Shown: positions 1-64,000 of the stretch, in pieces | How the letters are laid out: each line of letters begins with the position of its first letter | Numbering within the stretch: position 1 is the stretch's first letter | Source: Branchiostoma lanceolatum | Taxonomy: Eukaryota; Chordata; Leptocardii; Amphioxiformes; Branchiostomatidae | Direction: 5' to 3' | Length of the DNA stretch: 64,000 bases | NCBI RefSeq assembly: GCF_035083965.1 | Contig: NC_089723.1 | Span: 34,351,193 to 34,415,192 of the forward strand | Notes under the pieces: generated by a model | What the model was told of the DNA's origin: nothing | The model's input: the letters and a program-made list of their open reading frames with translations, nothing else | Databases searched by the model: none | Position numbers and translations under genes: made by a program

Positions 1-358
1 CGGCTGTTGCTAGTAGACAAACTCGCCGACCAACTTCCAACCACAAAATGATCTTGCTTATGACTAACTGCCAACGTTCTGGGGAAGGTTAGGAGAGGCC
101 ATGGTCGGCTATGTATGACATGGGCTTCAGATTAGACCTAAAGTCAAGGGTATGATTTTTATGACAGCGATACCAAGTACAAGCTGTAATAACATTTACA
201 ATGTACTGTCACGTTCTTTCATAGCTCTACGTTTTGTGATTACAAACAAATACCTACAAGGTAGCACTGAGAAGCACCTTTTTTCATATTTCATATTTCG
301 TTTCAGTGGGATGCGTTATTCTATCTTGAACACACGCTCTCTTTTGAAGTTATCACAG
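1..358. other. Intron of the discoidin gene, no exon recognised
   Basis: This AT-rich sequence ends in an acceptor (ATCACAG) directly before the discoidin exon. No open frame with discoidin similarity was found, so the preceding exon probably lies before the window. Confidence 0.4.
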
Positions 359-3300
359 GAAGCTGTAACGCCTCTCTTGGTATGCAAAATGGTCTGATCG
401 AGAACGACCAGATCAACGCGTCGTCCTACAACCGGACCGGGTACGAGGGTTGGCGGGCCCGGCTGCACGGGGACCGGGCATGGTGGATGGCCATGGGCGA
501 CACCGACAGATGGATACAGGTCTCAACATTCATAACTTGGACCTTTTAGAGATTTGTTAATACTGAAGAATGTCATACATGTATCTTATACATAACACAT
601 TGCGGTACAACAAAGTTTTGTTTGTATGTTTTTGTTTTGTTTGTTTGTTGTTTGTTTCTTTGTATTGCATACCCGTTAAACCACCTCATTGCGTAACACA
701 CAAAGTTTGGACTGAACAGTACAAGCTGCATATCCGGACAGATTTAGATGGTCCACTCACACCGGGAAGGACCACCGCTCTTTTTGATAAGTGCGTTGGG
801 TTCTTTTACGTGCTCGCGGTGTGGCTCCCCTCAAACACAGGACCTCTATTTAACGTTCGATTCGATATATATATTCATTTTTACCTGAGTGAAGTAAGGA
901 AAGTCGTGCATTGTGCACAGCGTCCATGGCATGTCAGGGGATTCGAAACCAGGACCTCTGGGTTCTGGGCCAAATACCCTGAGCTTTATGCTAGCATGAC
1001 GTCAGCAAGAGAAATGGCACAGCGGTTGATACGGTTACACTATCAAGTTTTGCTACAATACACACATGTCCTACTCACATCCTACGGTTGGACATAAGTT
1101 TTATTGAAAACGAAAGAAGATGTATTTCCATCTGCAATATTTCTGTTAATCATTTTGTCAAACGTTTGATGACATGTTTACACCTGTCTTTCCCTCCTAG
1201 TCTTACATCTATGTCGTTGTATCGTTTCTCTAGGTGGATTTTAAGTCCCGAGCCCCGCGCATTGTCACGGGTATCCAGACGCAGGGACTGTGGGGAGGGT
1301 GGGTCACGTCATACACCGTCTCCTATAGCAACGACAGCGTGGACTGGACCATGTACGGGGGTGGACAGGTTAGCTAACTTGTTTCTCCTGCTGACTGGGT
1401 TGGGTGCATATTTGATTTCTGAGAAATGACACATTTCATTGTCCATTGATTGTCCTTGCACTTTTTATTCGTTAACTTATCTTATGTTTTTGCCCCTAAC
1501 CTCTGTGATTTATTTTTTTAATGCCATACAAGACACATGGAAGTTAAACACACTTCACTGCCAGTGGACTAGCCTCCTGCTGCAGTGATTGCACCACAGT
1601 GTGGCCCAGGGCTATGGAACGGAGATGGGCACCGCCCTATACATCAATAGTGGTGTGGGAGGATTTTAACTTACTAGTAACTAACATACAAGACAGATTA
1701 GGATTGATGCTAGGTTACACCACCTTCCCACTAGTGGCTGCGACCGCGCTGCCACCAAAGATTCGACGATTCACTCAACAAATGTCATAGCCAAAGAACA
1801 CATTTTTTAAAGTCTTGTGTAGTTGTGCGTTTTGTTGTCTTTTACATCATGCTTTTACATATGGATTATATTCCACAAAGGGTCACACAAATTCAATTTT
1901 GGTTGCTCACAGGTGATAGATCAGTGATCGTCATCTAGTTGAAAGGGGACGTTAACAAAATGTATTTTACTCCCTATTTTTGGTCATAGATTCTCGCTGG
2001 AAACACAAACGGTGGAAACGACACGATACAGCACGACTTCACGCCGCCTCTCGTGACCGGGTACCTCCGTGTGAACGTCCAGACATGGAACGGGCAGATA
2101 GCACGGCTCAGGATGGAGCTACTGGGGTGTGACGGTACTGAAATCACTCATTCATTCATTCACTCATTCATTCACTCACTCACTCACACACTCATTCATT
2201 TATTCATTCTTCACTCATTCACTCACTCACTCATTCATCCACTCATTCACTCATTCATTCATTCACTCACTCGCTCATTCAAGAATTCACTCACCCACTC
2301 ATTGATTCATTCACTCATTCACTAACTCATCCATTCATTTACTAGCACATTCATTCACTCACTCACTCACTCACTCACGCATCCATTTAGTCATTCCCAG
2401 AAGATTTAAAAATCTAACCTCCTTGCTCATTCATTCATTCATTTATTTATTCATTCACACATTCATTCACTCACTCATTCATCCCTCAGGCTAAGACTCA
2501 TACCTCGCAGTTTCTTGAAGAAGCCACATAAAACAACAAAATATACTGTTATTCGTCAAGATGTAAATTTGTAGATGTAAATTTGTAAAGGCAGCCCTAA
2601 TAATTTCTTTTTACTTTTTTTACTTTTACTTTTTACGTTTTTAGGTATTGATGACTGTGCTCCCGAGCCTTGTGCCAATGGTGCGACGTGTTTTGATGAG
2701 CTGGACATGTACTCGTGCGTCTGTGCACCAGGGTACACCGGTAACAACTGCTCTATTGGTGGAGGTTTGGGTGCAGGTAAGGAAAATTGTGTTCCTTTTT
2801 TGTTAAACTGTCCGATTTTCTCCTAGCAACCTTTTGTGTCTAGATGCAGCACGCAGAGAACTTGAGCTGCAGTCGGTATATTTTTACAGGGAGGGGTTGC
2901 TAGCCTTTCCCCTTTAACATGCTCAAGGCATCTCCTCGAACACAGGAACCCAATTTTTCGTCCCCTCCGAAAGACCCAAGGCAACCGAGATACCCTGACC
3001 CTGGGACTTGAAAGTCTCCAAATTACCAATTAATTAGAACTCAACTGTGAGGCTGCTGCCAGTTGAGCCACAGGGACAGCTCAGTTAAGATACCGAATAA
3101 ATAGACTTACACAAATTCTCTGTGTCACCCAAGACCACTAGATTGTACATACAAACATAGTAGTGTAGTGGAGTATGCATTAGAATGTCTTGCAAAGTTT
3201 GACGTTTGAGTTTCAGGTGCAGTTGTTGGCATTGTTCTTGGGAGCCTGTGCTTTCTGTTGCTGGTGGCAATACTTGTGTACTGCTTGAAAAGGAGGTGAG

Positions 3301-3990
3301 AACAAATACCGTATAGATAACCCTTTGTTTATTACCCGACAACTTTTTAGTGCAAACAATTCAGCATGATAATGATACATTATAGTTCACTGGTATGATA
3401 TTGAAAATCTAATGCAAACGAGTCAGCATGATAATGGTATAATATGGAAACAAACTGTTCCCCAACTAAAAAAAATCGACTTTTAAAGCGAAAGTTTAGT
3501 CTGAATCACTCGGGCTTCTTTGGCTCTCGGACCAAATCGCTCTCGACACGTTACGTAATGTGTTCAAAGTTGGTGGAAAACGACATCGCCCCCGTCCAGA
3601 TTCAAACTACTTTGGACCCATTGCTGACATCACACGTGTGACAAGCTACGTGTCCGGAAAGACTTAAACAGAGAGCTAAAAAAAGGACTGAGTGATTCAG
3701 TTGAAAATTCAGGTGAGTCTAAATTCTTTAAGTTGAACACTTTTAACTTTCCATAATGTATACGTCATTTACCAACTCAGATAAACTTTCATACTACTCC
3801 TGGTACAATACAGTGCTCATAATATGAACATTTTGTTGTCTTGGATCCAAAAAGTGGAACCAAAAAGGTATAACAACGAAAGATATTATATGATAGATTT
3901 CAAAGATCGCTTGTGTTTTTCAGATTGATGCCTAGAACACAGATCCAGGCAGAGATCGAACCCGAAGCAGCTGGCAATGAACATACTTAA
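359..3990 (+). CDS. Discoidin (F5/8 type C)-EGF single-pass membrane protein, 3' part
   Basis: The last six coding exons of a gene that begins upstream of the window: 359-519, 1234-1368, 1990-2134, 2645-2776, 3217-3295 and 3924-3990 (TAA). All have AG/GT borders and compatible phases. The first three exons encode most of a discoidin/F5-8C domain: an N-G-L-I-E-N-D-Q-I motif, then RWIQVDF across the first junction, then the C-terminal R-M-E-L-L-G-C. Next comes one EGF module with six cysteines (CAPEPC, then C-V-C and C), a Gly/Val/Leu-rich transmembrane helix at 3217-3280 followed by K-R-R, and a short acidic cytoplasmic tail of about 21 residues. The family acts in cell adhesion or ligand binding at the cell surface through the discoidin fold. 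Nothing in the tail suggests a kinase. The 5' end, signal peptide and total length are unknown. It is unrelated in sequence to the neighbouring genes. Confidence 0.8.
2144..2488. repeat. CATT/CACT tetranucleotide microsatellite
   Basis: About 340 bp of imperfect ATTC/ACTC tetranucleotide repeats, interrupted near 2394-2425, in the intron between the last discoidin exon and the EGF exon. It starts only about 10 bp after the donor at 2135. Confidence 0.95.
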
Positions 3991-4982
3991 CAGCAGATCA
4001 CGCAAATGAAGACAACCCCAGAAATGAACGGGGAAAGCCCGAGTCACAATGGCGAAGAACTGGACACGGCTTTTAATTAGGTTTATAAACCTCCAAGAGA
4101 ACTGATATAGGGTTATACAAATTGTTGCAGCGCATGCAAAGGTCTGTCACGGATTCACTCCTGATCTTACCTGGTCATATGTACAGTTTTTAACGACACC
4201 AAAATTTGGTACGACTCTTAGATATCTGTGCATGCAATAATCTTATGTTGTACAGTTTTGCATTGTGTCGATTAGCTAGCTGACAGTAAACACGAGAATG
4301 CTCTGAATATGTCTCTTCTTGAATATTTCGTGTGCTACAGAAGTAACTGCAATCGTCAAACTAGAAAGGCAACATTTGCAAGCAAATATATAATGTTTAC
4401 CTTCACTTGGTCTAGCCTTACAAACTACTCATCTGTTTATTCTTACTGTACTCTATTGATATACATGGTGACCAGCCCCTCACTCAAGCGCTGCAATTCT
4501 TTTTGCTACAATATGTAATCGAACACCACGGTGTTTACCAGTAACCATGGTGACAACCGCCTGGTTTAGGTCGTTGACCCTATTTGTTTGGAACGGAAGA
4601 AGAAGAAGAGGAGACGAAGCAAAAACAATATGTTTGCCTTCTGTGAAGGTAAACATAATGATTCATGTGGGCTTTTAACTTAGATGAACACATTCCAATT
4701 TGAAAGAGACAAAAAGCATGCTCGTACCAACTGAGCTGCCAAATGCATTAGTGATTAAGCTGGTTACCTCGTATGTAAAATTTGTTTGTTTGTTAACTTT
4801 GTTTGTTTGTTTGTTTCTGCTAGTAATGTTAGTTGCATCAATCTTTCACATTAACGCTGCGCTGTAAACATTACGACTGGCTTCGCTATTCTTATTTGAC
4901 TTGTCAGGCATACTAAAAATGCATGGTATATACTTTTCGAATTCATTACCCTTAATAAACTTTACCTTCAAACCCTCTCCTA
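3991..4982. other. Intergenic region between convergent genes
   Basis: The convergent 3' ends of the discoidin gene (plus) and the sulfotransferase gene (minus). The sequence is AT-rich and contains the 3' UTRs. I saw no further exon, RNA gene or clear mobile element. Confidence 0.5.
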
Positions 4983-7900
4983 TTAAGTCGGTTTTTTCAC
5001 TTTCTTTCCCCACAGATCACGACCTTTGTGGCTCTTTATTTTCTCGCCTTTTTCTTTCGCCTTTTTACGTTTCTTTTTCTTTTTTTCTTCCAATATCAAG
5101 TTAGCTAACTGAGTCTTTCGTCCTACCACTGAAAATTTCTGGTGCTTTTTAGCAATCTTTTCTTCTTTTTCTTCCGCATGTATGCGTTTCGATGCTTTCT
5201 TTTTTGTTTTCGATTTCAATCCAATCGACTTTCTCTTACCACTGAGCGTTGGAATTTCCTGGAGTTTTTGAGCGGGTTCTGAAATGTTTTTCCCCTCGTG
5301 TATTTGTAGCTGATTACCTTTGGATTTTCGGAGTTCCTCGTTCTGACGCAACGCAAGCTTCGCATCCCAAATCCCTCTCCGCCGTTCTATCGCCATACAG
5401 AGCGACCCGTCCCATTCAAACCTGTCGTGCCATCTGCTTTTCTCCACCCCAAAATGAGTAACATTCCTCCCACGATGCCCCCTACATCCTTCAAAATATA
5501 CCCACGAATTCAGCCGTCTAAAGTACTGTACTTCGTTTAGAAAACCTGGACCGATGTGTTGGGACGTTTCGTTGAATACTTTTTGAGAGTAGTCATAGAG
5601 CGCGAAGTCAATGCTACTCCAGTTTTTAAACGTTGCCTCTTCTTTGCGATGTAGAGTCACATTTGTGTAGCGATTCGTTTCAAATTCACTATCTGGTTGG
5701 TACAAGATATCCTGCATGTCCCAACACATGAGTCTTTTGAGCAAGACCAGCGACTCGTCGAATCGCTCCACGAGTAAGACGACCCTTATTTCTTTTTTTA
5801 CCTCCTGAAAGTGAGCCTTGGTATTCTCATCGTCCCATCGCCAACTCATGTCGAATCCTAAGTCGAACGCCTGGCGGTTTTTAATGGGATGATATGTCTT
5901 GAAGGTGGCTGCATCCTTGACGGAGTACAGATAAGGATCCTTGAAGAACGCATTGAGAGGATCTTCACTACTGATGTTGTAGTGTTTGTGGAGCTTCCAT
6001 TGGTGAAAAGAAGACTTCATGTGGTTCACCGGGTGTTGTAGTATGGTGAAATAAACCGTGTCCGCTGGCATCTTTCTGTATGGGGAAAGGTCGTCACATG
6101 ACTCAATTATACCAAAATCTTAATTAGGAAAATATTAATAGGACCATCGTGTCTTTAAAGGCAAGAAGAGGATAGTCAAATAACTATATCAGGAGCAGTA
6201 CTAGTGGAAGAATACGTTGAAAAGTATTCCCATCCATAAGCATGCTCATAGTGCTCTCCAAGCAGAGGTTAGGCTCCGGCTTGTTTTGGACGTCTTTCCA
6301 GTACAGGCGTTCTATCTGGCTTTCTTTTTTGTCAGGTTTACGTTTTGTCCACCAGCCAAGTTTCTGGCGGACATTAAGAAAACCTGACAAAATAGAAAGC
6401 CAGATAGAACGCCTGAAAAGCTAAAGGCGTTCAAAACAAGCCGGAGCCTAACCTCTGCTTGGAGAGTATGCTAATAAACCCTTGCTTTAAGGAATAACAG
6501 ACTACGGATATGTGGACATGGGAAGGAAAAGATTTTGCAATTGTTGGCATTTTTGACAATTCTAGCAACATTCGCTTCTGAGAATCAAAACTCAAGACAG
6601 GCCTCACTTCTTTATCTCCTTGCTGTATCTCAGATGGTGGGTGATGACGTTGTAGTTTTGATCTTTCACCGGTAGACCGTCGAACTCATCCGTGAACGTT
6701 AGCCAACGGAATGAGGCTCCTGTTCAAAAACACACGAGAGTCACCCATATAGAGATCCGCCCCAACATTTGTTGATGGTTAACCATACCATCGGGAAATC
6801 CTCGGTACCTGTACGGTGCTGGGAATACTAGTGTGTCCCGCCGCCCAGTTCATTAGCGCACGCTACGGAATTTCACTGCTGACAGGATGATAGCAGTACA
6901 AATTTTTCTACTGCTGACAGGATCATCATGTCAGTAGCCACTTTCTTAATCAAAAGTCGACTGGAAAGATAGGCTGACATAGAAAAATACCAATGCTTAG
7001 CAGAGCTGGGTCCGATAGAACATCCCTAGGCGCTACGCCTGCCCGTCGCTAAAGCCCCCCCCCCCTCCCACTGGACCCGCGGCACGCTGGCGGCGTCGCT
7101 GCTGCCGATCGAATTGACAAAGCACTCAACGAATTTCATCGACAAGAAAACGAATCGTTTTAAGCTTTGTGTGTTTTGCTGTCTTTTGGGTCATACTTGA
7201 CGTATGTCAAGTTGAATGATATTCCCATTATAAAGTCAACGGTAACACAAATCCAGTTTAGGACGCAGCGACGCCACCAGCGTGCCGCGGGTCCGACGGT
7301 GAGAGGGGGGGGGTAATGGTTACCAGGCTCAGGGTAACTTTACAGTACAGCACAGTGCCATGCAATAAAAGACAATTCAGTCATTTGAAGTTTGACATGC
7401 AACATACGAACAACTACACAATGGGAACGTTAGCTAACCTGTTCGTGGTAGCATGACGGTGAGGTTGTGTTGGTACGCATAGCGAAGTAGGATTCGTTGT
7501 ACCGTGTTAGAGGCCGCTTCTTGGACCTGAAAAAGAAATGTGAAAATCTGTCATCATCATTCAAAATCTGCAAGGTATAGATTTTCCTAGATCATTTTAG
7601 ATGCCCTGTAAGCATAACATATTTACTACCATTGCATCACTACTCCCCAAATAGCTTGATAGTAGCATAAACACTTGATAAAAAAACATTGATCCTAAAA
7701 AGTAATCAATAGACTCTCACCTTGATGAAAACAAAATTCCTCTTTGGGGTGCATGCTTGTCCTACAATTTTCGACTCAGCCGCAAGAGGCGCTTGCGTGT
7801 CCTGACTGCCCGGTCGACCCACTTGGGCTATAGGCGGGTTCATGACGGCATCTCCGACACGTATAGGGTGCAGCCTGTTGTTGAGCAGCACGAACTCAGA

Positions 7901-8002
7901 AATCTCGTCAGGCGTGTAGGTGACGTAGAGCATGAAAACCACGCAGAAACCGAACGTGATAGCTGTCGCTAACTTAAGCGTGTCGACTCTTTCGTTGCCC
8001 AT
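4983..8002 (-). CDS. Galactose-3-O-sulfotransferase-like type II membrane protein
   Basis: Four coding exons on the minus strand: 8002-7721 (ATG at 8002), 7526-7439, 6719-6608 and 6075-4983, giving 524 codons plus stop with phases 0, 1, 2. Residues about 8-27 form a signal anchor, as in Golgi sulfotransferases. Family landmarks in order: FVFIK at the exon 1/2 border followed by A-A-S-N-T-V-Q-R-I-L (PAPS 5'-phosphosulfate loop region), NVITHHLRY, KKKMPADTVYFTIL followed by HPV and SSF (3'-phosphate region), then VVLLVERFDESLVLLKR and CWDMQDI. The family transfers sulfate from PAPS to the 3-OH of galactose on glycolipids or glycoproteins in the Golgi. The loop that normally reads K-T-H-K-T-A-S-S-T is K-V-Q-E-A-A-S-N-T here, and the usual I-L-R before the P-V is I-L-Q, so activity is in doubt. 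A Lys-rich tail of about 120 residues extends past the catalytic region. ATG 8002 was chosen because it sits just before the anchor; a noncoding 5' exon is likely. Confidence 0.85.
6254..6466. mobile_element. Hairpin MITE with CTCTCCAAGCAGAGG ends
   Basis: A ~213-bp inverted-repeat element in the last intron of the sulfotransferase gene. The left arm starts CTCTCCAAGCAGAGG and runs through GGCTCCGGCTTGTTTTG. The right arm carries the complement and ends CCTCTGCTTGGAGAG. The arms are ~85 bp and nearly perfect around a ~40-bp loop. There is no coding capacity. A relative lies at 48758-48925. Confidence 0.85.
7064..7305. mobile_element. MITE with GGACCCGCGGCACGCTGG termini
   Basis: A ~240-bp element in the sulfotransferase intron between exons 2 and 3. 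The left end carries TGGACCCGCGGCACGCTGGC and GGCGTCGCTGC; the right end carries the complement. A diverged copy in the opposite orientation is at 53227-53446. Poly-C/poly-G runs flank it. It is non-autonomous. Confidence 0.8.
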
Positions 8003-10409
8003 GCCTCTTCGCTTCCTTGCTATCACTGGTGGTAAAATGATCACGATGTAGCGTTTAGAACAAAATTGTAGCAGAGCACAATTCAGGCGTAGAAGGAAAA
8101 CAATATGAGTCACAAGCGTTTTCTCTGTATGGTTACGTTTTCTGCCAAACGTCAATCATATCACTTACCACCACCACAACGTCGTGGTCGATTAAGTATA
8201 GATCCATTGGTTCTTTGTCGCTGTTACATGTAAGACTATGAATAAAGGCAAACTAAATTTTATTACTTACTTAGACAAGCACAGAAGGTTGTAATAATCA
8301 GTATTGTCGTATCTTCTCTCTTTGAGTCGTGCGATTGCTATCAAGGACAGCCTTTTATATTCAACCTCCAGTATTAGTGCACTGACCCTGTGTCTACGTC
8401 TGACTCAGTGGTTTGAAAAAAGGTCAAATTAAATTCGACTAGATAGACAAACCTATAACACTGATGCCAGGCCAATGATACCTAACTATTCGACTCTCAT
8501 GATGAAGTTACTGATCGTATCAAATATTCTGTATTCTTTGGCTTTCTTTGGTTTCTACCAACACCATTGTCTGTATTTTTGTATTACGTAATATTTGACG
8601 ACAACACGGGGTCGACTGGGCCTGTGTTGTTGTCAGGTCGCATATCCAACATGGCGGCCTCTAAAATGTATAATTATCATAGCTTGAGAAACTCTATGAC
8701 CTTCACTTGATCACTCAAAGGGTAAACATAAACAGTTCCCTTAGATTTAAAACTTCTCGATTCATAATTGTAAGGAAAATCGTAAGCTATCATTGAACGG
8801 GATGTAATATAACGTTTACCTTTTTGCAGCTTAGTTGTTTGTTATCATTATGTCATTCTGACGCTCCGCGTGCAACGTAGAATTAGGGGGGGGGGGAGAC
8901 AGGTTGATAAGCCCCTCTGGAACTAACGCCTAACGAAGGACATTGAAGGCCGTGAAGATTTCTCAAGTCTGAATTCTGCACATCCCCTGAAGCTGTGCCT
9001 AACCTTTGACACAGTAGATCTTTACTGCTGCGATTTACTGACTAGACAGGTTTTTCCTCTCTTCGTTTTGTCTTGCTCATATTTGGTATAAACACCAGTA
9101 AACTATATTTCGTGCAAAACTGCTGCACAAAAATGGTCTAAGCTATTTCGAAATAGAGAAATATAAATCTTAGCTTTTTGCAATGTAGACACACGCCAGT
9201 AAACATCAACACGACCACATCTACACTCTAACATATTGTGAAAACATACGCTCTGAGCACCTTAAATTCATAGAATGCGTAACTCTGTTAAGTCAAAGTT
9301 TTATTGATTACATATATCTCTCTGTTTCGCTCACATAATCATATTTAGATATAAAGTATTCTTTGACTACTGTTCACGATTCCGAGCACAGAATAGTCGA
9401 CCAAGATTTTGCAACTACGCCTCCTAGCAGCAAAATCATTTACTACAATTCGTAACTGTTTACAAAATGTCGTAATGAAACCAAATATTACAGTGGATCT
9501 TGCGAACAATGCCTTCGAAAATCAGCGGACAGGTCGAACTAGTGGCCGAGGGAGGGAGGCAGACGAAATCGTGGCCACTACTTGCACAACCTCTGCTTGG
9601 AGAATAGAAGAGGGTGGGTCACATGAGGTCGGCTCTAAGGCCGTCGGTGTAACGTCGTCTACTTACAAGGATGATATTTATACCCCCTCCCAATATACCT
9701 AACCTTGTAACTTGACCTTTATACACAATTCTGATCCATGGGAGGAGGGACTCATTTCCTCTTTCCATAGGACAATCCAGAAAGCAACGTAAGGGTAATA
9801 TGTATGTGCGAAGTGTGTGTGCCTTAACTGTTCTATCTCACCATTCTAATTTTTTTGTCTTTTTTTAATTTTTCCTCTCACGTCATTGTCAACAGCTAGG
9901 ATTCTAGAAACTTGTTACGACCAGAGAAAGACTCAAAGTAGGCAAAGGCCCTTCTGGCCATGGTCGTAAACATCAAAATGCTGAATCGTGTGCCTTGTCT
10001 GCAACAACAGGAAACATGTGAAGTATGAACAGACTGATAATGTGCCGTTCTGAGAACATCTGTGTTAACTTGACTTGACTACTTCCGTGTCGGAAGGGCG
10101 TTCTGTGTACAAAATATGATACCATAGAGAGTTGACGTTTGATAATATACCTTTATAAAATGATAGACGTATCAAAATTAATTTTTATTTACGTGGTGTC
10201 CAAATTATACGTTTGTAGTAGCTACCGTTACCTTTTTCAAAACCTGACAACTCCTAGACTTCGTTTTAGCTGGAGAAAGTTGTTTTCAGTTTTGTCAGGA
10301 AGTTAGCGCCATCAAAGCATTCGGCACGTTGATTGGCGGTTCGCCAGATGGCGTGTTTTGCCTCTTCATAATCGGCTGTGTCAGTCGGTGGGTAGGCGAA
10401 CGGCTCAAA
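8003..10409. other. Intergenic region between divergent genes; start of the duplicated block
   Basis: Contains the presumed promoter and 5' UTR of the sulfotransferase gene (a YY1-like AACATGGCGGCC lies at 8648-8659) and the upstream region of knot gene 1. From ~8925 the sequence matches ~31440 onward, and 9680-10409 matches 31662-32391, which marks the start of the tandem block. I found no convincing exon between 8160 and 10409. Confidence 0.5.
10230..10409 (+). promoter_or_regulatory. Conserved 5' leader/promoter of the knot gene family
   Basis: The ~180 bp before each of the six signal-peptide exons is strongly conserved (also before 18598, 29506, 32392, 40485 and 50467). It includes CTGACAACTCC, AGGAAGTTAGCGCCATCAAA, GGTTCGCCAGATGGCG and AACGGCT. 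GCCAGATGGC is a palindrome with a YY1-like core, and the start codon itself sits in a YY1-like CAACATGGCTGC in most copies. No clear TATA box is placed at a fixed distance. Shared regulation of all six genes is inferred. Confidence 0.45.
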
Positions 10410-13400
10410 ATGGCTGCTTCTGTGATTCTTGTAGTCTGCTGTCTGTCTCTTCACAGTGTGTTCGGCGTCCAGACGGTTGGTAAGTCATTGTTTTTTTTTC
10501 TTTCTTGAGAGTAAAAGAGAAGTTTTTTTTTTCTTTCTTGAGAGTAAAAGAGAAGCCTATGTTCGTTTTTGGTTTGGATCTGATTAAGAGAGTGAGGTAG
10601 ATGAAAGGACGGCATCCGGCACCGTGCTTTTTTTTTCTGCATAGAACTTAAACATATTTCTTTCCATTGCGAAAAAACAAGACAAGAAATTAAGAAAAAA
10701 ACTGGAAAGGCTACATTTTCGCGGAAATGCAGGATATTTCCCTCCCATAGGAAGCACGAAACGCCGCTGTTGTTTATTCAAGCTATTCATATGTCCGATA
10801 TGAAGTCCCTACCATTAGCCAGAAAAATAGGAAGTTGCTACATAAATTATGTAAATGAGGTCCTCATTAGCATAACACGCATTCCTCTGTATTCACTTTT
10901 CCTAAAGCTACCTACACCTCCAATGTAACATCCATCGCATTTAGAAATATGAAATTTCTGCATAGCTTATGCAAATGAAGTCCGCATTAGCATAACACAC
11001 ATTCCGTTGTCATCCCCTTTCCTAAAGCTATCTACACCTCTAATATGACACCCGTAGCATTTACCATAATGGAAATACTATAAGTTTTTGCATTAATCGA
11101 GCTACCACCTACGTCTACTTGTTTTGTTTTTTTTTTGGCAAAAGAAGAAAGAAGAAGAACACACCAGCAAAAACAATGTACAGTGTATTTCCCCCATACC
11201 CTATACAGGGTATAGGGTGGGGAAGATAATGATAGGCTAGGCCTTAATACAGACAGATTTAAAATGTTATCTGTTGCGGAAACAAGATTTAGTAGTCTAC
11301 TAAGAGCTTCAACTTGTACGTGCTGTTGAGTAGTTCAAACGCAGAAGGCTGGAAGACATGAATCAGGTTTTATTTTCACAGTCAGTTCACTTACATGTAA
11401 CTGTAATGTGGTGGTAAGTATTAATTATAAAAGTCATATCTGTATCTAAAGGAAAACAATACCGCAATGTTGCGAGTCCTACCAAGGAGTTTAAAGAGAG
11501 ACCTGTTCACATTTAAGATTTGTATAAATCACAGGAGCGATATTTGCTCGTAAATACAGGCACGTATCTGCTTTTCCCGTCATCTTGCAGCTCTCTTAAT
11601 CGAACCATGACAGCAAGGTAGGAAACCGAACACTGCTTGCTTGTCATGTGGGCGAAAGTTAAAGTTAAAGTGGATGTATTGTCTGTGGGAATAGATTTCT
11701 ATCAGAATGTTAGGCTCAAACAGACATCCTGCAGCGTTTGCTTGGGCAGAGTTGGACTGCTGCACTTGTCTGCTTCTTGCTGTGCATATCCAACACTGAT
11801 AACTATGTCTATGTTTTCTACTATACAGACATTGATGAATGTCAGATCATCCCAGACTTGTGCCAGAATGGCACCTGTATCAACACCGTGGGCAGCTATC
11901 GTTGTAAATGTCCGACTGGCTTCCAGTTCAGCTCAGACTTACTCATATGTGAAGGTAGGGACATGTTTATTTTGTATCTTATAGTCTATTTCATTGTTAG
12001 AATTTTACATACAAGTGAATATTTGGGAAGTGTCAGAATACTCTTGGGTCCTACAACTGTCTCTGTTATGATAGCTTCAAAATGACAACAATACCTGCAT
12101 AGATAACACTAATGATTGTTAATAAGAAAATAAGACTTTTGGTCTACTGAAGTGTACACCACCTGATCTGCTGTAAGACTAGATGAGATAAAGTAGATTC
12201 AGAAATATTCATAATGTCAAAATGAATTGTCTTAAGGTCAGAAGAACTATATTTACCTTTACCTGCCCTGTACAGACATGAGGAAGAGTTTCTGCTATGC
12301 TATGGTGGCAAAACTTCCCTGGCAAAATTATTCTCCCCATAGCCAGCGTAGCTACAGTTAGTCTGGTAGAGACTATACATTTAGTAAAAAAATTACTTTC
12401 CCTGTTCAGAGATGAGGGAGAGTTTCTGCTTTACCATGGTGAGGGAAGGACAGTGCCAGAACCCGACCAGCGTTAACCTGACGGAGAGGATTTGCTGCTG
12501 TTCGGTGGGGACCGGCTGGGGGGAACCCTGCGTAGCCTGCCCTGTGGAAAGGACTGGTAAATATCTTACCTAGATGTTAGTATTAGTAGATCAAGAGACG
12601 TTCAGAAAAAAAGGATCTGGGATTGATTTACCTATGACACAGTATATCAATAAAAGCATATCCTGTACTTGTCCTAACATAAATATGAATTATCAGACTC
12701 TCTATATGACAAACAATCTCTACGTGCCAACTGACTGAGCTAAAGAGACATCGCTATTTCATCTCCATTTTTAAAGATACCTAAAGTTTAAATCTCACTA
12801 CACGGTACCATTTTATTGGTCACTTTTTGTTCATTTTCTTAACAAATTAGTTCCTTTTTGTGTAATTTATGTGTTATATTTATGTGCCAACTATCTATAG
12901 TCAGCCATGAGCATGGCAAAATGCGATCGTCTGCATGGCCTTGCATGAAGCGCCCCCTGGCGAGGTGCCACTTGTCTGCAGCTCGGACGAAAAGGAAGGG
13001 TGGACAGAATGGAGGACATCTAATACCAGGCACAATGCCAGCAACTGCATGGCGGTTGCGTGGCAAAAATACAAAAGGCTGTAGCTGCCAGCTAAATTAG
13101 TACTGTAAGCCTCTTATCTGTATCCTGTACATGTCTTGGCAATTAACCAGAAACCTGTTTGCAGGATGTCGGTGTGGCTGTTTCTATTTTCAGATGCCTT
13201 CAGGGAATTATGTGGTTCAGATGAGAAGGGCATAGTGATGGGTCCTGAACCGGGACTTCCCATTGGTAAGTATTTGCCAAAGGGCTCATTTCCTACTTGC
13301 ATACTTGCGACATGGGATACAAGTTGGACAAGAGTGGTGCCAACTGTACAGGTTTGGTTTACATTTTTCTAGGATGTATGCTGTTGGAGAAGTGTATTAA

Positions 13401-16400
13401 ATGTCTCTTCACATCACTGTTTCATCGAATCAATTTAAGCTGATATTCGTTAATTTTGTTATTTCCTTTATGAGAGATGTAAAGCCCCTATCTGTTGGCG
13501 ACTAGAACTGGCGATGACTTTGGAAGTTTTCGACATTTTTTTTCTTGCGGTCACACTGACGCGTGACGCAGTTGCGAATGAAGCCCCGCTGAGCGGGCTA
13601 TTGGAAATCGCAGTGTTTTCACTGAATAAGAAATCAATGCAAAGTGACTAAAATGCATTAAAAAAATATTTGCAGTGATAAAGGGACGTTCACTTATAAT
13701 ACTTCTAGTGCAACATGAGTAACATATTACAAAATACTAGAGTTCCACGACCCAATACCTTAGCCAACTGAGCTTTTTTGAGTTGCATATAAATGTTTTC
13801 CATTTATTATGCAAATAAGGACCATACTTGCATGAATTAAGTCAGTTGATCATCTTGTATACCCAAACAACATAAGTTGTAAAGTATGAAAGTCTTATCT
13901 TAGCAAAGAAGGCTATTGTGGCATTTCCCTCATAAATTAGTTAAATGAGGCCCTCATGTACTTGATTTATGTTCGATAATGTTCACATCTACTTAGCTTC
14001 CAAATGCTGCAAGAACGAAATCCCCATCATTTACCATTATGCAGGTATAGTTTTTTTTCTATTAATTATGCAAATTAGGTATTCATTTGCAAAATTGATA
14101 TCTATCGATATTCCTCTCTTCCTCAGTTACATATGTCACATATTTGAGAGTCCTAAAATGGAATGCATCGGATTTAACTATCCTCATCAAGTATACAAAT
14201 TAGCTACTGATTTGCACAATTAGCATATGATCTTTTCAGCCATCTCTCAAGCTATCAACATACCAAATATCATGACGATCCGTCAACCCTTTCTTGTTAT
14301 TTCCTTTCAAAGTTTGAAACAAAATCGGCTCCTGAAGTTCCAAAAGCTTCTGGGGGTCCAAACCAACCAACTTACTCCCCCCCCCCCCCCCAAGAGCTAT
14401 ATACCACCCAAACATCATGACCATAGCATATTCAGAACACGGAAGTTCCGCAGTAGTATCCATAGCAAGACACTAGGGTGCCAAAATCTAATTTTGAGGT
14501 CTCAAGAAGAGCCACGCACGTACCAAGTATCATGACAATCCATCCAGGCATTCTCGAGTTGTTGTGTTCACACACAGACACACACACACACACACACACG
14601 AACGAAAACATTAACCTTCTCGGCGAAGGTAATAAGCATAACCTTAAAAGACTTTTACAATGCCAGAAATGACCAAAACAAACTGACACGAAGCATATAC
14701 AAGACTTCAATCTATTATGTGGTTTGTACTATGACTGTGTTTGTAGATTTATCAGAGCAAACAAACCTTGAAACTGACTTTAATATTACTTTTCACGGAA
14801 TACATGACGCCTAGACTTTGTAAACTTACAAATCCAATACTGTAGCATTTCAAATGTCAATGCCTGCACTTTTATACTGATACATAGATGCATGTATCTC
14901 TGTTTTTCTCTCATAATCATGTGAAAACATAATCATTTGAAGTATCCTACTATGCACGATTCCCCGCACCACACAGTCGGCCAAGGTTTTACAATTGTGC
15001 CTCCTAGCGGCAAAAGTCATTTACCGCAATGTATGACTAGATTTCTAGTGACGAACTTTATTCTGTGCTGGACGTCCAGTGACTGGATATGTTCTCACTG
15101 ATTTGGCTGTATCTACAGGGTGTTCGGATAACAACCAGCAATGTAAATATTGGGCCAGCATTGGTGAGTGTGCCGCCAACCCCGACTACATGCTAACGCA
15201 ATGCCAGCTGAGCTGCAACACATGTGATGGTGGCAATGGAGGCAACAACAAAGGTAGTAACTCACATTTTCAATATCCTATATCGTAATGTAAGGAAGAC
15301 GTGCTGTGATTTGGGCCCCCTATTAGCTTGCTCTTGAACTGAAGGGGCGGTGTTGTCAAAATCTTTCAAGGAGAATAACTAAAGAATGGAACGACGGATT
15401 GCCATCATATTTAGTATGCAGGCAGCTTAGACAGAGATTTACACGATAAAGTGCAAGTTATGCAAATTTGAACTTAACTGGTAAATGATTGGAGTGTTAA
15501 CATTGGGACCTGTGTTATTCAGTTTAAGGTGTACATGGCCAAGCATACATTATGCGAAAGTCATTTGCATAATCAAAATATTTCATGGAGATCTGAGGTC
15601 CCCGAACTCTTGTTGATATAGTTTAAACCTTTATTCCAAAGCTATTGAACGGGGTTAGTCTCCAGTCCTCTCCTTATAGAGTGACAGTTCTGTCTTTGTC
15701 TTTTCAGGGGTCTCTCCTTCGCGAGATTGGCAAGGGTTTGCCTGGCCTTGCGGCCTCCCTCGATCCAGCCCCTTGCGGAAGAGGTTCTGGGAACGTTTCC
15801 GTCCCAAAGCAACCACGGTCCCACCGACCACAACACCCCTGCTGACTACGACAGCGACCGAGACCACCACACCGTTACCAGCCCACGACAGTGCGGCGGT
15901 TGGTCTTTGTGACACCAAAGAGTTCAGTGACTCACTCTCGTGTAAGCTGGAGCGCGAATATCCAGACATTCAGGACGGTCTTCTCACCAAGTTCGGCGAA
16001 AAGTTGTTCCTGGAGCCCAATCGGCAGCCGGCGGGGGCGGACGGCGCGGGGAAGAAGTCGTGCGGCACGAGGAGAATTCCGACTTTACACGACAAGAAAG
16101 GGGAAACACTCGGCATTGATGTTGGACTTCCCGACGTAGAGTGTGAAAGATTGACGCCTACATTACTGAAGCCAGACTCTGGAGCTGAAAGAGAACAACA
16201 TAGCTGGGGCCCAGAACCCTTCTTCAACCCGTGCGGGTACTCCGCCAACATGGTGTCCCCGATCCACGCCGTGACAGTCAGCGGAGAGACGGTGGAACTC
16301 TGGGCGGGGACACAGAGAGGAGTTTTCCGGCAGCAGAAGTTCCGCGAGGTCAAGTGCACCAGTTCCACCCCCAACCACCAGGGCTGCGAGGGCAAGTGCG

Positions 16401-16510
16401 TGGAGGAGAACACGTGGCACAAGGCCATCGTGGTCAAGTCCGGGGACCCGCCCGAGGTGGGCTGGGACATGATCGTGGTCAAGGGTAGCTGTAGCTGTCA
16501 CGTGATCTAA
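10410..16510 (+). CDS. Gene 1: secreted cbEGF-TB-ShK-cystine-knot protein
   Basis: Six exons, all phase 1: 10410-10479 (signal peptide [19 protein letters not shown]), 11829-11954 (calcium-binding EGF starting DIDEC), 12410-12556 (fibrillin/LTBP-type TB domain, with CCCS and [10 protein letters not shown]), 13194-13265 (linker FRELC, as follows TB in fibrillins), 15119-15253 (ShK/ShKT, six Cys, [10 protein letters not shown]) and 15708-16510. Predicted length is 450 aa. The last exon encodes a basic stretch ([10 protein letters not shown]), a Thr/Pro-rich hinge, a pro-region with two Cys pairs, and a C-terminal cystine knot: C-x40-C-x9-C-x3-C-x30-C-S-C, which matches the neurotrophin pattern apart from a shortened third spacing. 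A secreted growth factor-like or matrix-tethered ligand is inferred; TB and cbEGF modules bind pro-growth factors in LTBPs. The C-terminus is ...SCSCHVI. A small extra exon could be missed in the long introns. Confidence 0.75.
10840..11110. repeat. Tandem AT-rich repeat (TTATGCAAATGAGGTCC type)
   Basis: Two or more tandem subunits containing TTATGTAAATGAGGTCCTC, ATTAGCATAACAC and ACATTCC in intron 1 of gene 1. The same repeat is at about 32790-33010 in block B and related sequence recurs at 13780-14240. It is probably debris of a dispersed family. Confidence 0.6.
12016..12345 (+). pseudogene. Vestigial EGF and TB exons
   Basis: About 60 bp after the functional EGF exon lies a second EGF-exon-like sequence (12016-12105) related to 21429-21521, with frame damage and lost cysteines. 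At 12276-12345, behind an intact acceptor, the start of a second TB exon is readable ([10 protein letters not shown]), but it then diverges and hits a stop. Both show that the gene once carried more modules. Block B has the same relics at 33858-33950 and 34134-34200. Confidence 0.6.
13780..14640. repeat. Dispersed repeat ending in CTTCTCGGCGAAGGTAATAA
   Basis: A non-coding repeat in the intron before the ShK exon. It contains repeated phrases such as ACCAAATATCATGACGATCC and ends in a (CA)n tract and CTTCTCGGCGAAGGTAATAA, a short hairpin. The same family occurs at 35640-36480 (block copy), 48980-49790 and partly 23340-23960. The class is unknown; it is probably a non-autonomous element. Confidence 0.65.
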
Positions 16511-16611
16511 CCAGGAAGCGATGGTGCATATTGGGGCTTCTAATACCGAATATAATTTCATCAGGTTGGTAGATAGAACATAGGATATAGGAAATTCTTT
16601 TTTTCACAACC

Positions 16612-16664
16612 AGTAACTCTCACCTGCTGACGTTTCGGTGTCTGTCAGACATTTTCCTCAGAGA
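16612..16664 (-). ncRNA. Hammerhead ribozyme-like motif, inverted copy
   Basis: On the minus strand, CTGAGGA (plus 16655-16661) and CGAAACGTC (plus 16629-16637) frame a weaker stem II. It is the inverted counterpart of the motif at 17420-17470, and together they bracket the GIY-YIG remnant. Confidence 0.6.
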
Positions 16665-17419
16665 CAGAAAAAAAAGAGTAAGAAGCAAGAGGAAAAGTCT
16701 AGAGGTATGGTGACTATACCATACATCAAAGGTGTCACAGAGCCTTTGGAAAGAGTGTTCAGAAAACACAACATTGCCACTGCAGTAAGACCCATAACAA
16801 CACTGAGGAGCCTGCTAACACCCTACAAGTTAGAGGGCCCAGCCAAAACAGAAAGTGTGTACAAGATTCCATGTAAGAGCTGTGAGGAAGTGTTCATTGA
16901 TTGATCTTTATTGACACAACAAAAGCACAGCGACTTTCGTAAGGTCTACTACATACATACATACAAAGTTTAACGAATAGGTGCATACAAATGAGTTTGA
17001 TTACACACAATCATATGGGATAGAGCAACATGTCAAAATATCACATGTCATAGGTGAAACAGGAAGGACCTTTGGGACAAGACTAGAGGAACACAAAAAG
17101 GAAGCTGACAACATCCATGCATGTAAAGTACACAAGATCCCAGAAAAGACATGCACAAAAAGAAGAGAAGAAGTCTGCAGGCACAGACCACATGGTTAGA
17201 CACAACTGCGTCATAGACTGGGAGGGGCCAAGGTAATACAGAGCTAGAGAGGACAATAGGCGTATCCGGTGGATCAAGGAAGACGTCTGGGTAAGGAAGC
17301 CGACACCAGTGATGAACCGGGACGGGGGGGATACAAGCTTAGCCACGTTTGGGACAGTGTTCTCACCGCAAAAGCGCCACCTACCTCGGCTACTTATAGC
17401 GGTGAGAAGCAGTACTCCA

Positions 17420-17470
17420 GTCAGAAGCTCTGAGGAAGGTGTCTGACAGGCACCGAAACGTCAGCAGGTG
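17420..17470 (+). ncRNA. Hammerhead ribozyme-like motif of the Penelope-like element
   Basis: CTGAGGA at 17430-17436 is followed by stem II (GGTGTC/GGCACC, loop TGACA), GAAAC at 17455-17459 and the GTC cleavage triplet. A short stem I (GCT/AGC) flanks the core. This order, CUGANGA - stem II - GAAA - minimal stem III - GUC, is that of type I hammerheads known in Penelope-like terminal repeats. Activity was not tested. Confidence 0.7.
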
Positions 17471-17725
17471 AGAATTACTGGTTGTGAAAAAAACTCCTAT
17501 ATCGGGTGTCCTGGTAGTTGTGTCCAAAGAGGTACCCTATGAAATGGCCAATACTCTGATGCAACGTTGACCAAAGAGGACGAAAGAGACTCGACAGTCA
17601 TAATACTAGTACTAGCAGGCTTGATTTGGATAGCGTATACGCATTACGTTCTGCCGACGTGCTGGTGAAACAAATGTACAGGAGGCAGAGTTGGCTTGCG
17701 AAGAGACCGAGGAGATACCTTAAAC

Positions 17726-17731
17726 AATAAA
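17726..17731 (+). promoter_or_regulatory. Candidate poly(A) signal of gene 1
   Basis: AATAAA lies in sequence homologous to the AATAAA just after the gene 6 stop codon (52264). In gene 1 it is ~1.2 kb past the stop because the Penelope-like remnant lies between. The block B equivalent is 39617-39622. Confidence 0.45.
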
Positions 17732-18597
17732 GCCACACAACAATGCGTCGCTATGGAGTACGGTGAGTTAATAGGAGTCTGATAAGACCCGGGTCGAGAA
17801 GGGCCTCGGTCTTAATTAACAGTGCCACATATTGTGCGGAAAGTGCGCCGTATTATAATTTGTAGAAAAAGTGTCACGGACTCGATGTCATGTGTATTAA
17901 ATGTATGTGGTGTAACTGCTAGCTTATGGTTTTCATTTATTGTCCTTCCATTGAAATTTTCTCTCATGTATGTAACCCCCGACCCGTCATTGTCAACAGG
18001 AGTCGAGAAAATACAATGACAAGAGAAAAACCATCTGACACTGTAATTGCAAAGTAGGCCATCTAGAAAAGCAGTAAAAATAAAGATGCTGAATCATGTG
18101 CCCTGTCTGAAACAATTTGAAACATGTGCTGTATAAACAGACTTATCCTGATTTATTTCCAGAACTTCTGTGTTTACTTGACTTGACTACATTACGTTCT
18201 GTGTACCAAGTCTAATATCACAGAGGATTGACGTTGTGCTGTACCTTTATCAAATGAAAGACGTATCAAAGTTAACTTTCACGGCTTTACGTGGTGTCCA
18301 AACTATACGTTTATAGCAGCTACCACTATCTTAGACCTTGAGTAAAATCCTGACAACTGCAAGACTTTGTTCCAGCCAGGGGAAGTTGTTCCCTGTTTTG
18401 TCAGGAAGTTACCTCATCTCACCTCACCTCACCTCACCTATCCCTTGACTTCTTAAATGTCAGGAAGTTAGCGCCATCAAAACATTGGCGCGTTGATTGA
18501 CGGTTCGCCAGATGGCGTGTTTGGCCTCTACATAAACGGCTGTGTCAGCACGCCGTCTGTTGTTCAGAACCATCACTTTGCTAGGCGCACGCTCAAC

Positions 18598-21500
18598 ATG
18601 GCTGCTTCTGTGATTCTTCTCGTCTGCTTTCTGTCTCTTCACAGTGTCCTCGACGTTGGTAAGTCATCGGTTGTATCATTTTGTTTCTTGGGAGTAAAAG
18701 AGACGTTTATTTGGACGTATGCCCGTGTTTGGATAAGACGTTTAAAGAGAGCGAAGTAGATGGAAAGACGGCACCGTGCCATCGAGTTCATTTTGCTTTC
18801 GCAATTTCAAGTATACTTGCGTTTAAACATTAAACAGCCGTCGTCAAATCATTTAGGTCTCTGTACAATTTTCAATTTTAGCTGATGCTGGTATTTGTGC
18901 ATGGAACTTACGTATTTCCTTCCATTACGAAATAACAATACTTGAAGTTAAGATGAAAAGTAGGCTTAATACAAACAGCTTTAAAACGCTGTCTGTTGTC
19001 CAAAACAAATTTAAGCAATCTACAAAGAGCAGGTGGTATCGCTCTGCTGACTTCAACTTCAACTTGTACGTGTTTATGTGAGTAGTTCAAATGCACATGG
19101 CTGACAGACATGAAGCAGGTTTTATTTTCACAATTAGTTAACTTAACTTACATGTGGTGGAAAATATTCATGATAAAAATCATGTTTGTATCGAAAGGAA
19201 AACAATACAACAATGTTGCGAGCACTACCAAGGTGGTTGAAGAGAGACCTTTTCACACTTAAAAGATATGTATAAATCATAGGCGCGATAGGAATGGAGA
19301 TAAATCTCACCGGAACAGCACAGTGCAGACTCTGGTTTGGCATTCCAAATGCAATCATGGGACACTTACTAGGCAGCTAGATTCAAATCTTAGAACTAGC
19401 ATTTAAATAATTTGTCCTTCTTAATGTGTAGCTCCGTCTTAGACAGCGTTATATTTGTAACTGTATTTAATGATGATACCATGGCAATATGTTGAGCTTG
19501 ATTGTTACAATTCTATTGATACCAAGACCAATGGCGGGGATAGTCTCCACTCCTCTGCTTGGAGACTGACAATTTCGTCCTTTGTTTTTGGTTAAAGGGG
19601 TTGCAGGGATCTCTCCTCAGCGAGACAGTGACCGCGGACTGGGGTTTCCCTGGCCTCGTGGCATCCCTCGGTCCAACCCCATGTGGAAGAGGTTCTGGAA
19701 CCATTTCTCGAGGGAAAAGATAGCTGCCCTCCGTGTTTCTATAGGTGAGGGAACAAGGCTTCTCCTCCTTTACATTTGGGCCTGCATGTGTAAGGAGCGA
19801 CACCTATAGCTGCAGTGCACAGTGAACCAGTCAGAACTGGACTGAAGAAGGTGACAGACGGTCACCGAAACGTCGGTTGAATAAAACCTTGTTACTTGGC
19901 TGTGTACAAAGAAATATTTTTATTCATTTACCTTCTGTGTGGTGTGTTCAGGACACGTTAGGTCCGGGCATAACTGTTTCGTCAAATCAATTTGAGCGGG
20001 CATTCGGTAATTTTATAATTTTCCTAATGAGAGATGTAAAGGCACACTTCTCCCGTGAGAACATTCACAATTTAGCTCTCTTTACTATGTGATTTGTAGG
20101 CATTCATTCTTGCTACCTTTTTTTGTTGTTGCAATCATTCCAATATAAAGATTCTGATATCCCTTGCCCATTGCTAGACCCCAGGAAAGGGCCTTGCTTC
20201 CTTTATGATTACTATGATTACGAGGAGCGAGGAAAGTACAGGTGTGCTCTGGGCTTGAAGTGGGACATGTCCCGGGCGGCCTGCTGCTGCAGACAGGGAC
20301 AAGCCTGGGGAGACCCGTGCAAGCCCTGCCCTACCGTCAACTCAAGTAAGTCCATAAATTCCCAAGGACTCTTAGAGGTAATGCGTTTAGAACAGCGTAG
20401 TTAGTCTGGTAGAGACCAGGCGCTTTCAAGGGTACCTTTCCAACAAGTCTGGTAAACTATGCTTCGGTGGATCAAAACTTGAAGACATCGACGCCTCAAG
20501 GAGAATGGTAAGAAATTATGACAATGTTTTATGTTGCCCTCATGTAACAAATATTTGCATGCGGGCTACCACTCCACTAGACAGCGATGGACGTTAAGTC
20601 AGATTGCATATTGTATGGCCGACAAGCTAAGAAATATATATATATAGTGTGGGATAACTGTAACTGTTCTCCAGAAGGTCTCCTTGTGTTTGTGCTCACC
20701 AGTCTTCAAGCGTACCAGATTAGATTGAAGATAAGGTGTAATAGGTTGCCATGTCCCTAAGCAAAGAACTGCTCTAGATCTATGGCGAATGTAATGAAAT
20801 GTTATAGACTGTGTCTCATGCACATGTATGTCATTGTGTTTCCTTTGCAGCTGAATACAATACACTGTGTCCTGGTGGCCCTGGCCCTCACTTTAAAACC
20901 AATGACCTCTCTTACGATGTGTCAGGTAAGGTTTTGAAAACTGCTTTTCATCATTTTTATCATCAACCTTGAACAGGTTGAAAATTTATTAGGATGAATT
21001 CAATATTCAATGTCTCATGGCTAATCTATATGCTGTTATCTATTGCTATAGCTGTTATTTCACAAATGTCGCCAGTGTGATCTGTATATCTTTAAATCTA
21101 CAGATTACGATCAGTGTATGTTGTCGGAGGGCGTGTGCCAGGGTGGCACGTGCGTCAACACGTTTTTCAGCTACACCTGTGACTGTCCACCTGGCTTCAC
21201 GTTGGACATATACTCCCGCACCTGCAATGGTTATGTCATGTCTTATTTCATTTTGATTAGTATACTATTAAGTCTCATACAGTTGTTCACTGTTACATTT
21301 TAGTTGATAGCTGTATATATACACTTTACGAGTATGGATGTTTTACAATACAAGATATTGAAGTGTGCAGATAATGATATGGTTGTCAGTGACCGTTTCT
21401 ATTTGATTGTTAGAATTTTACGAACAAGTGAATATTTGTGTGAAGTGACAGAATACTCTTGGACCTTACAACTGCCTCTGTTATGATGGCTTCAAGATAA

Positions 21501-24500
21501 CTGATAACAATGACTGCATTGGTAAGTCAACAACACAAAAACTACTGGTTGATTATAAGGATGTAAGACATTTCGTCTACTGAATTGTAGACCACCTGAT
21601 CTGCTGTAAGATAAAATGAGATAAAAAGTCGATTCAGAAATATTCATTATGTCTTTTCTAATAAGTGATTGTCTTAACGTCACATGAGCAATTATCTGTC
21701 AAAATAGTCAACCTGACTGATAACAATGACTGCATTGGTAAATCAAAAACACAAAAACTAATGCTTGTTAATGCTTATCACATGGCAACATATGTACGAT
21801 CGGATTTATCTACTAGGTTGGTGCATTTAGTCCATTGATTGCAGCATCTATTAGAGGGGAACTTAACAGCAGAAGCTGTAGACGAATTAAGTTTATCTAA
21901 GGTACCTTTTTCAGTACGAAGTTTGACACGGAAATGATGCCATCGGCTTAAATATCGAAGCTAATAACATTTCATCACAGATTGACTTTCCCTTAGATAG
22001 TGTTTGCTTGTGTGTAACGTAATTGTCCTACCTGTTATATGTTAATTCTATCAATATAGTTTATTCTGTGTGGTTTTTAACACCTAAGTACGTAATTGAG
22101 CCCCCTTTAATGCTATGGTACCGTTGTGCTCGCAGATTGTATCGGATCAATCAATAAATAAATATGTTACATCAGATTAAGTAATTCAATTGACGATACG
22201 CCAGGTAAAGCTACATACTGAACATTTACCTTCTCATATTTCAGTCGCATTGTACTTATCTGGAACACTTTACCTGTAACAATCCGCCAACACATGTACT
22301 CAAACCTCAGCATTCTATCAATCAAGAAATTACTAGCTACTTATTATATATCACAGGTAAACTCCATATATTCAACTGACAACATATGCACCTGGTCTTC
22401 CATCTGTAGATGTAATAACTGCCTGGCAACCTAAAATCATACCTCTTGTTTTTCTCTTCTTAATGTTTTTGCATTGTATTGTATTGTATTGTATTGTATT
22501 GTATTGTATTGTAGTTTTATTGTATATTTGTTGAGGAGCCGGCCCTGTAGAGAAACCAGGTTTCTGTTGCCGGCTCCTCACAGATTTGTTTTTAATCTGG
22601 AAAGCCGAATAAATAAAAATAAAATAAAATAAAAAGTTCTTCTCTTTCAGGAACGTGCGGACTACCGTCGTTTCTTCACGTTCCCCGGACTGGTTGTGCT
22701 CCAGGAGACGACCTGGCCAACCCCCGTGGTGTTACCCTCCAGGCCTGTGCAGACGCCTGCTGTGCCGACTCGAGATGCCTGTCGTTTCAGTACAACGTAC
22801 ACAACCAATGTTATTTGAAAAGCAAACTTTGCTCTCCTCGGGAGAAACACTTTACATTAGCCGGCAACATGTACGATCGGATTGATTTACCAGGTTGGTG
22901 CATTTAGTCAATTGATTGCAGCATTTATTAGAGGGGAACTTAACAGCAGAAGCTGTAGACGAATCAAGTTTATCTAAGGTACCTTTTTCATTTCCGTGTC
23001 AAAATATCGTATTCAAAAACGTACCTTAAAACAGCGAAAATACGTCTACGATATACGTATTTTCACATTAAAACGATATCGTTTTACGCCTACGATATCG
23101 TCTCGGGACTAAAATATCATTATATTGCGTTATACGCTGCAAAATCCACTTTACTAAGATATCGTTATGAAACGTACCTTACATTATCGTCAGCAGGTAT
23201 ACAACATTGCAATCCAGACGATTTTTTTTCATATGGCATCATTGAATCGACTCTCTAAAATGTACAGTCTGCATCGTATTATAAAACGTACGTTTAATAG
23301 CGTAAAGATAAGTAGATATTCGTATATAATAGCGCCCGGTGTTAGCACCACATCGGATATCATATCAAGAGTCTGAAGACCCAAAATCTCCATGAAATTC
23401 GTTTTTATATATGATGTGTTTTATTTGCCCAAGTTATTTGTTGTTGCCGCTGGTTGTTTTGTTTCATGTGCCAGAGGGTATCCACATGATAGAAACAAGT
23501 ATACAGGTTTGGTAGTGTACCCCTATGTGGTTTGACCACCAGCTGTTGGGACCTGGGGAATTCTTGTCCCAGATTTGAAACCAACAGATTATGCAAATTC
23601 AGTCCCAATTTGCATAATTTGCACTTCATTGTGTACATCTCAGTCCAAGCTACCTGCATATCAAATAACATGAACATCTGTCGTTGCTTTCTTCAGTAAT
23701 TCTCCTTAGAAGATTTTGACAAATACGTCATTGCAGTTCCAGTGACATATTCCAGGGGGCCCAAAATCGTCCTTGACTTTTCTCCTACCAACACCTACCC
23801 ACATACCAAATAGCATTACAATCCATCTACACGTTCTTCAGTTATGCTGACTTTAAGCATCCGGTGACACAAACATACAGACACGCAAACACACACGCAA
23901 ACACACTCAAAACAATATCCCCATGAAAAAGTCTTTTTTTTTGTGTGGAGATAACAACCTTAGACGCATAGTCATAGACATGATAGCTTAAATGATTTCC
24001 GTATTTTGTTTCCTACTGTAGGACCTAAGAAGTGGCGTGAGGATTTCCAGTGCGGACAGGGCTACCCCGCTGAGGACGGCAGTCCTGCTGAATGCGACCC
24101 TGACGGTAACACCCCGTGCTGCTCCCCGGGAAAATGGTGCGGCAACACGGCAGCCCACTGTGACTGTCCAACCTGTGTCGACTACAGGAACATACAGTCA
24201 GGTGCACAACTAGAACACAATAAACATAATGGCCTACGCGCTATCATACATATACGTATATTTACTTGTTCTTAAGCTATTTAACGTACGTTTTATAATA
24301 CGATGCTTCGATACAGACTGTACATTTTAGAGAGTCGATTCAATAATACCATATGAAAAAAATCGTCTGAATTGCAATATTGTATATTTGCTGACGATAA
24401 CGAAGGTACGTTTCATAACGATATCTTAGTAAAGTGGATTTTGTAGCGTATTACGCAATATAACGATATCTTAGTCCCGAGACGATATCGTAGACGTAAA

Positions 24501-25193
24501 ACGATATCGTTTTAATGTAAAAATACGTTTATCGAAGACGTATTTTCGCTATTTAAAAGCACGTTTTTAAATACGATATTTTGACACGGAAATGATGCCA
24601 TAGCTGTAGACGAATTAAGTTTATCTAAGGAACATTTTCAGTACGAAGTTTGACACGGAAATGATGCCATGGGCTTAAATAGCATTTCATCACAGATTGA
24701 CTTTCCCTTAGATAGTGTTTCCTTGTGTGTAACGTAATTGTCCTACCTGTTATGTGTTAATTCTATGAATATAGTTTATTCTGTGCGGTTTTTAACATCT
24801 ACGTTCATAATTGAGCCCCTTATGGTACCGGTGTGCTCGCAGATTGTATCGGATCAATCAATAAACAAATATGTTACATCAGATTTAGTAGTTCAATTGA
24901 CGATACGTCAGGTAAAGCTACATTCTTCTCTTTCAGGAACGTGCGGACTACCGTCGTTTCGCCCCGAACCCCGGACTGGTTGTGCTCCAGGAGACGACCT
25001 GGCCAACCCCCCTGGTGTTACCCTCCAGGCCTGTGCAGACGCTTGCTGTAACGACTCGAGATGCCTGTCGTTTCAGTACAACGTACACAACCAATGTTAT
25101 TTGAAAAGCAAACTTTGCTCTGCTGGGGAGAAACACTTTACATTAGCCGGCAACATGTACGATCGGATTGATTTACCAGGTTGGTGCATTTAG
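18598..25193 (+). CDS. Gene 2: secreted TB-EGF-PAN-hevein-like-PAN protein
   Basis: Phase-1 exons: 18598-18658 (signal peptide [17 protein letters not shown]), 19598-19744 (basic linker with [10 protein letters not shown], homologous to the start of the knot exon of gene 3), 20151-20345 (TB domain, [19 protein letters not shown]), 20851-20925 ([12 protein letters not shown], as follows TB in fibrillins), 21104-21229 (EGF), 22651-22893 (PAN/apple-like), 24022-24201 (hevein-like, [15 protein letters not shown]), 24843-24911 (short [11 protein letters not shown] exon) and 24937-25193 (PAN, stop TAG). This model gives 450 codons plus stop. PAN and hevein-like folds bind proteins or carbohydrate (chitin-type sugars). 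No intact cystine knot follows; a decayed knot tail lies at 25593-25760. The donors at 21230 (GTTATG) and 22894 (GTTGGT) are weak, so shorter products are possible. A splice from the last PAN exon into the gene 3 knot exon would also keep frame. Confidence 0.6.
19825..19880 (+). ncRNA. Hammerhead ribozyme-like motif beside a truncated knot exon
   Basis: CTGAAGA (19842-19848), a perfect stem II (GGTGAC/GTCACC with loop AGACG), CGAAAC and GTC. Stem I is weak. It is most likely a solo terminal repeat of a Penelope-like element. It lies ~100 bp after the donor at 19745, where similarity to the knot exon stops. The block B copy is 41710-41768. Confidence 0.65.
21429..21521 (+). pseudogene. Broken second EGF exon of gene 2
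   Basis: A 93-bp phase-1 exon-like stretch encodes the second half of an EGF module ([14 protein letters not shown], then NDC) but has an in-frame TGA where block B has TGT (Cys) at 43308-43400. The 5' half of the EGF is absent in both. It is probably skipped. Confidence 0.6.
22473..22513. repeat. (ATTGT)n microsatellite
   Basis: A pentanucleotide run about 40 bp long just upstream of the first PAN exon. The block B copy at 44338-44366 is shorter, so the locus has changed length since duplication. Confidence 0.9.
22990..24591. mobile_element. Foldback-like element enclosing the hevein-like exon
   Basis: Two ~350-bp arms in inverted orientation: 22990-23334 (starting ATTTCCGTGTCAAAATATCG) and 24239-24591 (ending in the complement). 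They are rich in ACGATATCGT palindromes. The core holds the 180-bp hevein-like exon at 24022-24201 and a repeat-bearing stretch at 23335-23985 that block B lacks. No transposase was seen. Whether the exon was captured by the element or the arms formed around it cannot be decided from sequence alone. Confidence 0.7.
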
Positions 25194-25592
25194 TCAAGTC
25201 ATGGCAGCATTTATCAGAGGGGAACTTAACAGCAGAAGCTGTAGACGAATCAAGTTTATTTAAGGAACTTTTTCAGTACGACATTTTGACACGGAATTGA
25301 TGCCATTGGCTTAAATACCGAAGCTAATAACATTTCATCACAGATTGACTTTCCCTTAGATAGTGTTTCCTTGTGTGTAACGTAATTGTCCTACGTGTTA
25401 CATGTTAATTCTATCAATATAGTTTATTCTGTGCGGTTTTTAACATCTAAGTACGTAATCGAGCCCCCTTTAATGCTATGGTACCGGTGTGCTCGCAGAT
25501 TGTATCGGATCAATCAATAAACAAATATGTTACATCAGCTTTAGTAGTTCAATTGACGATACGTCAGGTAAAGCTACATTCTTCTCTTTCAG

Positions 25593-25760
25593 GAACCACG
25601 GTCCCACCGACCACAACATCCCAGCCCACTACGACCGCGACCGAGACACAGGGCCATCGTGATCAAGTCCGGGGACTCACCCAAGGTGGGCTGGGACATG
25701 ATCGTGGTCAAGGGTAGCTGTAGCTGTCACGTGATCTCACCCAAGCTCGATCGCGAATAG
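25593..25760 (+). pseudogene. Cystine-knot exon remnant, internally deleted
   Basis: Behind an intact acceptor, the Thr/Pro hinge (TTVPPTTT...) is joined directly to the last ~45 codons of the knot ([14 protein letters not shown]). About 550 bp are missing, and the join shifts frame, so the hinge frame stops at 25717 while the CSC frame runs to the TAG at 25758-25760. The breakpoint lies in a CACA repeated in the parent exon, which suggests a microhomology deletion. Block B carries the same join at 47780-47947. Confidence 0.8.
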
Positions 25761-28700
25761 TGGGAGTTCAGTTAGTAGTGCCCAAAGAGATACCTTATGC
25801 AACGGCCATTACTCGGACTCTGATGCAACGTTGACCAAAGAGGACGAAAGAGACTCGGCAACCATAATAGGTTTGGATAGCGTATGGGGAAACAAAGGTA
25901 CAGGAGGCAGAGAAAAATACACATAACCCTACACAAGACCCTTAAGTCACGGCTCCCGTTATGCGTGTCCCAATAAAACAATGTTAGTTGTTGACTCAAT
26001 AGATAATAAATAGAAATAAAACCATTCATCAACATTGCCAATGATGGAAGCCCCTTAAAAATGACTAAAATTTAGCAAGATGAAAATTCTGATTTCATTG
26101 GTTCTGATAACCCCCTAGTACACCCTCTTAATGCTTGATCTTGAACTTTTGGTCTATGAAACGTTGAAAACCATGCTATATGGAAATATAAAAGTTATGT
26201 CCATATCTCCAGTGCAATCAGCAGGTAGGGATGTTTTCCTAATACAACCATGTGAAAATTCATCATTAACAACAAAGATGACCGTTGCCATGGCAACCAA
26301 CAGTCAACTGTTACAAAATACTTTTCTAAGTGCCAGGCAGATTTCTTGCAGCATAAAAAAGTTAAAGAAAAGTCATTCTTATCTCAATCACCAAGTTGCA
26401 CATGTTTATTTCACCTTCAATTCTGTAGTTGAAATTCTGCTACAATGGAAAAAATGGCTTAGTCTCTGGGTCACTGTGGCCCGCCCCATTGAGAACCCAA
26501 ACATCTTTTTTAATATGATATTCATAAAGGTCTAAACTAGAGTTGGCCAAAAATCAACAAATTTGAAGTGCCCTTTAAGGAGGTATTGCTTGCTAAAAAC
26601 GTCCAAAAAATGGCGTTTTGTCAATTTTGAAATTCTACAAAAACAGGTCATCTTTACACGTTTGTTGCATCTCACTGCCAAAACATTTCGAGCTACGCTT
26701 TACATCATTTGTCTTGTAAAGATATGGATAATATAATATATTAGAGGCAGCAACATTTCTGTTCATTTGTGGGAGTAACAGTAGGCCAAAGATGGTCCAT
26801 TTTGAGCGAGAGAGAGGCCTTCACAAGGCGAAAATCCGCCATTTTGAAAAATGGCCGTTGCCATGGCAACTAATAACCTCCGACCCAAAACTTTCGCATT
26901 TTTGTAGGTTCGAGCCAAGACCCTACCACCACACAAAATTTCATTTTTTGAACTTGGCCACTTTTTCCTCATTTTGCTTGGTTTTTACAGACAGCTGCTC
27001 TTAAAAATTAACAGCTATCAAATAATTCAGGTCTCTATGTAATCTCTAATGTTCACTTGTGCTGGTATTTCTGCATAGACCTTAAACGTATTAACTTCCA
27101 TTACGAAATAACGATACTTGAAGTTAAGATGAAAAGTACCCTTACTACAAACAGGTTTAAAACGCTGTCTGTTGTGGAAACAAGTTTTAGCAATCTACAA
27201 AGAGCAGGTGGTATCGCTCTGCTGACTTCAACTTCAACTTCAACTTGTACGTGTTTATGTGAGTAGTTCAAATGCACATGGCTGACAGACATGAAGCTGG
27301 TTATTTTCACAATTAGTTCACTTAACTTTAATGTGGTGGTAAATATCCATGATAAAAATCATGTTTGTATCGAAAGGAAAACAATACCACAATGTTGCGA
27401 GCACTACCAAGGTGGTTAAAAAAAGACCATTTCACACGTAAGATATGTGTAAATCACAGGAGCGAAGCTCCTCCCCCAAGAGCACGATCTGGATAGACAT
27501 CCTTGCTTATCCCAGACGCGCTCCGCTGGAGCACATCTGGGATATCCCAAACCTGCACTCTTGGCTTGGGACGTGTTTGGGATATCCCAAAACTGCTTCA
27601 GAGCGGGTTTTGGATGGGGAGCGGTTTTGGATACAACAATGCCCCCTGACCAGGTTGTTGGAAACCGCAGTCTTGTCTTTGAATGAGAAACCAACTAAAT
27701 GACTGAAAATGCGTCGAAAAAAGATTTGCAATGATAAAAGGTTGTTGATTTATAATACTTAGCGCAGCATGAGTAACATATTATGAAATATAAGCACAAC
27801 CTTATTTACAGTGACAGAAATTACCAAAATGAGCTGACACGAACCATGTACAAGATTTCACTCTATTATGTGTTTTGTACCATGTATGTGTTATGATATG
27901 TTTATAGATTTATTAGAGCAAACAACCATTGAACCTGACTTTAAGTTAATACTTTTTACAGAATAAATGGCACCAGACTTTGTAAATCTGAAAATTCTGT
28001 AGCATTTCAAATGTTAGTGCCTTCATTTCTATTTTGATTGTATAGATACATGTTCATGTATCTCTGTTTTCCTCTCATAATCATGTGAAGATATGATTAT
28101 TTGAAGTATCCTACCATTCACGGTTCGCCGTACCAAACAGTCGGCCAAGGTTGTACAATTGTACAGTTTAGAAAATATCATAATGAAAGTAAACATACAG
28201 CGGGTCGTGCAAACAAGGACCACAGAAAATCAGCGGAGAAGTCGTAGATGTTCAAATACCAGAGAAAGATTAGACGTTGAAAAGGGGTGAGTAGCCGGGT
28301 ATAAGATTGTCAGCCGTCGGTGTGACGTGGACGTCGTCTACTTACAAGGATGATACTTATGTATATAGAGTCTATTATCCCTATACTCTCTCTCTCAATA
28401 TACCTAACCTAGTAATGGAGGTAATAAAGTATCAGTATCAGCCTTTTCACACAATCCTGATCCATGTGGTGGGCCGAGGGGCACATTTTGACTTGTCCAT
28501 TTTCTTATTTCCAGAAGCAAAGCAGAAAGCATGTTAAGGTTAATATGAATTAATGAAAGACCTTTATTGCACGTTTATGCTCTGATGAGCTAAGTGTAGC
28601 TCATGGTGACAAGCAAAAGTATAGTTACAGCGATAACAAAAACGTGATATCTAACTAACGCAACATCTAAAGACAAATAAATACCGCTATATAAAGGTTC

Positions 28701-29177
28701 AATTTCTTCTCGCTTCTTATATGTGAATGTGAAATATATGTGGTGGAACTGCTCAAGCTATCTGTGTGTTTATTGTTCTTTATTGTTGTCCGTCCATCGC
28801 CATTTTGTCTTTTCTCCCATTGAATGTACGTGTAAGTGGTACATGTACCCCCGCCTCCATCATTGTCCACAGGAGGCTACAAAAATCATATACGTCTGGA
28901 GAAAGAACTGCAACTGCAAGGTATGGAAAGGCCTTTTCTGGAAAAAGTCGTAAACATCAAAATGCTGAATCATGTTCCTTGTCTGAAACAACAGGAAACC
29001 TGTGCAGTATGAACTGTCTTATTCTCAGAACTTATGTGTTTACTTCCGTCTCGAAAGTGCGTTCAGTTGCCAACATACGACGTCATACGGGGTTGCCGTT
29101 GGGCCTTTGATACCTTTCTAAAGGGACAAACTCAAAATTCACAGCTTTGGTTGGTGTCCAAAATATACGTTCATATC
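25761..29177. other. Mosaic filler between genes 2 and 3 (block A only)
   Basis: At 25915-27010 lies unclassified sequence with no match elsewhere in the window except short phrases (GTTGCCATGGCAAC). 27020-27450 resembles the intron after a signal-peptide exon (18840-19290). 27660-28150 resembles 13620-15000, with several TTTGGGATATCCCAAA palindromes just before it at 27535-27610. 28200-28550 resembles 9480-9800. It reads like the eroded non-coding shell of a further knot gene. No intact exon was found. Confidence 0.5.
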
Positions 29178-29277
29178 CCAAAAATAGTTACTCAAGCAAC
29201 TGGATAAAATTTTGAAAGTTGCTTGAGTAACTATTTTTGGCGTATCTTTCTACCTGGATGTCTAACCTTCATCAACT
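29178..29277. mobile_element. 100-bp insertion with 14-bp target duplication
   Basis: An element containing the inverted pair AGTTACTCAAGCAACT / AGTTGCTTGAGTAACT, flanked on both sides by TATACGTTCATATC (29164-29177 and 29278-29291). The equivalent site before gene 6 (about 50230) is empty. The long target duplication fits retroposition by a LINE-type machinery. Confidence 0.75.
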
Positions 29278-29505
29278 TATACGTTCATATCACTGTCTTT
29301 CTCTTAGACCTTGACTAAAACCCTGACAACTCCAAAACTTCGTTTCGGCCAGGGAAAGTTGTTTTGACAGGAAGTTAGCAACATCAAAACATTGGCGCGT
29401 TGATTGACGGTTCGCCAGACGGCGTGTTTGGCCACTACATAAACGGCTGTGTCAGCACGCCGTCTGTTGTTCAGAACCATCACTTCGCCAGGCGCACGGC
29501 TCAAC

Positions 29506-31267
29506 ATGGCTGCTTCTGTGATTCTTCTCGTCTGCTGTTTGTCTCTTCACAGTGTCTTAGACGTTGGTAAGTCATCGTTTGTATAATTTTGTTTCTTGGG
29601 AGTAAAAGAGAAAGGTTTGTTTGGCCCGTGTTTGGATTGAATCTGTTAGATGTGATCTTTTATATCTGTCGGAGTGATTTAGATGGAAAGACGGCACCGT
29701 GCCACCACGCTACTTTTGCCGTTTTCGCAACACCAAGTATACTTGCGTTTGAAAATTAAACAGCTGTCTCTGTGCTATTTCCTATGTTAGCTGACATTGT
29801 TTTTTCCGTGAGATATATGTCTGGATATTGCTGAATAGAACTTAAAAGTGAGGAATTTTCTTTTACGAAATAACAAGACACGATGTTAAGATGAAAAGTA
29901 GGCTCCCTAAAACGTTATCTGTTGTGGAAACAAGTTTTTCAGTAGTCTAAAAGAAGCAGGTGGTACTGCTCTACTGAGTTCGACTTCGAGTTGTACGTGC
30001 TGTTGGAGGTTGTTCAAATGGACACAGCTGACAGACAAAATGCAGGTTTTGTTCTCACCGATATCTGTGTAACTCTGTGGTAATGTGGTGGTAAATATTC
30101 ATGACAAAGAAACTCTCACGTTTGGGTGTAAAAAACAGATAACAGAATGTTGCGCTTACCGTAGTACCAAAGAATTACATCAGGTAACGACTAGTATCAT
30201 GATACATGTATTAAAGAAATCTTCTTGTGCTTTATTGGTATAGTGGAAAACCTTTATACCAAAGCTATTGAGGGGGACTAGTCTCCAGTTTTCTGCTTGG
30301 AGAGTGATAGTTTTGCCTTTGTCTTTTCTTTAAAGCGGATGCCGGGATCTCTCCTTCGCGAGGACGTGACCGCAGACTCTCTGCCATCCGTCGGCCAGGG
30401 TTTGCCTGGCCTCGCGGCCTCCCTCGATCCAACCCCTTGTGGAAGAGGTTCTGGGAACGTTTCCGTCCCAAGGCAACCACGGTCCCACCGACAACCACGG
30501 TCCCACCGACCACAACACCCCTGCCGACTACGACCGCGGCCGAGACCACCACACCGCCCCCGTTACCAGCCCACGACAGTTCGGCGGTTGGTCTTTGCGA
30601 CACCGAAGAGTTCAGCGACTCGCTCTCGTGTAAACTAGAGCGCGAATATCCAGACATTCAGGACGGTCTTCTCACCAAGTTCGGCGAAAAGTTGTTCTTG
30701 GAGCCGAATCGGCAGCCAGCGGGGGCGGACGGCGCGGGGAAGAAGTCGTGCGGCACGAGGAGAATTCCGACTTTACACGACAAGAAAGGGGAAACACTCG
30801 GCGTTGATGATGGCCTTCCCGACATAGAGTGCGAAACATTGAGGCCTACATTAGTGAAGCCAGGCTCAGAATTGGTCCCAATTGTCCCCGGCGGCGCCCA
30901 GCCTGACCCAGAAACCGCCTTCAACCCGTGCGGATACTCGGCCAACATGGTGTCTCCGATCCACGCGGTGACAGTCAGCGGGGAGACGGTGGAACTGTGG
31001 GCGGGGACGCAGAGAGGAGTCTTCTGGCAGCAGAAGTTCCGGGAGGTCAGGTGCACCAGTTCCACCCCCAACCATCAGGGCTGCGAGGGCAAGTGTGTGG
31101 AGGAGAACACGTGGCACAAGGCCATCGTGGTCAAGTCCGGGGACCCGCCGAAGGTCGACTGGGACATGATCGTGGTCAAGGGTAGCTGTAGCTGTCACGT
31201 GATCTCACCCGAGAGCGACTTTGAATATCTGTATCAGAATCTAAAGAAGTACCTCAGTCTTGATTAA
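29506..31267 (+). CDS. Gene 3: short secreted neurotrophin-like cystine-knot protein
   Basis: Two exons, 29506-29566 (signal peptide [17 protein letters not shown]) and 30336-31267, joined in phase 1; 330 aa. After the signal come dibasic sites (SRGRDRR, IRR), [13 protein letters not shown], a Thr/Pro hinge (TTVPPTTT repeated), the pro-region starting GLCDTEEF with paired Cys, and the knot NPC...VRC...GC...C...SCSCH with spacings 40/9/3/30/1. It lacks EGF, TB, ShK and PAN modules. The C-terminal tail after CSCHVI is unique (SPESDFEYLYQNL...), created by a deletion that joined the tail to sequence that is 3' UTR in the paralogues. A secreted, proteolytically matured dimeric ligand is inferred from the family pattern. 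AATAAA at 31319 follows. Confidence 0.8.
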
Positions 31268-31318
31268 CATATTGCCACATATTGTCCACATATTGTGAAG
31301 AGAGTGCGCTGTATTTGA

Positions 31319-31324
31319 AATAAA
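31319..31324 (+). promoter_or_regulatory. Candidate poly(A) signal of gene 3
   Basis: AATAAA 52 bp after the stop codon of gene 3, in sequence conserved after gene 6 (GAAATAAA near 52395). Confidence 0.5.
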
Positions 31325-32391
31325 GTGCCACGCATCGTAAAAAGGTGTCACTGGCTCGATAACATGTGTGCTAAATGTGTGTGGCGTAACAGCTAGCTCA
31401 TGTTTTTTATTCATTGTCCTTCCATCGACATTTTCTCTCCTGTATGTAACCTAACAAAGGACATTGATGGCCGTGAAGATTTTAAAGTTTGAATTCTGCA
31501 CAACCCCTGAAGCTGTGCCTTAAACCTTTGACACAGTAGATCTTTACTGCTGCGATTTACTGACTATACAGGTTTTTCCTCTTCTCATTTTGTCTTGGTC
31601 ATATTTGATATAAACACCAGTAAACTATGAAAGATACTTAGATACTTAGGTATCCTCCTTATACCCCCTCTCAATATACCTAACCTTGTAACTTGACCTT
31701 TATACACAATCCCGATCCATGGGAGGAGGGACACATTTCCTCATCTAGTGGACAATCCAGAAAGCAACGTAAGGTTAATGTGTATGTGTGAAGTGTGTGT
31801 GCCTTAACTGTGCTATCTCATGATTTCAATCTTTTGTCTTTATTAGAATTTTTCCTCTTGCGTCATTGTCAACATGATTCGAGAAACATGTTACGACAAG
31901 AGAAAGACTCAAAGTAGGCAAATGCCCTTCTGGCCATGGCCGTAAACATAAAAATGCTGAATCGTGTTCCTTGTCTGCAACAACAGGAAACCTGTGCAGT
32001 ATGAACAGACTGATAATGTGCCGTTCTGAGAACATCTGTGTTGACTTGACTTGACTTGACTACTTCCGTGTCGGAAGGGCGTTCTGTGTACAAAATATTA
32101 TAGAGAGTTGACGTTTGACTATACCTTTATAAAATGATAGACGTATCAAAATTAACTTTCACAGGTTTACGTTGTGTCCAAATTATACGTTTATAGTAGC
32201 TACCGCTATCTTAGACCTTGTGTAAAATCCTAACAACTCCAAGGCTTTGGTTCAGCCGGGAAATTTGTCTGCTGTTGCAGGAAGTTAGCGCCATCAAAGC
32301 ATGTGGTCCATTGATTGGCGGTTCGCCAGATGGCGTGTTTTGCCTCTTCATAATCGGCTGTGTCAGTCGGTGGGTAGGCGAACGGCTCAAC
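31325..32391. other. Block junction and upstream region of gene 4
   Basis: At ~31440 the sequence returns to that of ~8925, so this is the tandem junction. About 560 bp present in block A (9110-9670) are missing. 31662-32391 matches 9680-10409, including the conserved leader before the start codon. No separate exon was seen. Confidence 0.55.
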
Positions 32392-35300
32392 ATGGCTGCT
32401 TCTGCGATTCTTGTAGTCTGCTGTCTGTTTCTTCACAGTGTGTTCGGCGTCCAGACGGTTGGTAAGTCATTGTTTTATCATTTTCTTTCTTGAGAGTAAA
32501 AGAGAAGCCTATGTTCGTTTTTGGTTTGGATCTGATTAAGAGAGTGAGGTAGATGAAAAGACGGCATCCGGCACCGTGCTGGTTTTTCTGCATAGAACTT
32601 AAACATATTTCCTTCCATTGCGAAATAATAAGACAAGAAATTAAGAAAAACAAGATAGGCTACATCTTCGTGGAAATGCAGGATATTTCCCTCCCACTGA
32701 TAAAGGAAGCATGAAACGCCGCTGTTGTTTATTCAAGCTATTAATATGTCCGATATGAAGTCCCTACCATTAACCACAAAAAATAGGAAGTTGCCACATA
32801 AATTATGTAAATGAGGTCCTCATTAGCATAACACACATTCCTCTGTAAATATGAAGTTTCTGCATAAATTATGCAAATGAAGTCGACATTAGCATAACAC
32901 ACATTCCGTTGTACTCACCTTCCCTAAAGCTATCTACGCCTCTAATATGACACCCGTAGCATTTACCATAAGGGAAATACTATAATTTTCTGCATTAATC
33001 GACCTACCACCTACATCTACTTGTTTGTGGGGATTTATGGCAAAAGAAGAAGAACACGACAGCAAAAACAATGTATTGGAAATATAATGATAGGCTAGGC
33101 CTTAATACAGACAGCTTTAAAACGCTATCTGTTGCGGAAACAGGATTTAGTCTAAAAAGAGCTTCAACTTGTATGTGCTGTTGAGTAGTTCAAACGCACA
33201 AGGCTGGCAGACATGAATCAGGTTTTATTTTCACAGTCAGTTAACTTAACTTTAATGTGGTGGTAAATATTAATTATCAAAGTCATATTTGTATCTAAAG
33301 GAAAACAATACCGCAATGTTGCGAGTCCTACCAAGGAGGTTAAAGAGAGACCTGTTCGTCTAAGATTTGAATAAATCACAGGAGCGATATTTGCTCGTAA
33401 ATACAGGCATGTATCTGCTTTTCCCGTCATCTTGCAGTACTCTTAATCAAACCATGACAGCAAGGTAGGAAACCAAACACTGCTTACTTGTCGTGTGGGC
33501 GAAAGTTAAAGTTAAAGTGGATGTATTGTCTGTGGGAATGGTTTTCTATCAGAATGTTAGGCTTAAACAGACATCCTGCAGCGTTTGCTTGGGCAGAGTT
33601 GGACTGCTGCACTTGTCTGCTTCTTGCTGTGCATATCCAACACTGATTAATATGTCTATGTTTTCTACTATACAGATATTGATGAATGTCAGACTATCCC
33701 AGACTTGTGCCAGAATGGCACCTGTATAAACACCGTGGGCAGCTATCGTTGTAAATGTTCGACTGGCTTCCGGTTCAGCTCAGACTTACTCATATGTGAG
33801 GGTAGGATCATTTTGTATCTTATATCTTATTTTATTGTTAGAATTGTAAAATACAAGTGAATATTTGGGAAGTGTTGGAATACTCTTGGGTCCTACAAGA
33901 ACTGTTATGATGGCTTAAAGCTGACTTGATAACAATGACTGCATTGCTAAGTCAAGAACACTAATGATTGTTAATAAGAAAATAAGACTTTTGGTCTACT
34001 GATGTGTTAACTACCTGATCTGCTGTAAGACTAAATGAGATAATGTAGATTCAGAAAGATCGATAATGTCAAAATGAATTGTCTTAAGGTCAGAAGAACT
34101 ATATTTACCTTTACATTTACCTGCCCTGTACAGGCATGAGGAAGAGTTTCTACTATGCCATGGTGGCATAACTTCCCCGGCAAAATTATTCTCCCTATAG
34201 CTAAAGGCAGCGTACTGTTAGTATGGTAGTAATACCTTTACTTTCCCTGTTCAGAGATGAGGGAGAGTTTCTGCTTTACCATGGTGAGGGAAGGACAGTG
34301 CCAGAACCCGACCAGCGTTAACCTGACGGAGAGGATTTGCTGCTGCTCGGTGGGGACCGGCTGGGGGGAACCCTGCGTAGCCTGCCCAGTGGAAAGGACT
34401 GGTAAATCTCTTACCTAGATGTTAGTATTAGTAGATCAAGAGACGTTCAGAAAAAAAGGATCTGGGATTGATTTACCTATGACACAGTATATCAATAAAA
34501 GCATATCATGTACTTGTCCTAACATAAATATGAATTATCAGACTCTCTATATGACAAACAATCTCTACGTGCCAACTGACTGAGCTAAAGAGACATCGCT
34601 ATTTCATCTCCATATCGTGCATTTTTAAAGATATCTAAAGTTTAAATCTCACCACACGGTACCATTTTTTTGGTCACTTTTTGTTCATTTTCTTAACAAA
34701 TAAGTTCCTTTTTGTGTAATTTATGTGTTATAGACATAGCATGGCCATTTGCCAACTATCTATAGTCAGCCATGAGCATGGCAAAATGCGATCGTCTGCA
34801 TGGCCTTGCATGAAGCTCCCCCTGGCGAGGTGCCACTTGTCTGCAGCTCGGAGGAAAAGGAAGGGTGGACAGAATGGAGGACATCTAATATCAGGCACAA
34901 TGCCAGCAACCGCAAGGCGGTTGCGTGGCAAAAATACACAAGGCTGTAGCTGCCTGCTAAATTAGTACTGCAAGCCTCTTATCTGTATCCTGTACATGTC
35001 TTGGCAATTAACCAGAAACTTGTTTGCAGAATGTCGGTGTGTCTGATTCTATTTTCAGATGCATTCAGAGAATTATGTGGTTCAGATGAGAAGGGCATAG
35101 TGATGGGTCCTGAACCGGGACTTCCCATTGGTAAGTATTTGCCAAAGGGCTCATTTCCTACTTGCATACTTGCGACATGGGATACAAGTTGGACAAGAGT
35201 GGTGCTAACTGTACAGGTTTGGTTTACATTTTCTAGGATGTATGCTGTTGGAGAAGTGTATTAAATGTCTCTTCACATCACTGTTTCATCGAATCAATTT

Positions 35301-38300
35301 AAGCTGATATTCGTTAATTTTGTTATTTCCTTTATGAGAGATGTAAAGCCCCTATCTGTTGGCGACTAGAACTGGCGATGACTTTGGAAGTTTTCGACAT
35401 TTTTTTTCTTGCGGTCACACTGACGCGTGACGCAGTTGCGAATGAAGCCCCGCTGAGCGGGCTATTGGAAATCGCAGTGTTTTCACTGAATAAGAAATCA
35501 ATGCAAAGTGACTAAAATGCATTAAAAAAATATTTGCAATGATAAAGGGACGTACACTTATAATACTTCTAGTGCAACATGAGTAACATATTACAAAATA
35601 CTAGAGTTCCACGACCCAATACCTTAGCCAACTGAGCTTTTTTGAGTTGCATATAAATGTTTTCCATTTATTATGCAAATAAGGACCATACTTGCATGAA
35701 TTAAGTCAGTTGATCATCTTGTCTACCCAAACAACATAAGTTGTAAAGTATGAAAGTCTTATCTTAGCAAAGAAGGCTATTGTGGCATTTCCCTCATAAA
35801 TTAGTTAAATGAGGCCCTCATGTACTTGATTTATGTTCGATAATGTTCACATCTACTTAGCTTCCAAATGCTGCAAGAACGAAATCCCCATCATTTACCA
35901 TTATGCAGGTATAGTTTTTACCATTAATTATGCAAATTAGGTATTCATTTGCAAAATTGATATCTATCGATATTCCTCTCTTCCTCAGTTACATATGTCA
36001 CATATTTGAGAGTCCTAAAATGGAATGCATCGGATTTAACTATCCTCATCAAGTATACAAATTAGCTACTGATTTGCACAATTAGCATATGATCTTTTCA
36101 GCCATCTCTCAAGCTATCAACATACCAAATATCATGACGATCCGTCAACCCTTTCTTGTTATTTCCTTTCAAAGTTTGAAACAAAATCGGCTCCTGAAGT
36201 TCCAAAAGCCTCTGGGGGTCCAAACCAACCAACTTACTCCCCCCCCCCCAAGAGCTATATACCACCCAAACATCATGACCATAGCATATTCAGAACACGG
36301 AAGTTCCGCAGTAGTATCCATAGCAAGACACTAGGGTGCCAAAATCTAATTTTGAGGTCTCAAGAAGAGCCACGCACGTACCAAGTATCATGACAATCCA
36401 TCCAGGCATTCTCGAGTTGTTGTGTTCACACACAGACACACACACACACACACACACGAACGAAAACATTAACCTTCTCGGCGAAGGTAATAAGCATAAC
36501 CTTAAAAGACTTTTACAATGCCAGAAATGACCAAAACAAACTGACACGAAGCATAAACAAGACTTCAATCTATTATGTGGTTTGTACCATGACTGTGAAA
36601 TGACATATATGTTTAATTTATAGATTTATTAGAGCAAACAAACCTTGAAACTGACTTATTATTTTTTACAGATTTAATGGCACCTAGACTTTAAAAATCT
36701 ACAAATTCAATATTGTAGTATTTGAAATGTTAGTGCCTTCACACTTTTAAACTGATATATAGATGCATGTATGTCTGTTTTCCTCTTATAATCATGTAAA
36801 GGTATGATTATTTGAAGTATCTTACTATTCACGATTCCCCGCACCACACAGTCGGCCAAGGTTGTACAATTGTGCCTCCTAGTGGCAAAGTCATTTACCG
36901 CAATGTATGACTAGATTTCTAGTGACGAACTTTATTCTGTGCTGGACGTCCAGTGACTGGATATCTGTTCTCACTGATTTGTTTGTATCTACATGCAGGG
37001 TGTTCGGATAACAACCAGCAATGTAAATATTGGGCCAGCATTGGTGAGTGTGCCGCCAACCCCGACTACATGCTAACGCAATGCCAGCTGAGCTGCAACA
37101 CATGTGATGGTGGCAATGGAGGCAACAACAGAGGTAGTAACTCACATTTTCAATATCCTATATCGTAATGTAAGGAAGACGTGCTGTGATTTGGGCCCCC
37201 TATTAGCTTGCTCTGGAACTGCAGGGGCGGTGTTGTCAAAATCTTTCAAGGAGAATAACTAAAGAAAGGAACGACGGATTGCCATCATATTTAGTATGCA
37301 GGCAGCTTAGACAGAGATCTACACGATAAAGTGCAAGTTATGCAAATTTGAACTTAACTGGTAAATGATTGGAGTGTTAACATTGGAACCTGTGTTATTC
37401 AGTTTAAGGTGTACATGGCCAAGCATACATTATGCGAAAGTCATTTGCATAATCAAAATATTTCATGGAGATCTGAGGTCCCCGAACTCTTGTTGATATA
37501 GTTTAAACCTTTATTCCAAAGCTATTGAACGGGGTTAGTCTCCAGTCCTCTCCTTATAGAGTGACAGTTCTGTCTTTGTCTTTTCAGGGGTCTCTCCTTC
37601 GCGAGATTGGCAAGGGTTTGCCTGGCCTTGCGGCCTCCCTCGATCCAGCCCCTTGCGGAAGAGGTTCTGGGAACGATTAGGTCCCAAAGCAACCACGGTC
37701 CCACCGACCACAACACCCCTGCTGACTACGACAGCGACCGAGACCACCACACCGTTACCAGCCCACGACAGTGCGGCGGTTGGTCTTTGTGACACCAAAG
37801 AGTTCAGTGACTCGCTCTCGTGTAAGCTGGAGCGCGAATACCCAGACATTCAGGACGGTCTTCTCACCAAGTTCGGCGAAAAGTTGTTCCTGGAGCCCAA
37901 TCGGCAGCCGGCGGGGGCGGACGGCGCGGGGAAGAAGTCGTGCGGCACGAGGAGAATTCCGACTTTACACGACAAGAAAGGGGAAACACTCGGCGTTGAT
38001 GTTGGACTTCCCGACGTAGAGTGTGAAAGATTGACGCCTACATTACTGAAGCCAGACTCTGGAGCTGAAAGAGAAGAACGTCAACATCATAGCTGGGTCC
38101 CAGAAACCGCCTTCAACCCGTGCGGGTACTCCGCCAACATGGTGTCCCCGATCCACGCCGTCACAGTCAGCGGAGAGACGGTGGAACTGTGGGCGGGGAC
38201 ACAGAGAGGAGTCTTCCGGCAGCAGAAGTTCCGGGAGGTCAAGTGCACCAGCTACTACCCGAACCACCAGGGCTGCGTGGGGAGGTGCGTGGAAGAGAAC

Positions 38301-38399
38301 ACGTGGCACAAGGCCATCGTGGTCAAGTCCGGGGACCCGCCCGAGGTGGGCTGGGACATGATCGTGGTCAAGGGTAGCTGTAGCTGTCACGTGATCTAA
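32392..38399 (+). CDS. Gene 4: block B copy of the cbEGF-TB-ShK-cystine-knot protein
   Basis: Exons 32392-32461 (signal peptide), 33676-33801 (cbEGF, DIDECQ), 34255-34401 (TB), 35059-35130 (FRELC linker), 36999-37133 (ShK) and 37588-38399 (pro-region and knot), all phase 1; 453 aa. The open frame is intact. Differences from gene 1 include V-to-A in the signal peptide, KCST for KCPT in the EGF, ERLGPK for ERFRPK before the hinge, an inserted acidic/His patch (REERQHH) in the pro-region, and [15 protein letters not shown] in the third knot loop, which is a clustered change (at least five residues) in an otherwise nearly identical domain. The six knot cysteines are kept. The C-terminus is SCSCHVI. 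A Penelope-like remnant follows. Confidence 0.75.
33858..34200 (+). pseudogene. Vestigial EGF and TB exons, block B
   Basis: Block B counterparts of the relics at 12016-12345. The EGF-like stretch has lost frame and cysteines, and the TB-like stretch begins after an acceptor at 34131-34133 and decays within ~60 bp. Confidence 0.55.
35640..36480. repeat. Dispersed repeat, block B copy
   Basis: Nearly identical to 13780-14640. The poly-C and CA tracts differ in length. Confidence 0.65.
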
Positions 38400-38472
38400 C
38401 CCGGAAGCGATGGTGCATATTGGGGCTTCTAATACCGAATATAATTTCATCAGGTTGGTAGATAGAACATAG

Positions 38473-39394
38473 GATATAGGAAATTCTTTTTTTCACAACC
38501 AGTAACTCTCACCTGCTGACGTTTCGGTGTCTGTCAGACATTTTCCTCAGAGACAGAAAAAAAAGAGTAAGAAGCAAGAGGAAAAGTCTAGAGGTATGGT
38601 GACTATTCCATACATCAAAGGTGTCACAGAGTCTTTGGAAAGAGTGTTCAGAAAACACAACATTGCCACTGCAGTAAGACCCATAACAACACTGAGGAGC
38701 CTGCTAACACCCTACAAGTTAGAGGGCCCAGCCAAAACAGAAAGTGTGTACAAGATTCCATGTAAGAGCTGTGAGGAAGTGTACATTGATAGATCTTTAT
38801 TGACACAACAAAAGCACAGCGACTTTCGTAAGGCCTACGAAATACATACATACAAAGTTTAACGAATAGGTGCATACAAATGAGTTTGATTACACACAAT
38901 CATATGGGATAGAGCAACATGTCAAAATATCACATGCCATAGGTGAAACAGGAAGGACCTTTGGGACAAGACTAGAGGAACACAAAAAGGAAGCTGACAA
39001 CATCCATGCATGTAAAGTACACAAGATCCCAGAAAAGACATGCACAAAAAGAAGAGAAGAAGTCTGCAGGCACAGACCACATGGTTAGACACAACTGCGT
39101 CATAGACTGGGAGGGGCCAAGGTAATAGACAGAGCTAGAGAGGACAATAGGCGTATCCGGTGGATCAAGGAAGCCGTCTGGATAAGATAGTCGACACCAG
39201 TGATGAACCGGGACGGGGGGGATACAAGCTTAGCCACGTTTGGGACAGTGTTCTCACCGCAAAAGCGCCACCTACCTCGGCTACTTATAGCGGTGAGAAG
39301 CAGTACTCCAGTCAGAAGCTCTGAGGAAGGTGTCTGACAGGCACCGAAACGTCAGCAGGTGAGAATTACTGGTTGTGAAAAAAACTCCTATATC
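38473..39394 (+). mobile_element. Penelope-like element remnant, block B copy
   Basis: Same inverted ends and same broken GIY-YIG frames as 16584-17503, including the insertion in the YIG site. Small differences (for example AGATCTTTATTG in place of the stop at the first break, and a 2-bp restoration near 39125) show that the two copies decay independently. Confidence 0.8.
39311..39360 (+). ncRNA. Hammerhead ribozyme-like motif, block B
   Basis: CTGAGGA at 39321-39327, stem II GGTGTC/GGCACC, GAAAC at 39346-39350 and GTC, unchanged from block A. An inverted partner lies at 38512-38556 on the minus strand. Confidence 0.65.
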
Positions 39395-40484
39395 GGGTGT
39401 CCTGGTAGTTGTGTCCAAAGAGGTACCCTATGAAATGGCCAATACTCTGATGCAACGTTGACCAAAGAGGACGAAAGAGACTCGGCAGTCATAATACTAG
39501 TACTAGTAGGCTTGATTTGGATAGCGTATACGCATTACGTTCTGCCGACGTGCTGGTGAAACAAATGTACAGGAGGCAGAGTTGGCTTGCGAAGAGACCG
39601 AGGAGATACCTTAAACAATAAAGCCACACAACAATGCGTCGCTATGGAGTACGGTGAGTTAATAGGAGTCTGATAAGACCCGGGTCGAGAAGGGCCTCGG
39701 TCTTAATTAACAGTGCCACATATTGTGCGGAAAGTGCGCCGTATTATAATTTGTAGAAAAAGTGTCACGGACTCGATGTCATGTGTATTAAATGTATGTG
39801 GTGTAACTGCTAGCTTATGGTTTTCATTTATTGTCCTTCCATTGAAATTTTCTCTCATGTAAGTAACCCCCGACCCGTCATTGTCAACAGGAGTCGAGAA
39901 AATACAATGACAAGAGAAAAACCATCTGACACTGTAATTGCAAAGTAGGCCATCTAGAAAAGCAGTAAAAATAAAGATGCTGAATCATGTGCCCTGTCTG
40001 AAACAATTTGAAACATGTGCTGTATAAACAGACTTATCCTGATTTATTTCCAGAACTTCTGTGTTTACTTGACTTGACTACATTACGTTCTGTGTACCAA
40101 GTCTAATATCACAGAGGATTGACGTTGTGCTGTACCTTTATCAAATGAAAGACGTATCAAAGTTAACTTTCACGGCTTTACGTGGTGTCCAAACTATACG
40201 TTTATAGCAGCTACCACTATCTTAGACCTTGAGTAAAATCCTGACAACTGCAAGACTTTGTTCCAGCCAGGGGAAGTTGTTCCCTGTTTTGTCAGGAAGT
40301 TACCTCATCTCACCTCGCCTCACCTATCCCTTGACCTCTTAAATGTCAGGAAGTTGGCGCCATCAAAACATTGGCGCGTTGATTGACGGTTCGCCAGACG
40401 GCGTGTTTGGCCTCTACATAAACGGCTGTGTCAGCACGCCGTCTGTTGTTCAGAACCATCACTTCGCTAGGCGCACGGCTCAAC

Positions 40485-43400
40485 ATGGCTGCTTCTGTGA
40501 TTCTTCTCGTCTGCTTTCTGTCTCTTCACAGTGTCTTCGACGTTGGTAAGTCATCGGTTGTATCATTTTGTTTCTTGGGAGTAAAAGAGACGTTTATTTG
40601 GACGTATGCCCGTGTTTGGATAAGACGTTTAAAGAGAGCGAGGTAGATGGAAAGACGGCACCGTGCCATCGAGTTCATTTTGCTTTCGCAATTTCAAGTA
40701 TACTTGCGTTTAAACATTAAACAGCCGTCGTCAAATCATTTAGGTCTCTGTACAATTTTCAATTTTAGCTGATGCTGGTATTTGTGCATGGAACTTACGT
40801 ATTTCCTTCCATTACGAAATAACAATACTTGAAGTTAAGATGAAAAGTAGGCTTAATACAAACAGCTTTAAAACGCTGTCTGTTGTCCAAAACAAATTTA
40901 AGCAATCTACAAAGAGCAGGTGGTATCGCTCTGCTGACTTCAACTTCAACTTGTACGTGTTTATGTGAGTAGTTCAAATGCACATGGCTGACAGACATGA
41001 AGCAGGTTTCATTTTCACAATTAGTTAACTTAACTTACATGTGGTGGAAAATATTCATTACAAAAATCATGTTTGTATCGAAAGGAAAACAATACGACAA
41101 TGTTGCGAGCTCTACCAAGGTGGTTGAAGAGAGACCTTTTCACACTTAAAAGATATGTATAAATCATAGGCGCGATAGGAATGGAGATAAATCTCACCGG
41201 AACAGCACAGTGCAGACTCTGGTTTGGCATTCCAAATGCAATCATGGGACACTTACTAGGCAGCTAGATTCAAATCTTAGAACTAGCATTTAAATAATTT
41301 GTCCTTCTTAATGTGTAGCTCCGTCTTAGACAGCGTTATATTTGTAACTGTATTTAATGATGATACCATGGCAATATGTTGAGCTTGATTGTTACAATTC
41401 TATTGATACCAAGACCAATGGCGGGGATAGTCTCCACTCCTCTGCTTGGAGACTGACAATTTCGTCCTTTGTTTTTGGTTAAAGGGGTTGCAGGGATCTC
41501 TCCTCAGCGAGACAGTGACCGCGGACTGGGGTTTCCCTGGCCTCGTGGCATCCCTCGGTCCAACCCCATGTGGAAGAGGTTCTGGAACCATTTCTCGAGG
41601 GAAAAGATAGCCGCCCTCCGTGTTTCTATAGGTGAGGGAACAAGGCTTCTCCTCCTTTACATTTGGGCCTGCATGTGTAAGGAGCGACACCTATAGCTGC
41701 AGTGCACAGTGAACCAGTCAGAATTGGACTGAAGAAGGTGACAGACGGTCACCGAAACGTCGGTTGAATAAAACCTTGTTACTTGGTTATGTACAAAGAA
41801 ATATTTTTATTCATTTACCTTCTGTGTGGTGTGTTCAGGACACGTTAGGTCCAGACATAACTGTTTCGTCAAATCAATTTGAGCGAGCATTCGGTAATGT
41901 TATAATTTTCCTAATGAGAGATGTAAGGGCACACTTCTCCCGTGAGAACATTCACAATTTAGCTCTCTTTACTATGTGATTTGTAGGCAGTCTTCATTCT
42001 TGCTACCTTTTTTGTTGTTGCAATCATTCCAATATAAAGATTCTGATATCCCTTGCCCATTGCTAGACCCCAGGAAAGGGCCTTGCTTCCTTTATGATTA
42101 CTATGATTACGAGGAGCGAGGAAAGTACAGGTGTGCTCTGGGCTTGAAGTGGGACATGTCCCGGGCGGCCTGCTGCTGCAGACACGGACAATCCTGGGGA
42201 GACCCGTGCAAGCCCTGCCCTCCCGTCAACTCAAGTAAGTCCATAAATTCCCAAGGACTCTTAGAGGTAATGCGTTTAGAACAGCGTAGTTAGTCTGGTA
42301 GAGACCAGGCGCTTTCAAGGGTACCTTTCCAACAAGTCTGGTAAACTATGCTTCGGTGGATCAAAACTTGAAGACATCGACGCCTCAAGGAGAATGGTAA
42401 GAAATTATGACAATGTTTTATGTTGCCCTCATGTAACAAATATTTGCATGCGGGCTATCACTCCATTAGACAGCGATGGACTTTAGTCAGATTGCATATT
42501 GTATGGCCGACAAGCTAAGAAATATATATATATATAGTGTGGGATAACTGTAACTGTTCTCCTTGTGTTTGTGCTCACCAGTCTTCAAGCGTACCAGATT
42601 AGATTGAAGATAAGGTGTAATAGGTTGCCATGTCCCTAAGCAAAGAACTGCTCTAGATCTATGGCGAATGTAATGAAATGTTATAGACTGTGTCTCATGC
42701 ACATGTATGTCATTGTGTTTCCTTTGCAGCTGAATACAATACACTGTGTCCTGGTGGCCCTGGCCCTCACTTTAAAACCAATGACCTCTCTTACGGTGTG
42801 TCAGGTAAGGTTTTGAAAACTGCTTTTCATCATTTTTATCATCAACCTTGAACAGGTTGAAAATTTATTAGGATGAATTCAATATTCAATGTCTCATGGC
42901 TAATCTATATGCTGTTATCTATTGCTATATCTGTTATTTCATAAATGTCGCCAGTGTGATCTGTATATCTTTAAATCTACAGGTTACGATCAGTGTATGT
43001 TGTCGGAGGGCTTGTGCCAGGGTGGCACGTGCGTCAACACGTTTTTCAGCTACACCTGTGACTGTCCACCTGGCTTTACGTTGGACATATACTCCCGCAC
43101 CTGCAATGGTTATGTCATGTCTTATTTCATTTTGATTAGTATACTATTAAGTCTCATACAGTTGTTCACTGTTACATTTTAGTTGATAGCTGTATATATA
43201 CACTTTACGAGTATGGATGTTTTACAATACAAGATATTGAAGTGTGCGGATAATGATTTGGTTGTCAGTGACCGTTTCTATTTGATTGTTAGAATTTTAC
43301 GAACAAGTGAATATTTGTGTGAAGTGTCAGAATACTCTTGGACCCTACAACTGCCACTGTTATGATGGCTTCAAGATAACTGATAACAATGACTACATTG

Positions 43401-46400
43401 GTAAGTCAACAACACAAAAACTACTGGTTGATTATAAGAATGTAAGACATTTCGTCTACTGAATTGTAGACCACCTGATCTGCTGTAAGATAAAATGAGA
43501 TAAAAAGTCGATTCAGAAAGATTCATTATGTCTTTTCTAATAAGTGATTGTCTTAACGTCACATAAACAATTATCTGTCAAAATAGTCAACCTGACTGAT
43601 AACAATGACTGCATTGGTAAATCAAAAACACAAAAACTAATGCTTGTTAATGCTTATCACATGGCAACATATGTACGATCGGATTTATCTGCTAGGTTGG
43701 TGCATTTAGTCCATTGATTGCAGCATTTATTAGAGGGGAACTTAACAGCAGAAGCTGTAGACGAATTAAGTTTATCTAAGGTACCTTTTTCAGTACGAAG
43801 TTTGACACGGAAATGATGCCATGGGCTTAAATAACATTTCATCACAGATTGACTTTCCCTTAGATAGTGTTTGCTTGTGTGTAACGTAATTGTCCTACCT
43901 GTTATATGTTAATTCTATGAATATAGTTTATTCTGTGCGGTTTTTAACACCTAAGTACGTAATTGAGCCCCCTTTAATGCTATGGTACCGTTGTGCTCGC
44001 AGATTGTATCGGATCAATCAATAAACAAATATGTTACATCAGATTAAGTAATTCAATTGACGATACGCCAGGTAAAGCTACAAACTGAACATTTACCTTC
44101 TCATATTTCAGTCGCATTGTACTTATCTGGAACACTTTACCTGTAACAATCCGCCAACACATGTACTCAAACCTCAGCATTCTATCAATCAAGAAATTAC
44201 TAGCTACTTATTATATATCACAGGTAAACTCCATATATTCAAATGACAACATATGCACCTGGTCTTCTATCTGTAGATGTAATAACTGCCTGGCAACCTA
44301 AAATCATACCTCTTGTTTTTCTCTTCTTAATGTTTTTGCATTGTATTGTATTGTATTGTATTGTAGTTTTATTGTATATTTGTTGAGGAGCCGGCCCTGT
44401 AGAGAAACCAGGTTTCTGTTGCCGGCTCCTCACAGATTTGTTTTTAATCTGGAAAGCCGAATAAATAAAAATAAAATAAAATAAAAAGTTCTTCTCTTTC
44501 AGGAACGTGCGGACTACCGTCGTTTCGCCCCGAACCCCGGACTGGTTGTGCTCCAGGAGACGACCTGGCCAACCCCCCTGGTGTTACCCTCCAGGCCTGT
44601 GCAGACGCTTGCTGTAACGACTCGAGATGCCTGTCGTTTCAGTACAACGTACACAACCAATGTTATTTGAAAAGCAAACTTTGCTCTGCTGGGGAGAAAC
44701 ACTTTACATTAGCCGGCAACATGTACGATCGGATTGATTTACCAGGTTGGTGCATTTAGTCAAGTCATGGCAGCATTTATTAGAGGGGAACTTAACAGCA
44801 GAAGCTGTAGACGAATTAAGTTTATTTAAGGAACCTTTTCAGTACGATTTTGATACGGAAATGATGCCATGGTATGGCATCATTTCCGTGTCAAAATATT
44901 GTATTGAACCCTCATACACCCGAACCCTTTTTTTGCGACTAAAATGACTAAACGGGGTCAAAAATGACCCCAAAATGTTTTGTTCAGTAAAATCTCCCTT
45001 TTAACCTTTCTCGCCGATTGTTATCCGTAAATTGCTTCATCAATGTAAAAGGAATGTTTTGGTTTGTTTAGGTATGAATAATTCCAGTTCATTATGATAA
45101 TTTATGCAAAAAGATCAGAAGGACCACGTTTTGAACTATTCCTATTTAGACTGGTAGAGGATTATTGAGGCCCAAGCCAAATTTTATGTTGCATAACTGC
45201 TTAACGGCTTACGACAGAGCCACCAAAGTTGGTGAATTTTCATAAAATGTCCTTAACAAAAAATTCAAATTAATAAAGTAAGTTCATCGTTTTTCGTGTT
45301 GCCATGGCAACGGGTTTTTGACAGGCATATCTTACAAAATCTACTACTTTCAGTTCAAACAATGACGTGTCGAGGAATTGTTGGCACACCACATTTATTT
45401 TCTTACATTGTTATCATTTATATGTAATCCAATGTAACTTTCATAATTCAACATTAATATTTTATGCTGATTTCATGACGTCATCGGTCAAAATCCAAGA
45501 TGGCGGATAGAATCACATAAAAACGTCATAATGACACACAATTTATTATGATGATATTAATTCACATGTGCATCATCCTCTGAAAATTTGGTGGTGATAC
45601 AACAAGTAGTTTAGAAGTTACAGAGGGCAGGTCTCAAAAACAGTACATGTTTTTCCTGTGGTCAAAAATTACCCCAGTGGAATCACTCCAGACTTTCCTC
45701 TATAATGTCAACAGTATTGTGCCAATCTCCCTAGAAACGTAGAAGTGGTTAGAATAGATGTCTACTGACAAAGTCACGGAAGGAAGTTTTTTCCACGCAA
45801 AAATTTTCAATTGGCACATCAAAATCCACGCCTGGGGTCAAAAATGACCCCGTTCGGGTGTATGAGGGTTACGATATACGTATTTTTACATTAAAACGAT
45901 ACCGTTTTACGTCTTCGATATCGTCTCGGGACTAAGATATCGTTATATTGCGTTATACGCTACAAAATCCACTTAACTAAGATATCGTTATAAAACGTAC
46001 CTTACATTATCGTCAGCAGGTATACAATATTGCAATCCAGACGATTTTTTTTCATATGGTATCATTGAATTGACTCTCTAAAATGTACAGTCTGCATATA
46101 TATATATCGTATTATAAAACGTACGTTAAATAGCGTAAAGATAAGTAGATATTCGTATAGCTTAAATGATTTCCGTATTTTGTTTCCTACTGTAGGACCT
46201 AAGAAGTGGCGTGAGGATTTCCAGTGCGGACAGGGCTACCCCGCTGAGGACGGCAGTCCTGCTGAATGCGACCCTGACGGTATCACCCCTTGCTGCTCCC
46301 CAGGAAAATGGTGCGGCAACACGGCAGCCCACTGTGACTGTCCAACCTGTGTCGACTACAGGAACATACAGTCAGGTACACAACTAGAACACAATAAACA

Positions 46401-47380
46401 TAATGGCCTACGCGCTATCATACATATACGTATATTTACTTGTTCTTAAGCTATTTAACGTACGTTTTATAATGCGATGCTTCGATACAGACTGTGCATT
46501 TTAGAGAGTCGATTCAATGATACCATATGAAAAAAATCGTCTGAATTGCAATATTGTATACCTGATGACGATAATGTAATGTCCGTTTCATAACGATATC
46601 TTAGTAAAGTGGATTTTGTAGCGTATAACGCAAAATAACGATATCTTAGTCCCGAGACGATATCGTAGACGTAAAACGATATCGTTTTAATGTAAAAATA
46701 CGTTTATCGTAGACGTATTTTCGCTATTTAAAAGCACGTTTTTAAATACGATATTTTGACACGGAAATGATGCCATAGCTGTAGACGAATTAAGTTTATC
46801 TAAGGAACCTTTTTCAGTACGAAGTTTGACACGGAAATGATGCCATGGGCTTAAATACCGAAGCTGATAACATTTCATCACAGATTGACTTTCCCTTAGA
46901 TAGTGTTTCCTTGTGTGTAACGTAATTGTCCTACCTGTTATATGTTAATTCTATTAATATAGTTTATTCTGTCCGGTTTTAACATCTAAGTTCGTAATTG
47001 AGCCCCCTATGGTACCGGTGTGCTCGCAGATTGTATCGGATCAATCAATAAACAAATATGTTACATCAGATTTAGTAGTTCAATTGACGATACGTCAGGT
47101 AAAGCTACATTCTTCTCTTTCAGGAACGTGCGGACTACCATCGTTTCGCCCCGAACCCCGGACTGGTTGTGCTCCAGGAGACGACCTGGCCAACCCCCCT
47201 GGTGTTACCCTCCAGGCCTGTGCAGACGCTTGCTGTAACGACTCGAGATGCCTGTCGTTTCAGTACAACGTACACAACCAATGTTATTTGAAAAGCAAAC
47301 TTTGCTCTGTTGGGGAGAAACACTTTACACTAGCCGGCAACATGTACGATCGGATGGATTTACCAGGTTGGTGCATTTAA
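40485..47380 (+). CDS. Gene 5: block B copy of the TB-EGF-PAN-hevein-like-PAN protein
   Basis: Phase-1 exons: 40485-40545 (signal peptide), 41485-41631 (basic linker), 42040-42234 (TB), 42730-42804 ([11 protein letters not shown]), 42983-43108 (EGF; the first residue pair is GY instead of DY), possibly 43308-43400 (half EGF, open here but with the last Cys changed to Tyr), 44003-44071 (69-bp exon, open here), 44503-44745 (PAN), 46196-46375 (hevein-like), 47030-47098 (69-bp exon) and 47124-47380 (PAN, stop TAA). As in gene 2 the knot is decayed (47780-47947). The first PAN exon and its downstream flank are closer to the second PAN unit than to the block A counterpart. Function is inferred as in gene 2: a secreted, carbohydrate- or protein-binding modular protein. 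Confidence 0.6.
41710..41768 (+). ncRNA. Hammerhead ribozyme-like motif, block B
   Basis: CTGAAGA at 41729-41735, stem II GGTGAC/GTCACC, GAAA at 41754-41757 and GTC. The core is unchanged from 19825-19880. Confidence 0.65.
43308..43400 (+). pseudogene. Half EGF exon of gene 5 (open but incomplete)
   Basis: A 93-bp phase-1 exon-like stretch with splice-like borders. It reads open ([15 protein letters not shown]), but the final cysteine is Tyr (TAC for TGC) and the first part of the EGF is missing, so a normal fold is unlikely. Confidence 0.5.
44880..46765. mobile_element. Foldback-like element around the hevein-like exon, block B
   Basis: The left arm is split by an insertion (44880-44906 and 45870-46159) and the right arm is 46413-46765. 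The 180-bp hevein-like exon at 46196-46375 fills nearly all of the ~250 bp between the arms, because the 650-bp stretch present in block A is absent here. Confidence 0.7.
44907..45869. mobile_element. piggyBac-like non-autonomous element (block B only)
   Basis: A ~960-bp insertion with inverted ends ACCCTCATACACCCGAAC / GTTCGGGTGTATGAGGGT. An internal palindrome GGGGTCAAAAATGACCCC lies near each end. There is no transposase. CCCT-type termini with a GGGGTCA motif recall piggyBac-type MITEs, but the flanks (TGAA / TTAC) are not an intact TTAA duplication, so the class is tentative. It is absent at the same site in block A, so it was inserted after the duplication or lost from A. Confidence 0.7.
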
Positions 47381-47779
47381 TCAAGTCATGGCAGCATTTA
47401 TTAGAGGGGAACTTAACAGCAGAAGCTGTAGACGAATTAAGTTTATTTAAGGAACCATTTCAGTACGACATTTTGACACGGAATTGATGCCATGGGCTTA
47501 AATACCGAAGCTAATAACATTTCATCACAGATTGACTTTACCTTAGATAGTGTTTCCTTGTGTGTAACGTAATTGTCCTACCTGTTACATGTTAATTCTA
47601 TCAATATAGTTTATTCTGTCCGGTTTTTAACATCTAAGTACGTAATCGAGCCCCCTTTAATGCTATGGTACCGGTGTCCTCGCAGATTGTATCGGATCAA
47701 TCAATAAACAAATATGTTACATCAGATTTAGTAGTTCAATTGACGATACATCAGGTAAAGCTACATTCTTCTCTTTCAG

Positions 47780-47947
47780 GAACCACGGTCCCACCGACCA
47801 CAACATCCCAGCCCACTACGACCACGACCGAGACACAAGGTCATCGTGGTCAAGACCGGGGACCCACCCAAGGTTGGCTCGGACATGATCTTGGTCAAGG
47901 CTAGCTGTAGCTGTCACGTGATCTCACCCAAGCTCGATCGCGAATAG
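47780..47947 (+). pseudogene. Cystine-knot exon remnant, block B
   Basis: Same hinge-to-tail join as 25593-25760, with further decay (Trp to Ser in the WDM motif, ILVKAS). The hinge frame stops at 47904 and the CSC frame at 47945-47947. Confidence 0.8.
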
Positions 47948-50466
47948 TGGGAGTTCAGTTAGTTGTGCCCAAAGAGATACCTTATGCAACGGCCATTACT
48001 TGGACTGTGGTGCAACGTTGTCCAAAGAGGACGAAAGAGACTCGGCAACCATAATAGGTTTGGATAGCGTATGGGGAAACAAAGGTACAGGAGGCAGAGT
48101 TAAATCGTGAGGAGACCGAGGAGATCACTTAACAATATAGCCGGTCACGCGAGAATACGTTACCGTGGTGAGTCGATAGGAGTTTGAGAAGAGCAGAGTC
48201 GAGAAGGGCCTCGGTCTTGATTAACAGTGCCACATATTGTGAAGAAAGTGCACCGTATTTAAAACTAGAGTTCCACGAACACATTATCTTCGCCAAATAA
48301 TCAAGGCTTATTATGGATAGTGATTAAGGCTTTAATATCACCACCTGCAAATTTGATCATACACCATACTGTTTGGAAGATATGAGGGGGGGGGCAGTCT
48401 AGATAGGGTTAAAAATCATTTGGTGGTACAGGACTGCCACATGAGGTCACATCCCCCGTGAATGAGAACACTGACAGTCATCTTCGACTTCGAAGGACTA
48501 CCAAGGGTACAGGACTAACTATGTGTCTAGTGTGCAGATATATGTTAAAACTGGTCATAAAAACATAAGAGTATGTTGATATTACATGGGCCACAAAGGT
48601 TTGATATTGCAGTGCCGTAAGTTGAAAGTGATGATGAAATGATACAGTCAATATATGTGAATAGAATAAATCTTTATTACATATCATACAAATTTTGAAA
48701 GACATAGTAAATATGACTTTTCCTTACCTAGCAGTGGTGCAGTTTTGGAGCAGTGTACTCTCCAAACAGGACAGTGGGTCCGGCAGGTTTTTGACGTGTT
48801 TTTTGGTGTTTTTGTCGGACTTTCTATTTTGTCCCCTTTTTGTTATGTCGCCAACGTGCTTTGGACAAAAATGCCTAAACTAAACACGTGAAAAACCAGC
48901 CGGACCCACACCTCTGCTTGGAGAGTAGTGCTGTGCTCCATTTGTTTATATGACCTACTTTTGCCAGGCCATCTGTTTATATGACCTGTTTACGAAGACA
49001 CTGTCACATGTTTGAGAGTCCCAATATGAAATGCAGCGGATTTACTAACTTTCCTCACTAATTATGACAATTAGCTCCAGATTTGTATAATCATTCGTTG
49101 ATTATGTAAAGCACTATCTGAGCTATCTACATACCAAACATCACGGCGATCTGTCGACCCCTTCTAAAGTTATTCATGTCCGAAGGTCAAAACAAAAACA
49201 CCCACTGCATTTCCAAACAAGCCGCTAGGGGGCCCAAATTTACACAACTTACTCCCTTTGGCATGAACTATCTACCACAAATCATGACCATATTACTTGC
49301 AGAAAATATGCCCTCAAATTTTGAAGCTCGGCTGAGTACCTTAGGTACCCCCTAGAAGGCCCATTATCGAACTTGATCTTCCTTTCTGTAAACACTACCC
49401 ACCCACTAAATATCATGCAGAACCATCGACAGCTTCTCGAGTACCCGCTGCAGTACCGACGGAAAATGCCAGGGGAACCATTTTTGAACTTGACCTCCGT
49501 TCTCACAACCGCTATTCACCTTTAAAAAAATCATGAAGATCCATCAACGTTTCCGTCACTTTTTTTGCCTACATACGAACACACAAAAATGCAAAGTCCG
49601 CTGCAGTACTGTTGGAAAATGCCAGGTAAACCATTTTCGAACTTGACCTTCCTTTGCACAACCACTACACACCTACCGAAAATCATGAAGATCCATCAAA
49701 GATTTCTCAAGTTATGCTCTTGACATACCTACAGACCCACCCCTCAGCTGGCGTAAACGAAAACATAATCTTCTCGGCGAAGATAATAAAGTGCCACCCA
49801 TTGTAAAAAAAGTGTCTCGATAACATGTGTGTTAAATGTATGTGGTGTAATTGCTAGCCCTTGTTTTTCATTTATTGTCCTTCCAATTGCGATTTTTCCC
49901 CGCCCCGTCATTGTCAACAGGAGTCGAGATAAAATGCAATAAAAGACCATCTGACACTGCAATTGCAAAGTAGGCAAAGGCCCATCTAGAAAATCCGTAA
50001 ACATTAAAATGCTGAATCATGTGACTTGTCCACAACAACAGGAAACACGTGCAGTATAAACAGACTTATCCTGCTTTATTCTGAGAACTTCTGTGTTTAC
50101 TTGACTTGACTACTTTCATTACGTTCTGTGTACCAAGTATAAGATCACAGAGGGTTAACGTTGGGCTGTACCTTTATTTAATGATAGACGTATCAAAGTT
50201 CACTTTCACGGGTTTACGTGGTGTCCAAAATATACGTTCATAGCAGCTACCACTATCTTAGACCTTGAGTAAAATCCTGACAACTCCAAGACTTCGTTTC
50301 AGCCAGGGAAAGTTCTCTCCTGTTGTGACAGGAAGTTAGCGCCATCAAAACATGGGCCCGTTGATTGACGGTTCGCCAGACGGCGTGTTTTGCCTCTACA
50401 TAAACGGCTGTGTCAGGACGCCGTCTGTTGTTCAGAACCTTCACTTCGCTAGGCGCACGGCTCAAG
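47948..50466. other. Filler between genes 5 and 6
   Basis: 47950-48260 resembles the 3' tail of gene 6 (AGACCGAGGAGAT, GAGAAGGGCCTCGG) and is old 3' flank. 48280-48750 is unclassified. 48758-48925 is a MITE, and 48980-49790 is a copy of the dispersed repeat ending CTTCTCGGCGAAGATAATAA. 49790-50466 is the conserved upstream region of gene 6. No exon was found. Confidence 0.55.
48758..48925. mobile_element. Hairpin MITE with CTCTCC...GGAGAG ends
   Basis: A 168-bp inverted-repeat element. Its arms carry GTGGGTCCGGCAGGTTTTT and the complement, and its right end CCTCTGCTTGGAGAG is the same as in 6254-6466. TA flanks both sides, a possible target duplication. Confidence 0.75.
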
Positions 50467-52261
50467 ATGGCTGCTTCTGTGATTCTTCTCGTCTGCTGTC
50501 TGTCTCTTCACAGTATCTTCGACGTTGGTAAGTCATCGTTTGTATCATTTTGTTTCTTGGGAGTAAAAGAGAAAGGTTTGTTTGGCCCGTGTTTGGATTG
50601 AATCTGTTAGATGTGATCTTTTATATCTGTCGGAGTGGGTTAGATGGAAAGACGGCACCGTACCACCAAGCTACTTTTGCCGTTTTCGCAACACCAAGTA
50701 TACTTGCGTTTGAAAATGAAACAGCTGTCTATGTGCTATTTCCTATGTTAGCTGACGTTGTTTTTTTCGTGAGATATATGTCTGGATATTGCTGCATAGA
50801 GCTTAAAAGTGAGGAATTGTCTTTTACGAAATAACAAGACACGATGTTAAGATGAAAAGTAGGCTTCCTAAAACGTTATGTGTTGTGGAAACAGGTTTTT
50901 CAGTAGTCTAAAAGAAGCAGGTGGTACGGCTCTACTGAGTTCGACTTCGAGTTGTACGTGCTGTTGGCAGTTGTTCAAATGGACATAGCTGACGGACAAA
51001 ATGCAGGTTTTTTTTATCACAGATATCTGTGTAACTTTGCGGTAATGTGGTGATAAATATATATGATAAAGGAACTCTCATGTTTGGGTGTAAAAAACAG
51101 ATAACAGGATGTTGCGCTTACCGTAGTTCCAAAGAATTACCTCAGGTAACGACTAGTATCATGATACTTTATTAAAGAAATCTTCTTGTGCTTTATTGGT
51201 ATAGTGGAAAACCTTTATACCAAAGCTATTGAGGGGGACTAGTCTCCAGTTTTCTGCTTGGAGAGTGACAGTTTTGCCTTTGTCTTTTCTTTAAAGCGGA
51301 TGCCGGGATCTCTCCTTCGCGAGGACGTGACCGCAGACTCTCCCCCATCCGTCGGCCAGGGTTTGCCTGGCCTCGCGGCCTCCCTCGATCCAACCCATTG
51401 TGGAAGAGGTTCTGGGAACGTTTCCGTCCCAAAGAAACCACGGTCCCACCGACAACCACGGTCCCACCGACCACAACACCCCAGCCGACTACGACCGCGA
51501 CCGAGACGACCACACCGCCACCGTTACCAGCCCACGACAGTGCGGCGGTTGGTCTTTGCGACACCGAAGAGTTCAGTAACTCGCTCTCGTGTAAGCTGGA
51601 GCGCGAATATCCAGATATTCAGGACGGTCTCCTCACCAAATTCGGCGAAAAGTTGTTCCTGGAGCCCAATCGGCAGCCAGCCGGGGCGGACGGCGCGGGG
51701 AAGAAGTCGTGCGGCACGAGGAGAATTCCGACTTTACACGACAAGAAAGGGGAAACACTCGGCGTTGATGTTGGACTTCCCGACGTAGAGTGTGAAACAT
51801 TGAGGCCTACATTAGTGAAGCCAGGCTCAGAATTGGTCCCAGTTGTCCCCGGCGGTGCCCCTGACCCAGAAACCGCCTTCAACCCGTGCGGATACTCGGC
51901 CAACATGGTGTCCCCGATCCACGCCGTGACGGTCAGCGGGGAGACGGTGGAACTCTGGGCGGGGACGCAGCGAGGGCTGCTCCGGCAGCAGAAGTTCCGC
52001 GAGGTCAAGTGCACCAGCTCCACCCCGAACCACCAGGGTTGCGAGGGGAAGTGCGTGGAGGAGAACACGTGGCACAAGGCCATCGTGGTCAAGTCCGGGG
52101 ACCCGCCCAAGGTCGGCTGGGACATGATCGTGGTCAAGGCCAGCTGCAGCTGTCACGTCATCACGCCCAAGACCCTCTTCACGAAGAGGGGTGAAACACT
52201 GGGTGAAACAAGGGTGCAGGAGGCAGAGCTGGCTCGCGAGGAGCCCGAGGAGATGCCATGA
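50467..52261 (+). CDS. Gene 6: short secreted neurotrophin-like cystine-knot protein, block B
   Basis: Two exons, 50467-50527 (signal peptide [18 protein letters not shown]) and 51297-52261, phase 1; 341 aa. The order matches gene 3: dibasic pro-segment (SRGRDRRLSPIRR), [21 protein letters not shown] hinge, GLCDTEEF pro-region, and a knot with spacings 40/9/3/30/1 (NPC, VKC, GC, KC, SCSC). This copy keeps a longer C-terminal tail rich in Glu/Arg (CHVITPKTLFTKRGETLG... to EEPEEMP) that probably reflects the ancestral end. AATAAA lies 3 bases after the stop codon. The start codon context lacks the CAACATGG of its paralogues (CAAGATGG). A secreted dimeric ligand is inferred from the family pattern. 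Confidence 0.8.
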
Positions 52262-52263
52262 GC

Positions 52264-52269
52264 AATAAA
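52264..52269 (+). promoter_or_regulatory. Candidate poly(A) signal of gene 6
   Basis: AATAAA directly after the stop codon (TGAGCAATAAAG). If used, the 3' UTR would be only ~20-30 nt. Confidence 0.45.
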
Positions 52270-53920
52270 GCCGCACGAGAAAGCGTCGCTATGGTGAGTT
52301 AATAGTAGCCTTGAAAAGAGCAGGGTCGAGAAGGGCCTCGGACTTGATGATTGATTAACAGTGCCACACATTGTGAAGAAAGTGCACCGTATTGAAATAA
52401 AAGGAAATCTATAAATGCCACGAATTGTAAACAAGTGTCATGGTCTCGATAACATATCGTGCATATCATTCCAGATGAGTGAGTAGCTTTTAAAGAAAGT
52501 TGAGTTCTTTATATCATTTTGCATCATTTTCATTTGATCATGATTATGCAAAGCACTACACATTTTACGTGATCATACGAAGTATTGAATACTGTTTCTT
52601 TATATGTACATGTACTCTGCTTTCAAATGTATGGTTAATGAGAGATTATTAAATCAATGACATAAAAAGGAATATAGTCTGTCCTCTGTCTGCTGTTACA
52701 TTTCAGAGTTGGTGTTCGCCACCACCTCACCTGTAATGGTATACCTGACAAGTACATATAATTCCTTGAAAAGATACATGGCAGGTACTACAAAATATGT
52801 AAATGATATTGCACCACAGCATTACAGAAGCCGGTACAGTTACCGTAAAGCTGTCTGTCAGACCTCTTAGTCTTCCCCACAGAAAACTTAGAAACATCTA
52901 TGAGCACCGACCTGCTTTCTGAATAAATACTTTAGCATAATGTGATATCACATTAGATCTAGAGTACCTTAGCATGCATCCCCCACCCCCACCCCCTTAC
53001 AGTGACATGTATATGGCTGTAACTCAGTATAGTCATGATAGTGAATGCCTGGTAAGATGTCGTCTACCTGAGATAAACTGTGTGCTGAGAGTTAGTTGAA
53101 AACACGGCAGGCTGGGTTATGTAACTTGGCACGCGAAGTTGGTCCAAATCCAAGTTGATGGCCAGAACAAACAAGCCGCACGGCGAAAACAGGGGTATCC
53201 ATCAACTGACCGTGACATTTTCCCTATCTCACTGGACCCGCGGCACGCTGGCGACCTCGTTGCGTCCTAAATTGTCTTTGTCTTACCCTTCATTTTATAA
53301 TGGAAATATCATACAAAACGTACAAGTATGACTGAAAAGACAACAAAACACAAAGCGTAAAAGTCGATGAAAGTCGTATGAAATTCGTTGAGCGCGCTGT
53401 CAAATCGCTTGGTCGCAGCGAGGTCGCCAACGTGTCACGGGTCATCATTTTGTACTTATTCATGTACCGGACTGCCAGGCACAAACAAGGATTGAAATTC
53501 GAAAGTGAGAGAAATTCATGTATTCGGTGAAGAAATTCCAACTGGTGACATACTATCAGCGTAGTCTCTTCGGAACATTTGCGTGCGACCTCCGAGTTGT
53601 TATTTTGCCCTTAGAACCTGTGGCGTGATCGCATAATTTACACCAGTCTGACAAGGGATGAAAAACACTTTCTCAGCCCACAAAATACTGTCAGAACCTC
53701 CCGGAGACAAACAAGAATGTTGTCAGTAGTCCAAACAGCTGTCACGGCGCTACTGAGCTACTGACGGCTAACCAGGGGGTGACGGCGCGAGGATAAGCAC
53801 GACAAGACGCAGCTGTTCGCGACTTGCCAAGCTCAGCAAGAACTGCCAATTCAGAGAGAAAGATCGAAGAGTGTGAGAGTTTGCGACCAACTGGAAAACG
53901 TCCATATACCGCGGCGAGCC
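52270..53920. other. Intergenic region between gene 6 and the antistasin-knot gene
   Basis: Gene 6 3' flank to ~52430, then unique AT-rich sequence and a MITE at 53227-53446. The ~180 bp before 53921 is the likely 5' UTR/promoter of the next gene. It shows no similarity to the leader of genes 1-6. Confidence 0.5.
53227..53446. mobile_element. MITE with GGACCCGCGGCACGCTGG termini, second copy
   Basis: About 220 bp with inverted ends (ACTGGACCCGCGGCACGCTG and a diverged complement). The interior matches the element at 7064-7305 in reverse orientation. Confidence 0.75.
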
Positions 53921-55005
53921 ATGAAGCTGTTTGGAGAGGCGACTGTTGTAGTCGTTGTGTCACTGCTCTGCGTCTGTCAAGGTACGTTTTCACTTCAGGT
54001 TTTAGACTGTAGACTAGTTGCAGCATAGGCTGTAGGCCTCGGAAGGAGAGTCTATATACTGTATATACCGAATATATACCGGGGTATCGGGTGATAGGCT
54101 GGGCGGATCCCGAACTTACCCGAAAGCCGACCTCGCCCGAAGTGCGCCCGAAGGGCGCTCGTAGGTGGGCGCCCGAAGGGCGCCCCACGGCGCCGCAGGC
54201 GCTAAGCGAATTCCTCGCGTAAGCGAGCGGCTGTCTCACATTGGACGACGGGGGGCCGTCGGGAGTATTTGCATAACTATGGGGTAGGATGTCTTACGCA
54301 ACTGCTCAGCGGGGAAGACAAACTCGCTATTGTTTTGAGTCCGCGGAGCTGAGGCCTACTGCCCATGGTTGCAGGGAATGGCCATTGAACGAACTGTTTA
54401 ATAGATATTCAATCTGTGAGACAACGTGCTCCTCTGATTTTCTAACCAATATTCTGGTGTCCACGTGCATGAGATAGACATAAGATGTTGCAGTCATACT
54501 AACATATGAGAAACTACACTGTTACGGTTAAAAATGCGATATAGCTTATACGATGATTTCAGATGGGTAGACAGTGTTTCAATTCGCCTTTATCGCATTG
54601 GTTCTAAGATGTACGTTTTCACGTTGAATTAATCATGTTGTCTATACGTACGTTCCCCGCGTATTCTGTACTTTTGGTACACTGCAACATCACGAAATGT
54701 TTTGTTTTTTTCAGGGCAAGGTAGAGGCAGACTTTCCTTTCCACGCATGCGCGGTCGCATGCTTCTGCCTGAGCCAGGCCTGCAGTTATGCCGTCCGTCG
54801 CCATGCGCGCTGCAGTGTGAGTATGGACGGGAGATCGACGCAAGGGGCTGTGCCGTTTGTAGATGTCAGGCAGGTAGGCATGAGGTCGCTACCAGTGAGT
54901 GAGTGTGTGTGTATGTGTGTGTGTGTGTGTGTGTGTATGTGTGTGCGCGCGTGTGTGTGTCTGTGTGTGTGTGTATGTGTGTGTGTCTGTGTGTGTGTGT
55001 GCGTG

Positions 55006-55088
<83 letters not shown>

Positions 55089-57346
55089 AATTAGAATCAC
55101 TGAGTATACGTAACTGTACTTAGCATAGATATAACTGCATAGTCTTACTTTGCAGTTTAGACTGTCAGAAATACACAAGTGACAAATTTTTAAATTTTGC
55201 TGATCATTGATTGTTTACACTTGCAGCTCCGGAGATACCCACCACAGAAAGCCCAGCAGACCTGGAGCAGACAGCCCCAGTGCCTCTAGATCTGACAACA
55301 GGTGATCACAGAATGAACATTTCCGAAATGTTTAAAGACTATCGGACAACTTGTTAGAAAATGTTTGATGCTCCCATGTATCATTAAATCTTACATGGTG
55401 TGTTATATAGACCGATAACGGCGCATAATGTTTGACCTCGATGTTACCATGAGTAATGATGGCATTGATGTAGACAATCTGTGAAAAGAAATCTTGCTTG
55501 GTTTTTCTCACAGTACCTAGCGACTTTGGCGAGTTCTGCAGGCAGGAGCAGAACAGTAACCTTTCCTCCTGCCTCCTGCAAAGTGAGCGACCAGACGACT
55601 TTACACACTACATCACCAGGTAACGTGGCGTCCCTTTCAGTGGCACTATTAGAACAACTAATGTTTGTATACCTCATAGTTGTGTCAAAATGTCAAAGCA
55701 GGGCACTTTTATATACCTGATGTCATGTAAGAACGAACATATAATAGGCAAAATATGTAGTCATGTTTACAAATGTTTCAAAAAGAGAGAAGAAACTACT
55801 AGGTGACCAACATTAGTTTAGCAATAGTTCTCAGTTTGTCTATCTTTTAGTTTTCCAATGTTAGAATGTAGCTGCTTATTAATTCATGTTTTGCATTATG
55901 CTTCTTATAGACCGCTTGTGGTCATATATGCATTTAGCCCATCTGGGCAGGAATATGCAATAAAGACTATTACTATTGATGTTGGTGATGTAAACATTGA
56001 AATTAAATCAGTAAAACGGGAAGTACACACTGTCTATTTCCCTCCATTCTATTTTTCACTTGCAGCTCTGTTTGATCCCCGTTCAACGTTTCGGACGAAA
56101 ATTTCAGCTATTTTCTTCATTTGTGTGCATCTATCAACGTTGTTTATACTTTAGGTTTGGACTGGATGCGTTTGGTGTTGACCCAGAGGACTACGCAAAC
56201 CTGACCGTTCCGCAGGGCAACGACACGAAGTACGTGTATTTGGAACCTTTACATGTCATGATAGGTTGAAGGCAGTGATGTTGGTGTCATACAGCAGGTT
56301 GGAAAAATGTACAAATGTACATCTATATGTATCTCGTTTGTGCTGTTGAGAAAGTACTAGACTGCTAACACATTTCTAAGAATACAATACTGACCAGTAT
56401 AGTATGTATATCTACAGAATTAAGTTGTTGCACGTTAGCGTTGAAAGATTCCTTCTGCGGCTCACATAAATCTACACAATAATACATCAATATCAAAACA
56501 TCTGTTTATTCTTTTCCTAGACTCTCCATCCATCCACAGAGCGGCCTAGAGTCCCTCAACCCGTGCGCGAGAGAATCCAAGTTTGTTAATCTCAGGACGG
56601 CCCGAAATCGGAAAGATGAGGAGGTACGTTTTGTATGGCTATTGTCAATGCTTTGGGGCAGATGAACAAAGTAGAGAAAGAGGTTCATGTGATTTTTATC
56701 CTAACTTCATACAAGCATGACAAGTTGTGAAGCATTTTCTTCTCAGCGAAAACATGCATCTATCTAATGGCTTGGTCACATACGACGTACGATCGTCGCA
56801 CGATCGCAAACTGAGGGCATTCCTGGGATAGCTGTGCATGTGTCGTACGAAATTCAGCTTCCTTGGTACCGAAAAGACTGTCATAAATCCTTTTCAGTGA
56901 TTGGCTTTTTGACGGCCTTCTAGACGACATCAAAATCATACGACGGTCTTCGACGAATGTGCCGCACCGTTTCCTAAGGAAGGTAAACATATTGACGAGG
57001 CGTCTGTCCAGAAAAAACGTTGTTCTACGAGCAAATATACATCATACTAGTAATATCTTTGATTTTTCTGACAACCCGACAATGGTCTATATGTCGTATT
57101 CAGGTTGAGCTGTGGGTGGGCTCGGACAGGAACGGACGCACCAAACTACAGCTGATGCACGAGGTGAGGTGCAGAAGCGCCACCCCAGTCCACCACGGCT
57201 GTGGTACTGCATCGGCCGGCGGATTCTGCACTGAGGAGAAAACTCTGCAGAGGGCGTACGTGATCTCCAAGGACACGCTGAAGCCGCGCCCGGACTGGAT
57301 CTATGTCAAAACAAGTTGCAGTTGTCACGTCGAGGGGTTGGGATAG
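53921..57346 (+). CDS. Gene 7: antistasin-cystine-knot secreted protein (neurotrophin-like)
   Basis: Seven exons: 53921-53981 (signal peptide MKLFGEATVVVVVSLLCVCQ), 54715-54873 (antistasin-like domain, CRPSPCALQCEYGREID, GCAVCRCQ), 55227-55301 (Thr/Pro/Glu linker), 55514-55619, 56155-56229, 56521-56623 and 57104-57346 (stop TAG). Phases are 1,1,1,2,2,0; 273 aa. The part from 55514 on aligns with the last exon of genes 1/3/4/6: FCRQEQNSNLSSC corresponds to [20 protein letters not shown] to NPCGYSA, and VELWVGSDRNG to [10 protein letters not shown]. Knot spacing is C-x41-C-x9-C-x8-C-x29-C-S-C (ending SCSCHV), very close to the published neurotrophin order. N-glycosylation sites NLT and NDT lie before the knot. 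Antistasin domains are serine-protease inhibitors; on a ligand precursor this may gate maturation (inference). It is a probable relative of the ancestral gene of the tandem family because it keeps introns in the knot region. Confidence 0.8.
54110..54240. repeat. GC-rich palindrome cluster
   Basis: Intron 1 of gene 7 contains several overlapping palindromes such as GCGCCCGAAGGGCGC, GGGCGCCC and CTCGCGTAAGCGAG within ~130 bp, in otherwise AT-rich surroundings. No coding or RNA gene match was recognised. Confidence 0.7.
54900..55086. repeat. (GT)n microsatellite
   Basis: About 190 bp of GT with sparse TATG and GCGC interruptions, 27 bp after the donor of the antistasin exon. Confidence 0.95.
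56771..56975. mobile_element. MITE-like repeat with GGTCACATA ends
   Basis: A ~200-bp repeat in the intron before the last exon of gene 7. It starts TTGGTCACATACGACG and shares AAACTGAGGGCATTC and CATACGACGGTCTT with 61021-61217. Confidence 0.6.
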
Positions 57347-58390
57347 TTGTTATGTCACGTTTGAGCAATTCAGATTCTGCTTCAAATGTTTCAAAACGTT
57401 TTTCTCAAGGTATCAAGTTGCACGGTTCTCTCCAGAAATAGAACATTTCATTTGGCGAATGAGGGCCCTGGTTAGGTCATATATTGCTGTAAATGCAGGA
57501 ATGCTCGCGGTGGTTTTATTTTTGCGGTTTTCGCGGTGAAATTTCAACGCAAACTTAAAACCGCCGCGAAACTTTTTGCCCAACTATGACTGTAGCGCTA
57601 CTATTGTTTCAAACGTAAATTTAAAACCACCGCAAACACTCCAATTCCTCCAATTCCTCTTAAATGCATTTACAGTATACGTTTTTGAAAGAACAAAGGA
57701 TCTTGAAAGAATCAAGGACTTAGTAAGAACGAAGGCAGAAACTGCTGAAACGATGCGATGTTTCAGCTGCTTTCTATAAAAGTTGCTCTGGACCAATCCA
57801 TTACCACGTTTTAAAGCGAAAGGTGGTTATCGTGGTGGCACATTTGATGTGAAAATGGGGACATCTAGGTTTCATTTATCCATATGTGTCACAATAGTAG
57901 CTCCAGCTATCATTAGCTCCAGCTACTAACACGGTGGCCTACAGGTCAGTTTGGTTGGCCTCTGGCTCAGATAGCCGATTTATCAGTAACTTAGTGGACA
58001 GTTGGGCGGTACGTAAGTCGTATCGGAGCCAGTTGTAAACTACGTGGTAATTGGCTGAATTACGTCATAGTTGAAGAATAGAAAATCACAATATCGACGG
58101 ACTGAGCAAAGCAATGTTTCAATACTTTAATGTAGAAAAATACCACATGTATGAACTGTTGCATTTACATTGTGATCTCCTAACATATTGATATGTATCA
58201 TAGACAAGGATATTGAAAATAACACACACTTGATTCCTAATTCAACAGTTTATGGCTACTACTAAGCAGTTGTTTGAGAAAGATACACTAACCACTAACA
58301 CACAGGATGATTCAGATTTTCTTGAGAACTAGTTTTTGTTGTCGACAATCCAAGCAAGAAGCTTTAAACAATTTAAACGTCCTTGGATGT
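57347..58390. other. Convergent intergenic region
   Basis: The 3' flanks of gene 7 (plus) and the UGT gene (minus). 57500-57640 contains a short repeat with inverted GCGGTTTT / AAAACCGC-type words and CGCGAA. Nothing else was recognised. Confidence 0.5.
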
Positions 58391-61300
58391 CTATAGTCCA
58401 TCTAAGTACATAATGGGTACCGAAATGACCACAATAGAAATGCCAACGCCTGCCAGAAGTCTCTGCCACCGATACTTCATTATGAAAAGACGCGTCAGCG
58501 GTAGCCACAAAGCAGTGACGGTAACTACGAAAGCGACCAGAACGTCAAGATGGAGGTACATGTAAAACGGCACGTCGTTCATCCCAGTGCGCAGGTGCGG
58601 GAGTCCGCCATGTCTGATGACGTGTTCTATCCACCAGACAGCACGTTCCAGAGGGGGTTGCGGCTGATCATGGAACAGCTTTGCCAGTCTTTCCGAACTT
58701 TCTTTGTAGCTGTTTAGAGGAGAGGATGAAATAATTCAAAGTCACTTCCTTCGAACAGAGACTTGTAAATTGCAATGCAACAATCGTGAATAAACGAAAA
58801 GCTCTGGAGGGAAGAGTATATAAAGTACGTCAAGTTCTGTCTTAACCACAATACTCCCTTTTCTGTACCAGTTTTCCACTATCTATTCAAATCTTGATGA
58901 AAAGAAATTCAACAAAGTAGTAGTGTTTGTAACAATCATCATTATCATTAGTTATTCAACCTTACCTGAATCGTGCAAAAAGTCTGAAGTTAATCGAAAC
59001 GGGAAATATTAGATATCATACTTGATAGTAAAGAAATATTTGAATTATCATCTTATTCCAGACCTGTTCGGTGCTAACTCCATGTCGAATTCCCGAGGGG
59101 ACGTGATGCCTTCCGTCTCACTGATGTATGGTTGACGTCTAGAGGAGCACGTATGTGATTCTTCCAGACACAGGTAGCTGAAAAATACCAACAATTCACA
59201 ATCTTGGCCCATAAAGACAGACATTCTTTGAAATGTACAGTAAGATGATTGAGGCACCATCTCGAACACGGGACTCCTATTTTGCGTCCCTTCCAAAAGA
59301 CGGATGCAGCCTCAACCGAGATGTCCTTCCCAGAATATGGAACATGTTATATCAGTCGACGTCAACTATAAACACATTAGCATTACACATTGAGTTTAAC
59401 CTTTACCTTGAGTTCCCGGTGACTTCTCGGATGGCCGACACGACATCCTCAGGCGTTATAGCGCGGATGTCGAGCGTCACGGCCGTTCCCTTGGAGACCA
59501 TGACGTCAGCGTAGGCCTGGTGTTCAACCGTCAGTGGTAAGATGACCATGGGAACGCCGTGGTATATAGCCTCGTGCAGGCCATTTAGGCCACCGTGGTT
59601 CACGAAAAGACGCGTTTTAGGGTGCCCTGAACATCAACACAGATTAACATATTAGCAAGGTAAGAGGCAAAATCCCCAAGCATTTGTATAGTTCCGGCTT
59701 GTCCTTGTTTTAGGTCCCTTTTAATGCAAAACTGTATGAATTAAGAACGAATCTAACATTTCTCATTCTAAGCTTTCGATTATATGCATTTCTATTGTCT
59801 AAGTCTATATCTGTGCTCATGAAAGTCATAATTGCCACTGGCTAGTATATGTTTCGCGATGGTCTCAGTGGCTGTGCCTACTTTCACATAGTTCTTGCAA
59901 AAACACATCGTGTTTCAACCATGATCATTCAAACCATTTACGCCAATTACATTACACGGATAGACCATTCTAAAAAGTTAACACATTATCGTACCTAGAA
60001 GGTCATTCTGTGGGATCCATTTCATGAGCTTGGTGTTATTTCCTAAACCGCGAGGCGTCTCTTTTCCATCGTACCGCCACACCACCCTCTGCGGGAGCTT
60101 AGCGAAGGCTGCGGCGAACACTTCTGCCAGGTGACTCGGCAAGCCCTTCACGAAGGTCCCCAGTCCGAAGATGATGACGCCGTGGTCTGATCCCTGCATG
60201 AAGTCCTCCAACTCCTGCAGAAAGTAACGTTGCACAACAATTGTACAAGGTAAAAAGTACTGTTACATAACAACAGTTCCATAAGGCTAATCTACCTACA
60301 ACAAGAGTGTGTGCGATATGGGATATGACGTTCAGCCTTCAGAACTTCAGTCTTAACACAGGTTTGGTTTTACTACAAACAGTTATGTTTAAACTAACTG
60401 TTTGTTAGCGTGTTCGTGTGGCATTAAATGTACGATACCTTATACATAGAAGAGCTATCTATCCTTAAAAATCAGGACCATAGCTTGTCCAGAGCACGAG
60501 GTATCAAAACTGGAAGCCCTGCTGCAGTACCATGGAAAGCCGCTAGGAAGGAAGGAAGGAAGGAAGGAAGGAAGGAAGGAAGGAAGGAAGGAAGGAAGGA
60601 AGGAAGGAAGGAAGGAAGGAAGGAAGGAAGGAAGGAAGGAAGGAAGGAAGGAAGGAAGGAAGGAAGGAATGAAGGAAGGAAGGAAGGAAGGAAGGAAGGA
60701 AGGAAGGAAGGAAGGAAGGAAGGAAAGAAAATGTCAAATAAAGATGAGATGGGAAATACTACAATAACACTTTATTACCAGTGACAGTGACTGTGCAGGT
60801 CTGGCCATAAAGCCTCCTATGTTGACCATATTAGGCATGTACGGGCGGACAGGGTCAAGTCCCGGATGTTCCGTGATCAGCCAGAGGTCAGCGTCCGCTA
60901 GGGCAGTCACGAAGGTCGCGTCTGTACCTGCGGCAGATGTTTGAGATATTTATATCTAGTTTCTTGGCAGTAGAACAAAAATTCTAGACACTTGGACTCT
61001 GTAATGCGTGTTAGTCTGTAAGGGCCCGGTCACATACGCCGTGCGAACGTCGCAAACTGAGGGCATTCTGAGGGTAGTCGTGCATGTTTCATATTCAGCT
61101 CTCTTGTTACGGAAAGGCTTTTCCTTGTCGGTGATTGCTTCTGTACGTAGCAGCCTGCTTAGAAATCATACGACAGCCAAATCGTACGACGGTCTTAAAC
61201 GAATATGACCGCGCCGAAAGTTAGCAGATTTGGTCTTGGTATTTGTCACTAGCAGATAGGCAAATGTACATCATTACTTTTAAAAGCAAAGGAAAGTTCA

Positions 61301-63944
61301 AAACGATTATTGTATTACTCAATATCTTTTCAACATACAATACAATTTCCCTTTACTTTAGGTAACTTAGTGCAAGCTGCATTTAGATATTCTTGCATAG
61401 ATTTTCGTCCAAGCAAATATCTTCATGATTATTCTTTTATACACAACTATGGCATCTCCTTGAAGAATGAGAAAACAGTCTAACTCCTCTGCTGACTGAA
61501 TAGCGACAACTATGACACAAACTCTGCGTTGTATGTAGCTCTTGTATATCGACTAACGCCTCACAAAACGACTCACGGACGGAGTACATCAATTACATAG
61601 TGTTGTGATAAACTTTTTTGTTTGGGCATTCAAGTCTTACCGATGTACTTCTTGGCAAGGTGGTCAAAGTAGAAGGCCGTTATGGCGCGTCCAAGGACCA
61701 TAGTCGCCACGTAGCCAGCCAGATTGTGGACCCTGTCGCGGAAGGTTCGGACCCGCCCGAGTCCCGAGAACGGGACGGGGTAGCAGCAGGTGGGGGCCGG
61801 GGCGCCCGAGCCCAGCCAGCTCGCCGGCATGGGCACGCTGAGCAGGGCGGAGGGCACGCCGACCGCGCTGGAGACCACTGCCGCGCACGGGGTCAGGGGC
61901 TCTCCTAGTATGATGTCGGCTTGTCGCAGTTTGTCCAACAAATCTCCCTGTAGGGGAATTGAATAGTGAAAAAAACGTTTTAATGAGACCAAGGAAGTTT
62001 AAAACCTCCTTGATGAAGCCAACTATGTCTCAATTACCATTTTCGATCGTATCTTCATTTCATATGACCTGCATCGCCATGGCCTATGGAAATGCAACAT
62101 ATGTAGTTGTTCACCAAAATTTCGTTTGGATTTTGAATTATCCGTCATTGAAGTATATCAATGGGTTCAACGTACGTTGTATTATGATTTGAAGATAAAA
62201 TGTAAAAAAAAGAACATGTATATTTCATGGTATTGGTTGATTCTTCATTATCTTCGGTTCAGAAGACTACTACAAGCTGGTGTGTTACGCCGAAGGGTGG
62301 TTATACCGGCTATACAAATACAGAAGATTAGCACAGAAAACAAACATGTAAGAAGAGGTAGAACCGGTTAAACAGTAATAGTCTATCGACAGGGCACTGT
62401 GTTGTGCGGCTTCTGATAGAAGCTCGCTGCGTTCAGTGTCTTTTTCATGGCTTCAGGCTTGGACCAACTTTTCCTCTGAGACGTCTTATTTCTTTTTTCT
62501 AGTACCCTTATTGTGCAAGGAAGAAGCAGTAACTTTCCGATGCTGTGTAGAACAGTGACGATCACTTGTGACACAAAGAACAACGATTACTTAGACGTCC
62601 TGCTGGAATTCCCCTCAGGGTAATGTTCAGCGGATATTATCCTGCTGACTCATCCATTGATCCCTCAAAGGTAGCATAAATACGTAGTTTGCGGCCCAAG
62701 TTGTTAACCAATGTCAGAGCTGTTTTAGATGTAGAGTATAGCCAGGAGTCCCCGCCAACGCGATAGCGACGTTGGGAGCGGGCCAAAACTTTTACAAAAC
62801 TGTAAAGTTCGCAGTAGTATTATCGGCTTGTGAAAGGTCGACTTCCTTGGCCGCAAAGAACATATTAGCCAAGGATATGACCAAGTGCAGTACATCTGTG
62901 AGGAATTATTGAACACGACTCACACGTCAATGTAAACAAAACAAGTATACAGTCCTGGGGCAGAGTTTAGCCTGGCAAATCGCGCTCCTAGCGGCCGGCC
63001 GGTCCTAGCTGTAACCGCCAGCCTAGGGATGGGGGTCATTAACCTCCGGCCGAGAGCTTTTGTAAACACAGGCTAGGGCAGACCAAGGACATTATATAAT
63101 GTCCTTGAAAGTGCGAACACATGTAAGCTTTCACGTTAAAACGATTATAATTCCACGTTAAGTCCCGGTCACATTAAACGTACGATGCACCTACGATTGC
63201 ATTCCCCGTACATCGCACGATGATCGCAGGTAAATCGTAGGTAAATCAGCTATCGCAGAGCATCGGGCGATGTTTTTCCAGCGTCATACGATTTTTCACA
63301 TGTGCCTTTTCTTGCTGAGACGCCTTGCCGCTTTTGTGCTTCTTTAACCGACCAAATGCGGATCTAGTTGTTAAATACTAGACTCTGGGGTCATTCACTG
63401 TGAAAAAAAGATAACATAACAGCATGACCCTTACAAAGGTATAAATCAAGGAGAAGTACATGTACACGAAACCCCGGCATCGCAGGTACGACGTGAGTTT
63501 AACGTGACCGTAGCTTTATGTAAAAGAGCAACAATCACCTACCTGTGAAAGAAGTGACTGACATCTGCGGGATGCTTGGCGATAGGAAGAAACATGAGAC
63601 CAAGTCTGTTGGTACATATATCTCTGTTCTAATACCCTTGTCCACGCTTTACCGATGTAACCTTCGAGGTACTCCCGTGTTCCCGCCTCGGGGAATGTCA
63701 GGTAGGTAAAGGGATCGCCGTCTCCTCGGTGAATCCAGGTCACGATGTCTTCTGGCGCCACCACTGTGACGGTGTGCCCGCGAGACAACAGCGCGTCTCC
63801 GATCACCACGAACCGGGCCCAGTGACTCCCGGCCAGCTCGTACATCATGGCGACGTTCGCCGCTCGGCTCACCTGCACGGCGAGGACCGTGAGAAGGAAC
63901 ACACGAGAGAAGGCATTTGCTTTGTAGTCACTCCTTTGTGCCAT
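58391..63944 (-). CDS. UDP-glycosyltransferase (UGT family), complete
   Basis: Six exons on the minus strand: 63944-63543, 61947-61641, 60927-60779, 60214-59995, 59626-59407 and 58709-58391; 538 aa. An N-terminal signal peptide is followed by GSHWARF (catalytic His region) and RGHTVTVVAP. Exon 2 holds the acceptor-side ADIILGEPLTPC. Exons 4-5 give the UDP-sugar site: WIPQNDLLGHPKTRLF, NHGGLNGLHEAIYHGVPM and PLTVEHQAYADVM. Exon 6 ends with DQPQPPLERAVWWIEHVIRH and a transmembrane segment. The family conjugates sugar (often glucuronic acid) to lipophilic acceptors in the ER lumen. Two oddities: the catalytic Asp position after the IIL is Glu (GEP), and the donor-binding D-Q before the C-terminal helix is E-H. 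The C-terminus has a second hydrophobic stretch (GISIVVISVPIMYL) instead of the usual basic tail. ATG 63944 precedes the signal peptide. Confidence 0.9.
60546..60725. repeat. (GGAA)n microsatellite
   Basis: About 180 bp of AAGG/GGAA with one T interruption, in the UGT intron, ending 53 bp from the donor of exon 3. On the transcribed strand it is a long (CCTT)n pyrimidine tract. Confidence 0.95.
61021..61217. mobile_element. MITE-like repeat with CGGTCACATA ends, second copy
   Basis: Begins CCCGGTCACATACGCCG and ends CGAATATGACCGCG, so the ends are inverted. It shares the interior with 56771-56975. It lies in a UGT intron. Confidence 0.65.
63162..63512. mobile_element. MITE-like repeat with CCGGTCACATTAAACGT ends
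   Basis: Starts CCCGGTCACATTAAACGTAC and ends with ACGTGAGTTTAACGTGACCG, an inverted pair of ~20 bp. The interior is rich in ATCGCACGAT-type palindromes. It is a longer relative of the family at 56771 and 61021, in UGT intron 1. Confidence 0.65.
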
Positions 63945-64000
63945 GATTGCTGAGCTTACACTTAATACTCTACTCTACTGGTGTTGACTTGTTTGTCACA

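Follow-up and report, generated by a model that had tools for sequence, protein, structure and literature searches.

Neighbouring lancelet genes with a neurotrophin-related domain behind fibrillin-like modules

Among described systems, the closest to the genes presented here are the vertebrate neurotrophins (NGF, BDNF, NT-3 and NT-4; PF00243). Lancelets possess a canonical member, Bf-NT, described as a single-exon amphioxus gene located on scaffold V2_138 of B. floridae (PMC3280201, excerpt), and non-canonical invertebrate neurotrophins are described in sea urchin (NT2) and acorn worm (NTa and NTb) (PMC2772990, excerpt). According to the latter excerpt, all canonical neurotrophins strictly have Asp where NGF has Asp30, and Pro13 is specific to Spaetzle.

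The window, i.e. the whole stretch of DNA analysed, comprises 64,000 nucleotides of Branchiostoma lanceolatum (contig NC_089723.1). An earlier note had proposed that it holds a family of modular proteins, four intact genes plus a further one (g7), that end in a neurotrophin-like cystine knot. At the level of sequence, profile comparison shows the last domain of the family's proteins to be homologous to neurotrophins, and the neighbouring genes in which this NGF-related domain stands behind fibrillin-like pieces suggest growth-factor-like molecules with a built-in anchor. The knot genes are as follows.

10410-16510, + strand: g1, 450 amino acids; GT-AG joints, all phase 1
10410-10479, + strand: g1 signal peptide
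11829-11954, + strand: g1 cbEGF (Pfam EGF_CA above cut-off)
12410-12556 and 13194-13265, + strand: g1 TB (Pfam TB above cut-off)
15119-15253, + strand: g1 ShK (Pfam ShK above cut-off)
15708-16510, + strand: g1 mucin-like region, pro region and knot
16223-16507, + strand: g1 neurotrophin-like knot domain (Pfam NGF below cut-off; model and fold match)
29506-31267, + strand: g2, 330 amino acids; relatives P0003, P0004 and P0005
29506-29566, + strand: g2 signal peptide
30336-31267, + strand: g2 mucin-like region, pro region and knot
30920-31204, + strand: g2 knot domain (Pfam NGF and Spaetzle both below cut-off)
32392-38399, + strand: g3, second copy of g1, 453 amino acids, 95.6% identical to g1
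32392-32461, 33676-33801, 34255-34401, 35059-35130, 36999-37133 and 37588-38399, + strand: g3 exons
38112-38396, + strand: g3 knot domain
50467-52261, + strand: g4, second copy of g2, 341 amino acids, 91.3% identical to g2 over 323 amino acids
50467-50527 and 51297-52261, + strand: g4 exons
51878-52162, + strand: g4 knot domain (Pfam NGF and Spaetzle both below cut-off)
53921-57346, + strand: g7, 273 amino acids; Pfam NGF and Antistasin
53921-53981 and 54715-54873, + strand: g7 exons 1 and 2, the second with antistasin
55227-55301, 55514-55619 and 56155-56229, + strand: g7 exons 3 to 5
56521-56623 and 57104-57346, + strand: g7 exons 6 (first knot Cys) and 7 (remaining knot)

The models of g1 and g7 match the public annotation exactly, being identical to the B. 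lanceolatum database proteins P0002 and P0006, respectively, and in both the modules and the knot are joined. There are two coding exons in g2 and g4, six in g3 as listed and seven in g7, and the knot of g7 is interrupted by a phase-0 intron. The start at 16207 given earlier for the first knot is out of frame; the correct reading frame is 16208-16507. The first exon is hydrophobic in the open genes of the family, the products of which would be secreted. As the earlier note had it, the parts in front of the knot differ between genes: cbEGF, TB and ShK in g1 and g3 and antistasin in g7, with no module of these kinds in g2 or g4. The modules of g1 were assigned with Pfam and those of g3 through its identity to g1, without a Pfam scan of its own.

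In addition, two knotless sister genes of the same family lie between the knot genes.

18598-25717, + strand: m1, knotless sister gene
18598-18658, + strand: m1 signal peptide
19607-19744, + strand: m1 RFW box
20151-20345, + strand: m1 TB
21104-21229, + strand: m1 cbEGF
22651-22893 and 24937-25179, + strand: m1 PAN
24022-24201, + strand: m1 WAP-like module, named by eye
from 25593, + strand: m1 terminal exon with frameshifted knot stump
40485-47904, + strand: m2, second copy of m1, with the same modules and the same frameshifted knot stump
8929-31214, no strand: repeat unit 1 (g1, m1, g2), from self-comparison
31450-52172, no strand: repeat unit 2 (g3, m2, g4), from self-comparison

In m1 and m2 the knot exon is reduced to an out-of-frame stump. 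The database protein P0011, named 'fibrillin-3-like isoform X1', has the module order of m1, the residues of m2 and one additional TB exon; its Pfam scan belongs to the evidence for m1.

All four gene models are open, as claimed, while the number four is less secure: g3 and g4 are a second copy of the g1-g2 segment, and the four genes may be two. Repeat unit 2 could be the other haplotype of unit 1, placed in tandem by the assembler, which would leave two knot genes plus g7. The two units differ by 0.2-7.5% per 500 bases, and dS for g1-g3 (0.063) and m1-m2 (0.028) does not exceed the average synonymous rate of 0.070-0.075 reported within another lancelet, together with an SNP rate of 4.39% (PMC4284660, excerpt). 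Against this, dS for g2-g4 is 0.217, three times that within-lancelet rate, and the C-terminal tails of g2 and g4 differ. We regard the haplotype reading, which concerns the array only, as unlikely while giving it real weight. Public proteins for both units (P0002, and P0011 with the residues of m2) show only that an assembly contains both.

The cysteine pattern was remeasured in 11 lancelet knots (g1-g4, P0003, P0004, P0005 and the g7-type P0006, P0008, P0009 and P0010). All have the six cysteines in neurotrophin order, with gaps of 40-41/9-10/3-8/29-30/1 against 42/9/11/27/1 for mouse NGF measured in the same way. The individual values are 40/9/3/30/1 in g1-g4, P0003 and P0004, 40/10/3/30/1 in P0005 and 41/9/8/29/1 in all four g7-type rows, and the spacing given earlier is correct. 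A bare cysteine-spacing regular expression was discarded as proof: two of its seven matches, in six ORFs, fall in a TG-microsatellite ORF (54628-55113), and its match in g7 used an intronic cysteine, the genuine first one being in exon 6. The expression is unspecific, and the kinship claim rests on homology and not on spacing. The tryptophan of VELW, taken earlier as a neurotrophin mark, was likewise rejected: it aligns with a leucine of NGF, BDNF and NT3 (VTVL) and hence gives the kinship no support.

The neurotrophin-like character of the C-terminal domain is supported by sequence profile and predicted fold. The knots show significant profile similarity to neurotrophins, and the predicted knot structure matches the neurotrophin fold, with two of five models confident; the full-length g7 model has low confidence (pLDDT 33). 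The 50 fold matches listed include no chain of a PDGF, a TGF-beta or a glycoprotein hormone, which has no bearing on those families. In the Pfam check proposed earlier, g7 exceeds the NGF cut-off of 27 with 27.5 bits, while g1, g2 and g4 remain below it (18.4, 17.9 and 19.9 bits) and below that of Spaetzle (17.4, 16.1 and 17.7 bits, nearly level with the NGF scores); g3 was outside this comparison. A Pfam scan of full-length g1 returned no NGF match at E values up to 1. The g7-type profile alone stays within shuffles when compared with BDNF (12 of 2000 reach its score), and dN/dS of the knot between types (g4-g7) is 0.54 at a dS of 0.95.

A second candidate is a Spaetzle-like immune ligand of a lancelet Toll-like receptor, the tandem copies and inhibitor-type modules of which would reflect a role in defence. 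Pro13 is present in eight of the 11 knots and missing from three g7-type rows. The Spaetzle profile match is weak and found in three of nine members, two Spaetzle sequences were compared with the profile, for which 10 and 57 shuffles out of 2000 score as high, and hhalign gives 0.6%. Position 133 is Ile in all 11 knots instead of an aromatic residue (the Aedes Spz row itself has Val), and Pro136 and the Cys adjoining the fifth knot Cys are missing throughout. We consider a Spaetzle-like ligand very unlikely.

An ordinary neurotrophin that signals through a lancelet Trk, with the modules as neutral additions, would agree with the homology of the knot, with Gln51 and Glu55 in all 11 knots (as is Ile102) and with Trp99, the W of GWDMI, in six of them including g1-g4. 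It would also agree with a minimal R-X-X-R in g3 (REER, residues 345-348), 14 residues ahead of the first knot Cys; neurotrophins are cleaved at about this position. Trp21 and Arg103, both Trk contacts of neurotrophins, are however found in none of the knots, and the Asp30 position carries Thr in seven and Asn in the four g7-type rows. None of the 11 has an R-X-[KR]-R within 40 residues ahead of the first knot Cys (RDRR occurs at residues 31-34, in g2 and g4 only), and the coding regions have two, six or seven exons. Moreover, a single-exon canonical gene is already reported from amphioxus (PMC3280201, excerpt). This makes the ordinary-neurotrophin reading highly improbable. Given the absence of two Trk contacts from the aligned residues, any receptor would probably be other than Trk used in the canonical manner. 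As a strong furin site is missing just before the knot, release would require another protease or would not occur, and g3 with its weak site may differ.

The cbEGF (Pfam 40.6) and TB (54.7) modules of g1 are well defined, the TB being complete with eight cysteines. Compared with sequences of solved structures, the pair is closest to human fibrillin-1 (E = 4.4e-30), followed by LTBP1. A TB that holds growth factors is marked by two additional residues in the stretch from the sixth to the seventh Cys. They occur in one of the two LTBP1 TB domains and are missing from the other as well as from g1, which is why the g1 TB looks fibrillin-type. The proposed fusion of a neurotrophin-like domain to TB and cbEGF stands in the gene models; the tethering and the ligand role would be further steps. 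TB, cbEGF, ShK, PAN and antistasin are ordinary parts of matrix, clotting or barrier proteins, in which a neurotrophin-fold domain might be structural and have no receptor, by analogy with horseshoe-crab coagulogen; we judge this decidedly unlikely.

Both B. floridae and B. belcheri have relatives of the multi-exon knot genes. The bare form of g2 and g4 has relatives in other lancelets (for g2, P0003, P0004 and P0005); the cbEGF-TB-ShK form was found in one of four matches, P0002 of B. lanceolatum, and in no other species. Among the cluster representatives searched, neither g2 nor g4 had a B. lanceolatum cluster of its own, and they may sit inside another cluster. In a tree of the 11 lancelet rows, g1 groups with g3 (100/100) and the two knot types are apart (100/100), while a single B. 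lanceolatum clade of g1-g4 is not supported (62/94). Among the literature matches listed, titles and abstract openings (spelling variants and paywalled papers being outside the scope) contain no neurotrophin-like domain joined to TB, cbEGF, ShK or antistasin, and none on neurotrophin, TB domain and cbEGF together.

We lean slightly towards a branch within the neurotrophin superfamily, specific to these lancelet genes, that exists in several formats, putatively anchored (g1 and g3) and soluble (g2 and g4). The formats, built of phase-1 exons, are bare (g2/g4), cbEGF-TB plus ShK (g1/g3), antistasin (g7) and knotless (m1/m2), and may have originated by exon shuffling. The knot would act as a dimeric ligand like neurotrophins and the cbEGF-TB pair would bind it to fibrillin-type matrix, such that g1 and g3 would be short-range ligands and g2 and g4 soluble ones. 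We count against this lancelet branch the low Pfam scores of g1, g2 and g4 and their near tie with Spaetzle, the full-length g1 scan, the g7-type match within BDNF shuffles, Pro13 (PMC2772990, excerpt), the two confident models out of five, the poor g7 model and the between-type dN/dS. The stronger version, self-tethered growth factors that arose when exon shuffling joined fibrillin exons to a diverged neurotrophin, with soluble and anchor-only sisters and a receptor other than canonical Trk, is tentative and rather doubtful. If true, a single locus would encode the ligand as such, its anchored version, and forms that act as decoy or anchor. As the cbEGF-TB-ShK form was found in B. lanceolatum only, tethering could be no more than a transient outcome of exon shuffling in these animals; lancelets are expected to shuffle exons, and the fusion is less surprising for it. 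The genes are a natural system in which to test whether a fibrillin module turns a fused growth-factor domain into a matrix-bound signal.

Compared with known systems, the lancelet knots share with vertebrate neurotrophins the order and near spacing of the cysteines, the predicted fold and the retained residues named above, and differ in the shorter loop between the third and fourth Cys (3-8 against 11), the missing cleavage motif, Asp30, Trp21 and Arg103, the several exons and the extra modules. Bf-NT belongs to the same superfamily and subphylum and is set apart by its description as a canonical single-exon gene (PMC3280201 and PMC2772990, excerpts), the knot genes having several exons and Thr or Asn for Asp30. 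Compared by description only (PMC2772990, excerpt), sea urchin NT2 also has several exons, and NT2 and NTa/NTb have Asn at the Asp30 position as does the g7 type; sections 15 and 16 of that paper do not mention cbEGF, TB, ShK or antistasin for them. If a kinship to the non-canonical type is confirmed, the multi-exon knot genes would argue against a loss of non-canonical neurotrophins in lancelets. From Spaetzle (PF16077) the knots differ in the three positions given above and in a profile match not above shuffles. With fibrillin and LTBP, g1 shares the cbEGF-TB pair, of which it has a single one, fused to a ligand-like domain.

Five genes that end in a neurotrophin-like six-cysteine knot (g1-g4 and g7, where g3 and g4 are second copies of g1 and g2) were modelled from splice signals.

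g1 and g3: signal peptide (assigned by eye), calcium-binding EGF, TB over two exons, ShK and one long last exon.
g2 and g4: two exons, a signal-peptide exon and a long exon.
g7: seven exons, the second encoding antistasin; a phase-0 intron interrupts the knot.

The joints are GT-AG, with phase 1 at every joint of g1-g4, and none of the five models contains an internal stop. The long exon of g1 and g3 encodes a mucin-like Thr/Pro stretch, then a pro region and then the knot. The earlier note had placed differing modules before the knot, and this is borne out: Pfam detects TB (54.7 bits), EGF_CA (40.6) and ShK (29.7) in g1 and Antistasin (28.3) in g7, all above their cut-offs, and g2 and g4 are bare. 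The scan covered g1, to which g3 is 95.6% identical. Across g1-g4 the knot is better conserved than the pro region, with dN/dS values over the six pairs of 0.06-0.17 against 0.10-0.91; for the knot compared between types (g4-g7) the value is 0.54, with a dS of 0.95. We regard as established that the reading frames are open and join the modules to the knot in a single frame, as well as the homology of the knot and its constraint.

Two B. lanceolatum database entries, each named 'uncharacterized protein', are identical to our models when compared directly: P0002 to g1 (450 amino acids) and P0006 to g7 (273 amino acids). Four hits among 815 candidates included no separate B. lanceolatum cluster for g2 or g4, and only P0002 of these four has the cbEGF-TB-ShK-knot layout. 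The g2 and g4 models are supported by their open frame, their splice sites and bare-knot relatives with the same short layout, P0003 (B. floridae x japonicum), P0004 and P0005 (both B. belcheri), which the search for orthologues in other lancelets suggested in the earlier note did return. In B. belcheri, P0004 (bare-knot type) and P0010 (antistasin type) each lie on a contig 1,612,448 bases in length. They probably share it, and the neighbourhood of the two types therefore looks old.

Two sister genes lack the knot.

m1, 18598-25717, and m2, 40485-47904: TB, cbEGF, PAN, WAP-like (named by eye), PAN, then an out-of-frame knot-exon stump.

P0011 ('fibrillin-3-like isoform X1') has the module order and end of m2, plus one exon that completes TB. 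Gene content and order are equal in unit 1 (g1, m1, g2; about 8.9-31.2 kb) and unit 2 (g3, m2, g4; 31.4-52.2 kb). The units share an 11.8-kb block of 96.3% identity and further collinear blocks of 96.5, 93.5, 92.7 and 89.0%, differing by 0.2-7.5% per full 500-base step. The dS is 0.063 for g1-g3, 0.028 for m1-m2 and 0.217 for g2-g4. Since the synonymous rate within another lancelet averages 0.070-0.075, as stated in one part of PMC4284660, unit 2 is possibly a haplotype artefact; however, the high g2-g4 dS and the differing g2/g4 tails speak for true duplication. The g2-g4 value (30336-31267 versus 51297-52261; 0.361 for the knot alone) lies far above the 4-6% by which the three counted 500-base steps of that block differ, and above that of m1-m2, suggesting either gene conversion or mixed ages inside one segment. 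The frameshift of the knot-exon stump is common to m1 and m2, so that loss of the knot is older than unit 2, if the latter is a true copy.

Other features lie in and around the array.

15708-15800, 30336-30470 and 19607-19744, with copies in unit 2: aromatic- and basic-rich box of 26 letters.
About 10239-10530, 18458-18712, 29317-29622, 32209-32507, 40344-40599 and 50231-50583: similar first-exon regions.
16617-16904 and 38506-38859: ORFs resembling a retroelement end (by eye).
4986-6119, minus strand: galactose-3-O-sulfotransferase (PF06990), left neighbour.
58394-58735, 61633-61998 and 63519-63974, minus strand: fragments of UDP-glucuronosyltransferase (PF00201), of which the middle one scores under the cut-off, right neighbours.

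A recognisable form of the box occurs in B. belcheri as well as in m1, m2 and g1-g4. The first-exon surroundings are similar over about 250-300 bases in all six genes of units 1 and 2, which hints at shared control. Neither of the two ORFs matches a Pfam family at E values up to 0.01.

Among sequences of solved structures, the closest match of the g1 cbEGF-TB piece is human fibrillin-1 (1uzj, E 4.4e-30). Aligned with g1, the LTBP1 chain has in one of its two TB domains two residues, absent from g1, between cysteines six and seven. The gene anatomy matches the expected product of lancelet domain-pair gain, which is reported in a passage of PMC4284660 to exceed 10 pairs per Myr and to favour phase 1-1 exons. 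The proteins would be secreted, the knot would act as a ligand and may dimerize, and cbEGF-TB would bind matrix. We lean towards a ligand with anchored and soluble forms; a structural or clotting role is rather unlikely.

Residue marks separating neurotrophins from Spaetzle are listed in a section of Wilson 2009 (PMC2772990), and we scored 11 knots (g1-g4, P0003-P0005 and the g7-type P0006, P0008, P0009 and P0010). Ile at position 133, the neurotrophin state, is found in all 11, as are Gln51 and Glu55; Trp130 (NGF Trp99) is present in six, replaced by Tyr in P0004 and absent from the four g7-type rows. Of the Spaetzle marks, Pro13 occurs in 8/11, but Pro136 and the extra Cys in none, and a Toll-type immune ligand seems less likely still. 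Trp21 and Arg103, which we take to be Trk contacts, are missing from every knot; a receptor other than canonical Trk would be expected, and ordinary Trk signalling is the least probable reading. No R-X-[KR]-R occurs within 40 residues before the first knot cysteine in any of the 11. In g3 alone, a small insertion relative to g1 creates a weaker R-X-X-R (REER, residues 345-348, exon 37588-38399) 14 residues before that cysteine, about where neurotrophins are cleaved, and the g1 and g3 proteins might be processed differently. Asp30, a residue described in part of PMC2772990 as strict for the canonical type of neurotrophin, is replaced by Thr in seven knots and Asn in four. Because of these marks, the knot domain is, as judged from its residues, a diverged neurotrophin relative with one Spaetzle-like residue and not a canonical neurotrophin.

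The wording on amphioxus neurotrophin in a portion of PMC3280201 is compatible with a second amphioxus type having already been noticed. The canonical Bf-NT, placed there on B. floridae scaffold V2_138 and described as a single-exon gene, differs from the genes here by the Asp30 mark and by their two to seven coding exons; set apart by its description rather than its sequence, it is most likely distinct from them.
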